Below, one piece after another: positions 1 to 64,000 of a stretch of DNA of 64,000 bases (its first letter is position 1; every line of letters begins with the position of its first letter). Source of the stretch: Falsiruegeria mediterranea M17 (GTDB lineage: Bacteria; Pseudomonadota; Alphaproteobacteria; Rhodobacterales; Rhodobacteraceae); assembly GCF_900302455.1 (NCBI RefSeq), contig NZ_ONZG01000014.1, forward strand, positions 1 to 64,000, read 5' to 3'. The notes under the pieces were generated by a model. The model searched no databases and had not been told where the DNA came from. It saw only the letters and a list, made by a program, of their open reading frames with translations. Made by a program: the position numbers and the translations under genes.

Positions 1-124
1 GCTGGATCTCGGGGCGTTTGTCGACCTCGTCGATCACCCCGGCCAGTTGTTTACACGGAACGGTCGTCACGAATTCGATCCCGTTCGAGATCAGATCATC
101 CGTGATCCTCTTGTCTATGGTCAT
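1..124 (-). CDS. ComD-like thiamine-pyrophosphate decarboxylase alpha subunit, 5' end only
   Basis: The gene starts with ATG at 124 and runs off the left edge, leaving 41 residues. The visible part (MTIDKRITDDLISNGIEF, then VTTVPCKQLAGVIDEVD) matches the N-terminal PYR-domain start of sulfopyruvate or phosphonopyruvate decarboxylase alpha subunits, where a pattern of the type 'GIDFVxSVPCxxLxxV' is typical. In that family the alpha subunit pairs with a separate TPP-binding beta subunit, which would lie outside the window. The substrate cannot be decided from 41 residues. The 151-bp gap to the upstream TetR gene, on the same strand, may hold its own promoter. Confidence 0.6.
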   Translation of the reverse strand, partial: MTIDKRITDDLISNGIEFVTTVPCKQLAGVIDEVDKRPEIQ

Positions 125-275
125 TGGTCGCCTTTCGACTGCTTCAAGGTTTCCTTCCCTTTCAGGCAGTTTTCGCGCGTTTCAAAGCACATACTTGGCG
201 ATTGCAGAACACTTAATTGGAAATTGCAAAACAGAAAATTTGACGGTGACTGAGAGGTGTCAGAGACGCTTGGTA

Positions 276-854
276 TCAGGATACCAATGCGTGTTCGGTC
301 ATTTGGACGACGAGTGCCTGTGCGGCTTCCAGATCGACGGGATCGGCGCGGGTTGCATGTTGCAGCCAGACCCCATCCATCAAAGCCACGATCATATGTG
401 CTTTCTTTTCTGCCACTTCAGGCGCGAACAAGGGGATGATCGCTTGTGTGATGACATCCAAATTCATCCGCTGATACCGCAGCAGCTCGGCGTGGCAGTC
501 CGCATCTGACCCGGCAAGATAATACAGGGTGAGCCAAACGGACGACAGTCGCCGGTTGGACAGTTCCGGGGCCAGGGCCATCCGCACCAACGCCAGAACA
601 CGATCCCGCGGCGCCGCGTCCTGGTTTGAAACCGCCGAGAGCTGGGAGTCGTAGCTTGTGATCGCGTGTCGGATCATTGCCAGAAGCAGCCCATGCTTGG
701 TGTCGAAGTGATGGCATATCAACCCGGCCGAAACATTGGCTCTCTGTGCGACATCACGGATTTTCAAGGCGCAGAACCCTTTTTCAACCAATTCATCCAT
801 GGCGGAGTGGATGATCTGCAGCTTGCGATGTTCTGTGTCCGAGGCGCGTGACAT
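276..854 (-). CDS. TetR/AcrR-family transcriptional repressor (BetI-like)
   Basis: This is a protein of about 192 residues with the usual TetR layout: an N-terminal three-helix DNA-binding domain (helix-turn-helix around LKIRDVAQRANVSAGLICHH) followed by an all-helical ligand domain. The overall pattern, including 'LSSVWLTLYYLA' and a C-terminal 'MDGVWLQHA', resembles BetI-type TetR proteins. I chose the ATG at 854 (MSRASDTEHRK) because the extra 17 upstream residues look non-conserved. The gene is divergent from the cupin/GMC pair, and two matching palindromes lie in the shared promoter, so it probably represses that pair and itself. The inducer is unknown. Confidence 0.85.
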   Translation of the reverse strand: MSRASDTEHRKLQIIHSAMDELVEKGFCALKIRDVAQRANVSAGLICHHFDTKHGLLLAMIRHAITSYDSQLSAVSNQDAAPRDRVLALVRMALAPELSNRRLSSVWLTLYYLAGSDADCHAELLRYQRMNLDVITQAIIPLFAPEVAEKKAHMIVALMDGVWLQHATRADPVDLEAAQALVVQMTEHALVS

Positions 855-920
855 GGGCGTTCCGTCTGGCAGGGTCGTCCCGTTGTTACCTGTCCTCACT
901 ACCAAGCGCCAGTCAGTTTG

Positions 921-959
921 TTGAACTGTGGTTCAATCAATCGTTGAACCGCAGTTCAG
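921..959. promoter_or_regulatory. Tandem TetR-type operators
   Basis: Two near-identical palindromes sit in the divergent promoter: TTGAAC-TGTG-GTTCAA at 921-936 and TTGAAC-CGCA-GTTCAg at 944-959. Their starts are 23 bp apart, about two helical turns. Same half-sites and same 4-bp spacer strongly suggest binding by the adjacent TetR protein. The link is inferred from position. Confidence 0.7.
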
Positions 960-1002
960 TCAATGCTAGCAACTTTGAAAACTCACCACCCAGAGGCCCA
1001 AC

Positions 1003-1362
1003 ATGATCCGCGCTCTTGATCTGACTGATGCCAACTCCCACGATTTGCTGGCCAAGCCGCGTCAGATGGAAATGACCGCGCCCGAAAAAGCGTCTCCCAC
1101 CGAGTGGGAGAACCTGGTGATCGACCGGGCGTCTGACGAGGCGCGGGTGGGGACTTGGAAATGTGAACCCTACACCGACGAAATCGTCGACTACGAATAT
1201 GACGAGTTCATGTACATGATCAGCGGCATGGTCGAATTGATCTATCCGGATGGCACAACCGACACCTTTGGCCCCGGTCAGGCGTTCCTGCTGCCCAAAG
1301 GGTTCACCGGCACCTGGAAGCAGCCGCAAACGGTCGTCAAATTCATGGCGATGATCCGCTGA
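1003..1362 (+). CDS. Cupin-domain protein
   Basis: This 119-residue protein is a single small beta-barrel of the DUF861 (cupin_3) type. The core pattern is visible: 'GTWKCEPYTDEIVDYEYDEF' followed by 'MISGMVELIYPDG' and 'FGPGQAFLLPKGFTGTW'. Members usually lack a proven catalytic role and may bind a metal or small ligand. It stops 5 bp before the GMC oxidoreductase, so the two are co-transcribed, and both are probably controlled by the divergent TetR repressor. A role beside an alcohol- or aldehyde-forming oxidation is inference only. Confidence 0.8.
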   Translation: MIRALDLTDANSHDLLAKPRQMEMTAPEKASPTEWENLVIDRASDEARVGTWKCEPYTDEIVDYEYDEFMYMISGMVELIYPDGTTDTFGPGQAFLLPKGFTGTWKQPQTVVKFMAMIR

Positions 1363-1367
1363 CCGGG

Positions 1368-3104
1368 ATGGAGCGCTACGACTACATCATCGTTGGCGCT
1401 GGATCAGCGGGTTGTGTGCTGGCCTATCGATTGGGCAAGGACACCCGCAAACGCATTCTGGTGATCGAGGCCGGTGGCGATGATCGCGCAACCATTGTGC
1501 GGATGCCGTCGGCGCTGTCGATCCCGATGAACACCCGGCGGTTCAACTGGGGTTTTGTCACCGAACCGGAACCTTATCTGGATGGCCGGGTGATGAACCT
1601 GCCCCGTGGCAAGGGGCTGGGCGGGTCCAGTTCGATCAACGGGATGTGTTATGTGCGCGGCAATCCCATGGATTACGAATTGTGGGCCGATCATGGTGCT
1701 GTCGGATGGCGCTGGTCCACGGTGCTGCCCTATTTCCAAAGGTTGGAGCACGCCACTGACATGGGCGTGTTGCGTGGACATGGTGGTCCGATTCATGTCA
1801 CGCGCGGGGTCGAGGCAAACCCGCTTTATCAGGCGTTTGTCGAGGCCGGTGTTCAGGCGGGATATGCCCGCAGTGCCAACATGAATGATCTCCAGCATGA
1901 GGGGTTCGGCCCGATGGAGATGAACGTAAAGGGCGGCGAGCGGTGCAGCGCGGCAGTGGCCTATTTGCGGCCGGCGATGGCGCGGGGCAACGTTCGGGTC
2001 GTGACCCATGCCCAAACAACCCGGATCGTGACCGAGGGGCGCCGCGCGATTGGGGTGGAGTATGGGCGAAAATGGCAGATCATCAAAGCCTTGGGGGATG
2101 AGGTGATCCTGTCATCCGGGTCGATCATGTCTCCGGCTGTCTTGCAACGCTCTGGCATCGGGCCAGGTGCAGAGCTGCAGAAAGCGGGAATTCCGGTGGT
2201 ACATGATTTGCCAGGTGTGGGCGGCAACCTGATGGATCACCTGGAACTCTACGTTCAGCAGGAATGCACGCAGCCGGTGTCGCTATTTCCGCATATGAGC
2301 CTGTTCGGGAAGGCCCGGATCGGGCTGCGGTGGCTTTTGCGACGCGACGGGTTGGGCGCGACCAATCATTTCGAGGCGGGAGCGCACATCCGGAGCAGGG
2401 CAGGGGTCAGCTATCCGGACATTCAGTTTCATTTCCTGCCGTTGGCAATTTCCTATGACGGGAAATCCTTGGCCAAGGGGCACGGGTTTCAGGTCCACGT
2501 GGGCACCAAACGGTCGAAAAGCCGGGGTTGGGTGCGGTTGGACCCATCCGACGCGACAAAGCCGCCTCGTGTGCAGTTCAACTATATGAGCCACGCCGAT
2601 GATTGGAGGGAGATGCGCGCCTGTGTGCGGCTGACGCGCGAAATCTTTGCCCAACCCGCCATGGCTGCCTTTGCCGGGCGTGAGCTGGCGCCGGGGGCGG
2701 ACTGCACCAGCAATGACCAAATTGATCAGTTCATCAAGGACAAGGTCGAAAGCGCCTATCACCCTTGCGGCACCTGTCGGATGGGTTCGGACGCGCAGGC
2801 CGTCGTCAATCCCGAAACCATGCGTGTCTATGGGGTGGACGGGCTGCGGGTTGTCGATGCCTCAGTCATGCCGCAAGCCACGGCAGGGGATCTTAACGTG
2901 CCCACGCTGATGTTGGCTGAACGGGCTTCTGATTTGATCTTGGGCACCCATCTGCCAGTTGCCGAAACAGCGCCTGTAATGGTGGATGGGGATTGGCAGG
3001 GTCAGCAGCGCTCGGCCAAGATTGCGCTTGATTTGAACGGAGCGGACACTGCGGCGATCTTTGCCCGGGAGAGGGCCATGACAGGGGGCATTACATACTC
3101 GTGA
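1368..3104 (+). CDS. GMC-family FAD-dependent alcohol oxidoreductase (choline dehydrogenase-like)
   Basis: This 578-residue protein has the full length of GMC flavoproteins. The N-terminal dinucleotide motif is YDYIIVGAGSAGCVLA at residues 4-19, and the second family signature is PRGKGLGGSSSINGM near residue 79. The C-terminal active-site region carries HPCGTCRMG with the catalytic-type His at about residue 465 and Asn510 in GDLNVPTLM. Family members oxidise primary alcohols (choline, polyethylene glycol, alkanols) with electrons passed to quinone or oxygen. The C-terminus extends about 35 residues past the usual end, which is mildly unusual. The substrate is not predictable from sequence. 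Confidence 0.9.
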   Translation: MERYDYIIVGAGSAGCVLAYRLGKDTRKRILVIEAGGDDRATIVRMPSALSIPMNTRRFNWGFVTEPEPYLDGRVMNLPRGKGLGGSSSINGMCYVRGNPMDYELWADHGAVGWRWSTVLPYFQRLEHATDMGVLRGHGGPIHVTRGVEANPLYQAFVEAGVQAGYARSANMNDLQHEGFGPMEMNVKGGERCSAAVAYLRPAMARGNVRVVTHAQTTRIVTEGRRAIGVEYGRKWQIIKALGDEVILSSGSIMSPAVLQRSGIGPGAELQKAGIPVVHDLPGVGGNLMDHLELYVQQECTQPVSLFPHMSLFGKARIGLRWLLRRDGLGATNHFEAGAHIRSRAGVSYPDIQFHFLPLAISYDGKSLAKGHGFQVHVGTKRSKSRGWVRLDPSDATKPPRVQFNYMSHADDWREMRACVRLTREIFAQPAMAAFAGRELAPGADCTSNDQIDQFIKDKVESAYHPCGTCRMGSDAQAVVNPETMRVYGVDGLRVVDASVMPQATAGDLNVPTLMLAERASDLILGTHLPVAETAPVMVDGDWQGQQRSAKIALDLNGADTAAIFARERAMTGGITYS

Positions 3105-3188
3105 GCAGGTGACCCAATGTCCCCGAACCTGCCGAAGCCGATGAACGCCTTGCCGTGGCCGAAGATCCGCATCGATTGCAAGCGACTC

Positions 3189-3214
3189 ACACCCAAGCGG
3201 CACGTGTTGGGTGT
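3189..3214. terminator. Hairpin between convergent genes
   Basis: A perfect 8-bp inverted repeat (ACACCCAA at 3189-3196, TTGGGTGT at 3207-3214) with a 10-nt loop lies directly after the LysR stop and 85 bp after the GMC stop. There is no long U-run, so it is a possible weak bidirectional terminator. Confidence 0.4.
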
Positions 3215-3216
3215 AG

Positions 3217-4038
3217 TCATGTCGCCTGTGGTAACCACGCAAACCTGGCCTGACGATCCAGACGCCAAGACAGGTGGCAGTGGCGTTCAAAGGCTATGGC
3301 ATTTTCAACCTGGTACAGGGTTCCATCGCGCAAATGCGAGGTGATCAACGGCTCGGGAAGGTAAGCGGAGCCACCGTGCGCCAAAAGATGCGACAACGCC
3401 CAGTCTGGGTTGGAAAAGGATGCAGATGCGGTTTCGTCGCTGGGCCATGTTTCTGCGTGTTGAGCCCGAAAACCCTCGCCATAGTTGACATAGATATAAT
3501 CTGGATGCCACTCGACTGCCTTGCGGGGGCGGGTCGAAACCTGCATCAGCTCGTACGTGTCGAAGACGCGGCTTTTCAGATCGGGTCCAGTAATTGGCTC
3601 GGGCAGCAAAGCGGCATCGCTCATCCCGCTTTGCAACCATGATCGAGCATCACTTGTTCCTGCTGTCCACACTTCAAACGCGGTGTCCGGGTTGCGGTTG
3701 CGTAGGTCGTCAATCCAGCTCTGCCCCAACCCAGTCCACAGGCCCGGATCACATGCCAAGCTAAAAACAGTCGTCACGCCATGCGGCAGGCTGATCCGGG
3801 CGCGCGCATTGTCCCATGCGCGCGCGATCACCTGCGCCTGTTCTAGAAAGGAAAACCCTTCTTTCGTAAGCGTCGCCCCCTTGCGCGACCGGATCAGAAG
3901 CTGTGCGCCAAGTGCGTGTTCCAAGCCGTCCAGCCGGGCGGATACGGCGGATTGGGTAATGTTCATCTCTTCTGCTGCACGGTTCAGGTTTCTGGTGCGC
4001 ACAACGCTGAGAAAGGTTTGGATTGCAGTGATATTCAT
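3217..4038 (-). CDS. LysR-family transcriptional regulator
   Basis: The N-terminal winged helix is classical: MNITAIQTFLSVVRTRNLNR, then AAEEMNITQSAVSARLDGLE. A shortened substrate-binding domain follows. I take the ATG at 4038, because the longer alternative (a TTG at 4053) would place the start at the edge of a palindromic operator. The protein of about 273 residues is slightly shorter than the typical 290-310. The gene is divergent from the luciferase-like monooxygenase at 4137, its likely target. The effector is unknown. Confidence 0.85.
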   Translation of the reverse strand: MNITAIQTFLSVVRTRNLNRAAEEMNITQSAVSARLDGLEHALGAQLLIRSRKGATLTKEGFSFLEQAQVIARAWDNARARISLPHGVTTVFSLACDPGLWTGLGQSWIDDLRNRNPDTAFEVWTAGTSDARSWLQSGMSDAALLPEPITGPDLKSRVFDTYELMQVSTRPRKAVEWHPDYIYVNYGEGFRAQHAETWPSDETASASFSNPDWALSHLLAHGGSAYLPEPLITSHLRDGTLYQVENAIAFERHCHLSWRLDRQARFAWLPQAT

Positions 4039-4053
4039 ATGCCGATAGTGCAA

Positions 4054-4066
4054 TAATTTCGAATTA
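4054..4066. promoter_or_regulatory. Candidate LysR box
   Basis: TAATT-TCG-AATTA is a perfect palindrome fitting the T-N11-A rule for LysR-type operators. It lies 16 bp upstream of the LysR ATG, in the promoter shared with the flavin monooxygenase gene. Confidence 0.5.
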
Positions 4067-4136
4067 CAGGATAGAATAAATCCGTTTTCCTGATTTAAAG
4101 ATCTCTGGCACCCTTGGGCGAAAGGGAGGCCTCACA

Positions 4137-5177
4137 TTGGAATTCAGCATTCAGTTGTCCGCCGATTATCCGGATAAGGCTTATGGCGGGGATCGGGTCT
4201 ATGCAGATATGTTAGAGCAGGCCAAGCTGGCCGACCGGTTGGGGTTCGACGCGGTGTCTGTCACCGAACATCACCTGATCAACTGCCTCATGATGCCCGC
4301 GCCCTTGCAATTTGCAGTCAAGATTGCGGCGCATACGCAGCGGATCAAGATCATGACGTCGATCGTGGTGCTGCCGCTGCATGATATGCGCACCTACGCG
4401 GGTGAGGTGGTCGTGGCCGACATCTTTACTGAGGGGCGTCTGATGCTGGGAGTCGGGCGAGGGGCCTTCAAGTACGAGATGGAGCGGTTGGGCGTCCCGA
4501 TGGATGAGACCCAGGCCCGGTTCAATGAATCGCTGGATGTGCTGCAGGCGCTTCTAAGCCGCGAAGAAGTCAGTTGGGATGGAGAGTTCTATCAGTTCGA
4601 GCCGATCACCATCATGCCGCGTCCGCTGCGCTCTGGTGGTCCGCAGATGATGATGGCGGTGATGAACCCCGAAGGGATCTATTCTTGCACCAAACGGGGA
4701 TTTCACATCCAGACAACGCCTCTTGCGGGCAATCATCAGTTGCTGCTGGATCAGGTGGGCGGGTTCAATCGTGCCAAGGACGAGATGGGAGACGCGGGGC
4801 GTGACCTGACGCTCTCGTTGTCACGTGTGGGATTTGTCGCGCACTCGCAGGCGGACCGGCAAGCCAAGATCGAGGCTGCGCACCGTTACTATAGCCGGTT
4901 CGACAACGTCTTCACCGGGCCGGGGCAGGTTGACGGCGGCATGATCCGTGAACTGCCGCGCAAGCAGACGATGGATGAGTTGGCTGAAAGCCTGCTGATC
5001 GGTACACCGCAAGAGATCGTGGACAAACTGGCGCCTTACGCTGATCTGGGCATTGACCGGGTTATCTTGAACGTCAACTTTGGCTGCGATGCGCAGGAAA
5101 CACTGGAGGCGATCCAATGTTTCGGCGAAGAGGTCATGCCCCATTTTACCGGGCGTCCAGCGGTCGCCGCCGAGTGA
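4137..5177 (+). CDS. LLM-class flavin-dependent monooxygenase (bacterial luciferase-like)
   Basis: This 346-residue protein of the luciferase-like TIM-barrel family has typical segments: DRLGFDAVSVTEHHL, IKIMTSIVVLPLHDM, and EGRLMLGVGRGAFKYEMERL. Such enzymes use FMNH2 or F420H2 from a separate reductase to oxygenate or oxidise organic substrates. The start is TTG, supported by a strong GGGAGG Shine-Dalgarno at 4124-4129 with 7 nt spacing; no nearby in-frame ATG precedes the conserved beginning. It heads an apparent operon with a tautomerase and a hydrolase (gaps of 29 and 10 bp), which together look like a ring- or ketone-opening catabolic module. Control by the divergent LysR protein is likely. 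Confidence 0.85.
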   Translation: MEFSIQLSADYPDKAYGGDRVYADMLEQAKLADRLGFDAVSVTEHHLINCLMMPAPLQFAVKIAAHTQRIKIMTSIVVLPLHDMRTYAGEVVVADIFTEGRLMLGVGRGAFKYEMERLGVPMDETQARFNESLDVLQALLSREEVSWDGEFYQFEPITIMPRPLRSGGPQMMMAVMNPEGIYSCTKRGFHIQTTPLAGNHQLLLDQVGGFNRAKDEMGDAGRDLTLSLSRVGFVAHSQADRQAKIEAAHRYYSRFDNVFTGPGQVDGGMIRELPRKQTMDELAESLLIGTPQEIVDKLAPYADLGIDRVILNVNFGCDAQETLEAIQCFGEEVMPHFTGRPAVAAE

Positions 5178-5206
5178 TCGAGTATTGAAGAAAAAGGAAG
5201 GCAACT

Positions 5207-5401
5207 ATGCCCATCATCCGTGTTGAAATGTTCACCGGCCGTAGCGAAGAGCAAAAACGCGCGCTGGTCCAGGATCTGACAGAGGCCTTTGTGGGCGCGG
5301 CAGGAGGCAACCCCGACAGTGTCCATGTGGTGATTACGGATGTAGATAAGGGAAACTGGGGATCGGGTGGGCAACTGTGTTCAGAAAAGTTCCCGGACTA
5401 G
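5207..5401 (+). CDS. 4-oxalocrotonate tautomerase family enzyme
   Basis: The 64 residues are the standard tautomerase monomer size. After Met removal the N-terminal catalytic Pro is exposed (M-PIIRVEMFTGRS), followed by the family pattern EEQKRALVQDLTEAFV and a C-terminal 'VVITDVDKGNWGSGG' that resembles the conserved hexamer-forming region. These enzymes move double bonds between 2-hydroxydienoate and enone forms. An AGGAAGG Shine-Dalgarno precedes the ATG. The position between a flavin monooxygenase and an alpha/beta hydrolase suggests a shared degradative pathway with an enol intermediate. Confidence 0.85.
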   Translation: MPIIRVEMFTGRSEEQKRALVQDLTEAFVGAAGGNPDSVHVVITDVDKGNWGSGGQLCSEKFPD

Positions 5402-5411
5402 TGGGGTGATC

Positions 5412-6188
5412 ATGATGGATGTGATTGACTGCGAATACACGGTGCAGGGCGACGGCCCGCCGTTGTTTCTGATCCACGGGATCGGGGCCGCACGCAATAC
5501 GTGGAGACGGGCGTTGCCCGAGCTGACACGTCATTTCACCGTGATCACCTATGATCTGCGCGGGCACGGGGCCTCTCCCATGCCTGATGGGGAATTCGGA
5601 TTGGATGAGCTGGTCAACGACCTCGAGGCTCTGCGCGCTCGCACCGGGTTTGAGCAGGCACATTTCGCCGGGCATTCCCTGGGCGGAATGATCGGTCCGG
5701 CGTACGCGTTGAAGCACCCCGACCGGGTTTTGTCGCTGGGGCTGTTGTCTACGGCCGCCTTCCGCACCGATGATGACAGCGTCAAGGTCTGGGGTGTTGT
5801 CCACGCGATGGAAGAGAAGGGCATTCCCCAAGTGCTGGAAACACTGACCGCGCGGTGGTTTACCGATGATTTCCTGACCTCTCACCCGGATGTCGTACGC
5901 AACCGGCTGAAGCAGGTCGTGGACACCGATCCGGATGTCTTTCTGAACGTCTTTCGCATCTATGCAGGGACGGAAATGGCGCCTTGGCTGGATCAGGTTT
6001 CCGCACCTTCGTTGGTCCTGACCGGAGAGAACGATGGTGGCTGCAATCCGCGCCTCAACCGATTGATCAATGCGGCTCTGCCGCACTCGGACCTGGTGAT
6101 CCTGCCCGAGTTGCGGCATTCGATCTTGCTGGAAGCGGGCGAGGTTGTGGCCGAACACCTGATCCGGTTCGTCAACTCATTGCGTTAG
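5412..6188 (+). CDS. Alpha/beta-hydrolase (3-oxoadipate enol-lactonase-like)
   Basis: This hydrolase of about 258 residues has a complete catalytic triad. The nucleophile is Ser89 in GHSLGG, the acid is probably Asp208 in LTGENDGG, and the base is His236 in LRHSILLEAG. The oxyanion region LIHGIGAARNTW is present. The pattern resembles PcaD-type enol-lactonases and related C-C hydrolases. I use the ATG at 5412; a second ATG follows directly at 5415, and a GGGGTG Shine-Dalgarno precedes both. It is the third gene of the monooxygenase-tautomerase-hydrolase unit, 10 bp after the tautomerase stop. The exact substrate is unknown. Confidence 0.8.
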   Translation: MMDVIDCEYTVQGDGPPLFLIHGIGAARNTWRRALPELTRHFTVITYDLRGHGASPMPDGEFGLDELVNDLEALRARTGFEQAHFAGHSLGGMIGPAYALKHPDRVLSLGLLSTAAFRTDDDSVKVWGVVHAMEEKGIPQVLETLTARWFTDDFLTSHPDVVRNRLKQVVDTDPDVFLNVFRIYAGTEMAPWLDQVSAPSLVLTGENDGGCNPRLNRLINAALPHSDLVILPELRHSILLEAGEVVAEHLIRFVNSLR

Positions 6189-6315
6189 TTGATTTAAGAT
6201 CAGTGTGCTTCACAGAGTGGGGCCGGAAAGCGGGATCATGTGTGTGGTCGACATTCCGATTTCGACCGAGCGAAAAACCGCATTTTACCGGTCAACTGAG
6301 ATTGAAACGATGCGT

Positions 6316-7926
6316 CTACGCTTTCCGAATGACGTCTGCGGCTTTTTCAGCAATCATGATGACAGGGGATGCAGTGTTGCCCGAGACGATTTTGGGCATG
6401 ATCGATGCATCCACAACACGTAGCCCGTCCAACCCACGCACCCGCAGTTCTGGGTCGACCACTGCCAAATCATCCGTGCCCATTTTGCACGTGCCGACGG
6501 GATGGAAAATGGTGGTTGCAATGTCCCCTACGGCTTTGACGAGATCCGCGTCGCTCTGAACGGTTGGACCGGGCAGGATCTCTTCTGGCTCATATTGCTC
6601 AAGGGCGGCGGCGGTCATGATCTGGCGGGCCTGCTGCACCGATTTCGCCGCCACCATCCGATCTCTCGGCGCCGAGAGATAGTTGAGCCGGATGTCGGGT
6701 TGCGCATCGCGATCAGCGGTTGTGATGTGGCAGTGACCGACGCTTTCAGGGCGTAGGTTGCAAACCGAGACGGTGATGGCCGGGAACGGATGCAGCGGAT
6801 CGCCCAGCTTGTCCGTCGACAGCGGTTGTACGTGGTATTCCAGATCAGGCGTGGCCAGTGAGGGGTCTGATTTGGTAAACATGCCGAACTGACTGGGCGC
6901 CATCGACATCGGCCCCGATTGGGTCAGCCCGTATTGCAACGCGATCCGCGCCTTGCCCCACATCGAATTGGCCAAAGTGTTCAGCGTCTGCGCGTTCTTC
7001 ACCTTGAACACGGTGCGGATCTGCAAATGGTCCTGCAGGTTCTCGCCCACGCCGGGGCTTTCGTGCTGCACCTCGATTCCCTGCGCGTTCAACACATCGC
7101 CCCGACCAATACCTGACAGTTCGAGCAGCTTGGGCGAGTTGATTGCACCCGCCGCCAACAATACCTCGCGGTTTGCCCGCGCCTCAAGCATCTGGCCCTT
7201 GCGGCGGAAGCGGATGCCGCGCACGGTCTTTCCCTCAAGGATCAGGCTGTCGGTCGTGGCCTCGGTCAGCACCCGTAAGTTCGGGCGTTTCATTGCCGGC
7301 CTTAGAAACCCCTTGGCTGTATTCCAACGCACGCCGTTATTCTGGTTGACCTCGAAGAAACCCGACCCTTCGTTGTTGCCATCGTTAAAGTCACCGCGCG
7401 GAGTGATCCCGAACTCCTTGGCGCCCTCTTGCACCGCCTTCAGGATGTCCCAGCTCAGCTTTTGTTTCTGAACCTTCCACTCACCACCCTTGCGATGCAT
7501 GTCGCTGTCGCCTTCGTGGTGATCTTCGGATTTCAGAAAGTAGGGTAGCACATCGTCCCAGCCCCATCCCGCATTCCCCATCTGCCGCCAGCCGTCATAA
7601 TCCGCCGCTTGACCACGCATGTAGATCATCCCGTTGACCGAGCTGCAGCCGCCCAGGACCTTGCCCCGCGGATAAACAAGCGAGCGCCCGTTCAAGCCGG
7701 GCTCGGCAGCCGTTTTCATCATCCAATCGGTGCGCGGATTGCCAATGCAATAAAGGTATCCAACCGGGATATGAACCCAGTGATAATTGTCGGATTTCCC
7801 CGCCTCCAGCAGCAAAACCCGAATGCCGGGGTCTTCGCTCAGGCGGTTGGCCAGCACACACCCCGCTGTCCCGGCCCCCACGATGACATAGTCGTATTCA
7901 CCGTCCAGCACACTGTGTTCTGTCAT
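6316..7926 (-). CDS. GMC-family FAD-dependent oxidoreductase (choline dehydrogenase-like), second copy
   Basis: The protein of about 536 residues carries the FAD motif [19 protein letters not shown] near its N-terminus, the [20 protein letters not shown] signature, and the C-terminal HPVGTCKMG with [14 protein letters not shown] supplying the His/Asn pair. It is closer to canonical alcohol/choline dehydrogenases than the GMC protein at 1368. The start is uncertain: ATGs at 7956, 7944 and 7926 are in frame, and the last has the best purine-rich upstream sequence. The gene is convergent with the hydrolase and stands alone on its strand. Electrons probably go to the respiratory chain; the substrate is unknown. 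Confidence 0.85.
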
Positions 7927-8104
7927 CCGCCTGCCTGTTTCCATTGGAGTTGTCATGACAAGTATCACCGTGCCCCTTTGGTTTCGCAACAGGTTCCGCT
8001 ACCAGCATCACGCGTCATTCTGTCCAAGTTTTGGTCGCCATTGCGACATGGAAACACACGCAATCGGACTGGACCGTGGCGGCTTGCGCCAATAAGGAAC
8101 TGGT

Positions 8105-9055
8105 ATGGCCCAAGAATTACCAAAATCGCGATGTTGTCCGCCTGCGACCGAACAGCGACAGACGGCGAAATCTCAAACCCGCCCAATCAAAGGTCAGCTG
8201 CGCGTCGAAGATGCTGTATCGATCCCCGGCGGAACAGCCTTGGTCGGAACCAACACGCCAATCATCCGCGATGATGGCGAAGACCCGCTGCGCAAGGCTA
8301 AGGTCAAACCGTTCCGCGTGGCCGCAACGGCCGTGACAAACGCGCAATTCCAAGCCTTTGTCGAGGCGACGGGATACGTGACCGAGGCCGAGAGGATCGG
8401 CTGGTCGTTTGTCTTCTGGTCACAACTGCCTGCTGGGGTGGGTCCCAAACAAGCGGTCCCAGGTGCCGAATGGTGGCGGCGCGAAGATGGTGCGAACTGG
8501 CGCGATATAAACGGGCCAGGCACGCAGAAAGACGCCTGGTTCCCGGATCACCCGGTTGTTCAGGTGTCGTGGAATGATGCACAGGCTTATGCCGCTTGGG
8601 TGGGCGGACGGCTTCCGACCGAGGCCGAATGGGAACATGCAGCCCGCGGAGGTTTGGGCGAAGTGATGTTTCCCTGGGGCGATCAAGAGCCCAACGACAC
8701 CGACTTCATGCCTTGCAACATCTGGCAAGGACAGTTTCCGAAGATTAACACTGGGGCCGACGGCTATCTGGCCACGGCGCCGGCGCGTAGTTTCGAACCT
8801 AACGGCTATGGCCTGTACAACGTCGTCGGCAATGTCTGGGAATGGACATCCGAGCCGTTTCGCATCAAGTCCCTGAAAAAGCACGTCCGGCAAAGGCTGG
8901 CGGGGATGAAGGGGTTCAAACTGTCCAAGGGCGGATCTTACCTGTGCCACCGATCTTATTGCTATCGGTACCGGGTGGCCGCACGCTCGGGCACGTCGCC
9001 GGACAGCGCCACCACCCACCACGGGTTTCGTATCGTCTGGCCCATGGCTGAGTGA
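8105..9055 (+). CDS. Formylglycine-generating enzyme (sulfatase-modifying factor) homologue
   Basis: This 316-residue protein has the FGE-sulfatase fold signatures in order: GTNTPIIRDDGEDPLRKAKV, VEATGYVTEAERIGWSFVF, HPVVQVSWNDAQAYAAWVGG, GRLPTEAEWEHAARGG, and GNVWEWTSEPF. The C-terminal KGGSYLCHRSYCYRYR contains the active-site cysteine pair (Cys281 and Cys286), spaced as in human SUMF1. It should therefore be a real aerobic, copper-dependent enzyme converting a Cys in C-x-P-x-R to formylglycine, rather than a domain-only relative. No sulfatase target is encoded in this window. The N-terminal ~35 residues are poorly conserved, so the start could be later. Confidence 0.88.
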   Translation: MAQELPKSRCCPPATEQRQTAKSQTRPIKGQLRVEDAVSIPGGTALVGTNTPIIRDDGEDPLRKAKVKPFRVAATAVTNAQFQAFVEATGYVTEAERIGWSFVFWSQLPAGVGPKQAVPGAEWWRREDGANWRDINGPGTQKDAWFPDHPVVQVSWNDAQAYAAWVGGRLPTEAEWEHAARGGLGEVMFPWGDQEPNDTDFMPCNIWQGQFPKINTGADGYLATAPARSFEPNGYGLYNVVGNVWEWTSEPFRIKSLKKHVRQRLAGMKGFKLSKGGSYLCHRSYCYRYRVAARSGTSPDSATTHHGFRIVWPMAE

Positions 9056-9088
9056 TCGCCACCAGGCCAGACGCCTTAATTCAGGGGA

Positions 9089-9541
9089 TCAAGCGACCCC
9101 ATCTTCGGCCATGACATCGGCGAAGGACTTGAAGAATTTCGCGGCCAACTTCTTGGCGGTGCTCTGGATCAATCGGCTGCCCAATTGCGCCAGCTTGCCG
9201 CCGATCTGGGCCTTGGCCTCGTAGCGCAATATCGTCTCGTCCCCGTCTGCCGTCAGCGTCACATCCGCGCCGCCCTTGGCGTGACCAGCCGCACCACCGT
9301 TGCCTTTTCCGGTCAGCGAAAACTGATCCGGCGCGCCTGCGGTGTCCAGCTGTACGTCACCGTTGAACCGTGCCTTCACCGGTCCAACCTTGAGCACAAC
9401 CTTGGCCTCAAGCTCAGCGTCCGAATGTTTGATCAATTCCTCACAGCCTGGGATGCATTTCTGCAGCACCTCGGGGTTGTTCAGGGCGGCATACACCACG
9501 TCTTTGGGCGCACTGATCCTTATCTCATCAGAGAGTTCCAT
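9089..9541 (-). CDS. coxG: CoxG, SRPBCC-fold CO dehydrogenase accessory protein
   Basis: This 150-residue protein has the CoxG/SRPBCC pattern: MELSDEIRISAPKDVVYAAL, then NNPEVLQKCIPGCEELIKHS, and later LRYEAKAQIGGKLAQLGSRL. CoxG proteins bind membranes or hydrophobic ligands and are thought to help recruit CO dehydrogenase to the cytoplasmic membrane. It is the last gene of the cox operon, 18 bp after the small ORF. Some CoxG proteins continue with a membrane anchor; this one ends after the core domain. Confidence 0.88.
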   Translation of the reverse strand: MELSDEIRISAPKDVVYAALNNPEVLQKCIPGCEELIKHSDAELEAKVVLKVGPVKARFNGDVQLDTAGAPDQFSLTGKGNGGAAGHAKGGADVTLTADGDETILRYEAKAQIGGKLAQLGSRLIQSTAKKLAAKFFKSFADVMAEDGVA

Positions 9542-9559
9542 GGGGTTCCTTTCTTGTCT

Positions 9560-9691
9560 TTAGCAGCAGGGAAATTTGATGCGGGCCAGTTGGTCCGCCT
9601 GTTCGGGGCTCAGTGCGCAACGTCGTTTCAGACGGGTAAGCACGCGAGCCAGAGTCAGGGTGCACCGGTGCAAGAGGTCAGAGATCATCAT
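9560..9691 (-). CDS. Small ORF (43 aa) between coxF and coxG
   Basis: An ATG-ATG at 9691/9688 inside the end of the xdhC-like gene opens a 43-residue frame ending in TAA at 9560. The product begins MMISDLLHRCTLTLARV and ends in a Cys-Cys pair (RIKFPCC). It is basic and helical-looking with no signal peptide. Its 14-bp overlap with the upstream gene implies translational coupling, and its position fills an otherwise non-coding 136-bp gap in a tight operon. I do not recognise the family. Function unknown; coding status is supported only by context and codon pattern. Confidence 0.4.
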   Translation of the reverse strand: MMISDLLHRCTLTLARVLTRLKRRCALSPEQADQLARIKFPCC

Positions 9692-10466
9692 TGGCCCCCC
9701 GCGTGATGGCGCTCCGGCGCACCTGGATCAATTCGGCCAGGATTGACAATGCGATCTCTTCGGGTGTGACAGCCCCGATATCCAACCCTGCGGGGGCTGA
9801 AATCCGATTAATCCGGTCTTGTGGCGTGTCACCTCGCAGTTTGTCGGCCAGTGTTGCGAACTTTCGTTTGCTGCCGACAAAGGCCAGATGCACGACATCG
9901 ACCCCAAGGGCAGATTTCAGTGCGGCAAGATCACCTTGTCCTTGCGTGGCGACTACAATGGCGCGCGTACGGGGTGCGCGTGCGTTGCTGTCTACGTCTC
10001 GGGCGATTGACCAATGAAATTGGGGGGCCAGTTCCGCCAGGGCTTCGGCCACCGGGGATGTGCCCAGAACAACCAACTCGGGCATCGGCAGGCAGGGTTC
10101 GATAAAAATGTCTACGGTGCCACGCGACGGGCAACCGTTTCGCGCGTATTTTACACCGTCGGTTTCTTCACCGGGTGAAACGCCCATCTCGGACAGCAGC
10201 TCTTCGGGCGCTACCGAGATCAGGGCGGGCGACCCGGTTGCCAACGCCTCAAGAGCCGCCCGTTTGACCGCACCTCGGGTGCATCCACCGCCCAGGAACC
10301 CGTGCAGGATGGTGCCGTCCGATCCGATCAACGCCTTGGCGCCCGGCTTGGCAGCAGTGACCCCTGCGGTTCGCACGATGGTGGCAAAGGCAAACGGCTC
10401 TTCGCGGTCGCGCAGGGATTGAGCGACTTCGGCCAGTTCGGTGGACAGGATCTCGGCCGGGGTCAT
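9678..10466 (-). CDS. coxF: CoxF / XdhC-family molybdenum-cofactor maturation protein
   Basis: The 262-residue protein shows the two-part XdhC layout. The N-terminal XdhC domain has FAFATIVRTAGVTAAKPGAK and FLGGGCTRGAVKRAA; the C-terminal Rossmann-like XdhC_C domain includes HLAFVGSKRKFATLADKL and ISAPAGLDIGAVTPEEIALS. Family members bind and sulfurate or insert Mo cofactor into xanthine-oxidase-type enzymes. In the cox operon order this is the coxF position, and it would mature the CoxL active site. It overlaps the coxE stop by 4 bp (ATGA). Confidence 0.85.
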   Translation of the reverse strand: MTPAEILSTELAEVAQSLRDREEPFAFATIVRTAGVTAAKPGAKALIGSDGTILHGFLGGGCTRGAVKRAALEALATGSPALISVAPEELLSEMGVSPGEETDGVKYARNGCPSRGTVDIFIEPCLPMPELVVLGTSPVAEALAELAPQFHWSIARDVDSNARAPRTRAIVVATQGQGDLAALKSALGVDVVHLAFVGSKRKFATLADKLRGDTPQDRINRISAPAGLDIGAVTPEEIALSILAELIQVRRSAITRGANDDL

Positions 10467-11647
10467 AGCTTGACAACCTCGCGTTCCAACGCCGCCAGAT
10501 CATCCAGCGTGTTGGCCGATGCAAACAGATCGAGATGCGGTAAGGCTGCGGCCATTCCGGCGGCAACAGGCGCGTAATCTTGCCATCCTTTGAGCGGGTT
10601 GAGCCAGATGATCCGGCATCCCCGCTTGCGCAGCTTGGTCAGGGCCGTGTCCAGACGCGCGGGATCAGAGGTGTCATAGCCATCCGACAGGATCATCACG
10701 ACCGAGCGGCCATCAACAAAGCGTTTGGCATAAGTTCCGGCAAAACGGTCCAGGCTTTCGCCGATCTTGGACCCGCCCCCGAACCCGTCGGCCATCAGCG
10801 ACATGCGCCCAATGGCCCGCATGGCATCACGATCTCGCAACGCGTCGGTGATCCGAACAAGCCGTGTGTGAAACAGATAGGCATCGGCGTTGGGATCGCC
10901 GCGCATCAAGCCGGCCAGAAAGGCCAGAAACACCTGCGCGTAAACGCTCATCGAACCGGACACATCGCACAAGGCAACAATCTTGCGGTCGCGATCGGGG
11001 CGGGATTTGCGGAACAGACGCAGAGGCTCGCCCCCTGTTGCCAAGCTCCTGCGGATGGTCTTGCGGAAATGCAACCGGTCCCCCTTGCGCGCCGCGATCC
11101 GCCGCCGCGAACGCTTGTCACGGAGGGCCGCACCAAGTCGCCGCGCCACGGCTTCGGCCTGAGCAATGTCGTCGGGTCGGACCAGATCACGCAGATCCTT
11201 GCGGGTCAGGTTGCGCACCTCGCTGGCGATCAGCTTGCCTTCACCATCGCTTTCGGCCTCGCCTTGACCACCCTCTGGCGCGGTGGATTGGCCCGCACCA
11301 GAGCCATCCTGACCACCCGCCTCGCGGGACGAATGTACCGCGTCATTGCCGGTTTGTGGCTTGGGCTTTGCCACGATTTTCTGATGCACCCGACCGCCGT
11401 CCATCCAGTAACTGTTGAACAAGTCGTCGAATCGGCGAGCATCTTCCTTGCAGCCCGTGCAAACTGCCTTCAGTGCCCCGCGCGCCTCGCTCGGCTGGGC
11501 GGCGTCAACATGGATCAACGCGGACATGGCTGTCTCGGTTTCCCGAACACCCAAGCGCATCCCGTTGTGACGCAGATGCGCAAGAAACCCCGCCATTCGC
11601 GCCGTGGCGCCGGGATCGCGGCCCGCAAATTTGGTGACCCGGCTCAT
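10463..11647 (-). CDS. coxE: CoxE, VWA-domain protein for CO dehydrogenase maturation
   Basis: The 394-residue protein begins with a helical region and a charged, low-complexity linker (around residues 100-140), followed by a von Willebrand A domain. The MIDAS motif is visible as ALCDVSGSMSVYAQVFLAFL, with downstream VVMILSDGYDTSDPARLDTA. CoxE works with the AAA+ ATPase CoxD to build the [CuSMoO2] cluster of CoxL; the pair is analogous to other MoxR-VWA systems. It overlaps coxD by 4 bp and coxF by 4 bp, so stoichiometry is probably translationally coupled. Confidence 0.9.
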   Translation of the reverse strand: MSRVTKFAGRDPGATARMAGFLAHLRHNGMRLGVRETETAMSALIHVDAAQPSEARGALKAVCTGCKEDARRFDDLFNSYWMDGGRVHQKIVAKPKPQTGNDAVHSSREAGGQDGSGAGQSTAPEGGQGEAESDGEGKLIASEVRNLTRKDLRDLVRPDDIAQAEAVARRLGAALRDKRSRRRIAARKGDRLHFRKTIRRSLATGGEPLRLFRKSRPDRDRKIVALCDVSGSMSVYAQVFLAFLAGLMRGDPNADAYLFHTRLVRITDALRDRDAMRAIGRMSLMADGFGGGSKIGESLDRFAGTYAKRFVDGRSVVMILSDGYDTSDPARLDTALTKLRKRGCRIIWLNPLKGWQDYAPVAAGMAAALPHLDLFASANTLDDLAALEREVVKL

Positions 11648-12519
11648 GCCGCTTTCCCCGCGATGCGCTGCGCCACCTCGGTGGTGATGTGGGCGCGATC
11701 GGATTGGGTTTTCAGCAGTGTTGTCAGGCTGGCCTGCAAGGCTGCCGGATCATCGGTCAGATCGGCAATTCCTAGCCCCATCAGCGCAGCGGCAAAATCC
11801 AGCGTCTCTGCGACGCCAGGCACTTTTTCAAGTTCCTCTTTTCGCAAGGTCTGCACGAACCCGATGATTTGTTGTGCCAATCGCGCCTCGATCCCCCCGC
11901 AGCGCGCATTCAGGATCGCAAGCTCGGTATCGCGATCGGGATAATCGACATAAGCAAACAAGCAGCGGCGCCGCAGCGCATCCGACAGGTCGCGGGTGCC
12001 GTTCGAGGTCAAGATGACGTGCGGTGTGGCGGTAGCTGTTATCGTTCCAAGCTCAGGGACAGTCACCTGATAGTCGGCCAGGATTTCCAACAGAAAGGCT
12101 TCGAATTCTTCGTCGGCCCGGTCAATCTCGTCGATCAGCAGGACTGGAGCGACAGATTGGGAGATAGCCGCAAGCAGCGGTCGCTCCAGCAGATACTCTC
12201 GTGAGAAAATGCGGTCCTCGACCGTTTGCCCGGTTTCTCCGGCCTCCGACGCTGTCCGGATGGCCAGCAATTGACGTTGATAATTCCATTCGTAGATTGC
12301 CTGCGCTGCATCCAGTCCCTCGTAGCATTGCAACCGGATCAGTCGCGTGTCACGCAAGCTGGCCAGAACCTTGGCCACTTCGGTTTTGCCAACGCCCGCG
12401 GCCCCTTCCAGGAGCAAGGGTCGCCTCAGTGAAAGCGACAGATGTAGCGCCATGGCCAGATCATCCGAGGCGACATAACCGGCCTTCGCCATGTCCCGTT
12501 TCAGGTCCAAATAGGTCAC
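11644..12519 (-). CDS. coxD: CoxD, MoxR-type AAA+ ATPase
   Basis: This 291-residue ATPase has Walker A (LEGAAGVGKTEVAK), Walker B (APVLLIDEIDRADEEFEAFL) and sensor 1 (HVILTSNGTRDLSDALRRRC). In Oligotropha-type systems CoxD uses ATP to remodel apo-CO dehydrogenase so that the sulfur and copper of the bimetallic centre can be inserted. The start is GTG at 12519; an ATG 27 bp further in is possible but would cut the conserved start. A hairpin-containing gap of about 107 bp separates it from coxL, the largest gap in the operon. Confidence 0.9.
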   Translation of the reverse strand: MTYLDLKRDMAKAGYVASDDLAMALHLSLSLRRPLLLEGAAGVGKTEVAKVLASLRDTRLIRLQCYEGLDAAQAIYEWNYQRQLLAIRTASEAGETGQTVEDRIFSREYLLERPLLAAISQSVAPVLLIDEIDRADEEFEAFLLEILADYQVTVPELGTITATATPHVILTSNGTRDLSDALRRRCLFAYVDYPDRDTELAILNARCGGIEARLAQQIIGFVQTLRKEELEKVPGVAETLDFAAALMGLGIADLTDDPAALQASLTTLLKTQSDRAHITTEVAQRIAGKAA

Positions 12520-12564
12520 AATGCTTTTCCCAAGGTTTCGTTCTGCGACAAAAAAGGGGGGAGG

Positions 12565-12589
12565 TGCGGAGGGGGTCTCCCCCTCCGCA
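12565..12589 (-). terminator. GC-rich hairpin with downstream T-run between coxL and coxD
   Basis: A perfect 11-bp inverted repeat (TGCGGAGGGGG / CCCCCTCCGCA, loop TCT) is followed on the minus strand by a C-rich stretch and six T residues (12550-12555). It looks like an intrinsic terminator or attenuator that would set structural coxMSL above accessory coxDEFG expression. Confidence 0.55.
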
Positions 12590-12593
12590 TTGG

Positions 12594-12616
12594 TCGGATC
12601 GGCTTTGCCGATCCGA
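12594..12616. other. Second hairpin in the coxL-coxD gap
   Basis: TCGGATCGGC (12594-12603), loop TTT, then GCCGATCCGA (12607-12616) forms a perfect 10-bp stem 11 bp after the coxL stop. It could protect the 3' end of the coxMSL message or add to the adjacent terminator. Confidence 0.5.
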
Positions 12617-12626
12617 AACCCTTTCT

Positions 12627-15053
12627 TTAGCCGTGCAGCCCCAATTCATTGGCAGTCTTCCAGATCCGCCAATGATCATGCGGCATATGGGTGTGACGCA
12701 GTCCGAATGCACGGAATGCATCGTTCACCGCGTTCGAAAAGCACGGTACACCGCCAACATGGGGGCTCTCACCCACGCCCTTGGCCCCAATGGGATGGTG
12801 CGGGCTGGGGGTGACGGTGTGGTCGGTCTCATAGTTGGGCACCTCCCACGCAGTTGGCAGGAAGAAGTCCATGAGCGTGCCGGTCTTCACGTTGCCCATG
12901 TCGTCATAGGCGATCTCCTGCCCTAGGGCGACGGCCAGCGCTTCGGTCAGCCCACCATGCACCTGCCCCTCGATGATCATCGGGTTGATCCGGGTGCCAC
13001 AGTCATCCAGCGCATAAAAACGGCGGATGTCCGTCACGCCCGTGTCCACATCGATGTCCATCACACAGACATAGGCGCCAAAGGGATAGGTCATGTTGGG
13101 CGGATCGTAGTAGCTCACCGCTTCCAGACCAGGTTCGATCCCGGGGATGGCCTGATTGTAGGCGGCAAAGGCGATCTCTTTCATCGTCTTGAACTTCTCG
13201 GGTGCGCCTTTGACCACGAACCGGTCGACGTCGAATTCCACGTCATCGTCGTGCACCTCCAGCAGATAGGCCGCGATCATCTGCGCCTTGGCGCGGATCT
13301 TGCGCCCGGCCATCGCCGTGGCAGCACCCGCAACCGGGGTCGACCGCGAGCCATAAGTACCCAGACCATAAGGCGCGGTATCGGTGTCACCTTCTTCGAT
13401 GGTGATGCTGTCGGCGGGCAGGCCAATCTCGGTTGCCAGGATCTGAGCAAATGTCGTGGCGTGCCCCTGGCCCTGGCTGATGGTGCCAAGCCGTGCAATC
13501 GCTGACCCGGTCGGGTGAATACGGATCTCACAGCTGTCGAACATGCCAAGACCCAGGATGTCACAGTTCTTGACCGGCCCGGCTCCAACGATTTCCGTGA
13601 AATGCGTCAGGCCAATACCCATCAGCTTGCGGGTTTTGCCCGCTTTGAAGTCCTCGACCCGCTGCGCCTGTTCTGCTCGCAGACCATCGTAGTCGACAGC
13701 TTTCAGCGCCTTGTCCCAAGCGGTGTGATAGTCGCCTGAATCGTATTCCCATCCCAAAGCGGACTGATAGGGGAACTGATCTTTTTTGATGAAGTTGATC
13801 CGGCGCAACTCGGCTGCGTCCATGTTCAGCTCGATCGCAAGGATTTCGACCATGCGTTCGATGAAATACGCGGCCTCAGTCACGCGGAACGAACAGCGAT
13901 AGGATACACCGCCCGGCGCCTTGTTGGTATAGACACCATCAACAGCCAGATAGGCGGTCGGGATGTCGTAAGATCCGGTGCAGATGTTCATGAAGCCGGC
14001 CGGGAACTTGGTCGGGTCAGCACAGGCGTCGAACCCGCCGTGATCTGCAGTGGTGTGACACCACAAGCCGGTGATCTTGCCTTCTTTGGTGGCGCTGATC
14101 TTGCCGTGCATGTGATAATCGCGGGCAAAGGCCGTGGTCATCAGATTTTCCATCCGATCTTCGACCCATTTCACCGGCACGCCGGTCACGATGGACGCAA
14201 CGACCGAGCAGACATAGCCGGGATAAGCCCCCACCTTGTTGCCAAAGCCCCCGCCGATGTCGGGCGAAATCACGCGGATGTTGTGCTCTTCTATCCCTGA
14301 GATCAGCGACACGACCGTGCGGATCGCGTGCGGTGCCTGAAAGGTGCCGTGCAGGGTCAGTTTGCCGTTGACCTTGTCCATCGACGCCACGCAGCCGCAG
14401 GTTTCCAGCGGGCAGGGGTGGGTGCGGTGGTAATAGACCATTTCTTCAGCGACGACATCAGCCTCATCCAGCACTTGTTGGGTCGCTTCTTTTTCACCGA
14501 CTTCCCAGGTGAAGATGTGGTTGTGATGTTTGCGTGGCCCATGGGCACCGTCCGGCAACGCACCGCCTTCGCCCATCAGATCCTCTCGCAGCACCACGTC
14601 CGACTCCATGGCGGCAAAGGGATCGGTCAGAACCGGCAGTTCCTCATATTCGACCTCGACCAATTCCACGGCATCAGCGGCGATGTAGCGGTCCTTGGCG
14701 ACAACATAGGCAACCTCTTGCCCCTGAAACAGAACCTTGCCGTCGGCCAGAACCATCTGCTTGTCGCCCGCAAGCGTCGGCATCCAATGCAAACCTAGTG
14801 GGGCCAAATCGGCCGCGGTCAGAACTGCGACCACCCCGTCCAGCGCCATGGCGGCGTCTGTGTTGATCGATACGACCTTTGCGTGGGCATAGGGCGAGCG
14901 CACGAAATCGCCGTGCAGCATACCCGGCAGCTTGATGTCGTCGACATAGTTACCCTTGCCTTGGGTGAACCTGGCATCTTCGACGCGTTTGCGTTTGCAA
15001 CCCATCCCGCCGAGTGCGTCAGTGCGTTCTTCGCGTGTAAGCTCCTTGTTCAT
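12627..15053 (-). CDS. coxL: CoxL, aerobic carbon monoxide dehydrogenase large (Mo) subunit, form I
   Basis: The 808-residue protein is the molybdopterin-cytosine-dinucleotide subunit that oxidises CO to CO2 at a [CuSMoO2] centre. The form I active-site loop is present as VSYRCSFR with Cys387 as the copper ligand, so this is a true CO dehydrogenase and not a form II AYRGAGR homologue. The usual Ala two residues before Arg is Ser here. Cofactor-binding stretches include [40 protein letters not shown] and the C-terminal [13 protein letters not shown] with the conserved catalytic-type Glu. It overlaps the coxS stop by 4 bp. Electrons pass through CoxS and CoxM to the quinone pool, giving energy for mixotrophic growth. 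Confidence 0.95.
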
Positions 15054-15544
15054 TCTGCGGCCTCCTTGGCTGCGTTCATCTCGGTCGCGGCGGCGAGGAT
15101 GGACTTGACGATGTTCTGATAACCGGTGCAGCGGCAGATGTTGCCAGCCATGCCAAAGCGAACTTCTTCTTCAGTCGGGGACGGATTTTCTTCCAACAAC
15201 TTGGACGCACGTGTAATCATCCCCGGCGTACAGAAGCCGCATTGCAGCCCGTGATGTTCCTTGAATGCCTCTTGCAGCACATGCAGGCTGTCGGGATTAC
15301 CCAAACCTTCGATGGTCGTGATGTCCGCGCCATCGGCCTGCGCCACAAAGACAGTGCAGGATTTCACGGATTTTCCGTCGAGCGTCACGGTGCACGCCCC
15401 ACAATGCGAGGTCTCGCAACCGATGTGCGGCCCGGTTATGTTCAACCGTTCACGCAGGGTGTGAATGAGCAACTCGCGCGGTTCGGCCAGAAACTCTTGC
15501 GCTTCGCCGTTCACGGTCATGGTGATATGTTTCTTACCTGACAT
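15050..15544 (-). CDS. coxS: CoxS, CO dehydrogenase small (2Fe-2S) subunit
   Basis: From the ATG at 15544 the protein is 164 residues. It holds two [2Fe-2S] clusters: the plant-ferredoxin-type set Cys43, Cys48, Cys51 and Cys63 ([16 protein letters not shown]), and the helical-domain set Cys102, Cys105, Cys137 and Cys139 (QCGFCTPGM and [11 protein letters not shown]). It carries electrons from the Mo centre of CoxL to the FAD of CoxM. A longer frame extends upstream, but those 53 residues overlap coxM and look unrelated, so I use the internal ATG 13 bp after the coxM stop. Confidence 0.95.
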
Positions 15545-15557
15545 GGTGTCCTCTCCC

Positions 15558-16412
15558 TCAGGCTCGCGACCAGGCGCGCGCGATGGCGCGGCCCAAGACG
15601 ACAGATGCAGCGTGGCGTTTGAATTCGATGGGCCCGCGGTTGTCTTCGGTCGGGTCGATGTCGCCCAGCATGGCGCCGACCGCGGCCGAGATTGCAGCGT
15701 CATCGACCGATGTCCCGGCGAGCGCAGCGCCAGCTGCTTCAGACCAGATCGGCGTGTCGCTGAGATTGGTCATCGCGATCGAGGCAGAAGTGCACACGCC
15801 GCCTTCTTTGGTCAGCAGCACGGCTGCGGCGGCTGTCGCGTAATCACCAATTTTGCGTTTCTGTTTCTCATAGGCATAACCACCAGCTTGCGCTGCGAAG
15901 CTGACGGCCGTCAAAACCTCTGCATCATCACGGTCGGTCATATAAGCGGCTTCGTAGAATTCACGCGCCGCCACCGTGCGCTCCCCGTCCGGACCCACCA
16001 ATGTGAATGTCGCATCCAGACACTGCATCAGCCCTGGCATGTCGTTGCCGGGATCACCGTTAGCAACGTTACCACCGACGGTGCCCATGTACCGGACCTG
16101 TGGGTCCGCGATCTGAAGAGCGGCTTCGTGCATGATCGGAGCAGCACCCGCGAGCGCGTCACTGGTGATGATGTCATTTTGCGTCGTCATCGCACCGATG
16201 CGCACCGAACCGCCGTCAACGGCAATGCCGGACATTCCGGCGACATCCTGCAGGTCGATCAGATGTTCGACGTCTGCCATGCGCAGTTTCATCATCGGGA
16301 TCAGGCTGTGCCCCCCCGCAAGGACGCGGGCGTCGTCGCCATGCTCAACAAGCACGGACAAAACACCCTCTAGATCCTTGGGTCGATGGTATTCAAAGGC
16401 CGCTGGAATCAT
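15558..16412 (-). CDS. coxM: CoxM, CO dehydrogenase medium (FAD) subunit
   Basis: From ATG 16412 the protein is 284 residues. FAD-binding motifs of the family are present: [16 protein letters not shown] near residue 32 and [19 protein letters not shown] near residue 109. It accepts electrons from CoxS and reduces the quinone pool. It is the first gene of the cox operon. The region just upstream (16413-16548) contains direct repeats likely to be a regulator site. A frame extending to 16466 exists, but the AGGAG sequence before ATG 16412 supports the later start. Confidence 0.93.
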
Positions 16413-16505
16413 TGCCTCTCCTCCCTTCAGCAATTTTCTGGCTGAGCGAAAGGCTGCATGGCGCAACTGCAGAAGGCTTTAAATAACGCTTTGTTTTCGC
16501 GTGTT

Positions 16506-16543
16506 TTGCACGAAATGCGCCGTCGGTTGCACGAGTTGCGCCG
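16506..16543. promoter_or_regulatory. Direct repeats upstream of coxM, candidate LytTR operator
   Basis: TTGCACGAAATGCGCCG at 16506-16522 is repeated as TTGCACGAGTTGCGCCG at 16527-16543, differing at only 2 of 17 positions. The start-to-start distance is 21 bp, two helical turns. LytTR proteins typically bind a pair of direct repeats on the same DNA face, and the gene immediately upstream encodes one. The repeats lie about 95-130 bp before the coxM ATG. Confidence 0.6.
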
Positions 16544-16548
16544 CTGGA

Positions 16549-17649
16549 TCACTGAAAGGCGTCTTGCGCTTCTTTCAGATGCGAGCGGCTAACGGGGACG
16601 GGCGGCAAGCTGGCGGGTTCAAAGGTGCAGCGCCCTTTGTCCTTGGCCCGTTCGAACCGGGAAACCTTGTTGGGGTTCACGATGTAGCTGCGATGCACCT
16701 TGATGAATCCGTTCGAGGTCAGGCGCTTGGTGGCCTCGGTGATCGGCCAAACGCAGAAATGGCGTTCAGTGTCGGTGTAGACTTGGGTGTAGTGCCCGTC
16801 GGCCCGGACAAAGGCCACGTCAGCGGCTGGAATGAACACCTTGCCCCCATCACGCTCGCAGGGGATGCGCGTGTCATGCGGGAGCGGATCTGGAGCGGGA
16901 GCCAACGGGGGATCAGTGATTTCAGGCCGGGCAGGGGCGGGCATCAGATAGGTCGAGCCCACCCACAGGAATGCGCCAAAGATCACAAAGCTCGACAGGA
17001 TGACGCCGATTGCCATGACCTCGTTGCTGATCAAAGGGCCAAACTCGCGGATCTCGGGCAGAGCGACGAAATTGGTCGTCTCCATCGCCAGGAAATGCAC
17101 CGAGAACACGGCAAATCCGAAACACAACGTACCGATGATGATGTTGCGGTTCGACCGCACACCATAGGCGGTGCCAAAGGCCAGGATGCAAAGCCCGATG
17201 GCCAGCGCTGACGAACTGAGGACACCAAAGGGTGTGTAAACCGCGCGGCACAACTGCATACCGGCCATGCCGACATAATGCATCGCCAGGATGCCAGCAC
17301 CAACGATTGCCCCGGCAGACACGATGACCGCTTTGCTGCGCGTGGTGAAATGCAACAGCACCAGCGCAAAGCCCACCATCAGGATCGCAATCAAGGCCGA
17401 TGTCAGCGTGATCGCCGCATCGTAGTAGAACAGGATCGGCAACTGCATCCCCAGCATCGCCACGAAATGCATCGACCAGATGCCACCTCCAAGCGCAATG
17501 GCGGCCAGAGAAACAGCCAGCTTGCGCTGCGGTACGGATTTACTCGACAGGTCCTTGGTCAAGGTCAGACCGGTGGCACCAGCCACCAAGGCAACAACCA
17601 GCGATACGGCCACCAGCCAGGGGTTATGTCCGACGTTCAGAAATTCCAT
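16549..17649 (-). CDS. CoxC/CoxH-like MHYT-sensor, LytTR-type membrane regulator
   Basis: The protein of about 366 residues has a seven-helix MHYT membrane domain with three metal-site motifs (SMHFVAMLGM, AMHYVGMAGM, SVHFLAMETT), then a Pro-rich linker (about residues 235-260) and a C-terminal LytTR DNA-binding domain (VFIPAADVAFVRADGHYTQV and GFIKVHRSYIVNPNKVSRFE). CoxC and CoxH of Oligotropha share this architecture, and MHYT domains are proposed to bind copper and sense diatomic gases. It is therefore a likely CO- or redox-responsive activator of the cox operon. The start is either ATG 17649 or an in-frame GTG at 17670. Confidence 0.85.
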   Translation of the reverse strand: MEFLNVGHNPWLVAVSLVVALVAGATGLTLTKDLSSKSVPQRKLAVSLAAIALGGGIWSMHFVAMLGMQLPILFYYDAAITLTSALIAILMVGFALVLLHFTTRSKAVIVSAGAIVGAGILAMHYVGMAGMQLCRAVYTPFGVLSSSALAIGLCILAFGTAYGVRSNRNIIIGTLCFGFAVFSVHFLAMETTNFVALPEIREFGPLISNEVMAIGVILSSFVIFGAFLWVGSTYLMPAPARPEITDPPLAPAPDPLPHDTRIPCERDGGKVFIPAADVAFVRADGHYTQVYTDTERHFCVWPITEATKRLTSNGFIKVHRSYIVNPNKVSRFERAKDKGRCTFEPASLPPVPVSRSHLKEAQDAFQ

Positions 17650-17834
17650 CCCGGGACAATGCAGCACCACAGGCGGCTTTGCAAACTCAGGAAGTCACGG
17701 GTTCGAGGATGACAAAACGCGATGAATTTCATCATGCATCGAATTCGGACTTGATAGCAGGGGTAAAAATTTAGTGTTTCACTCGGTAATTATGTCTTGA
17801 GCAAATCACTCAAGCATTCACAAAGGGCAAAAAA

Positions 17835-18364
17835 ATGCCCCGCACGTCTTTGAAACTGACAACCGCGCTTGTCGCAACAACCCTGTTTGCCGGCGCCACT
17901 TACGCTGCTGAAACCTATGGCCCGTTCCCGATCACGGTCAAAGGCTATGCGGGCGACAAAACCAAATCGGTTTCCTATTCCGGTCAAGCGGCGCGCCATC
18001 TTCTGCACGACAGCTTGAAGAAACTGGCCGGCAAAGGTGACGGTGGCGCAAACGCGGCAGAAGTTGAGGGCGCTCTGCTGTCCTACTTCAACGGCGCCGA
18101 AGGTGATCTGGACATTGTCGCCCCGACCTCCAAGGGCGATTTCAAGATCAAGCAGACCACGCTAAACGAAATTTCCAAAGGCAAGAACATCTCGGGCAAG
18201 TTCTATGACGGTGCGATGCCTGCATGGCCCGGCGTCATGACCGGCCACGAAGTCCCGACCCACATGATCAAACATGCAGCACTGTCCGAAGGTGGCTATG
18301 ATGCGGCCAACGGCTATGACAGGGGTCAGCTGATTTCCAAGTTCACCATGGGCGCAATGGCCTA
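17835..18364 (+). pseudogene. N-terminal half of a DUF4856-like secreted protein, cut by the island
   Basis: The gene starts with a signal peptide (MPRTSLKLTTALVATTLFAG, cleavage likely after ATYA) and continues with VSYSGQAARHLLHDSLKKLA and QLISKFTMGAMA, which I recall as features of DUF4856 proteins. The frame then meets TAA at 18363-18365, exactly where the next sequence becomes plasmid RepC-like. The missing continuation (YNQAVDYYLDEKLEAD and the rest) is found in register at 61950. I infer that one gene of roughly 470 codons was split by insertion. A truncated product of about 176 residues could still be made and exported. The function of the family is not established. Confidence 0.7.
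18363..18364. other. Left island junction, TA
   Basis: The TA here is matched by the TA at 61950-61951. Joining the gene through one copy of TA restores the reading frame ATG-GCC-TAT-AAC-CAG. This fits a 2-bp target duplication, though a 2-bp match can be chance. Confidence 0.45.
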
Positions 18365-18372
18365 AGCGATGA

Positions 18373-19295
18373 GGGCGTCGGGACGAGAATGGAGCGATCA
18401 TCGAGGCTTATGGCTTCGACCTTTCGCCGCTTTCAGCACGCGCTGCTGAGGTCGAACAGCTTCAGGCCGTATTGCAAGGCGAACGTGAGCTCTGCATGCG
18501 TCTGAAGTGTCAGATCACGGTTGCGCGCCGAATGATCCACGCGCGGATTGAAGCAGCGCTGAGCGGCTCCTGGACGTATCTCGCCGAGTTGTTTGAAGAC
18601 CTTTTGAAACGCCTTCCGCGCCGAAATACGACCTCTGAGACACTCTCAAAGCTATTGGCAGGGTTCAAAGAGCTTCAGGACCGTGTGGAGGCTACGTATT
18701 TCGAAGCACAAGGAACGGATGAAGTTGTGGATAACCCCGCTGAAATCAAGGAACAAGTGCCTAGTAAGACTCAAGAAATGGACCCCACGGAGGTCATTCC
18801 CGAACCTCACATACTAACTACTAATCAACTTAATCCTGTAATCTGTATTCGCTCAATAGATGAACATAGGGCCGACGCAGCGCCGAAGTCTCAAACCAAA
18901 GATCCGGCGGATAGTGAGTTGGAAGAATGGGTGGAAGAAACACGCAAAAAGCGCGAAACGGCGCTTGATTTGCCGTCAGTGATGCAGGCTTTTCCTGAAA
19001 CCGCATCCTGGGCGCGCAATATGGGTGGATATCTGAAGGATTGGAGCGATCTTCACCGGGTGGCGGGAAAACTCGGGCCAATGATCGGCGTTCTCAGCAT
19101 GCCTTGAACGTCGCGCAAGACCGGCTTGGACCTCAAATCGCGACGGCAGCGCTGGTTTTGACCTGCGATAAGCATTGCGCCGACGAAGTTGCCTCTCCTG
19201 GCGGATACCTGCGTGGCATGGTGCAAAAAGCTGGGGCAGGGGAGTTGCATCTCGAGCGTAGCTTCTACGGTCGATTGAGTGAACAAGCAGCGTAA
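18373..19295 (+). pseudogene. repC: repC remnant (repABC plasmid replication initiator, C-terminal part)
   Basis: Translation from 18373 begins RRDENGAIIEAYGFDLSPLS, a conserved mid-protein stretch of RepC. It continues through the variable acidic linker to VAGKLGPMIGV near 19090. There a 1-bp frameshift interrupts the frame; the typical C-terminus continues in another frame as NVAQDRLGPQIATAALVLTC and SPGGYLRGMVQKAGAGELHL, ending at 19295. The N-terminal DNA-binding half and repAB are absent, so it cannot start replication. It abuts the left island junction, which suggests that part of an alphaproteobacterial repABC plasmid was integrated. Confidence 0.75.
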
Positions 19296-19350
19296 GGATT
19301 TTGAAGGGCGACTGACATTGCCATGTACTGCCAAGGAGTAGGCAGATCAC

Positions 19351-19608
19351 ATGGTTACTCGCAACGTTGTCCTGACTGATACGCAGGATCAATTGGTACA
19401 GGCTTTGGTCGCGTCTGGTCGCTATCAGAATGTGAGCGAAGCGATGCGCGCTGGATTGCGGCTTATGGAGCAGGAAGAAGCACAGCTTGCCGACATTCGG
19501 AACGGGCTGATTGAAGGTCTCAGGCAGGCCGACACGGGTGATCTGGCCGACGGTAGCGGCGCAGATGCGGTTCGCAGGGCCTTTGCGAGGGCGCGAACGA
19601 CGTCATGA
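19351..19608 (+). CDS. parD: ParD-family antitoxin
   Basis: The 85-residue ribbon-helix-helix protein begins MVTRNVVLTDTQDQLVQALV and contains the ParD/CopG pattern GRYQNVSEAMRAGLRLMEQE, followed by a helical tail that normally wraps the toxin. ParD neutralises ParE and represses the operon. It overlaps the downstream parE start by 4 bp (ATGA). This copy looks intact although its toxin partner is interrupted. Confidence 0.85.
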   Translation: MVTRNVVLTDTQDQLVQALVASGRYQNVSEAMRAGLRLMEQEEAQLADIRNGLIEGLRQADTGDLADGSGADAVRRAFARARTTS

Positions 19609-19940
19609 GCCGACCCTTTCGGCTGACCCGCCGCGCCGAAGCGAGCTTGGGCGAAATCGCACGCTGGACGGTGGAAACGTTCGGAGCACGTTAGCGGGAT
19701 ATCTATGAGGTAGAGTTCACTTCCCGTTGCGAAGCGCTTGTGAATGGTCAGGCCTATAGCCGAAGTTGTTCGGTTCTGGTCGATGGGGTCACAGACCTCA
19801 GGTATTTCAGGGTAGGGGAGCATTTTGTGGTGTTCCTGGGTCGGCTCGAATACATCGTCTTTGTTGATATCCTGCATTCCCGCAGTGACCTTCCGCGCCA
19901 TATTGCAGCTCTCGAAGCGCTCCGAAAAGGCGATGGCTGA
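19605..19940 (+). pseudogene. parE: ParE toxin gene with in-frame stop
   Basis: From ATG 19605 the frame reads MSRPFRLTRRAEASLGEIAR, WTVETFGAR, then TAG at 19692-19694, then continues in the same frame as RDIYEVEFTSRCEALV to RSDLPRHIAALEALRKGDG. The whole RelE/ParE fold (about 111 codons) is otherwise present. A single CAG-to-TAG change would explain the break. Loss of toxin next to an intact antitoxin fits a stabilised, no longer addictive, plasmid remnant. Confidence 0.8.
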
Positions 19941-19945
19941 TCGCC

Positions 19946-20548
19946 TCACAGCCCTGCGGCTTTGGTGAGGTTGACGCGGAATCTGTTGCGTTGGCGTTGG
20001 TAGCGGCGGGTCATTTCGGCTGAGGCGTGACCGAGTTGTTTTTGCACATAGCGTTCGTCGACCTCGGCCGACGTGGCGAGACCGGCGCGCAGGGAGTGGC
20101 CTGAGAAGAGCGCGAGGCGCTCCTGCTCTGGCAGCTTTGACCGGATGCCGGATTTCAGGACGGATTGATTGATCAGGCGGGCGACGTGTTTGTCTGACAG
20201 GCGGGTGTCCAGCGCGCGTTTGCCGTCACGGCAGGTGCGCACAAAAACCGGGCCAAAGTCGATCTTGGCTAAGTGCAGCCACTGTTCTAGGGCTTGGACG
20301 GGGCAGGTCTGGTCCGAGGAACCGCGTCCGATTTCGACCTCGCGCCAGCCGGTTTTGGCGTTCAGGGTCAGCACGGCGCCATCATCGAGGATGTCGATTC
20401 AGCCGCCGCTGTCAAAGGTGTCGTCCTTGCCCGCATCCAGGTTGACAATTTCCGAGCGTCTGAGATCACCGGCATAACCCAGCAGCTGGATCGCCCGGTC
20501 CCGCAACCCGCGCAGGTCAAAGGGCAGGGTGGCCACCATGGCGAAGAG
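19946..20548 (-). pseudogene. Tyrosine recombinase (phage-integrase family), broken and 5'-truncated
   Basis: The C-terminal catalytic part is clear: ending with FSGHSLRAGLATSA (catalytic His-x-x-Arg), then QLGHASAEMTRRYQRQRNRF with the nucleophilic Tyr. Upstream in the same frame, LRDRAIQLLGYAGDLRRSEI supplies the first catalytic Arg region. A TGA at 20399-20401, probably a former TGG Trp codon, interrupts the frame. The 5' part is lost where IS5-type sequence begins near 20549. It may be the relic integrase of the island or its plasmid. Confidence 0.75.
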
Positions 20549-20557
20549 AAGACCGTT

Positions 20558-21094
20558 ATGATCGACGTAACCTGTCTGAAGGCAAACCGCACAGCGGCCA
20601 GTATGGTCGTAAAAAAGGGGGGGCGTGAACACCTGATCGGGCGAACCAAAGGCGGCATGAACTCCAAGCTGCACGCCATCTGCGATAGCCCAGGGCGATT
20701 GCTTGATCTGTTCGTGACCGCCGGCCAGGTGAGCGATTACATCGGCGTGCGAGCTTTGCTCATTAGCCTCCCAAAGGTCGATTAGCTACTCGGGGATCGC
20801 GGCTACGATGCCGAATGGTTCAGAGAAGCGTTGCAAGACAAAGGGATACGCGCATGTATTCCAAGGCGAAAACAACGCGTAAAGACCGTGAAATACGATA
20901 AGCGACGCTATAAGCGGCGTAATCAGATCGAGTTCATGTTCGGAAGGCTCCAGAACTGGTGGCGTGTGGCTACAGGTTACGACAGGCGCCTGAAGGTATT
21001 CCTGTCAGCCATCGCTCTCGTGGCAACCGTCATCTACTGGCTAAGAAACGCAATGAGATGCCGTAACGGGGCCTGCGTCACACACCGCCGTTAG
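20558..21094 (+). pseudogene. IS5-family (IS427-group-like) transposase remnant
   Basis: The frame starts MIDVTCLKANRTAASMVVKK and continues HLIGRTKGGMNSKLHAICD, an IS5-type DDE transposase pattern common in Rhodobacterales. TAG at 20783-20785 breaks it in the middle of 'DxLLGDRGYDAEWFREAL', and it resumes in the same frame as IRACIPRRKQRVKTVKYDKR through IEFMFGRLQNWWRVATGYDR. The 5' part of the element is missing and fused to the recombinase remnant. Not functional. Confidence 0.75.
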
Positions 21095-21143
21095 CATTTG
21101 TCAGATCCGCACCGCGCTGCCGCCATTCCCGTATTGAACCTAT

Positions 21144-21350
21144 ATGGAAGACGACGGGATGAGACCGTTCCTTAGATTGGATGTATCACTCGCCAAGACT
21201 GCGATCTGGGTGATCAGCGAGCATGGTGAGATTATCAAGGAGGCTGAGGCTGCGAGTGATCCTGAGAATCTAGCCTGTTGGCTGGGTGATCGTACTGATG
21301 AATTGCCCGCGATCTGGGCAACAGCAAAACCACTGTTCTCGACATTATGA
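21144..21350 (+). pseudogene. IS110-family transposase, N-terminal fragment
   Basis: The 68-residue fragment MRPFLRLDVSLAKTAIWVIS with EAASDPENLACWLGDRTDEL is the start of an IS110-type DEDD transposase. The frame is lost after WATAKPLFSTL, before the remaining catalytic residues. The following 289 bases up to 21639 show no recognisable gene. Confidence 0.65.
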
Positions 21351-21639
21351 AACGTCATCGCGAAAATTCTTAGGGTGGCATTCTGCCTCCAGCCGGATCA
21401 GACCCCAAAAACGCCATGAAATGAAGCAGCGTTGCGCATGAAATCCAATAGATGCTGAATGAATACGGGCGTGCCGACAGATCGGATTGCCAGGGCAATC
21501 AGGCTCGCGTCAGACTCTTGCTGTGTCTCATCGATAAACTAGTTCCACCACGCAAACCCAATCGCTGACACTCTGATCAATAGGAGCGGTTCTAGCAACT
21601 TGTTGCTACATCGTTTCCCTGTTGCAGCCTCTATTGGGC

Positions 21640-22044
21640 TTAGTCCGGCTGGTCTTGTGCCAGCTGAGTTTTGATGTTCCACCACTTCGGCTGATAGGAT
21701 TGAAAGCTGTGTGAAGAGGCAATCAGATCGTCGTGTTCCGTTGTGTCGAAACACCCAACCAAAAGGGCAATCGTTGGTTGGTCATCAATTGCACCGATTG
21801 TACTACCGCAAGCCGGGCAAAAAGCGCGGCTGGAAATCGCGGATGAGCGGTACGTCGAAGGGGGGCCACCTTCTCCCGTCCAGGACACAGCAGATTTTGG
21901 GAATTCGACCCAAGCGGCGCTAAGAGATCCGGTGTGTCGTTGACACATTTTGCAAGAACAAGTGTGTGGGTTTTCAGCCTTGGCGGTTGTCTCAAATCGG
22001 ATTGAACCACACAGGCATCCTCCACGGTGCATGATCTCTGCCAT
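21640..22044 (-). CDS. GFA-family (glutathione-dependent formaldehyde-activating-like) zinc protein
   Basis: The 134-residue protein is full length for the family. Zinc-binding cysteines appear in the expected order: GGCLCGSIRFETT, then CSCKMCQRHTGSL, then AFCPACGSTIG. Family members bind zinc and are related to the S-hydroxymethyl-glutathione synthase Gfa; most are of unknown substrate. It appears intact, unlike everything around it, and separates the mobile debris from the SapC gene. Confidence 0.8.
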   Translation of the reverse strand: MAEIMHRGGCLCGSIRFETTAKAENPHTCSCKMCQRHTGSLSAAWVEFPKSAVSWTGEGGPPSTYRSSAISSRAFCPACGSTIGAIDDQPTIALLVGCFDTTEHDDLIASSHSFQSYQPKWWNIKTQLAQDQPD

Positions 22045-22266
22045 TGCGCATCCTCCCTTTCAGCGAAACCTGTCGGCCATGGTGACTATGTGACTAAAAA
22101 GAAAGCAATTACGGGATTGGTTTCTTTGTTTGGAAGTCGCAAGCTGGGCTGCTCTGGCGCGCCTTATACAAAGATATTCTGTTGCATATGCTGCGACAAA
22201 CGGTTTGGGTAGCTGACAAACTGTGAATTTACAGGTTTTCTAGGGACAAGGAAAGGATACGAGCAG

Positions 22267-23094
22267 ATGCCAACACAGGTTTTGATCTACAAAGACCCAG
22301 TTCCGCTAAACGCGCAGAACCATGCAGAACTTTGCATTAAGCCAGGAACCAGTTTTCAGTTTGCCGCCAGTATCAATTCGGTGCCCTTGACCGCCGCGGA
22401 ATTTGCACAGGCATCAGCCAGCTATCCAATCGTTTTCACCGGTGAAGGAGACAACATCGTTCCTGCTGCTATACTTGGCTTCGGAAAAGAAGAGAATGTT
22501 TTCGTTGATGCTGAAGGAGGTTGGACAGGAAGTTATGTTCCGGCTTTTCTGCGTCGATACCCGTTCGTCTTCAGCGACGAGACAAAGGATGGGCAGCTCA
22601 TACTTTTTGTTGATCAAGCTTTTGAAGGCTGCAACTTTGAGGGGCGTGGTGAAAGGCTTTTTGATGTTGAAGGCAATCACACGGGCTATCTGAAAACAGT
22701 TCTGGGTTTCTTGCAGGAATACCAGGCGTCGTTTGCCAGAACGCAAGCATTCTGTAGTCGGCTTTCTCGCTTGGGGCTGCTTCGTCCAGCCGAGGCCAAT
22801 TGGCGAAACCCTGACGGAGAAGGGCAGCGTCTCGGCGGATTCCTGACCGTTGATCGGGAGGCCCTCAAAAACATTGATGACGGCGAGCTGCGGGAAATGT
22901 TCGCAAATGACGAACTGGAATGCGTGTATCTCCATCTCGCGTCCCTACGTCACATTGAGGCGATCGCGCAGCGTGCTGCGGACCGAGGCAGCGAAGCCCC
23001 GGAGGAGCCTACTGTTGCTCAGGCACTGGGGAAAATAATGGATGTTGCTGAACAAGGTGACGTTGCTATCGAACCCGGTGAAGACGAGGGGTAA
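22267..23094 (+). CDS. SapC-family protein, copy 1
   Basis: The 275-residue protein has the SapC-family core (SYPIVFTGEGDNIVPAAILG, GSYVPAFLRRYPFVFSD, CNFEGRGERLFDVEG). SapC was named from the Campylobacter S-layer secretion cluster; its biochemical role is unknown and it has no signal peptide, so it probably acts in the cytoplasm. The acidic tail (AEQGDVAIEPGEDEG) is distinctive. It lies 313 bp upstream of the giant gene and is a clear paralogue of the SapC protein at 60881, sharing the YVPAFLR-x-YPFV and EGRGERLF blocks. A chaperone- or targeting-like role for the giant protein is inference. Confidence 0.85.
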   Translation: MPTQVLIYKDPVPLNAQNHAELCIKPGTSFQFAASINSVPLTAAEFAQASASYPIVFTGEGDNIVPAAILGFGKEENVFVDAEGGWTGSYVPAFLRRYPFVFSDETKDGQLILFVDQAFEGCNFEGRGERLFDVEGNHTGYLKTVLGFLQEYQASFARTQAFCSRLSRLGLLRPAEANWRNPDGEGQRLGGFLTVDREALKNIDDGELREMFANDELECVYLHLASLRHIEAIAQRAADRGSEAPEEPTVAQALGKIMDVAEQGDVAIEPGEDEG

Positions 23095-23407
23095 GTGCCG
23101 CCTCCGGCCAACTAGTTAACTTGCGAATCACTGACGAAACACACGCTGGCTAAAGATGATTGATGATTTGAGCCGGTTATTTGTGATGGTCAGTGATCAA
23201 TTAACCTCGGCTCAGGCGGCATAAGAATCTGAAATTTTACGATTTTTTCTTGTTCTCCGCGGATTGCCTTTGATCTGAAAACAGTATGTTTCGACGTTGT
23301 GTGAAATGGTTCATTTTTCGTTTTGGCGATCTTCGGATAACATAAATTTCATCTACGCTTTTAGGTGTGTAGCGTTTCTTCGCACCGATGACCCCAGGTG
23401 ATGAACA
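23095..23407 (+). promoter_or_regulatory. Leader region of the giant gene
   Basis: This 313-bp non-coding gap should contain the promoter for the giant gene and downstream operon. It is more AT-rich than its surroundings. An interrupted hairpin spans 23169-23214 (TGAGCCGGTTA...TAACCTCGGCTCA), without a U-run; it might terminate sapC transcription or serve as a regulatory structure. An AGGTGA Shine-Dalgarno lies 7-12 bp before the giant gene start. I cannot assign a -35/-10 pair confidently. Confidence 0.4.
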
Positions 23408-26400
23408 ATGGCCTATCCGTTTGCAACGCGTGAGGAACGTGCAGTCTTCGATACATCTCCGTCCCGGAGGTTTAGGAGAGCGTTGTATCGATTGTTCAGA
23501 CGGTCGGTTGACAGTACATCCCGCGCAGCTCTGGAGCCAATGGAGCCTCGCATTCTTTTGGCTGCTGATCTGGCTCTGAATTATACTGCCACATCTGCGG
23601 ACGAAGAAATCACCGTTCGCATCGCGTCAGATGATACCGACAACGATGATTTGACTCCCGATGTGGCAGTCATTCAGATCCTGCGCATTGAAAATGACGA
23701 CAGCGAAACATTGCTGGCCCAGGGGGAACTCGGCCCCAACAATACCGTCAGTCTGGTGACTGGAGGAGGCGCTGATACCGTTCTGTTTGAGGCAACAGAT
23801 GCGCCGACCGATTCCATTCTAAGCCTGGATCTGACAATAGAGACAGGTGAAGGCAGCGATCGCATAGAAATCGATTCAACGTCTATCAACACGGTCCTGT
23901 CTGGAGCGTTCGAGCCAACGATTACTGCGACAATGGGCAACGGCTCTGGTGACGTTTTTGCCATGACCGGCTCATTTGATGGAGCTTTCGAGCTAAACGG
24001 TGTCGGGGCAGGTGGTGTTAACGACAACGTGGTCGATGTCACGTTCTCTGGAGCAGAGTGTGTCGAGGGTGGCACTGCTGACGATGTTTTCACCTTTTCG
24101 GCTGCAGCGGACTTCTCTCTGGGGATCGACGCGGGTGACGGAGACGATATGGTTATCGCTCCAGCTTCGGACCGTTCGACTGTTGAGGTGACCGGAGAAG
24201 GTGCAGTTTCAATCTTCGACGGTGATCGTACGACCAGCAAGTCGTTGCTGGCGAATGTAACCCAAGTCGAACGTTTGGAAGGTGGAGCGGGCTACGCGTC
24301 GCTCGACATATCTGGTTTCTCGGCGGTCAGTGTTGATTTGACGCAAAACACAGCTGACATCGATCCGGGGGCTGACGACGGTTCCGAATTTGAGGTTTTC
24401 AAATTTGATGCTGTTCTGGGCACCTCCGGAGCCGATACGCTTATCGGCGATGCTTTGGATAATACGCTGGTCAGCGGTGGAGGCGACGACAGTCTGTCCG
24501 GTGGCGCAGGTCGGGACACCTATGAGTTCGGAGCTACCGTTGGCGCGGTAACGATCCAGGAAAACGACGCGGCCTTGCAGGGCGAGATCGACACCATTGA
24601 TCTGTCCTCAACTGGTTTTGGTGTTCGCTTGACCATGGCGGATTCCGGCACGTTGGTCTTTGACGAAGTGACAGTCTCGGGGACGACTGTGACTTCGCAG
24701 GCGAATGGTTTCGGGCTGACGACGATTGGTGTCGAAAATATTCTCGTCAATGCTGCCCAAGAAAACATTTTAGACTACGCCGCATTTACAACCGGGGTTT
24801 CCGTCAGCCTTGGGCAGGAGATCGCAGAGGGACTTGGGACTGTTCGCGGATTTGACCACGTTATCGGTTCAAGTACGGCCGCCAACGAGATCTATGGCGA
24901 CAGTGGCGCAAACTTCCTGATTGGCGGTAGCGCGTCCGACACATTGGGATCCGGGGGTGGAACCGACACTTTGATGGGTGGTGACGAGATCGACCGCTTG
25001 GTTGAGCGGTCCGACGCCAGCATGACCCTCACGGATACGCAGATCACAATCGGGTCGACGGTTTCGACGCTAGCCTCGATTGAAACTGCGGAATTGATTG
25101 GCGGCCTCTCGGAAAATGTTCTGTCGGCGTCTGCTTTCACGCTGGGTGGCGTAACGCTGGACGGTGGTTTCAATGTTTACTTGGATCAACTTAATGGTGG
25201 TTCCGGGCTTGGGACAACTGACGAAGACACAATAAACTTGGCGACCGCCTTCGACACACCGCTGACAAGCCTGAATCAGGGTCGGGGTGTCGACATTCAA
25301 ACGGGCACTGACTTCACGATCCAATTGGCAACGGGCGGATCAGATGAATTTGCAGTAGACCTTGATGGTGCCACGACGGTTGCGGAAGTGTTCACAAAAA
25401 TCCGTGAAGCTGCGGCGAGCGAAAATTTCGACAGTCGTTTCCGGGTTGAGCTGAATGCCAATGGGACCGGGATTTCCTTTGCGGATTCTACAGGCGCGAC
25501 GCTGACACGGGACATGACCGTAGTCGCCGGAAGCAGCCGTGCAGCCTATGATCTGGGTCTGATACCGGATCCGTCCGTGGTTTCGGTTAACATCCCCGTG
25601 CTTGACGACGGGTCGTTCTCACCAGGATTGGTTGGGGATGAAATATCACGCGTCGACGCGGATGTTACGATCACTCTGTCTGACGGGACAGTATTTGATG
25701 TCAACCTCAGCTCCGAAGCGACAGTTCGGGAGTTGATGACCACGATCTCCGATTTGTCCAACGATCTTGAGATGGAACTCAGATCCGATGGTCGGGGATT
25801 TGTTCTGACAGATAATTCGGGTGGCCTGGGGTCATTTACTATCGCAAACGCCAACAACAGCACCGCAGGTACTGTTCTGGGAATTGCTGGCACCGGGGCG
25901 GCAGGGGTACTCACCGGAACGCAGATTGTGGCGGCTGGGTCCGAGTTGGATGGGCGTAGTGACGACGACACGCTGTTAGGCACAGTCATGGCCGACGTCT
26001 TCATTGGCGGTGGCGGCAGCGACTCTATCGTTGGCGGCTCGGGTGACGACACCGTATTCGCTCTCAGAGACGATGATATTGTACTCACCGACTCGTCGAT
26101 GACTGTCGCAAGTGTCGGTGAAAATGATAGCTTGTCCGGTATCGTCGCAGCCAACCTGACAGGTGGGGATTCAGACAACGAATTTGACGCGTCCATGTTT
26201 ACAGGCAGCGTGACAATGGACGGTGGAATTGGTGATGATACGCTGATCGGTGGATCAGGAAATGACCAGTTTACCGGAAATCGCGGTATCGACTCCATTG
26301 TGGGCGGTATGGGCGACGATAGCCTTGTTGAGCTGGGCAATTCGCGCTTTATTCTTGACGATACAAGTATTGATCAAGGCGAAGGCGCCACAGAAACGGC

Positions 26401-29400
26401 AACGTTCAGTATTCCGGCGTCGGTCGTTGGTGGATTCTATACGATCAGTTTTGGATCGGATGTTTCCCGTGATATCGCGTGGGATGCCGACAGCGCCACG
26501 ATCAAAGCCAGCCTGTATGGCTTGAGCGACGGCCTTTTGAACGACCAAACCATTGATGTTGTTGACGGCGCCTCGGCGGGCACATTTACGATTACCTTCA
26601 TAGGTGATCTGGCAGGCAAAGACATCACCCAGGCGATTACAGTTGACGGTTCCCGTTTGCAGGAAGCTGCTTCAACCGGAGTGACTGTAAATGTAACTAC
26701 AGTTGACGGAGCCGAAAGCCCCAACACCTTGTCCTCAATAGAGTTTGCGGATCTGACCGGCGGTTCGGGGGCGAATACTTTTGATGCGAGCGGCTTCTCC
26801 GGAGCGGTTAAAATCACGGCGAATGAAGGCAACGATGTTGTCGTTGGTACGTCGAATGCAGATACGATTTTGGGCGGAGCTGGGTTCGACCGGATAACCG
26901 GTGCCGGTGGAAATGACTCGCTGGATGGCGGCAGTGACTACGACGTTCTGATCGAGGAAGGAAATGAGACGACTATTACTCTGACAGACAGTACTCTGAC
27001 GCGTGGCAGTCAGGTTGATAGTCTGTCGGGATTTGAAACCGCCGAATTAACGGGGGGCAACGCGGCGCAAACAATCACAGCCTCGGGATTCTCGGGTGCT
27101 GGTACCGCTGCGACAACTGAATTGCGCTTCCTCAATTATGACCCGGCAAATGGCTTCGGAGGCGTGACCTTTGCCGAAGGTGAGCTGACCAGCCTGAACG
27201 GACAAGAAGCAACGACCCTGTTGAATACCCTGTTTGGCCAAAATGGTCTGCAGGCCGTCCAGGGTGCTACTGCAGCGCTCAGCGCGGATATTCGCGTCAC
27301 TCGTTCTGACGGCGTTGACGTTGATATCGATCTCAGCAGCGCAGTCACCTTGCAAGACGTACTGACACTGCTGAGTGCGGATGCGCAGTTAAGTGCAGCC
27401 TTGTCTTCAGATGGACTGGCGATTGAATTAACCGACAGCAGTGGTGGCAACGGAGCTTTTTCGGTTGCTGCGCTCAACGGGTCTCTCGCGGCCGATACGT
27501 TGGGCATTCTGAATGTCGGGGTAGGGGTCTCAGCAAATGTGTTGCGAGGCAACAATCTGGCTGACGGTGCCAGCGACGTCAGGATAACAACGACCGATGG
27601 TCGACGTATCGACATCGATTTTGGAGCGCAGGGCGCCAAAGCGACAATTCAGGATGTGTTGGATGCGATTTCCGCTGCCGACGCAAATCTGACGGCGTCT
27701 TTCTCGGCTGGATCAATCGTTGTCACCGACAGTTCCAATGGATCCGGAACGCTGACACTTACTTCTTTGAACAAGGTGGACGTACCCAACGAGCCTGACA
27801 GCCGTGTTGATACAGCGGCCGATCTGGGCTTTGAGGCCAGCAATACCGGCACTGTCGTTGGGGCAACGCGCGTTTTGACTGGATCCCCGCTAGCGGTTGG
27901 GTTCGTTACGATTGATGGTGCTGCCGGCAGCGATACTATCACCGGTACGTCTGGACGTGACCTTTTGAGCGGAGGCGAAGGGGCGGATAGTATCATTGGC
28001 GGCCTTGGCACTGATACGATCGTCGAGGATCGCTCTACGGAAAGCACTGCCAAGTCTATCACGCTTACCAATAGCAGATTGACGATTGGCAGCGAAGGCG
28101 TCGATTCCCTGACGGGAGTCGAGCAAGCCTGGTTGATCGGCACTCAGGCGGCAGAAGCGATTGACGCGAGCGCATTCTCATCTGGCCTAGTGGTTCTCGA
28201 AACTGGCGGTGGCGGCGACACTCTCAGCGGAGGAACCGTCGAGAACGTTTATCGGATTGATACCTCCAATATTTCGCGGAACACAATTACACCGCCGGTG
28301 AACGTGAATGCGGGTACTGTCGACAAAGATGAAGTACAGATTGTACTTAGCAGCGGTAATGTGAGCCAATCGGATCTGACCGGCTGGGTCAGTGTGAGTG
28401 GCACCGTTTCGACAACGCTTACTCCGGACGAGGATTCCGACAACAAGATCATACTTACGTCTGATCTGACGAACGTTAATGGTGACATTACCCTTGCCGC
28501 CGAAAGCATAGACACACGGGGTTACGACATCACAACTGCGGGGTCGAACCCCGGTGATATCAAAATCAAGGCCGAAACCAAGAAAACTGACGTTGGCGCC
28601 ATCAGCATGAAGTCTGACTTCAGCGGGCCGCGCAAAGTCACGATTGGGGATGGAACCATTCTGGATGCCTCGTCCAGTGTTGGAGGCGTCGCAGGTGGCG
28701 CTATCACAATTGAAGCCATCGATGATTTAGCTGACTTTACCGCCTTTGGGTTCGCCAACGTCGACATCAACAAGACCGAGATCGATATTGGGGCCGCGAC
28801 AATCAAAGGCGGTCGGGTCGAGATCAGATCCGAAGCTGAAACGATACATCTTTCAACCAATTCTTCTTCGGTTGCGTCAAAGCTGATGTCCTGGCTCGAA
28901 GGGTTGAGCGCCTGGGTCGGTGTCCACGTCTCTTTGCCCGAAGCGAGTATCAACCTGAATGCGGGCGATAGCCCTGCTGGCGATTTGGTCATTGAAGCTG
29001 AAAGTGTTGATATCATTTCCAGCGCAGCCGGGATCGTAAAGTCAGCTCCGTACTCGTATTTGTTTGGTGTCGCAGTTGGTGTTCTGGACTCGAAATCCAC
29101 GGTGGATGTCGGGCAGGTCAAGATAACGTCGACAAATGATACGATCCTGCGATCCACGGTCGACAATATTGCCGACATTGTTGCGGACGTTGGACCATTT
29201 GATTTCGCGTTTGCTTCTGAAAAGGTGAAGCGGCAGGCTTATGCTCTGGCTATCAGCCGGGTGAACTCGGTCAATCACGTCCATGTTGGATCTGACGCTC
29301 AAATCACCTCGACCCAAGGATCGGTGATTGTTCAGGCCGATACCGAGGATCGCAACAGAACGCTGGCGCGATCCACCACGGGAACAGATGGTAAAATTGG

Positions 29401-32400
29401 CATCGCTATCGCGATCAGTGTTGAGACCGGAAACACCGAAGCCTACGTGGATGGAACCGTAAGTGCGGCGCAGAATGTTATTGTTCGCGCAACGCAGCAA
29501 CGACAGCCGGTTTCCGCTTCGAACTTCTTTATTTTCCCCGGGATTGCGAACGGTACAGCGGCCAACTCGGGTGTCGGGACAAACTCCACTGGAAGCCTTG
29601 AAGCTGACATTCGGGGGAGTGCAGTCAATACAGGAACCACGGGGCTGTATCTGCTGATAGGCGTTATTCAGAACGCGCGTGGAAAGCAATGGGATACGTT
29701 TGCAGCTCGTGGTGAGGACAGCCAACGGGCGTCCTGGCAATTCTCGGGCGCCTTGTCGATTGAAGTTGATTCCAACACGGTGAAAGCGCGCATAGGCAAT
29801 CCTAATGATGCATTTGTCACCGATGTTGAAGCTGGCGGTGACATTACAGTGCTGGCCCAGGTCGAAGCTCGCCCAGATGTAACAGCCAGTGCGAGTGCGA
29901 CTGCTGAGGATGTCTCTGACGGAAACACGGTTCGATCCATTTCTGGTCGACAGGTGAAAGGCGATGTCGATACCGGTGTTTCGATTTCTGTCTACGTCGG
30001 GTCGTACAACAATCAAACAACTGCATTCATCGACGACGCGTCCGTTGATGCGGGCGGGACCCTGTCGGTCAATGCCTTGTCGCTCAATCAGATCACGCCA
30101 AGTGATTTGTACGGTGCAAACCTCGTCAAAACATTTGCTGAACGTACTCCCGACTATCAGTCAGGTTCGGCAGGAGAGGTTACGCTTAAGGAAGACGACG
30201 TCGTCAAAGTATCTGAAAATCACGCCGCCGGGGGCGACGTGGGTACGACTTATGAGTATGTCGGTGCGACTGGCGTCATGCGAAAGCTCGACGAGGAAGA
30301 TTACTCGGACAAAACGAATTGGCGCGTAGTCAATCTCAAAGAGTCAGGGTCGTCGGCAGCGTTTTCACAGCTGATGACATATCTCGACGACAACATGGGT
30401 CTGGACAACAATCTGATTGATGCCTGGAGCCAGGCAACGGCGCAAGGGCAGAAGGAAACGGCTGTCGCAATCGCTACCGGGCTGTTTTTAACGAACCACA
30501 GTGCAACGGCGGAAATCAGATCGGGTGCGCGGATCAATCAGGATACTGCCTCCATCTCGCGATCGGGGACGCAGAATGTCAGCGTCTTTGCGCGAACCGT
30601 AAACGATCTAGTGCAGCTTGGTGGTAATTTCACCATCCCCAATCCCAATATTTTGCTGCGGAGCGGGACAAGCATCAATAGTTGGGGTTTTCAAAATCCT
30701 GCAAAAGGATTCACCCTTCTAGGGACTGGTAGCTCTGATACCGAAACCGCGGTCGGAATCGCCGCATTGGTAAATAATTTGCGAGATCAGTCCACGGCAG
30801 GGATCGCCGATGGGGCGGTGGTTTTTGCCGATACCCTTGATGTAGAGGCAGAAAACGATGGTGTCCAGGTTGTCGTAGCCGCGTCTGGTGGGGCATCGAA
30901 AGAGGCAAGCGGCAATGGTGTGGTCCTTGCTCATATCCTGTCGAACGATGCAACGGCCTATGTCGAAGACAATGCCAATGTCACAGTCACCGGAGCTGCC
31001 AACGTAAAGGCGTCAGACACAACCAAAATCTGGAACGTTGCGGGTTCGCTTGCAATGTCCCGTCGTACCGGGATTGGCGGGTCCTTCGCACTGAACTTTA
31101 TTGATCGTGATGTGGATGCGCGTATTGGCGCGGCGTGGGATGAAGCAACTCCCAATGGGACTGGAACGTTCTCTGCTGGTGGCCAGGTCACCGTGGAAGG
31201 CAAAGTAGCAGGCAATATCCGATCTATTTCGGTAGCCGGAGCAACACCTACGGTGCCCACGCCAGACGCGCCAGACGATGATGAGCCAGAAGAGACGCGC
31301 GTCAGTTTCGCGGTGTCGTTGGCTTTGAACTCTGTAACGGATGACAGCCGGGCATATTTGCGAAACGTGGACCTCAGTGCCAGCGACGTGGTTGTGGATT
31401 CGATTTTCACTCCTGATGTCCTGGCCGTCAGTGTCGGTGGCGCCCTTGCCAAAGGTGAAGGGAGCGCCGTTGGAATCGCGGGCGCGTTCGCAGTTAATCT
31501 GCTGAACGATCAGATTTTGGCCTTCGCGGTAGACAGCAAGAACACACGTGGCATCAGCACGACCAACAGTTTTACTGTTCGAGCAACCGATGACGCGCGC
31601 GTAACTGCGGGCGCTGGAGCCCTTGCCGTAAGTTGGGGTGGCGGCAGCACTAACAATGGTTCAAATACCTCGTTCTCACTGGGGATTTCTTTGGCGATCA
31701 ATGCCATTGGTACAATCGGCGATGGGTCTGGGGGGGCAGTTCAGACCACGTGGATCGATGCTGAGGCCCTGGATAAACATGACGTCAAGGCTTGGGTTCA
31801 AGATGCAGTCCTGAACGTTGGCGGAGCATTGACCGTCAAGGGAAGCGTTGGAGCGAATTCAGAAGTTCTGGCTGTTTCCGTCGCCGGAGCATTGGCGCGG
31901 CAGAGTGCGGGAACTGCCGTGTCTACCGGTGCGTCTACCTCGATTGCCGTCGCGGGCGGCTTTGCGATCAATATCATTACCCGGGACATCGACGGCTTCA
32001 TTGATAACAGCACAGTTGTCACGCCAGTATCGCAGAATGGCGGAGCGCTGAACGTTCAGGCTCTCGATCTATCGTCGTCAGTTGCGGCATGGGGTTTCGG
32101 GGCCGCGGTCGCCTATGCGGACGCCTTCGGGAACCCGTCTTCAAACACGGTCGGAGTTTCCATTGGCATTGGCATCGGACTCAATGATGTTCGCCAAACT
32201 CTGGATGCCCGGATCAAGAACACCACGGTTGATGTAAAAGGGTCACCGACCGTTGAAGCGCGCGCTTCAACCAATGCTCTGTCTGTTGGTGTCGGGATCG
32301 CGATTGGACTTGCCTTTGGCAAGGGAGGCACGGCCGCGGTCACAGGTGCCGGTTCGGCCGCGGTTAATCGGGTCATCAACACAAGTACCGCATCAATTCA

Positions 32401-35400
32401 GAGGGGGAGCGCGAGAACCGAAACCGTTGCTGCAACCGGTACGGTCACGGTCAAGGCGGTCGAAGAATCGAACCTGACGGCGGTCGCCGCCGCGCTTGGG
32501 GTCTCGGCAGCCAGTGGCAAAGGGGCGTTTGCCTTATCCGTCGGTGCATCCGTTACAATCAACGAGTTGGGAGAGCTTGGAGGGAGCGACAAGCGAGCTG
32601 GTGTTGAGGCCTTCATCTCGGGAATGCCGGTGACGGCTGGTACGGGGATCAATGTTCTTGCAACAGCGTCCAGTGAACTGACTGGCGTGGCCATTTCGGT
32701 AGCTGCATCTGGCGCAAAATCGTCCAATGGAACCGCCGTTACACTGACTGGTGCAGGTGCTGGCGTTTACAATACCGTTCGAATGGATGTTGAGGCCGAA
32801 GTACGTGATGATGCTGCGCTTCGGACGACAGATGCCAGCGCGCCTGTAACTGTGCGTGCACGTGATTGGATAGAAACGGATGCGGATGCAGGTGGATTGG
32901 CGTTCGCGATAGCTTTGACCGGCAATGGTGGTTCCGGCTCGCTCGCAGTTGGCGCAGGGGTTGCAGAAACCAATTTCGATGTAACGGTCATGGCATTGGT
33001 TGACAACTCGACGGTTCATTCGACGGGGGACATCACGGTCGAGGCAATATCGACCACCGAAGATAACCCAGGCTCTGACGACAAATATGATACAGTTGCA
33101 TTCTCGGGCGCGCTTGGCGTTGCCAAGGGGTCGGCCTTATCCGGTGGACTGGCTTTCGCAGGTGCTTTTGCGACCGCAAAGATTGACGTACGTATCAGTG
33201 CAAAGATCACCAACTCCACTGCAGTGCGCGACAACAATGGCGATAACGTCGATGATGTTGCGATACACTCTGACGGCGCAGTTAATCTGATCGCCAAAGA
33301 TCAAGGACGTGTTCGAACGGATGGCGGCGGTGTCGCAATCTTCGCCGCTGTTGGGGCGGGGAGTGGCAACAGCGCCTCTTTGGGTTTCGCCGTTGGCTGG
33401 TCTCTCAGTCGGACCGATGTTGGCTATGGTACGGGGCATTCAACGACTGCGTCGATCGAGGGGTCCAACGTTGTAGGCGACAGCGTTTCGCTGACGTCCG
33501 AGTCCGAGTTTTATGTTGACACACTTTCAATTGGCGGGGCGCTTGGTGCTGGCGGCTTTGGCAATTCCTCAGTTGCGTTTGCTTTCGGCGGTGCCGGTGC
33601 CGTTTCGATCAACCGATCTAAGATAAACACGACAGCCCAAATCACCGGTAGCGGTACGATTTCCGCGACATCAGGGGCCGCAAGCATTACTGCGCGAGAT
33701 ATGTCCCGTATGAATGCTGACGCGGGCGGAGTGGCGCTTGCGATTGCGGTTGCGACACAGAACGGTGGGGGCGCAGGCGCAATTTCGATTGGCGTCGGTG
33801 TCGCTGAGAATACAGTTGAGAATAATACGTCAGCCAAGATCAGCGCCGCAAATGTCACTGCGTCAGGTGACGTTTCCGTTGTTGCGCAGGCAGGAAAGAG
33901 CGATCAGACACGCTTTAAAGCATGGTCTTTGGCCGGAGCGGGATCGGGCGGCGTTTCGACCAGCCAAGGTGTGTTTACCGGTGCTTTCGCCGGTGCTTTC
34001 GCAGTTTCGAACAACGTCGTCACACAGAATACGTCAGCAAGCATTGTGAGTGCTGCCAACGTAACCAGCACGGGCGGCGCGGTAAACGTTCTGTCGAGAG
34101 ACTACACTAGCCTGGATACGGATGCCGGTGGATACGGCGTAAGCTTGGCATTGGCTCTGAGTGGCGCAAGCCTGGCGACCGTCGGCGCTTCGATTGGTGC
34201 TGCATTTGCCAAAAACGATCTGGGTGGACTGAACACCGCCAACATAGACGGCTCTGAAGTCGAAGGGAGTTCGGGGGTCACGGTTGATGCTCTGACAACC
34301 GGCCAAGAAACCAAGTCCAAAACCATCGGAACCAATGCCAACTCAGCAACTCTTGATACGTTGCAAAGCTCTGGTCACGGTTTCAAATCTGGCGATCAAG
34401 TTGTCTATCGACAGGCCGACGGCCAGGCCGCCATCGGCGGGTTGGTCGACGGTGAAAAATACATCGTTTACAAGAACGGTGATAATTCTATCAAACTTCT
34501 GAAAACGGTGCCGGGTGGTGTCGTGTTTGAGAACGAGACATCACCGGCAACACAGGATGTCGTGTTCAACGCCGAAAAGAACACGATCAAGGCCAAGAAC
34601 AGCAGTGGCGGAATTGAAGGGTTCTTTGATGATCTGACGGTGGGCAACCGTGTGCGCCTTTCCGGTGGAACAACCGGGACGTATCTGGTCACAGATATTA
34701 GTGACGATGGATCGGAGATTACCGTTTCCGCGTCCACGCCGGTTTTGGCCGACGCGACGATAACGTCCAAGGTGTTTTTCCGCGATGCAAATATCGTGGA
34801 CATAACTGGCGGAGCAACTTCCGCTGCTCATAAGTTGGTTGTTATTGAAAAAACCAATGCGAAAGCGCTTGGTTTGGCGGTTGCAATTGCGGGTAGTAGC
34901 CAGTCCACGTTCGCACTTGGAATATCCGGTGCCGGGTCTGAGGCCCGAAATCTGTCTGACATGCAGACAGAGTCTTTCATTCGAGGTGGTCGCAGTGCTG
35001 CGCCTGGCGTTGATGTCGAGGCGGTATCTGGGTCGGTTACAGTGTCGGCGACGGAAGAAGGCATTCACCTGACGGATTCTGGTGGATATTCGATTGCTGC
35101 AGGGATCTCTTTGGATGGTGCAGGGATCGGCGTTGCTGTCGGTGGTTCCGTTTCCGAAAACAAGATCGGCGACAGTTCCACCAAACGTGAGTTTACGGCA
35201 GCGAATCTGTCCAGTGACAACTATTCACTCAATGTATCCGGCCACGGATTGAACACCGGAGACAGGGTGAGGTTCACAAATCTGGATCTGGCAAACAACA
35301 AAGCGGATCTTGGTGGACTTGACTCCGGACAAGATTATTACGCCATTCGTGTCAACGACAATATGGTCAAGCTGGCGCGTTCTAAGTCCGACGCGGAACT

Positions 35401-38400
35401 TGGTTCTCTGAACGACAACAGCAACGCGATCTTGCTGTCAGACACCGGCATTGACGGGTCTACGAAATATGCCCTGGAAACAGGTGGTTCTGTCATCCGT
35501 GCATTTATCGAAGACGCGGATGTTACCGCAAATCAAGACGTAAATGTTGCGGCCAAAAATTCGATGGGCGTGGATTCCTTCACGTTGGTTGGCGGGCTGG
35601 GTGGCTCAGGTGGCTCCGGATTTGCACTTGGCTTAACTTTCGTTGGGGCCGGTTCGCTGAACACGGTTGCTGTAGATGCTCTGGCCGCTATTGGTGGTGG
35701 TTCGAACGTGATTGCGACCTCTGGCGGCGTAACTGTTTCAGCCGAGGACGACAGTACAATTGTTTCAGATTCCGGCGGCTTTGCGATCAGCGTGGGTATC
35801 GCGACGGGTGGTGTAGGGGTTGGTATCTCTGTTGGGTTCGCTCTCAGTGAAAACACTGTTGGGAATCATACCGTTGCGGTTGTCGAAGATGCCGTCGTTT
35901 CTGCTGGAACAGATGTGAATGTGACAGCGGATTCTGCCAGCGATATCAAATCGTTCTCGTTTGGTGGCGCGGGTGCGCTTGCGGTTGGCTCTGATGGTGG
36001 CGGTGGCGTGGCTGGAGCCGGGGCTGGCTCTGCCAACACTGTGACGAGTGTGGTATCGGCTCAGATCGATAACGCGCAAACAGACGGCAGTTCCGGGCAT
36101 GCTATTACAGCCGGGCAGAACATCACGGTTTCCGCTCAGGACCAAAGCCGTATCGAAAGTAAGGCGCATGGTGGCGCTGTCGCGGCCGGGTTTGGCAAAG
36201 TCGGTGTCGCCGTCGCGATTGCCGGGGTGAACTCGGACAACATCATCAAAAACAGGGTGTCGGCCGAAGTTCTGGACAGCACGCTCGACGCGTCGTCAGG
36301 CCAGATTACAGTTTCTGCGTCGACGCCGTCTGGGATGTTCATCGACAGCGAGGCGATTGCGGTGTCGGTCGGCGTTGCTGCTGGTAAGGGAGGCGTGAGT
36401 TTCTCTGGCGGTGGTGCGTATGCCGATAACGAAGTCGCAAATTCAGTTCTGTCCCGCATTGTGAACACAAGCTCTGCGTCTACCGGTGGCATTCTTGGCA
36501 ATGCTGCAGCGGATATTCTGGCATCCGGTGGTATCGCGGTCACAGCGCGCGATGAAAGCACGATCACGTCAGACACGGATTCGATCGCAGTGGCGGCTGC
36601 TGGAGGTAAGTTTGGCTTCTCGGCAAGCGTCGGGCTGACCGAGAACATCAATGACATTAAGACGTCTGTGACATCGTATTTTGAAGGCGATGCCAGGGTT
36701 ACCTTAGGAGGAATGGAAGTAACTGCCGACGGTGCGGGTTTCATCTACACTAAAGGTCTGGCAACGTCGGTTGCGGTTGCCGTGGCGTTGTTCGGTGGCG
36801 GGGTTGCCGTAGCGGGTGCCAAGGCGACAGCAACCATTGCTGGCTCGGTGCAGGCGACGATTGCGGCAAACTCGCGTATTGATCTGGATCACGCGACCAA
36901 CGGTGACCTAACTGTTGCGGCGTTCACATCTGCAGAAGCCGAAGCCCGATCGACGGGTGTTTCAGTCGCGGCGGGAACGCTGGCTGCGGTGGCCGTTGGC
37001 TCGAGCAAAGCTGAAAGCACGTTGACGCGCACGGTAAACGCAAGCATGGCAGGCGTTGTGCTTGATGCGTCAGATGTCACCGTGTCTGGCGAGCTTGATG
37101 GAACATTGAAGACGAAGAGTTTTGCGTTGGCCGGCGGTTTGGCGCTTTTGTCGGTTAATGTTGCGGGTTCGGATGCGATTACAACCGCCACTCCAACTGT
37201 TACCGCAGATTTGTCAGGCCAGGTCGGCAGCGATTTGGCACCGATTGACGGCAACGTAATCGTGCGAGCAGGGTCGATTTTGGCCGCAAATGCTGAAAGC
37301 TTTGGTGGAGCTTTCACGTTGTTGGGTGTCTCAGTGTCGTCATCGACCGCAAAAATCACCCAATCACCGACAATACGCGCGTCAATTGGCGGAACGAGTT
37401 CGAAAAAAGCCACGATTGATGCAACCGGTGGCGTCGTGCTTGCTGGCCTCAGCAACTGGCGCCAGAACGGGCTGAACTTCGCGCAGGCCGAAGTGAAGAG
37501 CGAAGCGGTTTCGGACGCACCGTCGGGTGGGTTGTTTGCGTTCAATCCGTTGGGGGGAGATGATCCAGACGGAGCGGTTGCTACCGTGAGTGTCACTCCG
37601 ACCGTTGATGCTGACCTCGAAGAACATGCAGATATTGATGTAAGCGGAGATCTTGATGTTCTGGCGCTGTCTGCAGCCAACATCAAATCGGACGCGGAAA
37701 GTGACGTTGTTGCCTTGATTGGTGTTGGTGACGCCGTCTCTGAAGCCGTGGCCAGCGGGACCATGACCGCGCAGGTGTCTGCGACCGATGTTATGGTTGG
37801 CTCGGACCTTCGCGTGATCGGTGGTGCAACCCACAAAGCAAACGCAGTGGCAGATGCTTTTGCTCTTTCTCTGGGAACCACACGCGGCAAGGCAAATGGA
37901 TACACGCGTCCGACAATCACAGCTAAGCTTGGTGGCACGGCAGATGTCGATGTTGACGGAGACGTAGCTCTCCTTTCAATTGCGGAAGAGACCGCGACAG
38001 CAGATGCCAAGAGTTGGGGTATCGCTTCGAAGGAGCCTCAAGACTACGAGGATGAAGCCAATCACAACGCGGGCCTGGATGCAGGCGCGCAGCTCAATGT
38101 CGGCGGTTCAGCCATTGTAGCGACCCCAAACAAATTGGACGTGCTGCCTTTCCTCACGTCAGACAATAACCTCAATACCACACCAACAACCATCGACGCT
38201 GTGATAACGCGGATGGAAACGATTATCTCCAATACAGGCCCCGCGTTGTCGACGCCTGCTGCTCTTACTGTTCAAGACGGGCAGACTGCAGTTCGGGACT
38301 TTGCTTCGGACGTGACCGACGCGGATGGTGACACTGATTTCGTCTATTCGGTGACAGGTGGTGCAGATGCTGGTGCCTTTGAGTTCGTTGGATCAACCCT

Positions 38401-41400
38401 GACGCTGCTGACCGCTGCCGACCTGAACAATCCCGGTGATGCCGGAAATACAGGTGTCTATGACGTGACAGTCTCGGTTGCCGATTTGAATGGTGGCATC
38501 GTTGAAAAAACACTGACGGTATCAATTGTATCGACGACTGCACTTCTGGACGGAGAGATTGGTATCGTTTCGTCGGTTGTCCTGACTGACGGGGAATTGC
38601 AGACAATTGCTGCCGCTGCAAAGGATCGCTGGCGGAACTCAGGACTGTCGGTCGAGCAAGAGTTGCTGCTGGATGGCATGGATTTTCAGGTCGTTGATCA
38701 GCCAGGCCAAATTTTGGCGCTGGCATCCCAGCAACGTATTCAGGTGGACCCAACAGCTGCATCGACCGGATGGTTCATCGATCTGACACCGGATGAGGAT
38801 GAAGAGTACGAGGGCAGCGGCAATGAGCTGACGGCAACTGTCGGGCTGCCAAAGTCTCGCATCGATCTTTTGACCGTGCTTATGCATGAGATGGGGCACG
38901 TGCTTGGTCTTGAGCATAGCGAAGGCGATGATCTGATGGGCGAAGGCATTGCTCGAGGTGAGCGTTTGCTGCCTGCGACCAGCCTCGCTGCAGGCGCGGT
39001 GTCCAACCCCAATGAAATTCATACCGCGGTAGCCAATGTTGCATTCCAGGGTGCTGGCGGTTCGACTGTTATTGGCGGCGAGGAAGACAAGAGTGATCAG
39101 GCGGCTTCGATTGGCCTGTCGATGATCAAGGAACTCAACGCCGTTTCCCAATCCAACGTGAATTTGAGCTTCGGTGCAGGATCGCTGTTGTCGGTTGGAG
39201 AACAGAACGCCAATGGAGACCTGTATATCGGCGTACTGAACCGCCATACTGCGCGCGCTGAAGGCGGCGGTGTCAGCATCGGCGTCGCGTCTGTTGGTGT
39301 CATTGATGCAAACGCGCATGTCGGCGGCACCGTCAACATCAGTTTCGACGGAACGATCTCTTATCCCAAGGGGCTGACTCTCGAAGTGGCGAACGTTGGC
39401 TCGGCAAGCGCCAAGGGCGCTGCCTTGACCGTCGGCGGTATTGCCGGATTTGGTGTCAGCAGCAACGCGGTGGTCAATCCGACGGTAAACGTTTTTGTTA
39501 ACAACAACTCGGTGATCACAACTGGCGGTGACTTCACTCTAAGAACCCTTTCAACGGCCAACGCCACAGCAGTTTCCACAGGCATTGCAGGCTCTTATGC
39601 CGCCTCCATTGGCGTCGCTCTGGCGAATGCAGAAGTTGCGCCGACAATTACAACCTACGTTGGTGAAAACGCGAGGATCAATGCCGCAGGCAACATCACG
39701 ATCGAAACGCTGCACAATGTGGGTCGTGACTTTAGGCCGAATGGCGGGGGTGCATATGCGACAGCGGAAAGTTCGTCCGGCGCACTGTTCGGTGCAGGAT
39801 CCGGTGCCGACGCCGATGCGCGGGCTGCGGCAGTTGTAAGCGCGGAAATCCGAAGCGGGGCGATACTGGATGCCGGTGGCAACATCGTTGTTCGTGCGGT
39901 GTCCGATAATACCGCTGAGGCCGATGCCTTTGGTCTTGCCATTGGCGGTGTTGCAATTGGAGTTTCCTTGGCTGACGCGCGCTCAGAAGGGATCACGACT
40001 GCATCAGTGGACGGGACATTGCTAGCGGGTGGCAATGCTACCGTCGAAGCAATTTCACTTGATACGGCTCGAACTGATGTAACGGCTGCTGCAGGCGGCA
40101 TTGTTTCCGGTTCTGGCGCCGATGGGGACGCGCGCGCGACGCCAACAACCTCGGCCTACATTGCGGCGAACCGGACTGCCAACGTCACAGGAGCCCTTAC
40201 AGTTTCGGCCAATGCAACGCCACAAGCTCTGTCCGATGTGGGTGGGTTTGCGATTGGTGGCGTGACTGTTGGCGTTCAAAAGTCCTACGCTCGCACCGGT
40301 GCAAACGTGGATGCGTTTGTAGGCTCAGGTGCACAACTGACTGTTGGGAGCCTAAACATACAAGGTATCCTGTCCAAGCCGACGTCGGGTCGTTCCGCTC
40401 AGGCATTTGCATCGGGTGTCGCTGGGGGTCTTGTTGGAATCAACGGAACCAACGTCGATACTCTGACCGACAGTGTTGTCGATGCCTACATTTCTGACAA
40501 TGTGCAGATCGGGTCCGTCGGTAATGTAAACGTAAGTGCTTTCAGCACGTCTACGTCGTTTGCAGAGGCAACTGGTATTGCAATTGGTCTGTTGGCGGCC
40601 GGGGCTAACCCGGCAGATGCTGTTTCTTCGATCACCACAAACGCCAGCATTGCAACGGGTGTCGTTATCAATGCCGGCGGTGCACTTGCCGTGGAGGCGA
40701 CCGCATCCGATGAAGTCCGCGCAAGAGCACGGTCGGGTTCCGGCGGAATTATCGTAGGATCTGCAGCTGACGCCGAAACACGGAGTACCGGACAGACAAG
40801 AGCAACTCTGTCGGCTGCGTCTGTTGTGGCAGGCGGCTTGACGTTGCGCTCGACGCATGACGCTGACTTTGACGGGCAAGCGGATTCCACAAGTGCAGCG
40901 CTCGCCGGTAAGTCAGGCGCCTACGCGACGAACACGTCAAACACGACCGTCGCATCAACTGTGGCCGCCAATACGATTGTTCTGAGTACTGGCGACATCG
41001 TCATCGAAGCGATCAACCGAAGTGACAAAAATCAAATCGGTGGCGGATATAACGTTCAGTCCGGGTCCGGAGGCGTAATCGATCTGCCGGCAACGCGCAG
41101 CACGTCGACGATTTTGAAAGACACCGAGGTTGTGATCGGCGCGGGTGCCGTTCTGACTCTTGCCGGATCCTCGGTTGCACCGGGATCAGTCCGTATCGCG
41201 TCTACCAACGCAGTAACTGCCCGGGATCGGGCCAAGTTGGATTCAGGTGGCGCAATTGCCATCGCCAAGGCCACATCAGTTGTGCAGGCCGGCACCACTG
41301 CAGACGCAATGGATGCAGATGTCACAATCGGTGCGGGTGCACTGATTGACTCGACCGGAAATGTCATCATCGCAGCACATACGACCACGGATGTGTCCAG

Positions 41401-44400
41401 CTCGGCCAACTCGAAGACCTACGGCCTTGCTGGTGCTGCACAAGGCGCTTCTGTATCTCGGGTTGAAGCGGATCATCTGATCACCGTAAACGGCGAAGTG
41501 CGCTCTGATGAGAAGGTAACCGTCAGCGCGGGGCGGAGTGCCAGTGGAACGGCAAATTCGCTGATTGCCACTGCGCGAACTGATCTTTGGAACAAGACAG
41601 CATTCCCCGTTCAAACTGATCCGGATGCCGACGCCTACACAAACACAGTCAACAAGGTGTTGATCAGCGGAACCGGCGCGCTTCGCAGCGTCGGAGACGT
41701 TGAAGTCGAAGCAGTCGCCGGAACCTTGACCCCGTTTGGCCAAGGCATTGGCAAAGACCTTTATAGACAGCTCGGTGAAGATATCGTGAACGGTCTTGGT
41801 TCGTTGGTCGGAGCCGAGGAAGTGTCCTTTGATATCAAGGATGGATCGTCGAACAAGAGCAGCGTTGCCGAGGTGCAGAACGATGGTGTTCTCGAAGCAG
41901 GTATTCAGAATACGCAGTTTATCACGATCGACGAATTCGTAGGCATCCCGACTAACACTGGTTTCCAGCCTCCCAAAACGTTCGATCCTTCCTCTGCTAT
42001 CGATTTTGATACCAATACGATCACCTTTGCGGGCGGGGTTCCGAACGGCGTAACCGAAGGGGCCGAAGTCGTCTACCGAGCCAACGGAGGCGACCCGCTG
42101 GAAACAACCAGTCAAGGGTTCCTAGTAGATGGTAGCGTCTATTTCGCAGTCAATGTCGATACAGTTGCCGGTACGCTGCAACTCGCAAAGGAAAACTCCG
42201 ACCCGTCGGTGAGTACGCCTGAGGTTCTGGATCTGATCAGCACCGGCTTCACAGGAAATTCCCATTCCGTTGGCCTCTTTACGCTTCAGAATGGCGATCC
42301 TTATCCCTTCCAGATCTCAAATGATCTGAACAGCGGTCTGCCGTTGATTTCAGAAGGTGTCGATATCCCAAGGCTGGAACGTCAGAACGTGGGCGCCGAT
42401 CTGGCCGCGCGCGTGGCGGAACTGAGAAGCCAGTTGACGTCCAATGCCGGAGATCCGGTTGTGTCGGCAAGTCTTGAGCAGCAGATCTCCAACCTCGAGC
42501 GACAGGCACAGAGCTTGGGGCTCTTGGGATCAGATGGTGCGATCCTTGAAGGATTGGATGTCGCCGTAATTGTGATCGACTCGATTACTGCACGAGTTGG
42601 CAATGTGGTTGTAAAAGCTGATGAGTTCTATGGCAGTGGCAATATTTCTGCGCCAGGTGACGCCGAGATCAGCGTTGTCAACGACAGCCCGTACTATCTG
42701 CAGATCGGAGATCTGACAATTCCGACGGAGGAGGGCGGTAAGCTCTTCTTCAATGGCGTAAGCGTAACATCGAACGCCGAGATCAATCAGATTAACAACA
42801 TTCGCACTGCGTCTTTCGGCACCATCGAGACGGATGCAACGTCAGCAACGCCAAGTATCTCGGTCATTTCGACCTTTGAGCCTGCCTTTGCGGCGCAGGC
42901 GGAATTCGCGAATGCCTTGCCTCCGTCGATCAACATCGCCGGAACGATTGATGTCCTGACTGGCGACTTGTTCCTGACCAACCTTGAGGGGAGCATCTAT
43001 GTCACTGGCGAGTTGATTGCTGCGAACATCGATATCAACGCCGGACAGGACTTTGTTTTGACTGAAACCGGTGTCACTCATATCGGTGGCGATCCACGTG
43101 GCCAGTGGTTCACCGAATGGAACGCGGCTGAAGCCGACGCCTTGGGCGATTTGTCCGCGAACCGCGCTGTCAACGTAGCCACGCCGACGGTTTCCGGCCC
43201 CAAATCCGGTGGTTCGATTTCTGCAGGCGGTAACGTTTTCATCAATGCTGAATTCCTGAACATCAACGGAACAATTCAAAGCGGCCGCCCGGATCGGGTA
43301 TTGACGCTTGGGACATCGCTCAATGCTACAATTGCTTCCGCGCAAAGTACTTATGACTCTGCCGCCAATAAAGCCCGGTTCCGCTATACCGATCTCGTTC
43401 TGGAACCGACTTTGGACGAAGATGGTGTTCTGCGACTGGATGCTGCGTCGCTTGTCGACGACACAACCATCACGGCGGTTTGGGATGCACAGGAGCGCGA
43501 GATTGTTGTAAACAACGTCGCTCTTTCAGGGGGCTACATCTCTCTCTTTGGTCATATGCTTTCCACAGGGGACAGCAATGGCGCGAACAATCGGGGAACC
43601 ATTCGTGCGGTTGACGGCTTTGGTCGCATTTCAATTGATAACCAAACCAACTACGCCATGCGTCTCAACAACCTGGATACTGGTGGCGCGGACGGTATCG
43701 AGGGTGAGATCGTCATTCAGGATGTTTCCAAGCTTGACGCCGGCGGAGCTCCTATAAAGACGACCTTTACCCGCGTAGGCAACACGATCTTTAAACGGGT
43801 CGAAGCTGACGGAAACACCACGACAACACAGACCAGTGGCCGCAGTACGACGTATGATATTTCCGATGGTCAAATCTATCGTTGGAACCGAGGTCAGGAT
43901 CGTACCGTAACGACCACGAAGTCCTGGGAGCGTTCGACTTACCTCGGATTCATTAATACTCCTCCCAGCGGAAATCCTGATAACATCTCGGTGTCGCCGT
44001 CTGACCCGAGACCCCTGTCACCTGACGGCGAGATAGTTGCGACGATAGCCGATATTCAGTCGAACGATTCACGTGGCGATGACCTGACGGCTGTGCCTGC
44101 AGGATATGAGTTCGGCTACACGGCAAGCCTGGATTCACCCGAGCGTCAGATTGGTAACTATACGACCAAGAAAACAACCGGCTGGTGGGTCTTCTCGAAA
44201 ACCACATACACGTACTACTTCGTGTTCCAGAGCGGATATTCGGACTACTTCCGGCATTCTGTGAAAGCGGACTATGACGTTAACATCGAGTTCTCCGGCT
44301 ACGAGACTGGTGATATCAATGTAACTTCGGGCGGCGATATTCGCATCGCGTCGAACATTACCAATGCTAGCGGGGATGTCTCTCTTACGTCCACTGCAGG

Positions 44401-47400
44401 TGAAATCGAACAGATCAACGAAGCCGCACTCATCACTGCTCGTAACCTGACGACGAACGCTGCAAATGGTGTCGGAAACGAGCGTCCGCTCAATGTGTCG
44501 TTCACCGGGTCGACGCTATCAGCAACCGTTGGAAGCGGGGACATCAACTTTGTTTCGAATACAAAGGTCGATGTCGAAAGAGCCGTTGCATCCAACGGAG
44601 ATGTTTTCATCACGGCAGAAGGAAATGTGAATTTCATTGGAAACGAGTCTTTGGGCAACGTCGTTAAGGGTGGACGTGTCGAGATTGTTTCAAACTCGGG
44701 CCGCATCGGTACGGTGGGGAACCGATTGCTGATCGATACCGGCGAAGACTTCCAGGCGGATGACGGCCTTGTCGCGATTGCCTCGGGTGGTGTTCACGTC
44801 GAAGAAATTGACGGTGATCTTGGCCTTATCACTGTGCGGGCGGGCGGCGATGTCACAATCGTGTCGGATGGCGGTATCCGCGACCAGAACTCGGCTCAGC
44901 AGCGCGATGAAAGGGCGATTTCGACTCTGACAGACCTCTGGAATGATATGGACTTGGTGGATGTGGTCGCCGACGAATTCTCGGTTTCCGGTCAGAACAC
45001 CATCATCGCTTATGAAGCCAGCAAAAACTTTGCCTATTCACGTTACTGGAGCGAAGCTCGGAATCTGCGGCAGGCTCAGGCCAGCTACGAGTTTGCAGCC
45101 GCAGACATCCAGGGAGACACGGTTGACCTTGGTCTGGAGCATAACCTGTCCAGCGGTGAAGCTGTACGCGTTGCTTTGTCTGGTGGCGAAGGAACAGTCG
45201 GCCTGAACGCTGACACAGTTTACTACGTGGTTGTTCAGGACGGTACGACGATTGGATTCGCGTCCACGCGAAGTGCTGCCTTGTCCGGCACTACTGACGT
45301 AGCGCTGGCCCCTTCGGGTACCGACGCCGTCACCAAGTTCCACATGGGGGTTGGTTTGTTCACGCCTGCACCTGAAACACTGGATACAAATGCTGAACAG
45401 ATTGACCTGGGTTATGAACATGGGTTTGTGACGGGCGAAGCGGTAACTTATCGTCTTGCATCTGGTCCGGCTGGGGTGTCTGGGGTTCAGGATGGGACAG
45501 ATTACTATGTCCATGTGGTAAACAGCACCACAATTTCGCTGGCTGATACCCGTGCCGATGCACTTGCCGGAACGAACCTGGTTGACCTTGGAACAAACGA
45601 GCGCCGTTCGATCGATATTACGAACGTGTCCGCCGCCGTCGACAACGCGGAGTTCACGCCTTACGCGATCAGCGAAGCGAACGTTTTGAGCGACGGTGAA
45701 ACCTTTGTGTTTAACGGCGGTCACAAGCTGCAGGACGGGGACCGCCTGCGTTACGATGATGTTGCGGGCTCATCACCGGTCGGCGACCTTTCCGACGCGA
45801 CCACATACTACGTTCACGTGATCAACGACGCTTCATTCAAGTTGACGGCTTCTCGTGCCGATGCTCTGAGCGGAAACAATTTCGTGGCTGCTGTCACAAC
45901 CGCCGTTGACGATCCGACGGCGACCGGTGGAACACTTACCAGAATTGACAGCACTCTTTCCTTCTCCACAGCACACCAGCTCCTGAGTGGTGATGCCGTG
46001 ATCTACAGTGGAGGAGGGGCTCCCGACTTCGGGCTGGTTGCGGGTGAAACTTACTACGTTCATCGCGTGACAGACCAGATAGTCAAGTTGGCAACATCCA
46101 GCGACGATGCCATTGCAGGTATTGGATTTATCGCTCTCGATGCTTCGGGCTTAACACCATCTGGTTCTCCGCAGTTCACAATCCTAAGCGAGCATCAGAT
46201 CGCCAGATATTCGACCGATGCGTTTGACCAAGGAAGTTACGAGTTCAGCGCAGATAAGGTGCAGCAACTTCTGGATGCGGGGCTGACCACAGCTGAAATT
46301 GACGCTCTTGAAGCTCAGGAAGCGTCTGAATTGGCCGATATCGAGACGGAATTGGCCTTGTCCGCAGACAATCAACTCTACAACCCAGATTACTCTTTCG
46401 TATTGGCGTCAAACGATCCCCTGCGGCAGAACCTTACGGAAGGTGCAACGTGGACGGATAGTGAGCTTAAGAACTCGATCACTAAATCCATCGTCCTCAA
46501 GACGGTAACTGACACCACAGCTGCTGAAGAAGAACCCAATGTCACCGGACAATCGATTTCTCTGGTTGCTCAAGACGGGAATATCGGCATCAGCGAAGGT
46601 GAAGTTGTAATTGACCTAACGAACATTGGAACAATCAGCGAGGCGGGTAAAATCGCTTTGGCGTCTGCTGAACGCGACGACCTGACGTTCCTGGACATCA
46701 ACGGCAACGAGTTGAGCAATGACTCGGTGGTTCCTGCGGTGACACTCGTCGTTAGTTTGAGAGAAGATGTCGACATCAAACTCGAAGGAGGCACGGTCAC
46801 TGTCGATGCGACTGACAAGGTCTTCTTGGGCTCCGAAGTCGACATCAATGTAGAGTCAGTGGTTGCAGGCGAAGCGTTGCGGATCAAAGGCGATGGCGCA
46901 ATTTATGCTGTGGGCACAGGGCTGGTTCAAGGTGATGGAATTATTCTGGAAGCGGCTGACGGGAACAATATTGGTACCGTAAGCGATGCCCTCAAATCCA
47001 ATTTGGTTGGAACCGGCCTGCTTACCGCAAGAGCCGACAATATCTGGCTGACGGAAACCACCGGTGATATGCGGTTGGATTTTGTTTTTGCTAAGAACAG
47101 TGCCACTTTGACGGCTCTGTCAGGCAGCATTGTGGACGGGCTGGATGATGCGGTGCTCAACATACAGACACCGGTTTTGCATCTTTCGGCGAGTGATCGA
47201 ATTGGCGCGCAAAACGGCGCCGCGGACGGTTTCCTGGAGACATTGGTCAGTGATTCACTATCGGCTACTGCGGGAAGCCACATCAGTATTGCGAACCTGA
47301 CTGAAGCGCAGCTGCTTGATCAAATCACGTCAGAGACCGGAAATGTGAACTTGGTTGTCACCGGGAACGCTCGGCTTGGCTTGATTACAGCGTTGTTCGG

Positions 47401-50400
47401 CGTGGTTACGGTGTCGGCGTCCGGTGCGATTGTGGACGAAAACGGCAGTCTGTCGAACATCGATGCTTCCGGGGCAGCTTTGCATGCTACTCATATCGGT
47501 GAGGACAGCAACGCGTTGAACACCCAGCTCGGGAACCTCGAAGCGGAAGCCCGGACTGGAGGAATTTGGATAGCGAATGTTGGAAATCTGCGGATTGGTG
47601 GATCTTCAGCAATCCTGAATGGCTTGTTGGCCGTTGAAGAAGTGGACGTTGCTTCAATTGGAAACATCACTGTAGACGAAATGGTTGAGGCGACAGGAAC
47701 AGATGCTCCGATCCTCTTGCATGCTTCGGGGACTCTGGCGCTGTCAGCGCTGTCGCGCATCCTGACAGTTGAAGGTGGTATCGACCTAGAAGCCGGTTTG
47801 GATATCGCCGTTGGAGCAGGTGCTCTGGTTACTGTTAATAACGGTGCGCGTGGGGTTCGAATGACGGCTGACGCGCAGCGAAATCAGGTAGGTTATCCGA
47901 CAAGCGACGGTCAGGGCGCTATTTCGATGGATGACGGTAGCGTAGTTGATGCCGCAGAAGGTTTGATCGAAGTATTGGCCCCACAGAACGTGACCGTCTC
48001 ACTGTTGCGGACAACGGGTGATGTGTCCGTTGTTTCTGACACGGGATCCATTTTGGATGCTGACGTGGATGGCGGTACAGATATCGAAGCAACCAATCTC
48101 ACTCTTTCAGCGGGTAACTCCATCGGGACGGCGGCGAATCCGCTGGAAATCGATTCCAACACAGGAAACGCCTACCTGAATCTGATTGAGGCAACCAACA
48201 ATGTCTATCTGGTCGAAGTTTCGGGGCCATTGCGCCCAGGGACGGTAACAGCTCAAAATGGAGTTGCGTCGGTTCAGGTCCGCGACAATGCGGGGACTGG
48301 CGACGATCTGCTTCTGGACCCGGCGACCAGAATTCAGGCCGGAACGGACATTTTTGTTGTTGCCGGTGATGATCTTGCACTTGCAGATGGCGGACGTCTT
48401 GATGCAGGTGTTTCGGTTTTCGTCGGCGCTGACCTTCCGTCCGAAGATGCAGATCCGGGCAATGGTGCTGCGGTTCTATTGGCAGGCTCCATTGCTGCGC
48501 CGGTGATCAGTGTACAAACAGGTGACGACGAGGACTCGATTACTCTCGATAGTCCAGAGTTCACTGGCGCGGCGACTGTGTATGGCGGGGCTTCGAACGA
48601 TGTGATCACAGTGTTGCGTCTGCAAACCCAGCAAACAAGTGACAGCCTGCGTGTTGAAGGTCAGGCGGGTGACGACGAAGTATTCGTGACCATCTCTGAT
48701 CAGGGTTCGAACTACCTGATCGATGTCGTCAGCGATGGGTTTGCCACAAGCGATCTGTTGACAATCTATGGTCTTGATCGGGCGGACGCGGGCGACAACT
48801 TCTTGTTGCGCGCAGCCGAAGATACCGTAACCAACGGCACCGCCTTTGCCGCGGCGCTTCGCGAAAATGATAATGTTGAACGGGTTAACTACGGTAAATC
48901 ACTTGACCACCTGGTTCTGGAAACCTTGGACGGTGATGATACCGTCTCGGTGGATGACAACTGGACGGAAACAACCATCCGTCTCGGCGAGGGTTCTGAT
49001 ACTTCGCAGGTGGGGCAAATCTTCAAGAGTGAACGCGACGCTGCAGCCAATGTTGCCGCTACGGACGAATTTGAAACCATTGCAACGACGCGCGGCTTTT
49101 TGTCCAACGGCATAAGCTTTGCAACCGTAATTGAAGGCGAGAAGGGAGAAGATGTTTTTGTCGTCTTCCGGAATACCGCTGAGTTGACGCTTCGTGGCGG
49201 TGACGATGACGATCTATTCGTCGTGCGGTCGTTTGCTGAAGAAGGATCCTTTGAATCGGATGTGGATGCCGGTGAAGGATTTGACACGGTTGAATACGTG
49301 TCGAATGCCACCGTGAATGTGAACGGCGGTGCAGGCATAGACACGTTGCGTTTGATTGGGACCGAGTTCAGCGATGAATACCTGATCACGGCGACCAAGG
49401 TCACAGGCGCAGGTCGCGAAATTACATATGACGAAATTGAAATTCTCGAAGTGGATGGGGCAGAGGGCGACGACACCTTCTTCGTGACGTCCACCGGAAC
49501 TTCGGTGACGGAAACACGACTGTACGGCGGCCTGGGCAGCGACAACTTTGAAATCGGTGGGGATTACGCCGGTGTAGAAGGCGCTGACAAGCAGATGTTC
49601 CAAGGGGAAGGGCCGCACACAGTTGCTGCGATCCAAGGACGCCTTATCCTAGATGGATTTGGCGGAGATGGTTCAATCACCGGTTTGGGTGAACCGGTTA
49701 TGTTGCCCGGTGAAACCAGCGATCTGGCGTCCACGGGGTCTGTTCTGTCCTTTGATGGCAGCTTGAGTGTTGTTTTCGATGCGATGACGGTTCCGGCGAG
49801 CGAACTGTATGACTACATCAATGCAACGGACGGTGTTGATGAAATCTCTGATCTGGTTGGCCTGACTATTGAGATTTCGGCGGGTCCCGGATTGCGACGG
49901 TTCTGGCGTATTGCTGAAATCTCCGAAGACAACGGAATTGCTTCGCTGGTTCTGGAACGGCCTTCTGGTACCGAAGCGAATTCGGAATTGCCGGATGCAA
50001 CCAGCAGCTATGCCATCACACGGGCGTCAGCCAATTTCTTTGTTGATGAAGCGTTTACGGTCGATCGATTGACCATCTACGACGATGGCAATTCGCTCAG
50101 CAGCACAGGCGGAATTAGAAGTGCTTCGACTTCGTTGACGCCTTCGGACGTGATCAACGTGTACGGGCTTGGAATGGGTGCGGAAGGGATCGATTACGGT
50201 TCCCTTGAAGCGGTGGAAATTCTGCTTGGCAGTGGCGACGATACCTTTGAAGTCACTACAACCCAGAATGGGTCTATTACTGCTGTCCACGGTGGCGGCG
50301 GAAACGATCACATCACGGTCACGGATCGCGGCACAACGGAACAGAAGTTTGACCGCTTTGGAGAATTGGTTGCGACGCTCGCTGCACCTTTGGTGGTGTT

Positions 50401-53400
50401 CGGTGATACGACGGCGAGCGGTGAGCGGTATTCTGACGAAAGCACTGCAATCAACCCGGGATTTGGACGCGCGGGTGTTCAGGCTGGCAACGACACGATT
50501 GTTGCAAATGGCCCAACGGACACTCTTATTGTTTTCGGCGGGGCTGGAAATGACAGCATCGTTGGCGGCATCAGCGGTGACAAGCTGGCCGGGGGCTCCG
50601 GAGATGACACGCTGGTCGGCAACGGTGGTGTTGATATCCTTTACGGGGACAATGGGATCAATCTTGATCTGGAAGCCCGTATCGCAACCATCACCTGGGA
50701 GAACGAAGGACAAACCGAAGTAGCAGGCGATGATCTGACCCAGGCTGGTTCAGATGAACTGTTTGGCAATGTTGGCAATGACTTCATCTTTGGCGACTTT
50801 GGTGAAATCGTTCAGGGTCCTGGTGTGGATCCGCTGCTTACAAACGATCAGGTTCAGATCGCTCGAACCCAAAATGTTGATGTATCCGGCGATGATACCG
50901 TTTTCGCGGGTAGCGAAGATGACGTTGTATTCGGCGGAGGGGGCGGCGATCAGTTGGTTTCTGTTTCCGGTCAGAACATTTTCATCGGCGATGGTGGTCA
51001 AGTAGCGTTCAATCCCTCTGAAACCGTCGTTCAAACTCTGGACGGTGCCATCGGTGGCAATGATACTGTTCTGGGCGGTATGAATGGAGACACCGTCCTT
51101 GGTGGCGCAGGCGGAGATCAACTGATCACTTCTGACGGGGACGACCTGAACCTTGGTGATCTGGGTATTGTCACAATTTCTGCCTCGTCCGTTTCGGTGA
51201 GCAGCCAGCACAGTGATGTTTCGGGCAACGACACCATCGTCAGCGGCAATGATCGCGATATCAATGTCGGTGGTACTGGCTCCGATTTCATTAGTAGCGG
51301 AGATCAAAGCGACATTGATCTGGGTGATCATGGTACCGTAGTGGTAACCGCATCCGGCGTCGCAATCGAAACCGCTTTGCCGGGCATTGGCGATGGAGAC
51401 GAATTGATCTCTGGTGATGGTGCGGATGTTCAAATTGGTGGCTTTGGGGCCGACACAATCTTTGGCGGGCAGGGCGATGATCTGGCTCTTGGCGATGCAG
51501 CGCGTGTGCAGCTGCTCGGAAATGTGCTGGTGCTTGCCGAAACAATCGAAACGGCGTTAGCGTTTGATGATCGAATTTTCGGTCAGTCCGGTGATGACAT
51601 TGTTATCGGCGGTAGCGGGAATGACCTGTTGGACGGTGGTTTCGATCGTGATCTTGTTCTGGGTGACAATGTATCGCTGGATCGGCGAGGAGATCTGGGC
51701 AGTTCTGTCTGGGCTCGGTTCCGTACTCTTTCCGACGGTGAAATCTATGATCCGACGATCGCACCTGGACGCGACGGCGAAGTGAAGATCACCGAAACCA
51801 ATCAAGCTGATCCGGCTTGGAACGTGCCAGGAGAGCCATCGTGGGCGACCTTCCTGGGCGAAGGCGCCGGCGGTATTGGAATAGAGTTCCTCGACGTTGA
51901 TGCCGGAAACGACCAAATCGCGGGTGGTGGCCACAACGATGTCATTTTCGGGCAACTGGGCAACGATACCATTCAAGGTGATGGTAGTATTGGTGATGTT
52001 TTGGTGGATGCCTATCGAGCCGAAGACGGGACGCTCGTGGTTGTGGCCTCAAGCGAAGCGTCAACTGATGGCGACGACTATATCGAGGGTAACAGCGGAT
52101 CTGACGTAATCTTTGGCAACCTTGGTCAGGACGACATCGTCGGTGGTACATCATCACTCTTTGGCATCACCGAGAGTTCGCGCCGCAGTGACGGTTCAGA
52201 TCTGATCTTCGGTGGTGCTGGTACGCGAATTGGCCGCAATGACTTCGGGGATGAGACATTGCTGGCGGATGGTGCGAGTCTGTTCAACGATGACCCGCTC
52301 GGCGAGATCCACGCGAGAGACGCGGACACCATCCTTGGGGACAACGGCAACATTTACAGGCTGCAAGCTGCAGATGGCACTCCGCTTAGCTTTGCATATG
52401 ACAGCTATACCGGGGTTTCCGGTCTGAAAATCGCCGTTCGGGCAACCGAACTTCTTGATTACACCGCGGGTGGAGCGGACTTCGATCCGGTACGAGCTGC
52501 AACGGATCAAGGTGCCGCAGATGAAATTCACGGTGAAGGTGGCGATGATTTTGCGTACGGTATGACCGGTAATGACATTCTGTTCGGAGATGCTCAGAAT
52601 GATGATCTGATCGGTGGCTGGGGCCACGACTGGATCTCTGGTGGAACAGGTCAGGATGGTGTTCTGGGCGATGATGGTCGCATTTTCACGAGCCGAAATC
52701 TGGTTGGATTGGGTGAAGCTCTGTACGGAGTAGACCCGCTGACGGCAACGGATGTTTCGATCAGTATCCAAGGCCAGATCGGCGGCGTAACCATCTATGA
52801 AGACGGTGAATTGCTGAAATCTGTTAACCTGACGCCGTTCAACCCGGATGATCCGGTTGGCGACCAGCCGCTATGGGCCTCGGATCCGGACTTTGCCGAC
52901 GACGTTATCTACGGTGGACTTGGCAATGACTTCTTGCATGGCGGCGCAGGAGATGATGCGATCTCAGGCGCAGAGGCGCTGCCACTGGTGGGTGCTGCAG
53001 TGAACGGAGTGCTGTATCTGAGTGGTTTCGACTTGCCGGGCAATGCTGGTGGAATGTTGGGCTTTGACACGGACCCCGATCGTCCGCTCAAGTTCGCGGC
53101 ATATGACCGAAATGCATCGCAAGCGCGTATTAGTTACTCGGCTGATGGAATTGATGTGCCCTTCCTTCTGGATTTTGCTCCATTTGACGGTGGACCGCAG
53201 GGCATTCCGGTCGACGGTGAAACAGGTGCGCCTACGGACGGCGATGATCGGATTTTTGGCGATCTCGGGAATGACTGGATCGTTGGCGGAACAGGGCGTG
53301 ACTACATGATGGGGGGATATGGGCTCGACCTTATTAACGCCGATGATGATCCGCGTACCAATAATGTCGAAGATACCGATGGATCATACGCTGACTGGGT

Positions 53401-54001
53401 GTTTGGTGGCGCAGGACGGGATATTTTGATTGCAAATCAAAAAGGTGACAGACTGTTCGACCACACAGGCAATTTCGACACCTTTATTGTGCCCTTCAAT
53501 CAACAGGGCGCACCGACAATCAACCGGTTGCTTAGCCCGGCCTCCATTCAGTTTTGGTACGATCTGTCCAAGGCTTCGGGTGCTGACCAAACACGAGCTG
53601 GGGATGAAGGTACCGATCCTGCCCGGAACGGTGAACCGGCGGGTGAAATTGGTATGGTGTTACAGCAAGATGATGACTGGCAGCGTAATACCGGTGCTCC
53701 GGACAACCCCAGACCCGGGTCAAATCCGGTAGCGATCCAGGCGACAATTTCGGAGATTCGGTTGGCCAGAAGCCTAGACCTTATCACCTTGGATGAGGGC
53801 GGCTTGCCCGACAGCATCGAAGAAACAACGCGAATTCGGTCCGATGCCTTTACCGTGATAGAGGATGATGGCTCGATTGCGCCTGTGTGGGAAGTATTGC
53901 CGGACGGTACACAACTGGCTCCTGGAACATTTGCTATTGGTGCTGCTTCTACGATCAATTCTGGAAGCGGAAGCGGGAACGGAAATGGGCGCAAAAAATA
54001 G
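23408..54001 (+). CDS. Giant (10,197-aa) LEPR-XLL-type surface protein with RTX-like, beta-helix-like and metalloprotease regions
   Basis: One uninterrupted 30.6-kb frame. An in-frame TGA at 23399-23401 fixes ATG 23408 as the start. Layout by approximate residue: 1-40 basic Arg-rich leader with no classical signal peptide; 42-54 LEPMEPRILLAAD, an LEPR-XLL-type motif; 338-1615 RTX-like blocks alternating with flagellin-IN-like segments; 1620-4940 Gly/Ala/Thr/Ser-rich repeats resembling stacked beta-helix turns; 4944-5046 a cadherin-like domain; 5047-5195 a metzincin-like segment with HEMGHVLGLEH at 5160-5170; 5200-9000 further repeats, including a YYV module; 9025-10021 a long RTX-like block rich in GGxGxD; and a short Gly/Ser/Asn tail ending in RKK. 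The composition (acidic, almost Cys-free) fits a calcium-binding surface adhesin or layer. No T1SS ABC exporter is nearby; the downstream SecA/M50/HlyD operon is the probable exporter. No repeats have collapsed into frameshifts, implying strong selection. Confidence 0.9.
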   Translation: MAYPFATREERAVFDTSPSRRFRRALYRLFRRSVDSTSRAALEPMEPRILLAADLALNYTATSADEEITVRIASDDTDNDDLTPDVAVIQILRIENDDSETLLAQGELGPNNTVSLVTGGGADTVLFEATDAPTDSILSLDLTIETGEGSDRIEIDSTSINTVLSGAFEPTITATMGNGSGDVFAMTGSFDGAFELNGVGAGGVNDNVVDVTFSGAECVEGGTADDVFTFSAAADFSLGIDAGDGDDMVIAPASDRSTVEVTGEGAVSIFDGDRTTSKSLLANVTQVERLEGGAGYASLDISGFSAVSVDLTQNTADIDPGADDGSEFEVFKFDAVLGTSGADTLIGDALDNTLVSGGGDDSLSGGAGRDTYEFGATVGAVTIQENDAALQGEIDTIDLSSTGFGVRLTMADSGTLVFDEVTVSGTTVTSQANGFGLTTIGVENILVNAAQENILDYAAFTTGVSVSLGQEIAEGLGTVRGFDHVIGSSTAANEIYGDSGANFLIGGSASDTLGSGGGTDTLMGGDEIDRLVERSDASMTLTDTQITIGSTVSTLASIETAELIGGLSENVLSASAFTLGGVTLDGGFNVYLDQLNGGSGLGTTDEDTINLATAFDTPLTSLNQGRGVDIQTGTDFTIQLATGGSDEFAVDLDGATTVAEVFTKIREAAASENFDSRFRVELNANGTGISFADSTGATLTRDMTVVAGSSRAAYDLGLIPDPSVVSVNIPVLDDGSFSPGLVGDEISRVDADVTITLSDGTVFDVNLSSEATVRELMTTISDLSNDLEMELRSDGRGFVLTDNSGGLGSFTIANANNSTAGTVLGIAGTGAAGVLTGTQIVAAGSELDGRSDDDTLLGTVMADVFIGGGGSDSIVGGSGDDTVFALRDDDIVLTDSSMTVASVGENDSLSGIVAANLTGGDSDNEFDASMFTGSVTMDGGIGDDTLIGGSGNDQFTGNRGIDSIVGGMGDDSLVELGNSRFILDDTSIDQGEGATETATFSIPASVVGGFYTISFGSDVSRDIAWDADSATIKASLYGLSDGLLNDQTIDVVDGASAGTFTITFIGDLAGKDITQAITVDGSRLQEAASTGVTVNVTTVDGAESPNTLSSIEFADLTGGSGANTFDASGFSGAVKITANEGNDVVVGTSNADTILGGAGFDRITGAGGNDSLDGGSDYDVLIEEGNETTITLTDSTLTRGSQVDSLSGFETAELTGGNAAQTITASGFSGAGTAATTELRFLNYDPANGFGGVTFAEGELTSLNGQEATTLLNTLFGQNGLQAVQGATAALSADIRVTRSDGVDVDIDLSSAVTLQDVLTLLSADAQLSAALSSDGLAIELTDSSGGNGAFSVAALNGSLAADTLGILNVGVGVSANVLRGNNLADGASDVRITTTDGRRIDIDFGAQGAKATIQDVLDAISAADANLTASFSAGSIVVTDSSNGSGTLTLTSLNKVDVPNEPDSRVDTAADLGFEASNTGTVVGATRVLTGSPLAVGFVTIDGAAGSDTITGTSGRDLLSGGEGADSIIGGLGTDTIVEDRSTESTAKSITLTNSRLTIGSEGVDSLTGVEQAWLIGTQAAEAIDASAFSSGLVVLETGGGGDTLSGGTVENVYRIDTSNISRNTITPPVNVNAGTVDKDEVQIVLSSGNVSQSDLTGWVSVSGTVSTTLTPDEDSDNKIILTSDLTNVNGDITLAAESIDTRGYDITTAGSNPGDIKIKAETKKTDVGAISMKSDFSGPRKVTIGDGTILDASSSVGGVAGGAITIEAIDDLADFTAFGFANVDINKTEIDIGAATIKGGRVEIRSEAETIHLSTNSSSVASKLMSWLEGLSAWVGVHVSLPEASINLNAGDSPAGDLVIEAESVDIISSAAGIVKSAPYSYLFGVAVGVLDSKSTVDVGQVKITSTNDTILRSTVDNIADIVADVGPFDFAFASEKVKRQAYALAISRVNSVNHVHVGSDAQITSTQGSVIVQADTEDRNRTLARSTTGTDGKIGIAIAISVETGNTEAYVDGTVSAAQNVIVRATQQRQPVSASNFFIFPGIANGTAANSGVGTNSTGSLEADIRGSAVNTGTTGLYLLIGVIQNARGKQWDTFAARGEDSQRASWQFSGALSIEVDSNTVKARIGNPNDAFVTDVEAGGDITVLAQVEARPDVTASASATAEDVSDGNTVRSISGRQVKGDVDTGVSISVYVGSYNNQTTAFIDDASVDAGGTLSVNALSLNQITPSDLYGANLVKTFAERTPDYQSGSAGEVTLKEDDVVKVSENHAAGGDVGTTYEYVGATGVMRKLDEEDYSDKTNWRVVNLKESGSSAAFSQLMTYLDDNMGLDNNLIDAWSQATAQGQKETAVAIATGLFLTNHSATAEIRSGARINQDTASISRSGTQNVSVFARTVNDLVQLGGNFTIPNPNILLRSGTSINSWGFQNPAKGFTLLGTGSSDTETAVGIAALVNNLRDQSTAGIADGAVVFADTLDVEAENDGVQVVVAASGGASKEASGNGVVLAHILSNDATAYVEDNANVTVTGAANVKASDTTKIWNVAGSLAMSRRTGIGGSFALNFIDRDVDARIGAAWDEATPNGTGTFSAGGQVTVEGKVAGNIRSISVAGATPTVPTPDAPDDDEPEETRVSFAVSLALNSVTDDSRAYLRNVDLSASDVVVDSIFTPDVLAVSVGGALAKGEGSAVGIAGAFAVNLLNDQILAFAVDSKNTRGISTTNSFTVRATDDARVTAGAGALAVSWGGGSTNNGSNTSFSLGISLAINAIGTIGDGSGGAVQTTWIDAEALDKHDVKAWVQDAVLNVGGALTVKGSVGANSEVLAVSVAGALARQSAGTAVSTGASTSIAVAGGFAINIITRDIDGFIDNSTVVTPVSQNGGALNVQALDLSSSVAAWGFGAAVAYADAFGNPSSNTVGVSIGIGIGLNDVRQTLDARIKNTTVDVKGSPTVEARASTNALSVGVGIAIGLAFGKGGTAAVTGAGSAAVNRVINTSTASIQRGSARTETVAATGTVTVKAVEESNLTAVAAALGVSAASGKGAFALSVGASVTINELGELGGSDKRAGVEAFISGMPVTAGTGINVLATASSELTGVAISVAASGAKSSNGTAVTLTGAGAGVYNTVRMDVEAEVRDDAALRTTDASAPVTVRARDWIETDADAGGLAFAIALTGNGGSGSLAVGAGVAETNFDVTVMALVDNSTVHSTGDITVEAISTTEDNPGSDDKYDTVAFSGALGVAKGSALSGGLAFAGAFATAKIDVRISAKITNSTAVRDNNGDNVDDVAIHSDGAVNLIAKDQGRVRTDGGGVAIFAAVGAGSGNSASLGFAVGWSLSRTDVGYGTGHSTTASIEGSNVVGDSVSLTSESEFYVDTLSIGGALGAGGFGNSSVAFAFGGAGAVSINRSKINTTAQITGSGTISATSGAASITARDMSRMNADAGGVALAIAVATQNGGGAGAISIGVGVAENTVENNTSAKISAANVTASGDVSVVAQAGKSDQTRFKAWSLAGAGSGGVSTSQGVFTGAFAGAFAVSNNVVTQNTSASIVSAANVTSTGGAVNVLSRDYTSLDTDAGGYGVSLALALSGASLATVGASIGAAFAKNDLGGLNTANIDGSEVEGSSGVTVDALTTGQETKSKTIGTNANSATLDTLQSSGHGFKSGDQVVYRQADGQAAIGGLVDGEKYIVYKNGDNSIKLLKTVPGGVVFENETSPATQDVVFNAEKNTIKAKNSSGGIEGFFDDLTVGNRVRLSGGTTGTYLVTDISDDGSEITVSASTPVLADATITSKVFFRDANIVDITGGATSAAHKLVVIEKTNAKALGLAVAIAGSSQSTFALGISGAGSEARNLSDMQTESFIRGGRSAAPGVDVEAVSGSVTVSATEEGIHLTDSGGYSIAAGISLDGAGIGVAVGGSVSENKIGDSSTKREFTAANLSSDNYSLNVSGHGLNTGDRVRFTNLDLANNKADLGGLDSGQDYYAIRVNDNMVKLARSKSDAELGSLNDNSNAILLSDTGIDGSTKYALETGGSVIRAFIEDADVTANQDVNVAAKNSMGVDSFTLVGGLGGSGGSGFALGLTFVGAGSLNTVAVDALAAIGGGSNVIATSGGVTVSAEDDSTIVSDSGGFAISVGIATGGVGVGISVGFALSENTVGNHTVAVVEDAVVSAGTDVNVTADSASDIKSFSFGGAGALAVGSDGGGGVAGAGAGSANTVTSVVSAQIDNAQTDGSSGHAITAGQNITVSAQDQSRIESKAHGGAVAAGFGKVGVAVAIAGVNSDNIIKNRVSAEVLDSTLDASSGQITVSASTPSGMFIDSEAIAVSVGVAAGKGGVSFSGGGAYADNEVANSVLSRIVNTSSASTGGILGNAAADILASGGIAVTARDESTITSDTDSIAVAAAGGKFGFSASVGLTENINDIKTSVTSYFEGDARVTLGGMEVTADGAGFIYTKGLATSVAVAVALFGGGVAVAGAKATATIAGSVQATIAANSRIDLDHATNGDLTVAAFTSAEAEARSTGVSVAAGTLAAVAVGSSKAESTLTRTVNASMAGVVLDASDVTVSGELDGTLKTKSFALAGGLALLSVNVAGSDAITTATPTVTADLSGQVGSDLAPIDGNVIVRAGSILAANAESFGGAFTLLGVSVSSSTAKITQSPTIRASIGGTSSKKATIDATGGVVLAGLSNWRQNGLNFAQAEVKSEAVSDAPSGGLFAFNPLGGDDPDGAVATVSVTPTVDADLEEHADIDVSGDLDVLALSAANIKSDAESDVVALIGVGDAVSEAVASGTMTAQVSATDVMVGSDLRVIGGATHKANAVADAFALSLGTTRGKANGYTRPTITAKLGGTADVDVDGDVALLSIAEETATADAKSWGIASKEPQDYEDEANHNAGLDAGAQLNVGGSAIVATPNKLDVLPFLTSDNNLNTTPTTIDAVITRMETIISNTGPALSTPAALTVQDGQTAVRDFASDVTDADGDTDFVYSVTGGADAGAFEFVGSTLTLLTAADLNNPGDAGNTGVYDVTVSVADLNGGIVEKTLTVSIVSTTALLDGEIGIVSSVVLTDGELQTIAAAAKDRWRNSGLSVEQELLLDGMDFQVVDQPGQILALASQQRIQVDPTAASTGWFIDLTPDEDEEYEGSGNELTATVGLPKSRIDLLTVLMHEMGHVLGLEHSEGDDLMGEGIARGERLLPATSLAAGAVSNPNEIHTAVANVAFQGAGGSTVIGGEEDKSDQAASIGLSMIKELNAVSQSNVNLSFGAGSLLSVGEQNANGDLYIGVLNRHTARAEGGGVSIGVASVGVIDANAHVGGTVNISFDGTISYPKGLTLEVANVGSASAKGAALTVGGIAGFGVSSNAVVNPTVNVFVNNNSVITTGGDFTLRTLSTANATAVSTGIAGSYAASIGVALANAEVAPTITTYVGENARINAAGNITIETLHNVGRDFRPNGGGAYATAESSSGALFGAGSGADADARAAAVVSAEIRSGAILDAGGNIVVRAVSDNTAEADAFGLAIGGVAIGVSLADARSEGITTASVDGTLLAGGNATVEAISLDTARTDVTAAAGGIVSGSGADGDARATPTTSAYIAANRTANVTGALTVSANATPQALSDVGGFAIGGVTVGVQKSYARTGANVDAFVGSGAQLTVGSLNIQGILSKPTSGRSAQAFASGVAGGLVGINGTNVDTLTDSVVDAYISDNVQIGSVGNVNVSAFSTSTSFAEATGIAIGLLAAGANPADAVSSITTNASIATGVVINAGGALAVEATASDEVRARARSGSGGIIVGSAADAETRSTGQTRATLSAASVVAGGLTLRSTHDADFDGQADSTSAALAGKSGAYATNTSNTTVASTVAANTIVLSTGDIVIEAINRSDKNQIGGGYNVQSGSGGVIDLPATRSTSTILKDTEVVIGAGAVLTLAGSSVAPGSVRIASTNAVTARDRAKLDSGGAIAIAKATSVVQAGTTADAMDADVTIGAGALIDSTGNVIIAAHTTTDVSSSANSKTYGLAGAAQGASVSRVEADHLITVNGEVRSDEKVTVSAGRSASGTANSLIATARTDLWNKTAFPVQTDPDADAYTNTVNKVLISGTGALRSVGDVEVEAVAGTLTPFGQGIGKDLYRQLGEDIVNGLGSLVGAEEVSFDIKDGSSNKSSVAEVQNDGVLEAGIQNTQFITIDEFVGIPTNTGFQPPKTFDPSSAIDFDTNTITFAGGVPNGVTEGAEVVYRANGGDPLETTSQGFLVDGSVYFAVNVDTVAGTLQLAKENSDPSVSTPEVLDLISTGFTGNSHSVGLFTLQNGDPYPFQISNDLNSGLPLISEGVDIPRLERQNVGADLAARVAELRSQLTSNAGDPVVSASLEQQISNLERQAQSLGLLGSDGAILEGLDVAVIVIDSITARVGNVVVKADEFYGSGNISAPGDAEISVVNDSPYYLQIGDLTIPTEEGGKLFFNGVSVTSNAEINQINNIRTASFGTIETDATSATPSISVISTFEPAFAAQAEFANALPPSINIAGTIDVLTGDLFLTNLEGSIYVTGELIAANIDINAGQDFVLTETGVTHIGGDPRGQWFTEWNAAEADALGDLSANRAVNVATPTVSGPKSGGSISAGGNVFINAEFLNINGTIQSGRPDRVLTLGTSLNATIASAQSTYDSAANKARFRYTDLVLEPTLDEDGVLRLDAASLVDDTTITAVWDAQEREIVVNNVALSGGYISLFGHMLSTGDSNGANNRGTIRAVDGFGRISIDNQTNYAMRLNNLDTGGADGIEGEIVIQDVSKLDAGGAPIKTTFTRVGNTIFKRVEADGNTTTTQTSGRSTTYDISDGQIYRWNRGQDRTVTTTKSWERSTYLGFINTPPSGNPDNISVSPSDPRPLSPDGEIVATIADIQSNDSRGDDLTAVPAGYEFGYTASLDSPERQIGNYTTKKTTGWWVFSKTTYTYYFVFQSGYSDYFRHSVKADYDVNIEFSGYETGDINVTSGGDIRIASNITNASGDVSLTSTAGEIEQINEAALITARNLTTNAANGVGNERPLNVSFTGSTLSATVGSGDINFVSNTKVDVERAVASNGDVFITAEGNVNFIGNESLGNVVKGGRVEIVSNSGRIGTVGNRLLIDTGEDFQADDGLVAIASGGVHVEEIDGDLGLITVRAGGDVTIVSDGGIRDQNSAQQRDERAISTLTDLWNDMDLVDVVADEFSVSGQNTIIAYEASKNFAYSRYWSEARNLRQAQASYEFAAADIQGDTVDLGLEHNLSSGEAVRVALSGGEGTVGLNADTVYYVVVQDGTTIGFASTRSAALSGTTDVALAPSGTDAVTKFHMGVGLFTPAPETLDTNAEQIDLGYEHGFVTGEAVTYRLASGPAGVSGVQDGTDYYVHVVNSTTISLADTRADALAGTNLVDLGTNERRSIDITNVSAAVDNAEFTPYAISEANVLSDGETFVFNGGHKLQDGDRLRYDDVAGSSPVGDLSDATTYYVHVINDASFKLTASRADALSGNNFVAAVTTAVDDPTATGGTLTRIDSTLSFSTAHQLLSGDAVIYSGGGAPDFGLVAGETYYVHRVTDQIVKLATSSDDAIAGIGFIALDASGLTPSGSPQFTILSEHQIARYSTDAFDQGSYEFSADKVQQLLDAGLTTAEIDALEAQEASELADIETELALSADNQLYNPDYSFVLASNDPLRQNLTEGATWTDSELKNSITKSIVLKTVTDTTAAEEEPNVTGQSISLVAQDGNIGISEGEVVIDLTNIGTISEAGKIALASAERDDLTFLDINGNELSNDSVVPAVTLVVSLREDVDIKLEGGTVTVDATDKVFLGSEVDINVESVVAGEALRIKGDGAIYAVGTGLVQGDGIILEAADGNNIGTVSDALKSNLVGTGLLTARADNIWLTETTGDMRLDFVFAKNSATLTALSGSIVDGLDDAVLNIQTPVLHLSASDRIGAQNGAADGFLETLVSDSLSATAGSHISIANLTEAQLLDQITSETGNVNLVVTGNARLGLITALFGVVTVSASGAIVDENGSLSNIDASGAALHATHIGEDSNALNTQLGNLEAEARTGGIWIANVGNLRIGGSSAILNGLLAVEEVDVASIGNITVDEMVEATGTDAPILLHASGTLALSALSRILTVEGGIDLEAGLDIAVGAGALVTVNNGARGVRMTADAQRNQVGYPTSDGQGAISMDDGSVVDAAEGLIEVLAPQNVTVSLLRTTGDVSVVSDTGSILDADVDGGTDIEATNLTLSAGNSIGTAANPLEIDSNTGNAYLNLIEATNNVYLVEVSGPLRPGTVTAQNGVASVQVRDNAGTGDDLLLDPATRIQAGTDIFVVAGDDLALADGGRLDAGVSVFVGADLPSEDADPGNGAAVLLAGSIAAPVISVQTGDDEDSITLDSPEFTGAATVYGGASNDVITVLRLQTQQTSDSLRVEGQAGDDEVFVTISDQGSNYLIDVVSDGFATSDLLTIYGLDRADAGDNFLLRAAEDTVTNGTAFAAALRENDNVERVNYGKSLDHLVLETLDGDDTVSVDDNWTETTIRLGEGSDTSQVGQIFKSERDAAANVAATDEFETIATTRGFLSNGISFATVIEGEKGEDVFVVFRNTAELTLRGGDDDDLFVVRSFAEEGSFESDVDAGEGFDTVEYVSNATVNVNGGAGIDTLRLIGTEFSDEYLITATKVTGAGREITYDEIEILEVDGAEGDDTFFVTSTGTSVTETRLYGGLGSDNFEIGGDYAGVEGADKQMFQGEGPHTVAAIQGRLILDGFGGDGSITGLGEPVMLPGETSDLASTGSVLSFDGSLSVVFDAMTVPASELYDYINATDGVDEISDLVGLTIEISAGPGLRRFWRIAEISEDNGIASLVLERPSGTEANSELPDATSSYAITRASANFFVDEAFTVDRLTIYDDGNSLSSTGGIRSASTSLTPSDVINVYGLGMGAEGIDYGSLEAVEILLGSGDDTFEVTTTQNGSITAVHGGGGNDHITVTDRGTTEQKFDRFGELVATLAAPLVVFGDTTASGERYSDESTAINPGFGRAGVQAGNDTIVANGPTDTLIVFGGAGNDSIVGGISGDKLAGGSGDDTLVGNGGVDILYGDNGINLDLEARIATITWENEGQTEVAGDDLTQAGSDELFGNVGNDFIFGDFGEIVQGPGVDPLLTNDQVQIARTQNVDVSGDDTVFAGSEDDVVFGGGGGDQLVSVSGQNIFIGDGGQVAFNPSETVVQTLDGAIGGNDTVLGGMNGDTVLGGAGGDQLITSDGDDLNLGDLGIVTISASSVSVSSQHSDVSGNDTIVSGNDRDINVGGTGSDFISSGDQSDIDLGDHGTVVVTASGVAIETALPGIGDGDELISGDGADVQIGGFGADTIFGGQGDDLALGDAARVQLLGNVLVLAETIETALAFDDRIFGQSGDDIVIGGSGNDLLDGGFDRDLVLGDNVSLDRRGDLGSSVWARFRTLSDGEIYDPTIAPGRDGEVKITETNQADPAWNVPGEPSWATFLGEGAGGIGIEFLDVDAGNDQIAGGGHNDVIFGQLGNDTIQGDGSIGDVLVDAYRAEDGTLVVVASSEASTDGDDYIEGNSGSDVIFGNLGQDDIVGGTSSLFGITESSRRSDGSDLIFGGAGTRIGRNDFGDETLLADGASLFNDDPLGEIHARDADTILGDNGNIYRLQAADGTPLSFAYDSYTGVSGLKIAVRATELLDYTAGGADFDPVRAATDQGAADEIHGEGGDDFAYGMTGNDILFGDAQNDDLIGGWGHDWISGGTGQDGVLGDDGRIFTSRNLVGLGEALYGVDPLTATDVSISIQGQIGGVTIYEDGELLKSVNLTPFNPDDPVGDQPLWASDPDFADDVIYGGLGNDFLHGGAGDDAISGAEALPLVGAAVNGVLYLSGFDLPGNAGGMLGFDTDPDRPLKFAAYDRNASQARISYSADGIDVPFLLDFAPFDGGPQGIPVDGETGAPTDGDDRIFGDLGNDWIVGGTGRDYMMGGYGLDLINADDDPRTNNVEDTDGSYADWVFGGAGRDILIANQKGDRLFDHTGNFDTFIVPFNQQGAPTINRLLSPASIQFWYDLSKASGADQTRAGDEGTDPARNGEPAGEIGMVLQQDDDWQRNTGAPDNPRPGSNPVAIQATISEIRLARSLDLITLDEGGLPDSIEETTRIRSDAFTVIEDDGSIAPVWEVLPDGTQLAPGTFAIGAASTINSGSGSGNGNGRKK
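23531..23569 (+). other. LEPR-XLL-type targeting/processing motif of the giant protein
   Basis: Residues 42-54 read LEPMEPRILLAAD, preceded by an Arg-rich segment (RRFRRALYRLFRRS). It matches the N-terminal LEPR-x-LL signature known from very large surface proteins, with Met for the usual Leu (MEPRILL). It is probably the recognition or cleavage site for the co-encoded export machinery. Confidence 0.75.
24418..28250 (+). repeat. N-terminal tandem modules: RTX-like blocks with 'TLTDS...DASGFSG' linkers and flagellin-IN-like inserts
   Basis: At least five modules share the order: acidic start (VERSDA, FALRDD, VELGNS, IEEGNE, VEDRST), 'xxLTDSxLTxGS', 'LSxxExAxLxGG', 'xDASxFSGxVTxDGG', then nonapeptide-like GGSGND/GADTxxGG runs. 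RTX-like runs start near 24420, 24896, 25945, 26220, 26830 and 27918. Segments near 25300-25560, 25650-25880, 27280-27500 and 27570-27780 resemble flagellar hook-associated (flagellin IN) motifs, e.g. VTITLSDGTVFDVNLSSEA. Confidence 0.6.
38236..38990 (+). other. Cadherin-like domain followed by metzincin-like zinc-protease segment
   Basis: Residues 4944-5046 look like a cadherin/Ig-like beta-sandwich (VTDADGDTDFVYSVTGGADA, then TGVYDVTVSVADLNGG). Residues 5047-5195 contain HEMGHVLGLEH, an intact HExxHxxGxxH zinc motif (His5160, Glu5161, His5164, His5170), followed by SEGDDLMGEG. The Met about 7 residues after the third His could be a short-range Met-turn-like residue. This segment could be a self-processing or host-directed protease. 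Confidence 0.65.
45119..46180 (+). repeat. Four tandem 'GDxVxY...YYVHxV...xLAxSRADAL' modules
   Basis: Four ~60-100-residue copies follow one another: HNLSSGEAVRVAL...YYVVVQDGTTIGFASTRSAAL; HGFVTGEAVTYRL...YYVHVVNSTTISLADTRADAL; HKLQDGDRLRYDD...YYVHVINDASFKLTASRADAL; HQLLSGDAVIYSG...YYVHRVTDQIVKLATSSDDAI. More diverged copies occur singly near 34366, 35237 and 41995. The conserved His-L-x-x-G-D start and YYV core suggest a small beta-domain. Confidence 0.7.
50480..53470 (+). repeat. C-terminal RTX-like calcium-binding repeat region
   Basis: Residues about 9025-10021 contain many GGxGxDxUx-type nonapeptides, such as FGGAGNDSIVGGISGDKLAG, GGSGDDTLVGNGGVDILYGD and FGDLGNDWIVGGTGRDYMMG, interrupted by 30-100-residue inserts. 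Such repeats fold into calcium-bound parallel beta-rolls after export. Confidence 0.85.
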
Positions 54002-54101
54002 GGCGCTGGGTCTCTTTGCAGGGTAGATCTAAGCAAATGGTAGCTTTCGAGACGGACATTCCGAAGTCTTGCAGTTGGTTTTCTGACAAGGGCGTCATTG
54101 C

Positions 54102-55973
54102 ATGAATTTGCCGGACCCGAATTCTATTCCGTCGACGACGGAAACGACCACTCAAACGGGCAACGGAGCGGTCGAAGTTGTTAGCTTTGCGTCTGCCTCG
54201 CCTGCATGGCAGGACCTGGGCACCAGGGACCCAGAAAAATTTGGCGACGCGTGGTTGCGTCTCTTTTGTTCTGCGACACCAGAGGTTTACGCAGCCCGGT
54301 TGCTGCTGCGGCGACCGGGTGAGGGGTTGGCCCGCGTTGCTGAGTTTAACTCCTTTGAGGATGACCAGTTGTTATCCTCATCCGTCGAAGCCGCCGTTAC
54401 TCGCAAATCTGGTGTAGCCCGACAGACAGACGAAGGCATGCTTGGCGCCTATCCTGTGGTTGTCGATGATCGGGTTCATGCGGTTGTTGCAGTTCTTGCC
54501 GAGGAAGGTTTGAGCAGTGAAGCGTTGCTTGCCCGCGTTCGTTGGGGCGCGGGTTGGTTACGGTCTTTTGCGCTGGATGCCTTGCGCACGGATGACAAGC
54601 CGAGTCTCGAACGTGCCCGATTGGCCATGGAAATGCTTTCCGGGGCTTTGGATGAAGCCAAATTCGATGCAGCGGCGCGCCGGGCTGTGACTGAGATTGC
54701 TCATCTTGGGCAATGCGATAGGGCGGCAGTCGGTTTCAGGCGTTCTGGTCGAGCTCGGGTCGCGGCTATCTCGCATACCGCGCAATTCGGACGGCGAATG
54801 GATCTTGTGCGTAGTGTTGCAGCCGCGATGGATGAAGCTTTGGAACAACAAGCCACGCTTCTTTGGCCGCTCAGCGATCCGGCCACTTCGCAGATCACTC
54901 GGGCGCAACAGGCGTTGTCCCGCGTTTCGGATGGTGCGCAGATTCTAACGATACCGGTACTGTCCCGTGGGCGGTTTCGGGGGGCCTTTACTTTTGAACG
55001 CCAAGCTGGTGATCCATTTGATCAACCGACGATCGATTTACTTGAAGCAGCCGCTGGATTGACCGGCCCTATCTTAGAAGAACTGAGACGTAACGACAGA
55101 TGGCTCATCTCAAAGTCTCTGGAAAGCTTGTTAGGGGTTTTCACAGCTTTCTTTGGAAAGGGGCATCTGGGTCTCAAACTGACTTCGATTGTACTGCTTG
55201 GACTAGCTGTCGCCTTTAGCCAGATTACCACCACTTACCGAGTTGCCGCTGACGCGGTTCTTGAAGGGCGCACGCAAAGGGCGCTGATCGCCCCATTCGA
55301 CGGGTTCGTGGCTGGCGCCGATAAGCGGGCGGGCGATGTAGTTTCGCACGGGGAAATTTTGGCTCGATTGGACGATCGTGATCTTGCTTTGGAACGGCTG
55401 AACTGGGTTGCGGAAAGACGGCGGGCTGAACTGGAATATGCAACCGCGGTAGGAGAGCGAAACAGGTCACGATTGAATATTCTGAGGGCCAGAATTGAAC
55501 AGGCTGACGCGCAACTCGCCCTTATCGACGGCCAAATAGAGAGGGCTGAAATTCGAGCTCCGTTTGATGGTTTGATCGTCGCCGGTGATTTGAGTCAGTC
55601 CATCGGCGGGTCTGTGACACGAGGCGACGCGCTGTTCCGCATTGCGCCAGAGGGAGAGTACCGCGTGGCGCTATGGGTGGATGAAGCCCAAATTGAAGAC
55701 TTGGAAGTTGGCTCAGTCGGAGTTGTGGTTCTGGCTGCCCTACCAACAGAATTTTTCCCGATTGAAGTTTCTCGGGTCACCCCGGTTGCCGAAGTGCGCA
55801 ACGGGCGTAACATGTTTAGGCTTGAGGCGAAGCTTGAACAAAGTTCGGATCGGATGCGACCTGGGCTGGTTGGTGTTGCAAAAGTCGATGCCGGAGAAAA
55901 ACTATTGATCTGGACGTGGACTCGTAACCTGATCGATTGGACAAGACTGACATTCTGGCGTTTCTTCGGGTAA
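54102..55973 (+). CDS. GAF-domain-fused HlyD-type membrane adaptor
   Basis: This 623-residue protein opens the accessory operon 100 bp after the giant gene. Residues 1-165 are a poorly recognised cytoplasmic region; about 170-335 resemble a GAF domain (AVTEIAHLGQCDRAAVGFRR to FTFERQAGDPFDQPTIDLLE). One membrane helix follows at about 352-374 (LTSIVLLGLAVAFSQITTTY). The periplasmic part is a barrel-sandwich/HlyD adaptor: ALIAPFDGFVAGADKRAGDV, a coiled-coil hairpin at about 435-480, then AEIRAPFDGLIVAGDLSQSI and a C-terminal beta domain. A cytoplasmic sensor domain on an export adaptor could gate secretion or recognise cargo. It stops 6 bp before the M50 gene. Confidence 0.8.
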   Translation: MNLPDPNSIPSTTETTTQTGNGAVEVVSFASASPAWQDLGTRDPEKFGDAWLRLFCSATPEVYAARLLLRRPGEGLARVAEFNSFEDDQLLSSSVEAAVTRKSGVARQTDEGMLGAYPVVVDDRVHAVVAVLAEEGLSSEALLARVRWGAGWLRSFALDALRTDDKPSLERARLAMEMLSGALDEAKFDAAARRAVTEIAHLGQCDRAAVGFRRSGRARVAAISHTAQFGRRMDLVRSVAAAMDEALEQQATLLWPLSDPATSQITRAQQALSRVSDGAQILTIPVLSRGRFRGAFTFERQAGDPFDQPTIDLLEAAAGLTGPILEELRRNDRWLISKSLESLLGVFTAFFGKGHLGLKLTSIVLLGLAVAFSQITTTYRVAADAVLEGRTQRALIAPFDGFVAGADKRAGDVVSHGEILARLDDRDLALERLNWVAERRRAELEYATAVGERNRSRLNILRARIEQADAQLALIDGQIERAEIRAPFDGLIVAGDLSQSIGGSVTRGDALFRIAPEGEYRVALWVDEAQIEDLEVGSVGVVVLAALPTEFFPIEVSRVTPVAEVRNGRNMFRLEAKLEQSSDRMRPGLVGVAKVDAGEKLLIWTWTRNLIDWTRLTFWRFFG

Positions 55974-55979
55974 CTCATT

Positions 55980-58124
55980 ATGCGCACGATGTTTTCGCAA
56001 AACTGGTATCGTGTCGCCGAATTGGCGCCTCGCTTGCGTGGACATGTTCGAATTCATGATCATCAGTATCGCGGCGTAACCTGGCGCATAATCGAAGACC
56101 GCCAAGCGCAGCGGTTTCATCGATTGACGCCATCAGCATATTTCGTCGTTTCGATGATGGATGGTCAGCGGGTCATGAGAGAGATCTGGGACCTGACCGA
56201 AGCACGCTTTGGTTCCGAATGTCCCACTCAGGACGAAGTGATCCATCTGTTGGCTCAGTTGCACGGCGCCGATCTTATGATCGGTCGAAACTTGCCCGAC
56301 CTTGGTGAACTCGACAAGCGGGCATCCGATATCTCGCGGCGAACTTTGATGTCGCGCGTCAAAAACCCGATGGCCATTCGCCTGCCGATCTTTGATCCAG
56401 ATAAGTTTTTGTCGGCGACGCTTTCGTTGGTCGGTTGGATGTTTTCCCCAATCGGAGGTTTTCTGTGGTTGCTTTTGGTCATAGCGGGAACAGTGCAGGC
56501 AGTTCTCGTTTGGCCGGAATTGACAAACAACCTCTCAGATCAGGTGCTTTCTGTTCAAAACATTGCGCTCTTGTTGTTGGTTTATCCGATCGTGAAGGCT
56601 GTGCATGAGTTAGGTCATGCTTATGCCGTAAAGAAATGGGGCGGCGAGGTTCACGAAATCGGAATAATGTTTCTTGTTTTGCTGCCGGTACCGTATGTCG
56701 ATGCTTCGGCGTCACTCAGCTTCAGAGAGTGGTGGCGACGGGCCATTGTTGGCGGCGCTGGCATTCTTGTCGAAGTTGCTCTGGCTGCAGCAGCGATTTT
56801 GATTTGGGCGCAGATGGAGCCCGGACTGACCCGGGCGGCAATGTTCAACGTGGCTCTGATTGGTTCCATTTCTACGGTTCTTTTTAATGGTAACCCTCTG
56901 CTTCGGTTCGACGGATACTACGTATTCTGTGATCTCATCGGCATTCCAAATCTGGGTACAAGGTCCAACAAGTACTTGGGGTATTTGGTGCAGCGGTATG
57001 CATTTGGCATGGACGAAGCAGAAAACCCGGCTGTCGCGAGAGGCGAGAGAACATGGTTTGTCGTCTACGCGATTTCGGCATTCATTTATCGCCTGACCGT
57101 AATGCTCGCGATTGGATTGTTTGTGGCGACGAAGTTCTTCGTCGTCGGCGTGTTGCTTGGCATTCTCGTTGTCTTCAACATGGCTCTTCTGCCTATTCTA
57201 AAGTCGCTTTGGTTTGTGATCTCAGGACGCGCTGTGTCGCGGCACAGAACGCGTGCAGTAACGGTCACGTTTGGTGGAGCCGCGCTTTTGGTTGCTGGCC
57301 TGTTTCTACTACCTTTTCCTTATTTCACGGTTTCTCAAGGCGTAGTTTGGTTGCCTGAGAACAGTGCGGTCCGCGCGGGTACAGCCGGTACTGTTGCCGA
57401 AGTGATCGCGCAACCGGGTAGACCTGTAAAAGCGGGTGATCCGCTTGTTCGGTTGGAAGACCCGAGATTGGAAGCATCTCTGGAAGTACAGGAAATCCAT
57501 CTAAGAGGGTTAACGTTACAGCTCGCTGCAGCCGGCGTGTCGGATCCTGTTTCGGCCCGAATTCTGAAAGAAGAAGTCAATCGAGCCAAAGATGAGTTGG
57601 AGCGAATGCGGGACCGGCAGGAAGCTCTTGTGCTTAGAGCGCCACGAGGTGGCGCTTGGCAGCATCCACTGCCGGACGATCTGGTTGGAGCCTTTTTGGG
57701 CAGAGGTGCTGTGGTTGGACATGTCGTATCTGAACAGGACAGGAGGTTGCGTGTTGTCGTGGGTCAAGCGGACGTTGATCTTGTTCGAACCAACTCGCTA
57801 AACGTCGAAGTACGTTTGATTTACGATATGGAAGAAGTGATACCAGCTGTGGTGTTGCGAGAAGTGCCTGCGGGGGATCGCGAGCTCCCGTCTGCTGCCC
57901 TCAGTACTGCAGGGGGAGGGCCATTTGCCATTGATCCGAAGTTTGCGGATCGACCCCATGCACTTGAAAACGTCTTCATGTTTGATCTGGCGGTGGACTC
58001 TATCAACGCAGCTCTGTTGCCCGGTGCTCGAATCTACGCGCGTTTCGAACATAGCGATGCGCCGGTTGCAGAGCGTGTGTGGCGCTCCGTGAGACGGTTG
58101 TTCCTAAGGAACTTCAATGTCTGA
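55980..58124 (+). CDS. M50 site-2-protease-like membrane protein with PqqD-like N-domain and barrel-sandwich C-domain
   Basis: 714 residues in three parts. Residues 15-105 (YRGVTWRIIEDRQAQRFHRL, AYFVVSMMDGQRVMREIWDL, PTQDEVIHLLAQLHGADLM) resemble a PqqD/RRE-type winged helix that binds leader peptides. Residues about 150-440 are a multi-helix M50 membrane domain with intact zinc site HELGH (His209, Glu210, His213) and NPLLRFDGYY with Asp311. After about residue 455 comes a periplasmic barrel-sandwich with coiled coil (VRAGTAGTVAEVIAQPGRPV). Such M50-adaptor fusions occur beside GAF-HlyD proteins. Processing of the giant protein at its LEPR-XLL motif is an attractive but unproven role. The gene overlaps the SecA-like start by 8 bp. 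Confidence 0.8.
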   Translation: MRTMFSQNWYRVAELAPRLRGHVRIHDHQYRGVTWRIIEDRQAQRFHRLTPSAYFVVSMMDGQRVMREIWDLTEARFGSECPTQDEVIHLLAQLHGADLMIGRNLPDLGELDKRASDISRRTLMSRVKNPMAIRLPIFDPDKFLSATLSLVGWMFSPIGGFLWLLLVIAGTVQAVLVWPELTNNLSDQVLSVQNIALLLLVYPIVKAVHELGHAYAVKKWGGEVHEIGIMFLVLLPVPYVDASASLSFREWWRRAIVGGAGILVEVALAAAAILIWAQMEPGLTRAAMFNVALIGSISTVLFNGNPLLRFDGYYVFCDLIGIPNLGTRSNKYLGYLVQRYAFGMDEAENPAVARGERTWFVVYAISAFIYRLTVMLAIGLFVATKFFVVGVLLGILVVFNMALLPILKSLWFVISGRAVSRHRTRAVTVTFGGAALLVAGLFLLPFPYFTVSQGVVWLPENSAVRAGTAGTVAEVIAQPGRPVKAGDPLVRLEDPRLEASLEVQEIHLRGLTLQLAAAGVSDPVSARILKEEVNRAKDELERMRDRQEALVLRAPRGGAWQHPLPDDLVGAFLGRGAVVGHVVSEQDRRLRVVVGQADVDLVRTNSLNVEVRLIYDMEEVIPAVVLREVPAGDRELPSAALSTAGGGPFAIDPKFADRPHALENVFMFDLAVDSINAALLPGARIYARFEHSDAPVAERVWRSVRRLFLRNFNV

Positions 58125-60087
58125 TACGACCAGTCTTCATCTGCCGAAACCCAGGATATCACTGGCGCGACCCAAAGCGCCCAGCACACTTGATCGCTGG
58201 GTTCGATGGGCCAATGCACCGCTCATTGCAGCCGGTCATTCTTTGCGAGGCAAGTCTTACAAATGGGTCGCCCGACGTGCTTGTCTTTTGGAAGCAGAGC
58301 TCAGGAAACTAAGCGATGACGACCTGCGGATGCGTGCGACTGAATTCGGTTCCAAACTGCGGCGCAAGCGTAATCGGGCTGACTTTGCTGAATTGTCAGC
58401 TGTGCTGCGTGAAGTTGTTCGTCGCACTCATGGGTTCTTACTGAACCAGCGCCAAATCCAAGGAGGCGTTGCAATTTGGAGCGGGTGCATTGCCGAGATG
58501 GAAACCGGCGAGGGCAAAACGATCACTGCGGTTTTACCCGCAGCAGCCTGTGCGCTTGCCGGGGAACAGTCCCACGTCATTACAGTTAACGACTATCTGG
58601 CAAAGCGCGATCATGAAATTACGTTGCCAGTGTTTCAGTTTTTGGGTTTGAGAAGTGCTTTGGTTATTCGAGAAACACCACCAGATGACCGCTGGGACCT
58701 GTATCGAGCACCCGTCGTGTATGCGTCCAATACTGAAATCGCATTTGACCATCTACGAGACCGCACGGAAGCTGGTGCATCGACAGGTGCAGCACGAGCA
58801 GCAATTCTGACCGGTTCACCGCAAAACCGAAGTGGACCCCGTTTGCCAGCTCTGGATATGGCTATCGTTGATGAGGCCGACAGTGTTCTGATCGACGAAG
58901 CGCGTACGCCGCTTATTTTGTCTGGTGGCGACGGAGCTATGTATGACGAGGAAACTTGTGTCTTGGCATTAGAAGTTGCCAAGGGCTTGCGTGAAAGGCA
59001 CGATTTTCGCCTTGTTCCAGAGCGAAGAGAAGTTTCCATTCTTCCAGATGGAAAGGATCGCCTCGCCGCCCGGTTTTCAGCGCGCGATGATCGTTGGGCC
59101 AGTCAAGTTTACCGCGAAGATCTGATGAGAAAAGCCCTGTCCGCATTGTACCTTTATGAGTTTGGCCGAGACTATCTGTTGAAAGATGGCAAGGTTCAGA
59201 TCGTAGATGAGAACACAGGTCGGGTTTTTGAGGATAGAAGTTGGAGTATGGGTATTCATCAATTGATCGAGGTAAAGGAAGGCACAGAAATAACACCGGA
59301 ACGAAGAGTGATGGGCCGTCTTACCTATCAGAGTTTGTTTGGACGCTATCACAGAGTTGGAGGCATGACGGGAACGGTGGTGGAAGCAGCTCGAGAACTC
59401 TGGCAAGTTTACAAGCTGACAACGGCGCGTATTCCCACAAATCGGCCTTCGCAAAGGTACTTCATGAAGGATCGAATTTTTTCACAAGATGATGAGCGCC
59501 TCACTGCCTTGCTGAACCGAGTCAGCTTTTTGTCGGACTACGGTACGCCAATTCTGATTGGCACCAGAACGGTCGCCGCATCCGAACATTTGTCATCAAA
59601 GCTGTCGGAGAGGGGGCTCGATCATGCTCTGTTGAACGCTCAGACAGATGAGTATGAAGCGGAAATTATCGCGAATGCGGGATTAAAAGGGCATATTACG
59701 ATTGCAACCAACATGGCGGGGCGCGGGACCGATATTAAGCTCAGTGACGAAGTGCGAAACATGGGCGGACTGCATGTGATATTGACAGAACGTCATGACT
59801 CCGGCCGAATTGATCGGCAGTTGCAAGGTCGGTGCGCGCGTCAGGGTGACCCTGGAACCTGCGAGGCATATCTCTCATTGGAAGATCAGCTCTTGGCTTC
59901 AGGTCGCTTGCCACGCATGCTGAAGCTTGCAAAATCCCTTGCAAAGGTTTTCCCATTGTCGCGGTCTGGTGTTTTGCGGATGGCTCAACGGCGAATTGAA
60001 CGGGCGCATGGAAAGGCCCGGTTTCAACTTTTGCAGTCCGAGGCAAACCTGGATCGAACTCTTGCCTTTACCGGAGTAAGAGAATGA
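58117..60087 (+). CDS. Minimal SecA-like translocation ATPase
   Basis: The 656-residue protein has the SecA motor core: QIQGGVAIWSG (Q-motif-like), Walker A METGEGKT with Lys134, TVNDYLAKRDHEI, DEADSVLIDEARTPLILSG with Asp252, RVGGMTGTVVEAARELW, TNMAGRGTDIKLSDEV, and the arginine finger region RIDRQLQGRCARQGDPGTCE. It ends shortly after AQRRIERAHGKARFQLLQSE, where the helical scaffold of normal SecA begins. The helical-wing and scaffold domains and the Zn-binding C-tail (roughly 250-300 residues) are missing. About 40 extra N-terminal residues are unlike canonical SecA. It is therefore an accessory motor dedicated to the neighbouring cargo and not the housekeeping SecA. Start and stop overlap neighbours by 8 and 4 bp. 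Confidence 0.88.
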   Translation: MSDTTSLHLPKPRISLARPKAPSTLDRWVRWANAPLIAAGHSLRGKSYKWVARRACLLEAELRKLSDDDLRMRATEFGSKLRRKRNRADFAELSAVLREVVRRTHGFLLNQRQIQGGVAIWSGCIAEMETGEGKTITAVLPAAACALAGEQSHVITVNDYLAKRDHEITLPVFQFLGLRSALVIRETPPDDRWDLYRAPVVYASNTEIAFDHLRDRTEAGASTGAARAAILTGSPQNRSGPRLPALDMAIVDEADSVLIDEARTPLILSGGDGAMYDEETCVLALEVAKGLRERHDFRLVPERREVSILPDGKDRLAARFSARDDRWASQVYREDLMRKALSALYLYEFGRDYLLKDGKVQIVDENTGRVFEDRSWSMGIHQLIEVKEGTEITPERRVMGRLTYQSLFGRYHRVGGMTGTVVEAARELWQVYKLTTARIPTNRPSQRYFMKDRIFSQDDERLTALLNRVSFLSDYGTPILIGTRTVAASEHLSSKLSERGLDHALLNAQTDEYEAEIIANAGLKGHITIATNMAGRGTDIKLSDEVRNMGGLHVILTERHDSGRIDRQLQGRCARQGDPGTCEAYLSLEDQLLASGRLPRMLKLAKSLAKVFPLSRSGVLRMAQRRIERAHGKARFQLLQSEANLDRTLAFTGVRE

Positions 60088-60884
60088 AATTTTTCTTAAC
60101 TGTCAGTTTTATGGCGTGCGCTTCCATTGCGGCGGCTCAAGATCGTCATGCTTGCGTCATTGACCCTTCGTTTACTGTAAATCTGTCCAGCCCATTCACC
60201 GGGTTGCTTGATGAAGTACTGGTCGACAGAGGTGATTGGGTTGAAGAAGGGCAAACTGTTGCCCGTCTGTGGTCCAGATTGGAAAGCGCGACGGTCGATT
60301 TGATGAAAGCGCGCGCCGAAAGCGATGCCGAGGTTGCCGCTCAGGAGGCGCGTCTTAGACTGGCTCAGCAAGCTCACGAACGTGTGGCGCAATTGTTCAA
60401 CCAACGCATCAGCACACGAGAAGCGTTGGAAGAGCGAGAAGCCGCTCTCGAAGTGGCCACCAGAGGGTTGTCGGAAGCGCAATTGCGTCAGCGTCTTGCT
60501 CAACTGGAGCTGCAGCGTGCCCAGATTTCAGTGGAGGATCGAAGTATTCGTGCACCGATCGCAGGACTTGTGACTGAGAGGTTCCTCAGTCCCGGTGAGT
60601 ACTTGAGTTCAGATGATTGGGTTCTGACAATCTCTCGGCTCGACCCTCTTTATGTCGAGGCTTTTGTACCGACCAGCCTTTATGGTGATGTTAAGATTGG
60701 TCAAATGGCGACCGTTTATCCAAATCTCGCAGGTTCGGAACCGCGGGACGCAAAGATCGTGATTGTGGATAGGGTTTTCGATGCAACTTCGGATACCTTT
60801 GGCGTTAGGCTGGAGCTTGCTAATCCAGATGCATCTCTTCCGGCAGGTCAACGTTGTGAAGTGGATTTTGGAGTTTCAAAATGA
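60084..60884 (+). CDS. Periplasmic HlyD/RND-type adaptor protein
   Basis: The 266-residue protein begins with a signal peptide (MKFFLTVSFMACASIAAA, cleavage before QDRHACV). The mature part is a membrane-fusion-protein architecture: a first lipoyl-like half (SSPFTGLLDEVLVDRGDWVE), a long coiled-coil hairpin (about residues 75-150), the second half (DRSIRAPIAGLVTERFLSPG), and a beta-barrel domain (PLYVEAFVPTSLYGDVKIGQ). It lacks a transmembrane anchor and would bridge to an outer-membrane factor, which is not encoded in this window. The ATGA overlaps on both sides show translational coupling with the SecA-like and SapC genes. Confidence 0.83.
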   Translation: MKFFLTVSFMACASIAAAQDRHACVIDPSFTVNLSSPFTGLLDEVLVDRGDWVEEGQTVARLWSRLESATVDLMKARAESDAEVAAQEARLRLAQQAHERVAQLFNQRISTREALEEREAALEVATRGLSEAQLRQRLAQLELQRAQISVEDRSIRAPIAGLVTERFLSPGEYLSSDDWVLTISRLDPLYVEAFVPTSLYGDVKIGQMATVYPNLAGSEPRDAKIVIVDRVFDATSDTFGVRLELANPDASLPAGQRCEVDFGVSK

Positions 60885-61639
60885 GCGGTTCAGAGGACGC
60901 AGACAAGAACAGCAGCCAGACGAACCAGCATCAACGTCAATTGATGATCTACGAGCGGGCGGTTCCGGTTACGTTTCGTCGTCACGCGGAACTTTCGGTA
61001 GATGTCGCGAAACACCTGTCAAGCGCAATTGATGTAAACGCAGTTCCAGTGATGTCTTCAGAATTCACCCGCGTCAGTCGAGAACTACCGATTGTGCTCG
61101 CGGGAGAAGGACCAGCGATGCCGGTTGCGGTGTTGGGGATCAAAGATAACCAAAATCTTATGATTGACGAAAAGGGTGAGTGGCGCGGCACATACGTGCC
61201 TGCATTTCTGCGACAGTATCCCTTTGTATTGGCGGGCCATTCTGGCAACGAAAAATTGACATTGTGCATCGACGAAGGATTTAAGGGACTGAACTACGAA
61301 GGTCGGGGAGAGAGGCTGTTCTCTCAAACCGGCGAGCAATCTGAATACTTAAAGGGCGTGGTGCAGTTTACTGAAGCCTATCAAAGGGACTTTCTCCGTA
61401 CCCGCAAGTTTGCGCAACGTCTTGAGGAGCTGGAGTTGTTGGAAACGGCCCATGCCAATTTCAATCTGAACAGCGGACCCTTTCGGCTACACGGGTTTCA
61501 ATCGATCAAACGTGAGAAACTCATGTCGCTGAAAGATAGAGAGTTGTTGGAACTCACGCGATCAAATGCTCTGGAACTGGTTTATGCGCAGCTTGCGAGC
61601 TTAGAAAACTTTGCAACTTTGGTTTCGCGCGTGGATTAG
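60881..61639 (+). CDS. SapC-family protein, copy 2
   Basis: This 252-residue SapC-family member has ELPIVLAGEGPAMPVAVLGI, GTYVPAFLRQYPFVLAG and LNYEGRGERLFSQTG at positions equivalent to copy 1. It lacks the acidic C-terminal tail of copy 1 and instead has a short polar N-terminal extension (SEDADKNSSQTNQHQRQ). No signal peptide or membrane helix is seen. It is the last gene of the coupled accessory operon (4-bp overlap with the adaptor gene), which ties the SapC family directly to this export system. Confidence 0.85.
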   Translation: MSGSEDADKNSSQTNQHQRQLMIYERAVPVTFRRHAELSVDVAKHLSSAIDVNAVPVMSSEFTRVSRELPIVLAGEGPAMPVAVLGIKDNQNLMIDEKGEWRGTYVPAFLRQYPFVLAGHSGNEKLTLCIDEGFKGLNYEGRGERLFSQTGEQSEYLKGVVQFTEAYQRDFLRTRKFAQRLEELELLETAHANFNLNSGPFRLHGFQSIKREKLMSLKDRELLELTRSNALELVYAQLASLENFATLVSRVD

Positions 61640-61665
61640 CAAACGTATTTCTCAGCTGGTCTGAG

Positions 61666-61683
61666 CGGGCCATTATTGGCCCG
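61666..61683 (+). terminator. Hairpin after the accessory operon
   Basis: CGGGCC-ATTATT-GGCCCG forms a perfect 6-bp GC stem 27 bp after the sapC stop, followed by ATTTG. The U-run is short. It may be the operon terminator, or belong to the end of the IS110-like fragment it overlaps. Confidence 0.45.
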
Positions 61684-61750
61684 ATTTGATGAGAGCGTTG
61701 ACGATTGTCACGAGTTTTCGGGCGACAGCAGTGATGATGCGGCGGATAGC
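61673..61750 (-). pseudogene. IS110-like transposase C-terminal fragment
   Basis: On the minus strand the stretch RRIITAVARKLVTIVNALIK-SGQ-stop resembles the usual IS110/IS1111 transposase ending (ALTACMRKLLTILNAM type). No upstream part is preserved. It is opposite in strand to the N-terminal IS110 fragment at 21144. Confidence 0.5.
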
Positions 61751-61949
61751 TGACGAGCAGGTTTCATTTGCGGACCTTACGCACGCGGGTGAGCAATTTC
61801 GCAATGTCCCATGAGATGTCCGGCGGCGTCGGAACAATGCCAAATGGGTTTCGTTTTGGCGACGGTGAGAAGCAGCCTCGTCGGTAGATGTCGAAATCAA
61901 CCGTGCCAGCGAATCCCGGCAGGGCATAGAAACATCGCGCGTAGGTCCA
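61751..61949. other. Right end of the island, no intact gene
   Basis: The minus strand of this 199-bp stretch can be read as a protein end (FSPSPKRNPFGIVPTPPDIS, then WDIAKLLTRVRKVRK-stop at 61764), which looks like a genuine but unrecognised C-terminus. No RepC N-terminal sequence and no terminal inverted repeat matching the left junction is visible. Confidence 0.35.
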
Positions 61950-61951
61950 TA
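61950..61951. other. Right island junction, TA
   Basis: The sequence TA-TAACCAGGCG resumes the split gene here. See the left junction at 18363 for the matching TA. Confidence 0.45.
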
Positions 61952-62825
61952 TAACCAGGCGGTCGACTACTATCTGGACGAAAAGCTGGAAGCGGACAAC
62001 AAGCCCAACAGCAAGCCGTACAGCGAAGGCAAGCACCATACCGGCAAAGAGCATTCGTGGGATGAAGGATTCGGTTACTTTGGCGCGGCTGCGCACAGCC
62101 TGGGTCTGAATGCCGAAGACAACTACAACATCGCCAAGAAAAAGGACCTTGCCGTTGCGGACGCCAATGGCGACGGCATGGTTGACCTGAAAACCGAGTT
62201 TGTCTTTGGCCCCGCCTATTATGCAGCTGGTGCCGACAAGTCGGGCAAGACCACTTGTATGACCGACATAATGACTGCCTTCATCGAAGGCCGTAAGCTG
62301 ATCACCTCGGCGCAGCGTGAAGACCTGACAGACGAGCAGCGTACCTAGTTGAAAGCCCATGCCGCGACCATCGAAGAGAACTGGGAAAAGGTTCTGGCTG
62401 AAGCCACGTTTAAATATGCAGGTTCGGTCTACAAGGACACCACCAAGATCGGTGAAGCCGCAGACGACGAAGCCCACGCCAAAGCGTACCGTGCCTACGT
62501 CAAGCATTGGGGGGAGTTGAAGGGCTTTGCCATGGCGCTGCAGAGCGGCAAGACCAACCTGGGCCGCACAGCCGTGCACCTGAACTGACTGATCGGTTAT
62601 GGACCGGTAACCACGGATGAAACCATCGTGTCGGGAATTGACGCGGACGGTAACTTTGTTCGCGACCGCAAGCTGTCGTGGAGCAGCTATCAGCTGAACA
62701 TGCTGCGTGTCCAGGAGCTGCTGTTGGACACTTTTGGTATCGAGGCCCGGGCCAACGACGCAACGGCTGAATTGGCCGGTCTGGTTCAAAGCCTGAACAC
62801 CGACGGTGGCGCAGAAACCGATTGA
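61950..62825 (+). pseudogene. C-terminal half of the DUF4856-like gene, decayed
   Basis: Reading from TAT at 61950 gives YNQAVDYYLDEKLEAD, then HTGKEHSWDEGFGYFGAAAH and DIMTAFIEGRKLITSAQRED, the second half of a DUF4856-type protein that continues the sequence ending at 18364. Two in-frame stops interrupt it: TAG at 62346-62348 and TGA at 62586-62588. The frame then runs to TGA at 62823. There is no start codon or signal sequence of its own. The extra stops imply relaxed selection after the insertion. Confidence 0.7.
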
Positions 62826-62870
62826 TATTGATCACGGGGTGGTCCGGGTTTGCCAGGCCACCCCATCAAC

Positions 62871-63672
62871 ATGACAAGGCCCGGATTGGAACAACTAGAC
62901 CAAATTTCCGCGATTTTCTCGGACTTCATCAATCCCAAAAAGCGGATTTTTGTTGGCTATCTGGTATTGTCCATTCTGATCGCACTGGTGTTTCAGGTCG
63001 GGATCCGCAAATCCTCGGCCAAGGGCGCGTTTGGCGCAATTTTTGACCGCAAGATCCTGCTTTCGCGTTCGTCTGTCGCCGACTACAAGATCTTCGTGAT
63101 CAACCAGGTGATCACGATGCTGGTTTCGCCGTTGCTGCTGACACAGATTGCCATCGCCACGTCCGTATTTTTCTTTCTTCATCGGTTCGAGTTTGTCACG
63201 TCCGGCCAGTTCGAGCAGATAAAGGCGGCCGTTGTTGTTGGTCTGTTTTCCGTGACCCTATTTGTGATCGACGACCTGACCAAATACCTGCTGCACCGCC
63301 GGATGCATCGCATTCCGATCTTGTGGAGCATCCATAAGGTGCACCATTCCGTAACCACCATGACGCCGATCACGGTCTACCGCGTGCACCCGCTTGAGGC
63401 GGTGGTTGGAGTTTCTGTTGATTTCACCGGCGCAGCACCAGATTCACCATTCGGTGGCGCGTCAGCATCACGATCGGAACTTTGGTGCGGCTCTGGCAGT
63501 CTGGGATTGGATGTTCGGTACGCTACACCTGTCCGAGAAACAGGAGCTACAATTTGGTCTTGGGGGTAAACAGGGGGACGAAGGAGATCTGAAAGTGCTC
63601 TATCTTTGGCCGTTCCATGATTTTGCCCGGACCGCGCGCCGGATCGTGACGCGCCCGTTTCAAAGGTTGTGA
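62871..63672 (+). pseudogene. Sterol desaturase / fatty acid hydroxylase family gene with internal deletion
   Basis: The 5' part encodes membrane helices and the first His boxes (LHRRMHRIPILWSIHKVHHS, then TVYRVHPLEAVV). Around 63410 the frame shifts, and the last His box and C-terminus continue in another frame: LEFLLISPAQHQIHHSVARQ, HHDRNFGAALAVWDWMFGTL. Compared with the family, roughly 60 residues including two membrane helices between these parts are missing, so a deletion plus frameshift has destroyed the di-iron membrane enzyme. It lies 45 bp after the DUF4856 remnant and shows that decay extends beyond the island. Confidence 0.75.
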
Positions 63673-63680
63673 TCGGGCAG

Positions 63681-64000
63681 TTAAGGGCGAAGCGGTCGGC
63701 GCCCGTCCTCTTCCAGAATCCAGCACTCTGTGCCCTCAAAGACGGCCGCTGTCAGCGCGTGCCCATAAGCCGCGCCGGTGTCCAGGTTGACGCGATTTCC
63801 GTGATGTTCGGGGGCCGCGACGTGCGAATGGCCGTGCACCACCAACCATGGGTGGGGGGTTTTGTCGTTCAAGAACTCGTCCCGGATCCAGATCAGATCT
63901 TCGGGGTCTTGATCCACGAGCGCCACGCCGGGCTGGACGCCGGCGTGCACGAACAGCAACCCGTTTTCCAGATGGTGGCGTTTCAGCCCGGTCAGAAAGT
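63681..64000 (-). CDS. Metallophosphoesterase (Ser/Thr phosphatase-like), C-terminal part
   Basis: The gene enters from the right edge; about 105 codons are visible. Conserved pieces are LLFVHAGVQPGVALVDQ, DLIWIRDEFL, LVVHGHSHVAAPEHHGNRVN and LDTGAAYGHALTAAVF, typical of the PPP/ApaH-like calcineurin-fold phosphatases, with the His ligands in VHAG and GHSH. The N-terminal metal-binding motifs lie outside the window. The natural substrate may be a phosphoprotein or dinucleoside polyphosphate. Confidence 0.85.
   Translation of the reverse strand, partial: FLTGLKRHHLENGLLFVHAGVQPGVALVDQDPEDLIWIRDEFLNDKTPHPWLVVHGHSHVAAPEHHGNRVNLDTGAAYGHALTAAVFEGTECWILEEDGRRPLRP

Follow-up and report, generated by a model that had tools for sequence, protein, structure and literature searches.

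The locus at positions 22267-61639 of the window (the whole analyzed stretch of 64,000 nucleotides, from Falsiruegeria mediterranea M17) likely encodes a giant surface protein together with a dedicated export machine for it, a reading to which we give a probability of about 0.6. A little less firmly, we propose that it belongs to a new class of secretion system in which a PqqD-M50-HlyD protein reads an N-terminal LExR tag. This class would occur in Pseudomonadota, Desulfobacterota, and Planctomycetota, in forms with a cut-down SecA or with TolC and no known motor, and both the LEPR-XLL giants and the long-known planctomycete export signal would depend on it. The computed observations are that the parts of the locus are conserved, the tag is linked to the M50 protein, the tag variants split with the M50 class, and the SecA is uniformly truncated and of separate descent.

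All seven open reading frames were confirmed on the forward strand in an ORF check of the window, and every coordinate of the preliminary description was correct. From SapC 1 through the giant, GAF-HlyD, M50-HlyD, short SecA, and HlyD to SapC 2, the spacings are 313, 100, 6, −8, −4, and −4 bases, which reproduces the 6-bp gap and the 4-8 bp overlaps described before for the accessory genes. The features are as follows.

22267..23094 (+): SapC family protein 1, 275 aa (Pfam PF07277, E 9.9e-71); an optional part, 53% identical to the C20-locus SapC
23408..54001 (+): giant protein and putative substrate, 10,197 aa with one cysteine; a single frame without internal stop
23528..23578 (+): N-terminal LExR tag (LEPMEPRILLAAD), proposed to mark the giant for export (NCBIfam NF012209, 25.2 bits, cut-off 17)
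38681..38938 (+): Matrixin-like metalloprotease domain inside the giant (HEMGHVLGLEH; PF00413, E 1e-7 to 3e-7)
49325..53428 (+): C-terminal RTX calcium-binding repeats of the giant (PF00353, 9 stretches; motif scan)
54102..55973 (+): GAF-HlyD protein (Pfam GAF and HlyD_3), with the GAF part N-terminal and then the membrane-fusion domain; one hydrophobic segment near residues 354-378 by hydropathy
55980..58124 (+): PqqD-M50-HlyD inner-membrane protein, the proposed tag reader and possible tag cleaver
56022..56273 (+): PqqD-like domain, residues 15-98 of that protein (best two profile matches in the PDB both PqqD: 3g2b, E 0.0015, and 5sxy, E 0.4)
56604..56618 (+): HELGH zinc site of its M50 domain (HExGH in 19/19 aligned relatives and 50/55 further ones)
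58117..60087 (+): short SecA, 656 aa (Pfam SecA_DEAD and SecA_PP_bind), with NBD1, the preprotein-binding domain, NBD2, and only the first part of the scaffold
60084..60884 (+): periplasmic HlyD (PF16576, E 2.8e-22), 40% identical to the C20 copy; N-terminus signal-peptide-like as judged by eye
60881..61639 (+): SapC family protein 2, 252 aa (PF07277, E 4.2e-63), 41% identical to SapC 1

HlyD domains were found by Pfam in three of the locus proteins. The same search found no ABC exporter and no SecY among the six accessory proteins. No TolC was found among the window genes examined, and the earlier term "self-contained" is not supported. Promoter and terminator scans of 53900-62900 gave results at or below chance level, and Rfam and tRNA scans of the window returned nothing. 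No PDB entry matched the AlphaFold model of SapC (pLDDT 75.7) with an E value of 0.001 or lower, and the SapC profile search of the PDB gave one match, to an unrelated designed repeat protein (E 0.069).

On the sequence evidence, the 10,197-aa giant is a real gene, because Tropicibacter sp. R16_0 encodes its C-terminal 2,673 aa with 97% identity and a relative is encoded at a second locus of the host genome. The frame is not a product of chance, since the next longest ORF in its stretch has only 373 aa. Open frames of up to 19,427 aa are present in the Pseudomonadota sample. The host's second giant, of 8,209 aa, contains no cysteine and the window giant one. By hydropathy analysis, the giant shows no hydrophobic segment up to residue 3,500. 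In a comparison for a C-terminal secretion signal among 17 giants, the last 200 aa were alike in 23 of 136 pairs.

The tag has the form E-x-L-E-P-R-x-L-L-S/A-A-D and is preceded by a basic stretch. Its NF012209 (LEPR-XLL) score of 25.2 bits comes from the genome search; the first 3,000 residues gave 18.2 bits, with the curated cut-off at 17. PF07595 (Planc_extracel) matches at the same motif, with 16.2 bits for the window giant (residues 39-54) and 20.8 bits for the paralog, both below the cut-off of 25.5. Among ORFs of at least 1000 aa in 97 stretches, 29 of 31 low-cysteine ORFs carry the tag (one giant is counted twice, as L187 and L290, and the pattern was extended by one residue after L291 was seen), compared with 1 of 13 cysteine-richer ORFs. 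Conservation of the EPR residues is partly built in, because the tag patterns were picked after viewing type A tags. At L106, the class A tag has a cysteine following LL.

In the M50 protein, both host copies contain HELGH and NPLLRFDGYY, corresponding to HExxH and the distal N-P...D-G zinc motif of the site-2-protease family M50. The NGNPLL...D...Y motif is present in 19/19 aligned relatives, and HExGH is absent in 5 of the 55 further M50 proteins. The Pfam scores are slightly below the cut-off for Peptidase_M50 (25.2 of 27.2 bits) and reach 21.7 and 22.4 bits for PqqD (cut-off 23.4). NF041824 matches residues 17-402 with E 2e-40, at 138.9 bits against a cut-off of 300. A fold search with a model of the protein says nothing on the PqqD part, because all 50 matches listed are membrane-fusion proteins; the PDB profile search given above, made with that part by itself, does address it.

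The short SecA of the window keeps the motor motifs GEGKT (Walker A) and DEAD (Walker B). Walker A is kept in 30 of 34 SecA-like proteins, and both Walker A and B are lost in the other 4. The short SecA ends ahead of the wing, two-helix finger, and tail, which are parts that canonical SecA uses at SecYEG. Aligned with the housekeeping SecA of the respective host, the C-terminus lies at position 659-671 for every placeable protein except L172, in a table made without L018, L041, L047, and L050 and in which L028 runs off its contig. SecA_SW lies at 623-834 in the housekeeping SecA of the window's genome and is not reported by Pfam for the window short SecA. In the tree (33 and 20 rows, without the L045 fragments, L205, and L209), short SecA splits from housekeeping SecA with support 100. 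A profile search of the PDB matched SecA structures with E 3e-112, and the NCBIfam SecA2 models gave scores under their cut-offs (484 of 1085, 441 of 930, 421 of 725, and 349 of 1100 bits).

The host genome holds a second copy of the locus, in which the 8,209-aa LEPR-XLL giant has its own SapC, HlyD, GAF-HlyD, M50-HlyD, and short SecA. We named 37 such loci, spanning alpha- and gammaproteobacteria, Desulfobacterota, and one planctomycete, with the family profiles made without L018 (a near copy) and L053. Most have the order GAF-HlyD, M50-HlyD, (SapC), SecA, HlyD. A giant or LEPR ORF is present in 26/37, a SecA-like ORF in 32/37 (of the five without, L054 is cut by the contig end), and SapC in 13/37. 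LEPR was found in 30/34 genomes holding named loci versus 0/14 control genomes. What stays constant is M50-HlyD, additional HlyD proteins, and a substrate tagged at its N-terminus, while SapC and even SecA are optional. One fixed set of parts, as implied by the preliminary description, is not supported given these counts, the Walker A and B losses in 4/34, and a sister form with TolC and without SecA.

Co-occurrence was counted in two phyla, as LEPR genomes with and without M50 and then other genomes with and without it. In 398 Pseudomonadota, a close M50-HlyD was found in 32 of 41 LEPR genomes versus 5 of 357 others (32/9/5/352 at 511 bits or more, p 8e-34; with any M50, 40/1/49/308, p 7e-29), although the p values here and below are too small because the samples include related species. 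By genus, the numbers are 18/24 versus 5/189 (18/6/5/184). Five of the 37 Pseudomonadota genomes with a close M50 lack a LEPR match, and in G580, among these five, a tagged giant adjoins the M50 gene. In 149 Planctomycetota, M50-HlyD is present in 8/8 LEPR genomes versus 24/141 others (8/0/24/117, p 2e-6; at 560 bits or more, 7/1/3/138, p 3e-9), and 24 of the 32 planctomycete M50 genomes have no LEPR match. PF07595 matched only 3 of 57 genomes (32 planctomycete with M50, 20 without, and 5 proteobacteria), all three with M50 and too few for a direct test of the planctomycete signal. These searches, which the preliminary description called for, support a conserved set of accessory genes that co-occurs with LEPR-XLL giants across orders and phyla. 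Its expectation that the accessory genes would not commonly be found without a giant is contradicted in part. The planctomycete cluster is mostly without an adjacent giant in the stretches taken, and LEPR and M50 matches are not near each other in any of the 8 LEPR genomes, but LEPR proteins are located elsewhere in 7 of the 10 planctomycete genomes with a close M50.

The sister form has no SecA but its own TolC, and adjoins giants with a variant tag, LExRxMFDGA. OEP adjoins the sister-form M50 in 3/3 ORFs tested and also at L171. PqqD matches in the sister-form M50 proteins are weak or not detected. The tag variant follows the M50 class in 43/43 and 12/12 distinct tags, counted by a script over 62 loci and 77 stretches, where class A or B was assigned from the stretch's M50 score, or from the genome for single tags, and genomes with both classes were taken as A. 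Planctomycete stretches were left out of this count, including the mixed tag of L244 (M50 442 bits, LEPLEQRIMLDAV). For 12 loci without a row in the count, a looser look found the tag in 8, all fitting the class, and no tag in L113, L116, L120, and L124.

From these parts we infer the direction of transport, the reading and cleavage of the tag, the motor role, and the pore. In the cytoplasm, the PqqD-like domain of PqqD-M50-HlyD would recognize the LExR tag of the giant. The short SecA, with two nucleotide-binding domains and a substrate clamp, would then push the unfolded, cysteine-poor chain. The M50 protein, the GAF protein, and the periplasmic HlyD may contribute their HlyD parts to a conduit across the periplasm, leading to an outer-membrane pore of TolC type. 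In the sister form this pore would come from its own gene, and in the window form it would be supplied from elsewhere. Tag cleavage may fall to the M50 site, and gating of the machine to the GAF part, which may respond to a small ligand. Outside the cell, calcium binding to the RTX repeats would fold the giant. Several observations count against the export reading: the missing SecA-like ORF in 5/37 loci, the lost ATP site in 4/34, the sister form with no SecA to power it, no TolC among the window genes examined, PqqD matches below the Pfam cut-off and weak or not detected in the sister form, HExGH absent in 5/55, the planctomycete clusters mostly without an adjacent giant, and the M50 genomes without a LEPR match (24/32 in Planctomycetota and 5/37 with a close M50 in Pseudomonadota).

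The sequence identifies the motor as a SecA (E 3e-112 against SecA structures), and Walker A is kept in 30/34. These data would also fit an accessory Sec route, in which the giant reaches the periplasm through short SecA working with ordinary SecYEG, the tag is an odd Sec signal, and M50-HlyD and HlyD only carry the giant onward or trim it. We consider this unlikely, though the most plausible of the alternatives, as the short SecA lacks the wing domain, two-helix finger, and tail, none of the six accessory proteins is a SecY, hydropathy shows no hydrophobic segment up to residue 3,500 of the giant, and the sister form has no SecA. The protease site and GAF sensor in an envelope complex, and RTX repeats typical of type I substrates, point to another possibility. 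A different exporter may secrete the giant, and the M50-HlyD/GAF-HlyD/HlyD complex may cut, anchor, or release it upon a signal, in the way that the Lap system handles type I adhesins. This is rather more doubtful, since it leaves unexplained the SecA motor, the PqqD-like domain, and the TolC gene of the sister form. RTX repeats in the giant and the commonness of HlyD proteins could even mean that the genes are chance neighbours, with the giant exported by an ordinary type I system whose genes lie elsewhere, and with a different role for the accessory genes. Co-occurrence in two phyla even where unlinked, duplication of the locus within one genome, and the tag-class split make this very improbable. 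We prefer the dedicated export machine.

The system shares features with several known ones. Like type I secretion (HlyB-HlyD-TolC) of RTX adhesins, it has HlyD adaptors, a cysteine-poor RTX giant, and TolC in the sister form, but the accessory proteins of the window locus include no ABC exporter, the conserved tag is N-terminal, and an M50 protease and SecA-type motor are present instead. Filing under type I was rejected for the missing ABC exporter and the N-terminal position of the element common to the giants. Like accessory Sec (SecA2/SecY2), the window locus pairs a large surface protein with an additional, divergent SecA, but this SecA ends before the wing, two-helix finger, and tail, is far below the NCBIfam SecA2 cut-offs, and has no SecY2 seen with it; this filing was rejected on architecture and those cut-offs. 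The view that the system is neither classical type I nor standard Sec thus agrees with the absence of an ABC exporter and of the wing, two-helix finger, and tail. RiPP intramembrane metalloproteases (daptide, YydH/LiaK type) share the M50 protein and the NF041824 match, but the window M50 is fused to HlyD, the substrates would be giants rather than small peptides, and the score is 138.9 bits against 300.

LEPR-XLL (NF012209) and the planctomycete cell-surface signal (PF07595) have a similar N-terminal motif, but the window and paralog giants fall below the PF07595 cut-off. In PEP-CTERM/EpsH, as here, tag and machine are linked by shared occurrence, but that tag is at the opposite end and the proteins are unrelated. 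That tag and its machine were found in this way, according to the part of the source consulted (PMC1569441). The R. baltica consensus of PF07595 is RRLxxExLExRxLLA. PF07595 has been put forward as a signal for export (PMC8567305, with reference to Studholme et al., 2004). The open-access text covered assigned no machine to the planctomycete signal or LEPR-XLL, and a passage of one paper took a Vibrio giant with the LEPR-XLL motif for a possible pore-forming toxin. With the terms used, our search of the open-access literature, with subscription papers and preprints outside its scope, found no paper that treats giant proteins together with SecA, M50, or HlyD.

Apart from type I systems, little is understood of how proteins of many thousands of residues reach the bacterial surface. 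With a tag and a partner protein whose occurrence matches across phyla, there is now a pair that can be tested directly. If the proposal is true, it would provide the machine for a planctomycete signal described two decades ago and an example of a SecA motor used without its SecY-facing parts, and many giant proteins could be annotated as clients of one system.

All seven open reading frames (ORFs) of the export locus, on contig C30 of the 5.28 Mb host genome, and the spacings between them were as the preliminary description had stated. Pfam assigned the accessory proteins as SapC, GAF with HlyD, M50 with HlyD and a weak PqqD, HlyD, and SapC, and the short SecA as SecA_DEAD, SecA_PP_bind and a P-loop domain. 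The GAF-HlyD, M50-HlyD, short SecA and SapC proteins all scored below the cut-off of every NCBIfam model, which leaves the set without a curated name in that collection. Of the 10,197 residues of the giant, one is cysteine. A LEPR-XLL motif stands near its N-terminal start, the first and last parts contain RTX repeats, and a matrixin domain lies in the middle.

Window 38681-38938: matrixin-type protease inside the giant

The upstream genes (window 1368-16466), including a GMC oxidoreductase, an FGE-sulfatase-like protein and a molybdenum hydroxylase operon with XdhC, have no evident connection with the export locus. The host genome contains one further locus, on contig C20, with its genes split over two strands.

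C20, one strand: HlyD, SapC
C20, other strand: giant of 8,209 aa with LEPR-XLL motif, GAF-HlyD, M50-HlyD, short SecA

Accessory proteins of the two loci are 37 to 53% identical, and the C20 giant has no cysteine in 8,209 aa. It also has no HExxH motif like that of the matrixin-type protease in the window giant. These two giants are the only LEPR-XLL matches above the cut-off in the host genome (a third reaches 15.8 bits, below it), and the housekeeping SecA lies on contig C11, away from both loci.

With the two M50-HlyD proteins as queries, a search of the GTDB genomes yielded 37 loci, the nearest named relative being Tropicibacter sp. R16_0 (Roseobacteraceae), whose M50 protein is 97% identical. 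GAF-HlyD precedes M50-HlyD upstream in 36 of the 37 loci; in the planctomycete locus L053 it is a weak match one gene apart, and the stretch of L039 begins within the M50 gene. There is a SecA-like ORF in 32 loci, and 26 have a giant or LEPR ORF, at a position that varies (upstream, downstream or on the opposite strand), and 7 of the remaining 11 are truncated by a contig end. LEPR-XLL was found in 30 of the 34 genomes holding these loci versus 0 of 14 control genomes. The co-occurrence of parts proposed earlier as a check is borne out in part: LEPR-XLL goes with M50 in two phyla, and SapC is found in 13 of 37 loci. In Labrenzia alba (L019:15046-17739), the operon contains a radical SAM protein and two ORFs of unknown kind between HlyD and SapC, a possible sign that some giants are chemically modified. 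Plasmids of Sinorhizobium, Ensifer, Rhizobium, Mesorhizobium, Methylosinus and marine bacteria, marine Rhodobacterales included, carry M50-HlyD relatives (H1-H13) with 37-47% identity along almost their full length. Weaker matches came from 17 Escherichia and 8 Citrobacter records.

Co-occurrence was measured in genome samples drawn blind to both traits. Among 385 Alphaproteobacteria, all 3 genomes with LEPR-XLL (host included) were within the 21 with an M50 relative. Among 398 Pseudomonadota, LEPR-XLL occurred in 41 (E 0.001) and an M50 relative in 89 (E 1e-30), the M50 scores separating into one group of 37 genomes at 511 bits or more and another at 389 bits or less. The 149 Planctomycetota included 8 with LEPR-XLL (E 0.01), all inside the 32 with M50 (E 1e-20; p 2e-6), although the near-identical tags of G779, G811 and G872 mark these three planctomycete genomes as close relatives and independent events are thus fewer than the counts.

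Genomes with LEPR-XLL and M50 (both/LEPR-XLL only/M50 only/neither)
398 Pseudomonadota, high-scoring M50: 32/9/5/352
398 Pseudomonadota, any M50: 40/1/49/308
Pseudomonadota by genus, high-scoring M50: 18/6/5/184
149 Planctomycetota, M50 of at least 560 bits: 7/1/3/138 (p 3e-9)

Of 55 LEPR genes in the Pseudomonadota sample, 29 are on the same contig as an M50 gene and 25 are no more than 12 kb from one; the largest LEPR-XLL open frame there has 19,427 aa (G469:C115:112865). In all 8 planctomycete genomes the two genes are on separate contigs, some of them short, or 0.9 Mb apart (G872), and gene order alone is therefore insufficient to explain the association.

In 97 stretches, ORFs of at least 1000 aa whose start is visible were examined for the tag, the N-terminal LExR motif of the giants. 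It was found within 150 residues of the start in 29 of the 31 that are cysteine-poor (one giant counted twice) and in 1 of the 13 that are richer in cysteine; a slightly narrower pattern found it in 5 of 379 ORFs between 200 and 599 aa long. On the same residues the motif aligns with Pfam Planc_extracel (PF07595), at a score under the cut-off; a role as export signal has been put forward for PF07595 (PMC8567305, citing Studholme et al. 2004). In 48 N-termini, the up to 60 residues ahead of the tag average 21% K+R and 8% D+E; for the body of the window giant the corresponding values are 5% and 13%. The C-termini of the giants are mostly dissimilar (similar in 23 of 136 pairs).

Low-scoring M50 proteins occur in another cluster type, made of a TolC-type outer membrane protein (Pfam match in 3 of 3 ORFs tested), a short HlyD, an HlyD of about 450 aa and M50-HlyD. 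No SecA was found in these sister clusters, and the one ~450-aa HlyD tested gave no GAF match. Giants adjoining the sister-form M50 carry a variant tag, e.g. LEPRMMFDAAAV and LEQRILFDGAAA; the one tested has DUF4347 and cadherin domains, and no giant was seen within the stretch taken at L274, L275, L277, L278, L282 and L287. Counting distinct tags only, with some loci omitted, E or D stands two places ahead of the motif in 43 of 43 tags of the high-scoring class, versus an acidic residue at that position in 0 of 12 of the low-scoring class. The residue after LL is S in 35, A in 5, N in 2 and C in 1 of the former, and all 12 of the latter have D at this place. The planctomycete locus L244 is intermediate in both M50 score and tag.

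The PqqD match of M50-HlyD covers profile positions 15-98 with Pfam scores of 21.7 and 22.4 bits against a cut-off of 23.4, and the best matches in a PDB profile search were both PqqD (3g2b, E 0.0015; 5sxy, E 0.4). In the AlphaFold model (pLDDT 80.9, pTM 0.52), this region forms strands followed by three helices, and the rest comprises a membrane region of helices and a membrane-fusion part resembling MexA-like proteins. Hydropathy places the membrane segments between residues 150 and 444. All 19 aligned M50 proteins retain HExGH, as do 50 of 55 further ones. The PqqD-like part is readily detected in high-scoring and planctomycete M50 proteins, whereas sister-form proteins gave a weak match or none. 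The proposed tag reader thus varies by class, as the tag itself does.

Placed against the 916-aa housekeeping SecA of the host, short SecAs with a placeable C-terminus end at positions 659 to 671, except L172. Since SecA_SW starts at 623, about the first 50 scaffold residues are kept; the wing, the SEC-C tail and the two-helix finger, at what we take to be its location in SecA, are missing. Walker A is present in 30 of 34 short SecAs. At the motor's operon place, the other four loci have a SecA-like protein without Walker A and B, which, judged from its sequence, is SecA reduced to a non-ATPase part.

L033:11802-13265
L037
L046:12126-13913
L171

In Vreelandella azerica (L045:12253-14114) the short SecA gene is split into two ORFs and the LEPR frame in this genome has just 206 aa, which points to either a copy in decay or errors of sequencing. 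In a tree made by a quick method and with several long branches, one branch (support 100) parts 33 short from 20 housekeeping SecAs. Unlike the housekeeping side, which roughly tracks taxonomy, the short side departs from it, a pattern suggestive of transfer between lineages.

The short SecA would be the natural motor, but some loci lack it or have it in decayed form, which implies that it can be replaced or shared. We infer the direction of transport, cleavage and the energy source. No description of this system was found in the open-access literature with the terms used, so its novelty is our judgement. The HlyD parts, joined by TolC in sister clusters, suggest that a tunnel crosses the envelope, and the cysteine-poor giants fit passage in an unfolded state. 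Taken together, the link between tag and M50-HlyD in two phyla, the duplicated locus, the split of tags by class and the PqqD-like domain support a machine reading an N-terminal tag.
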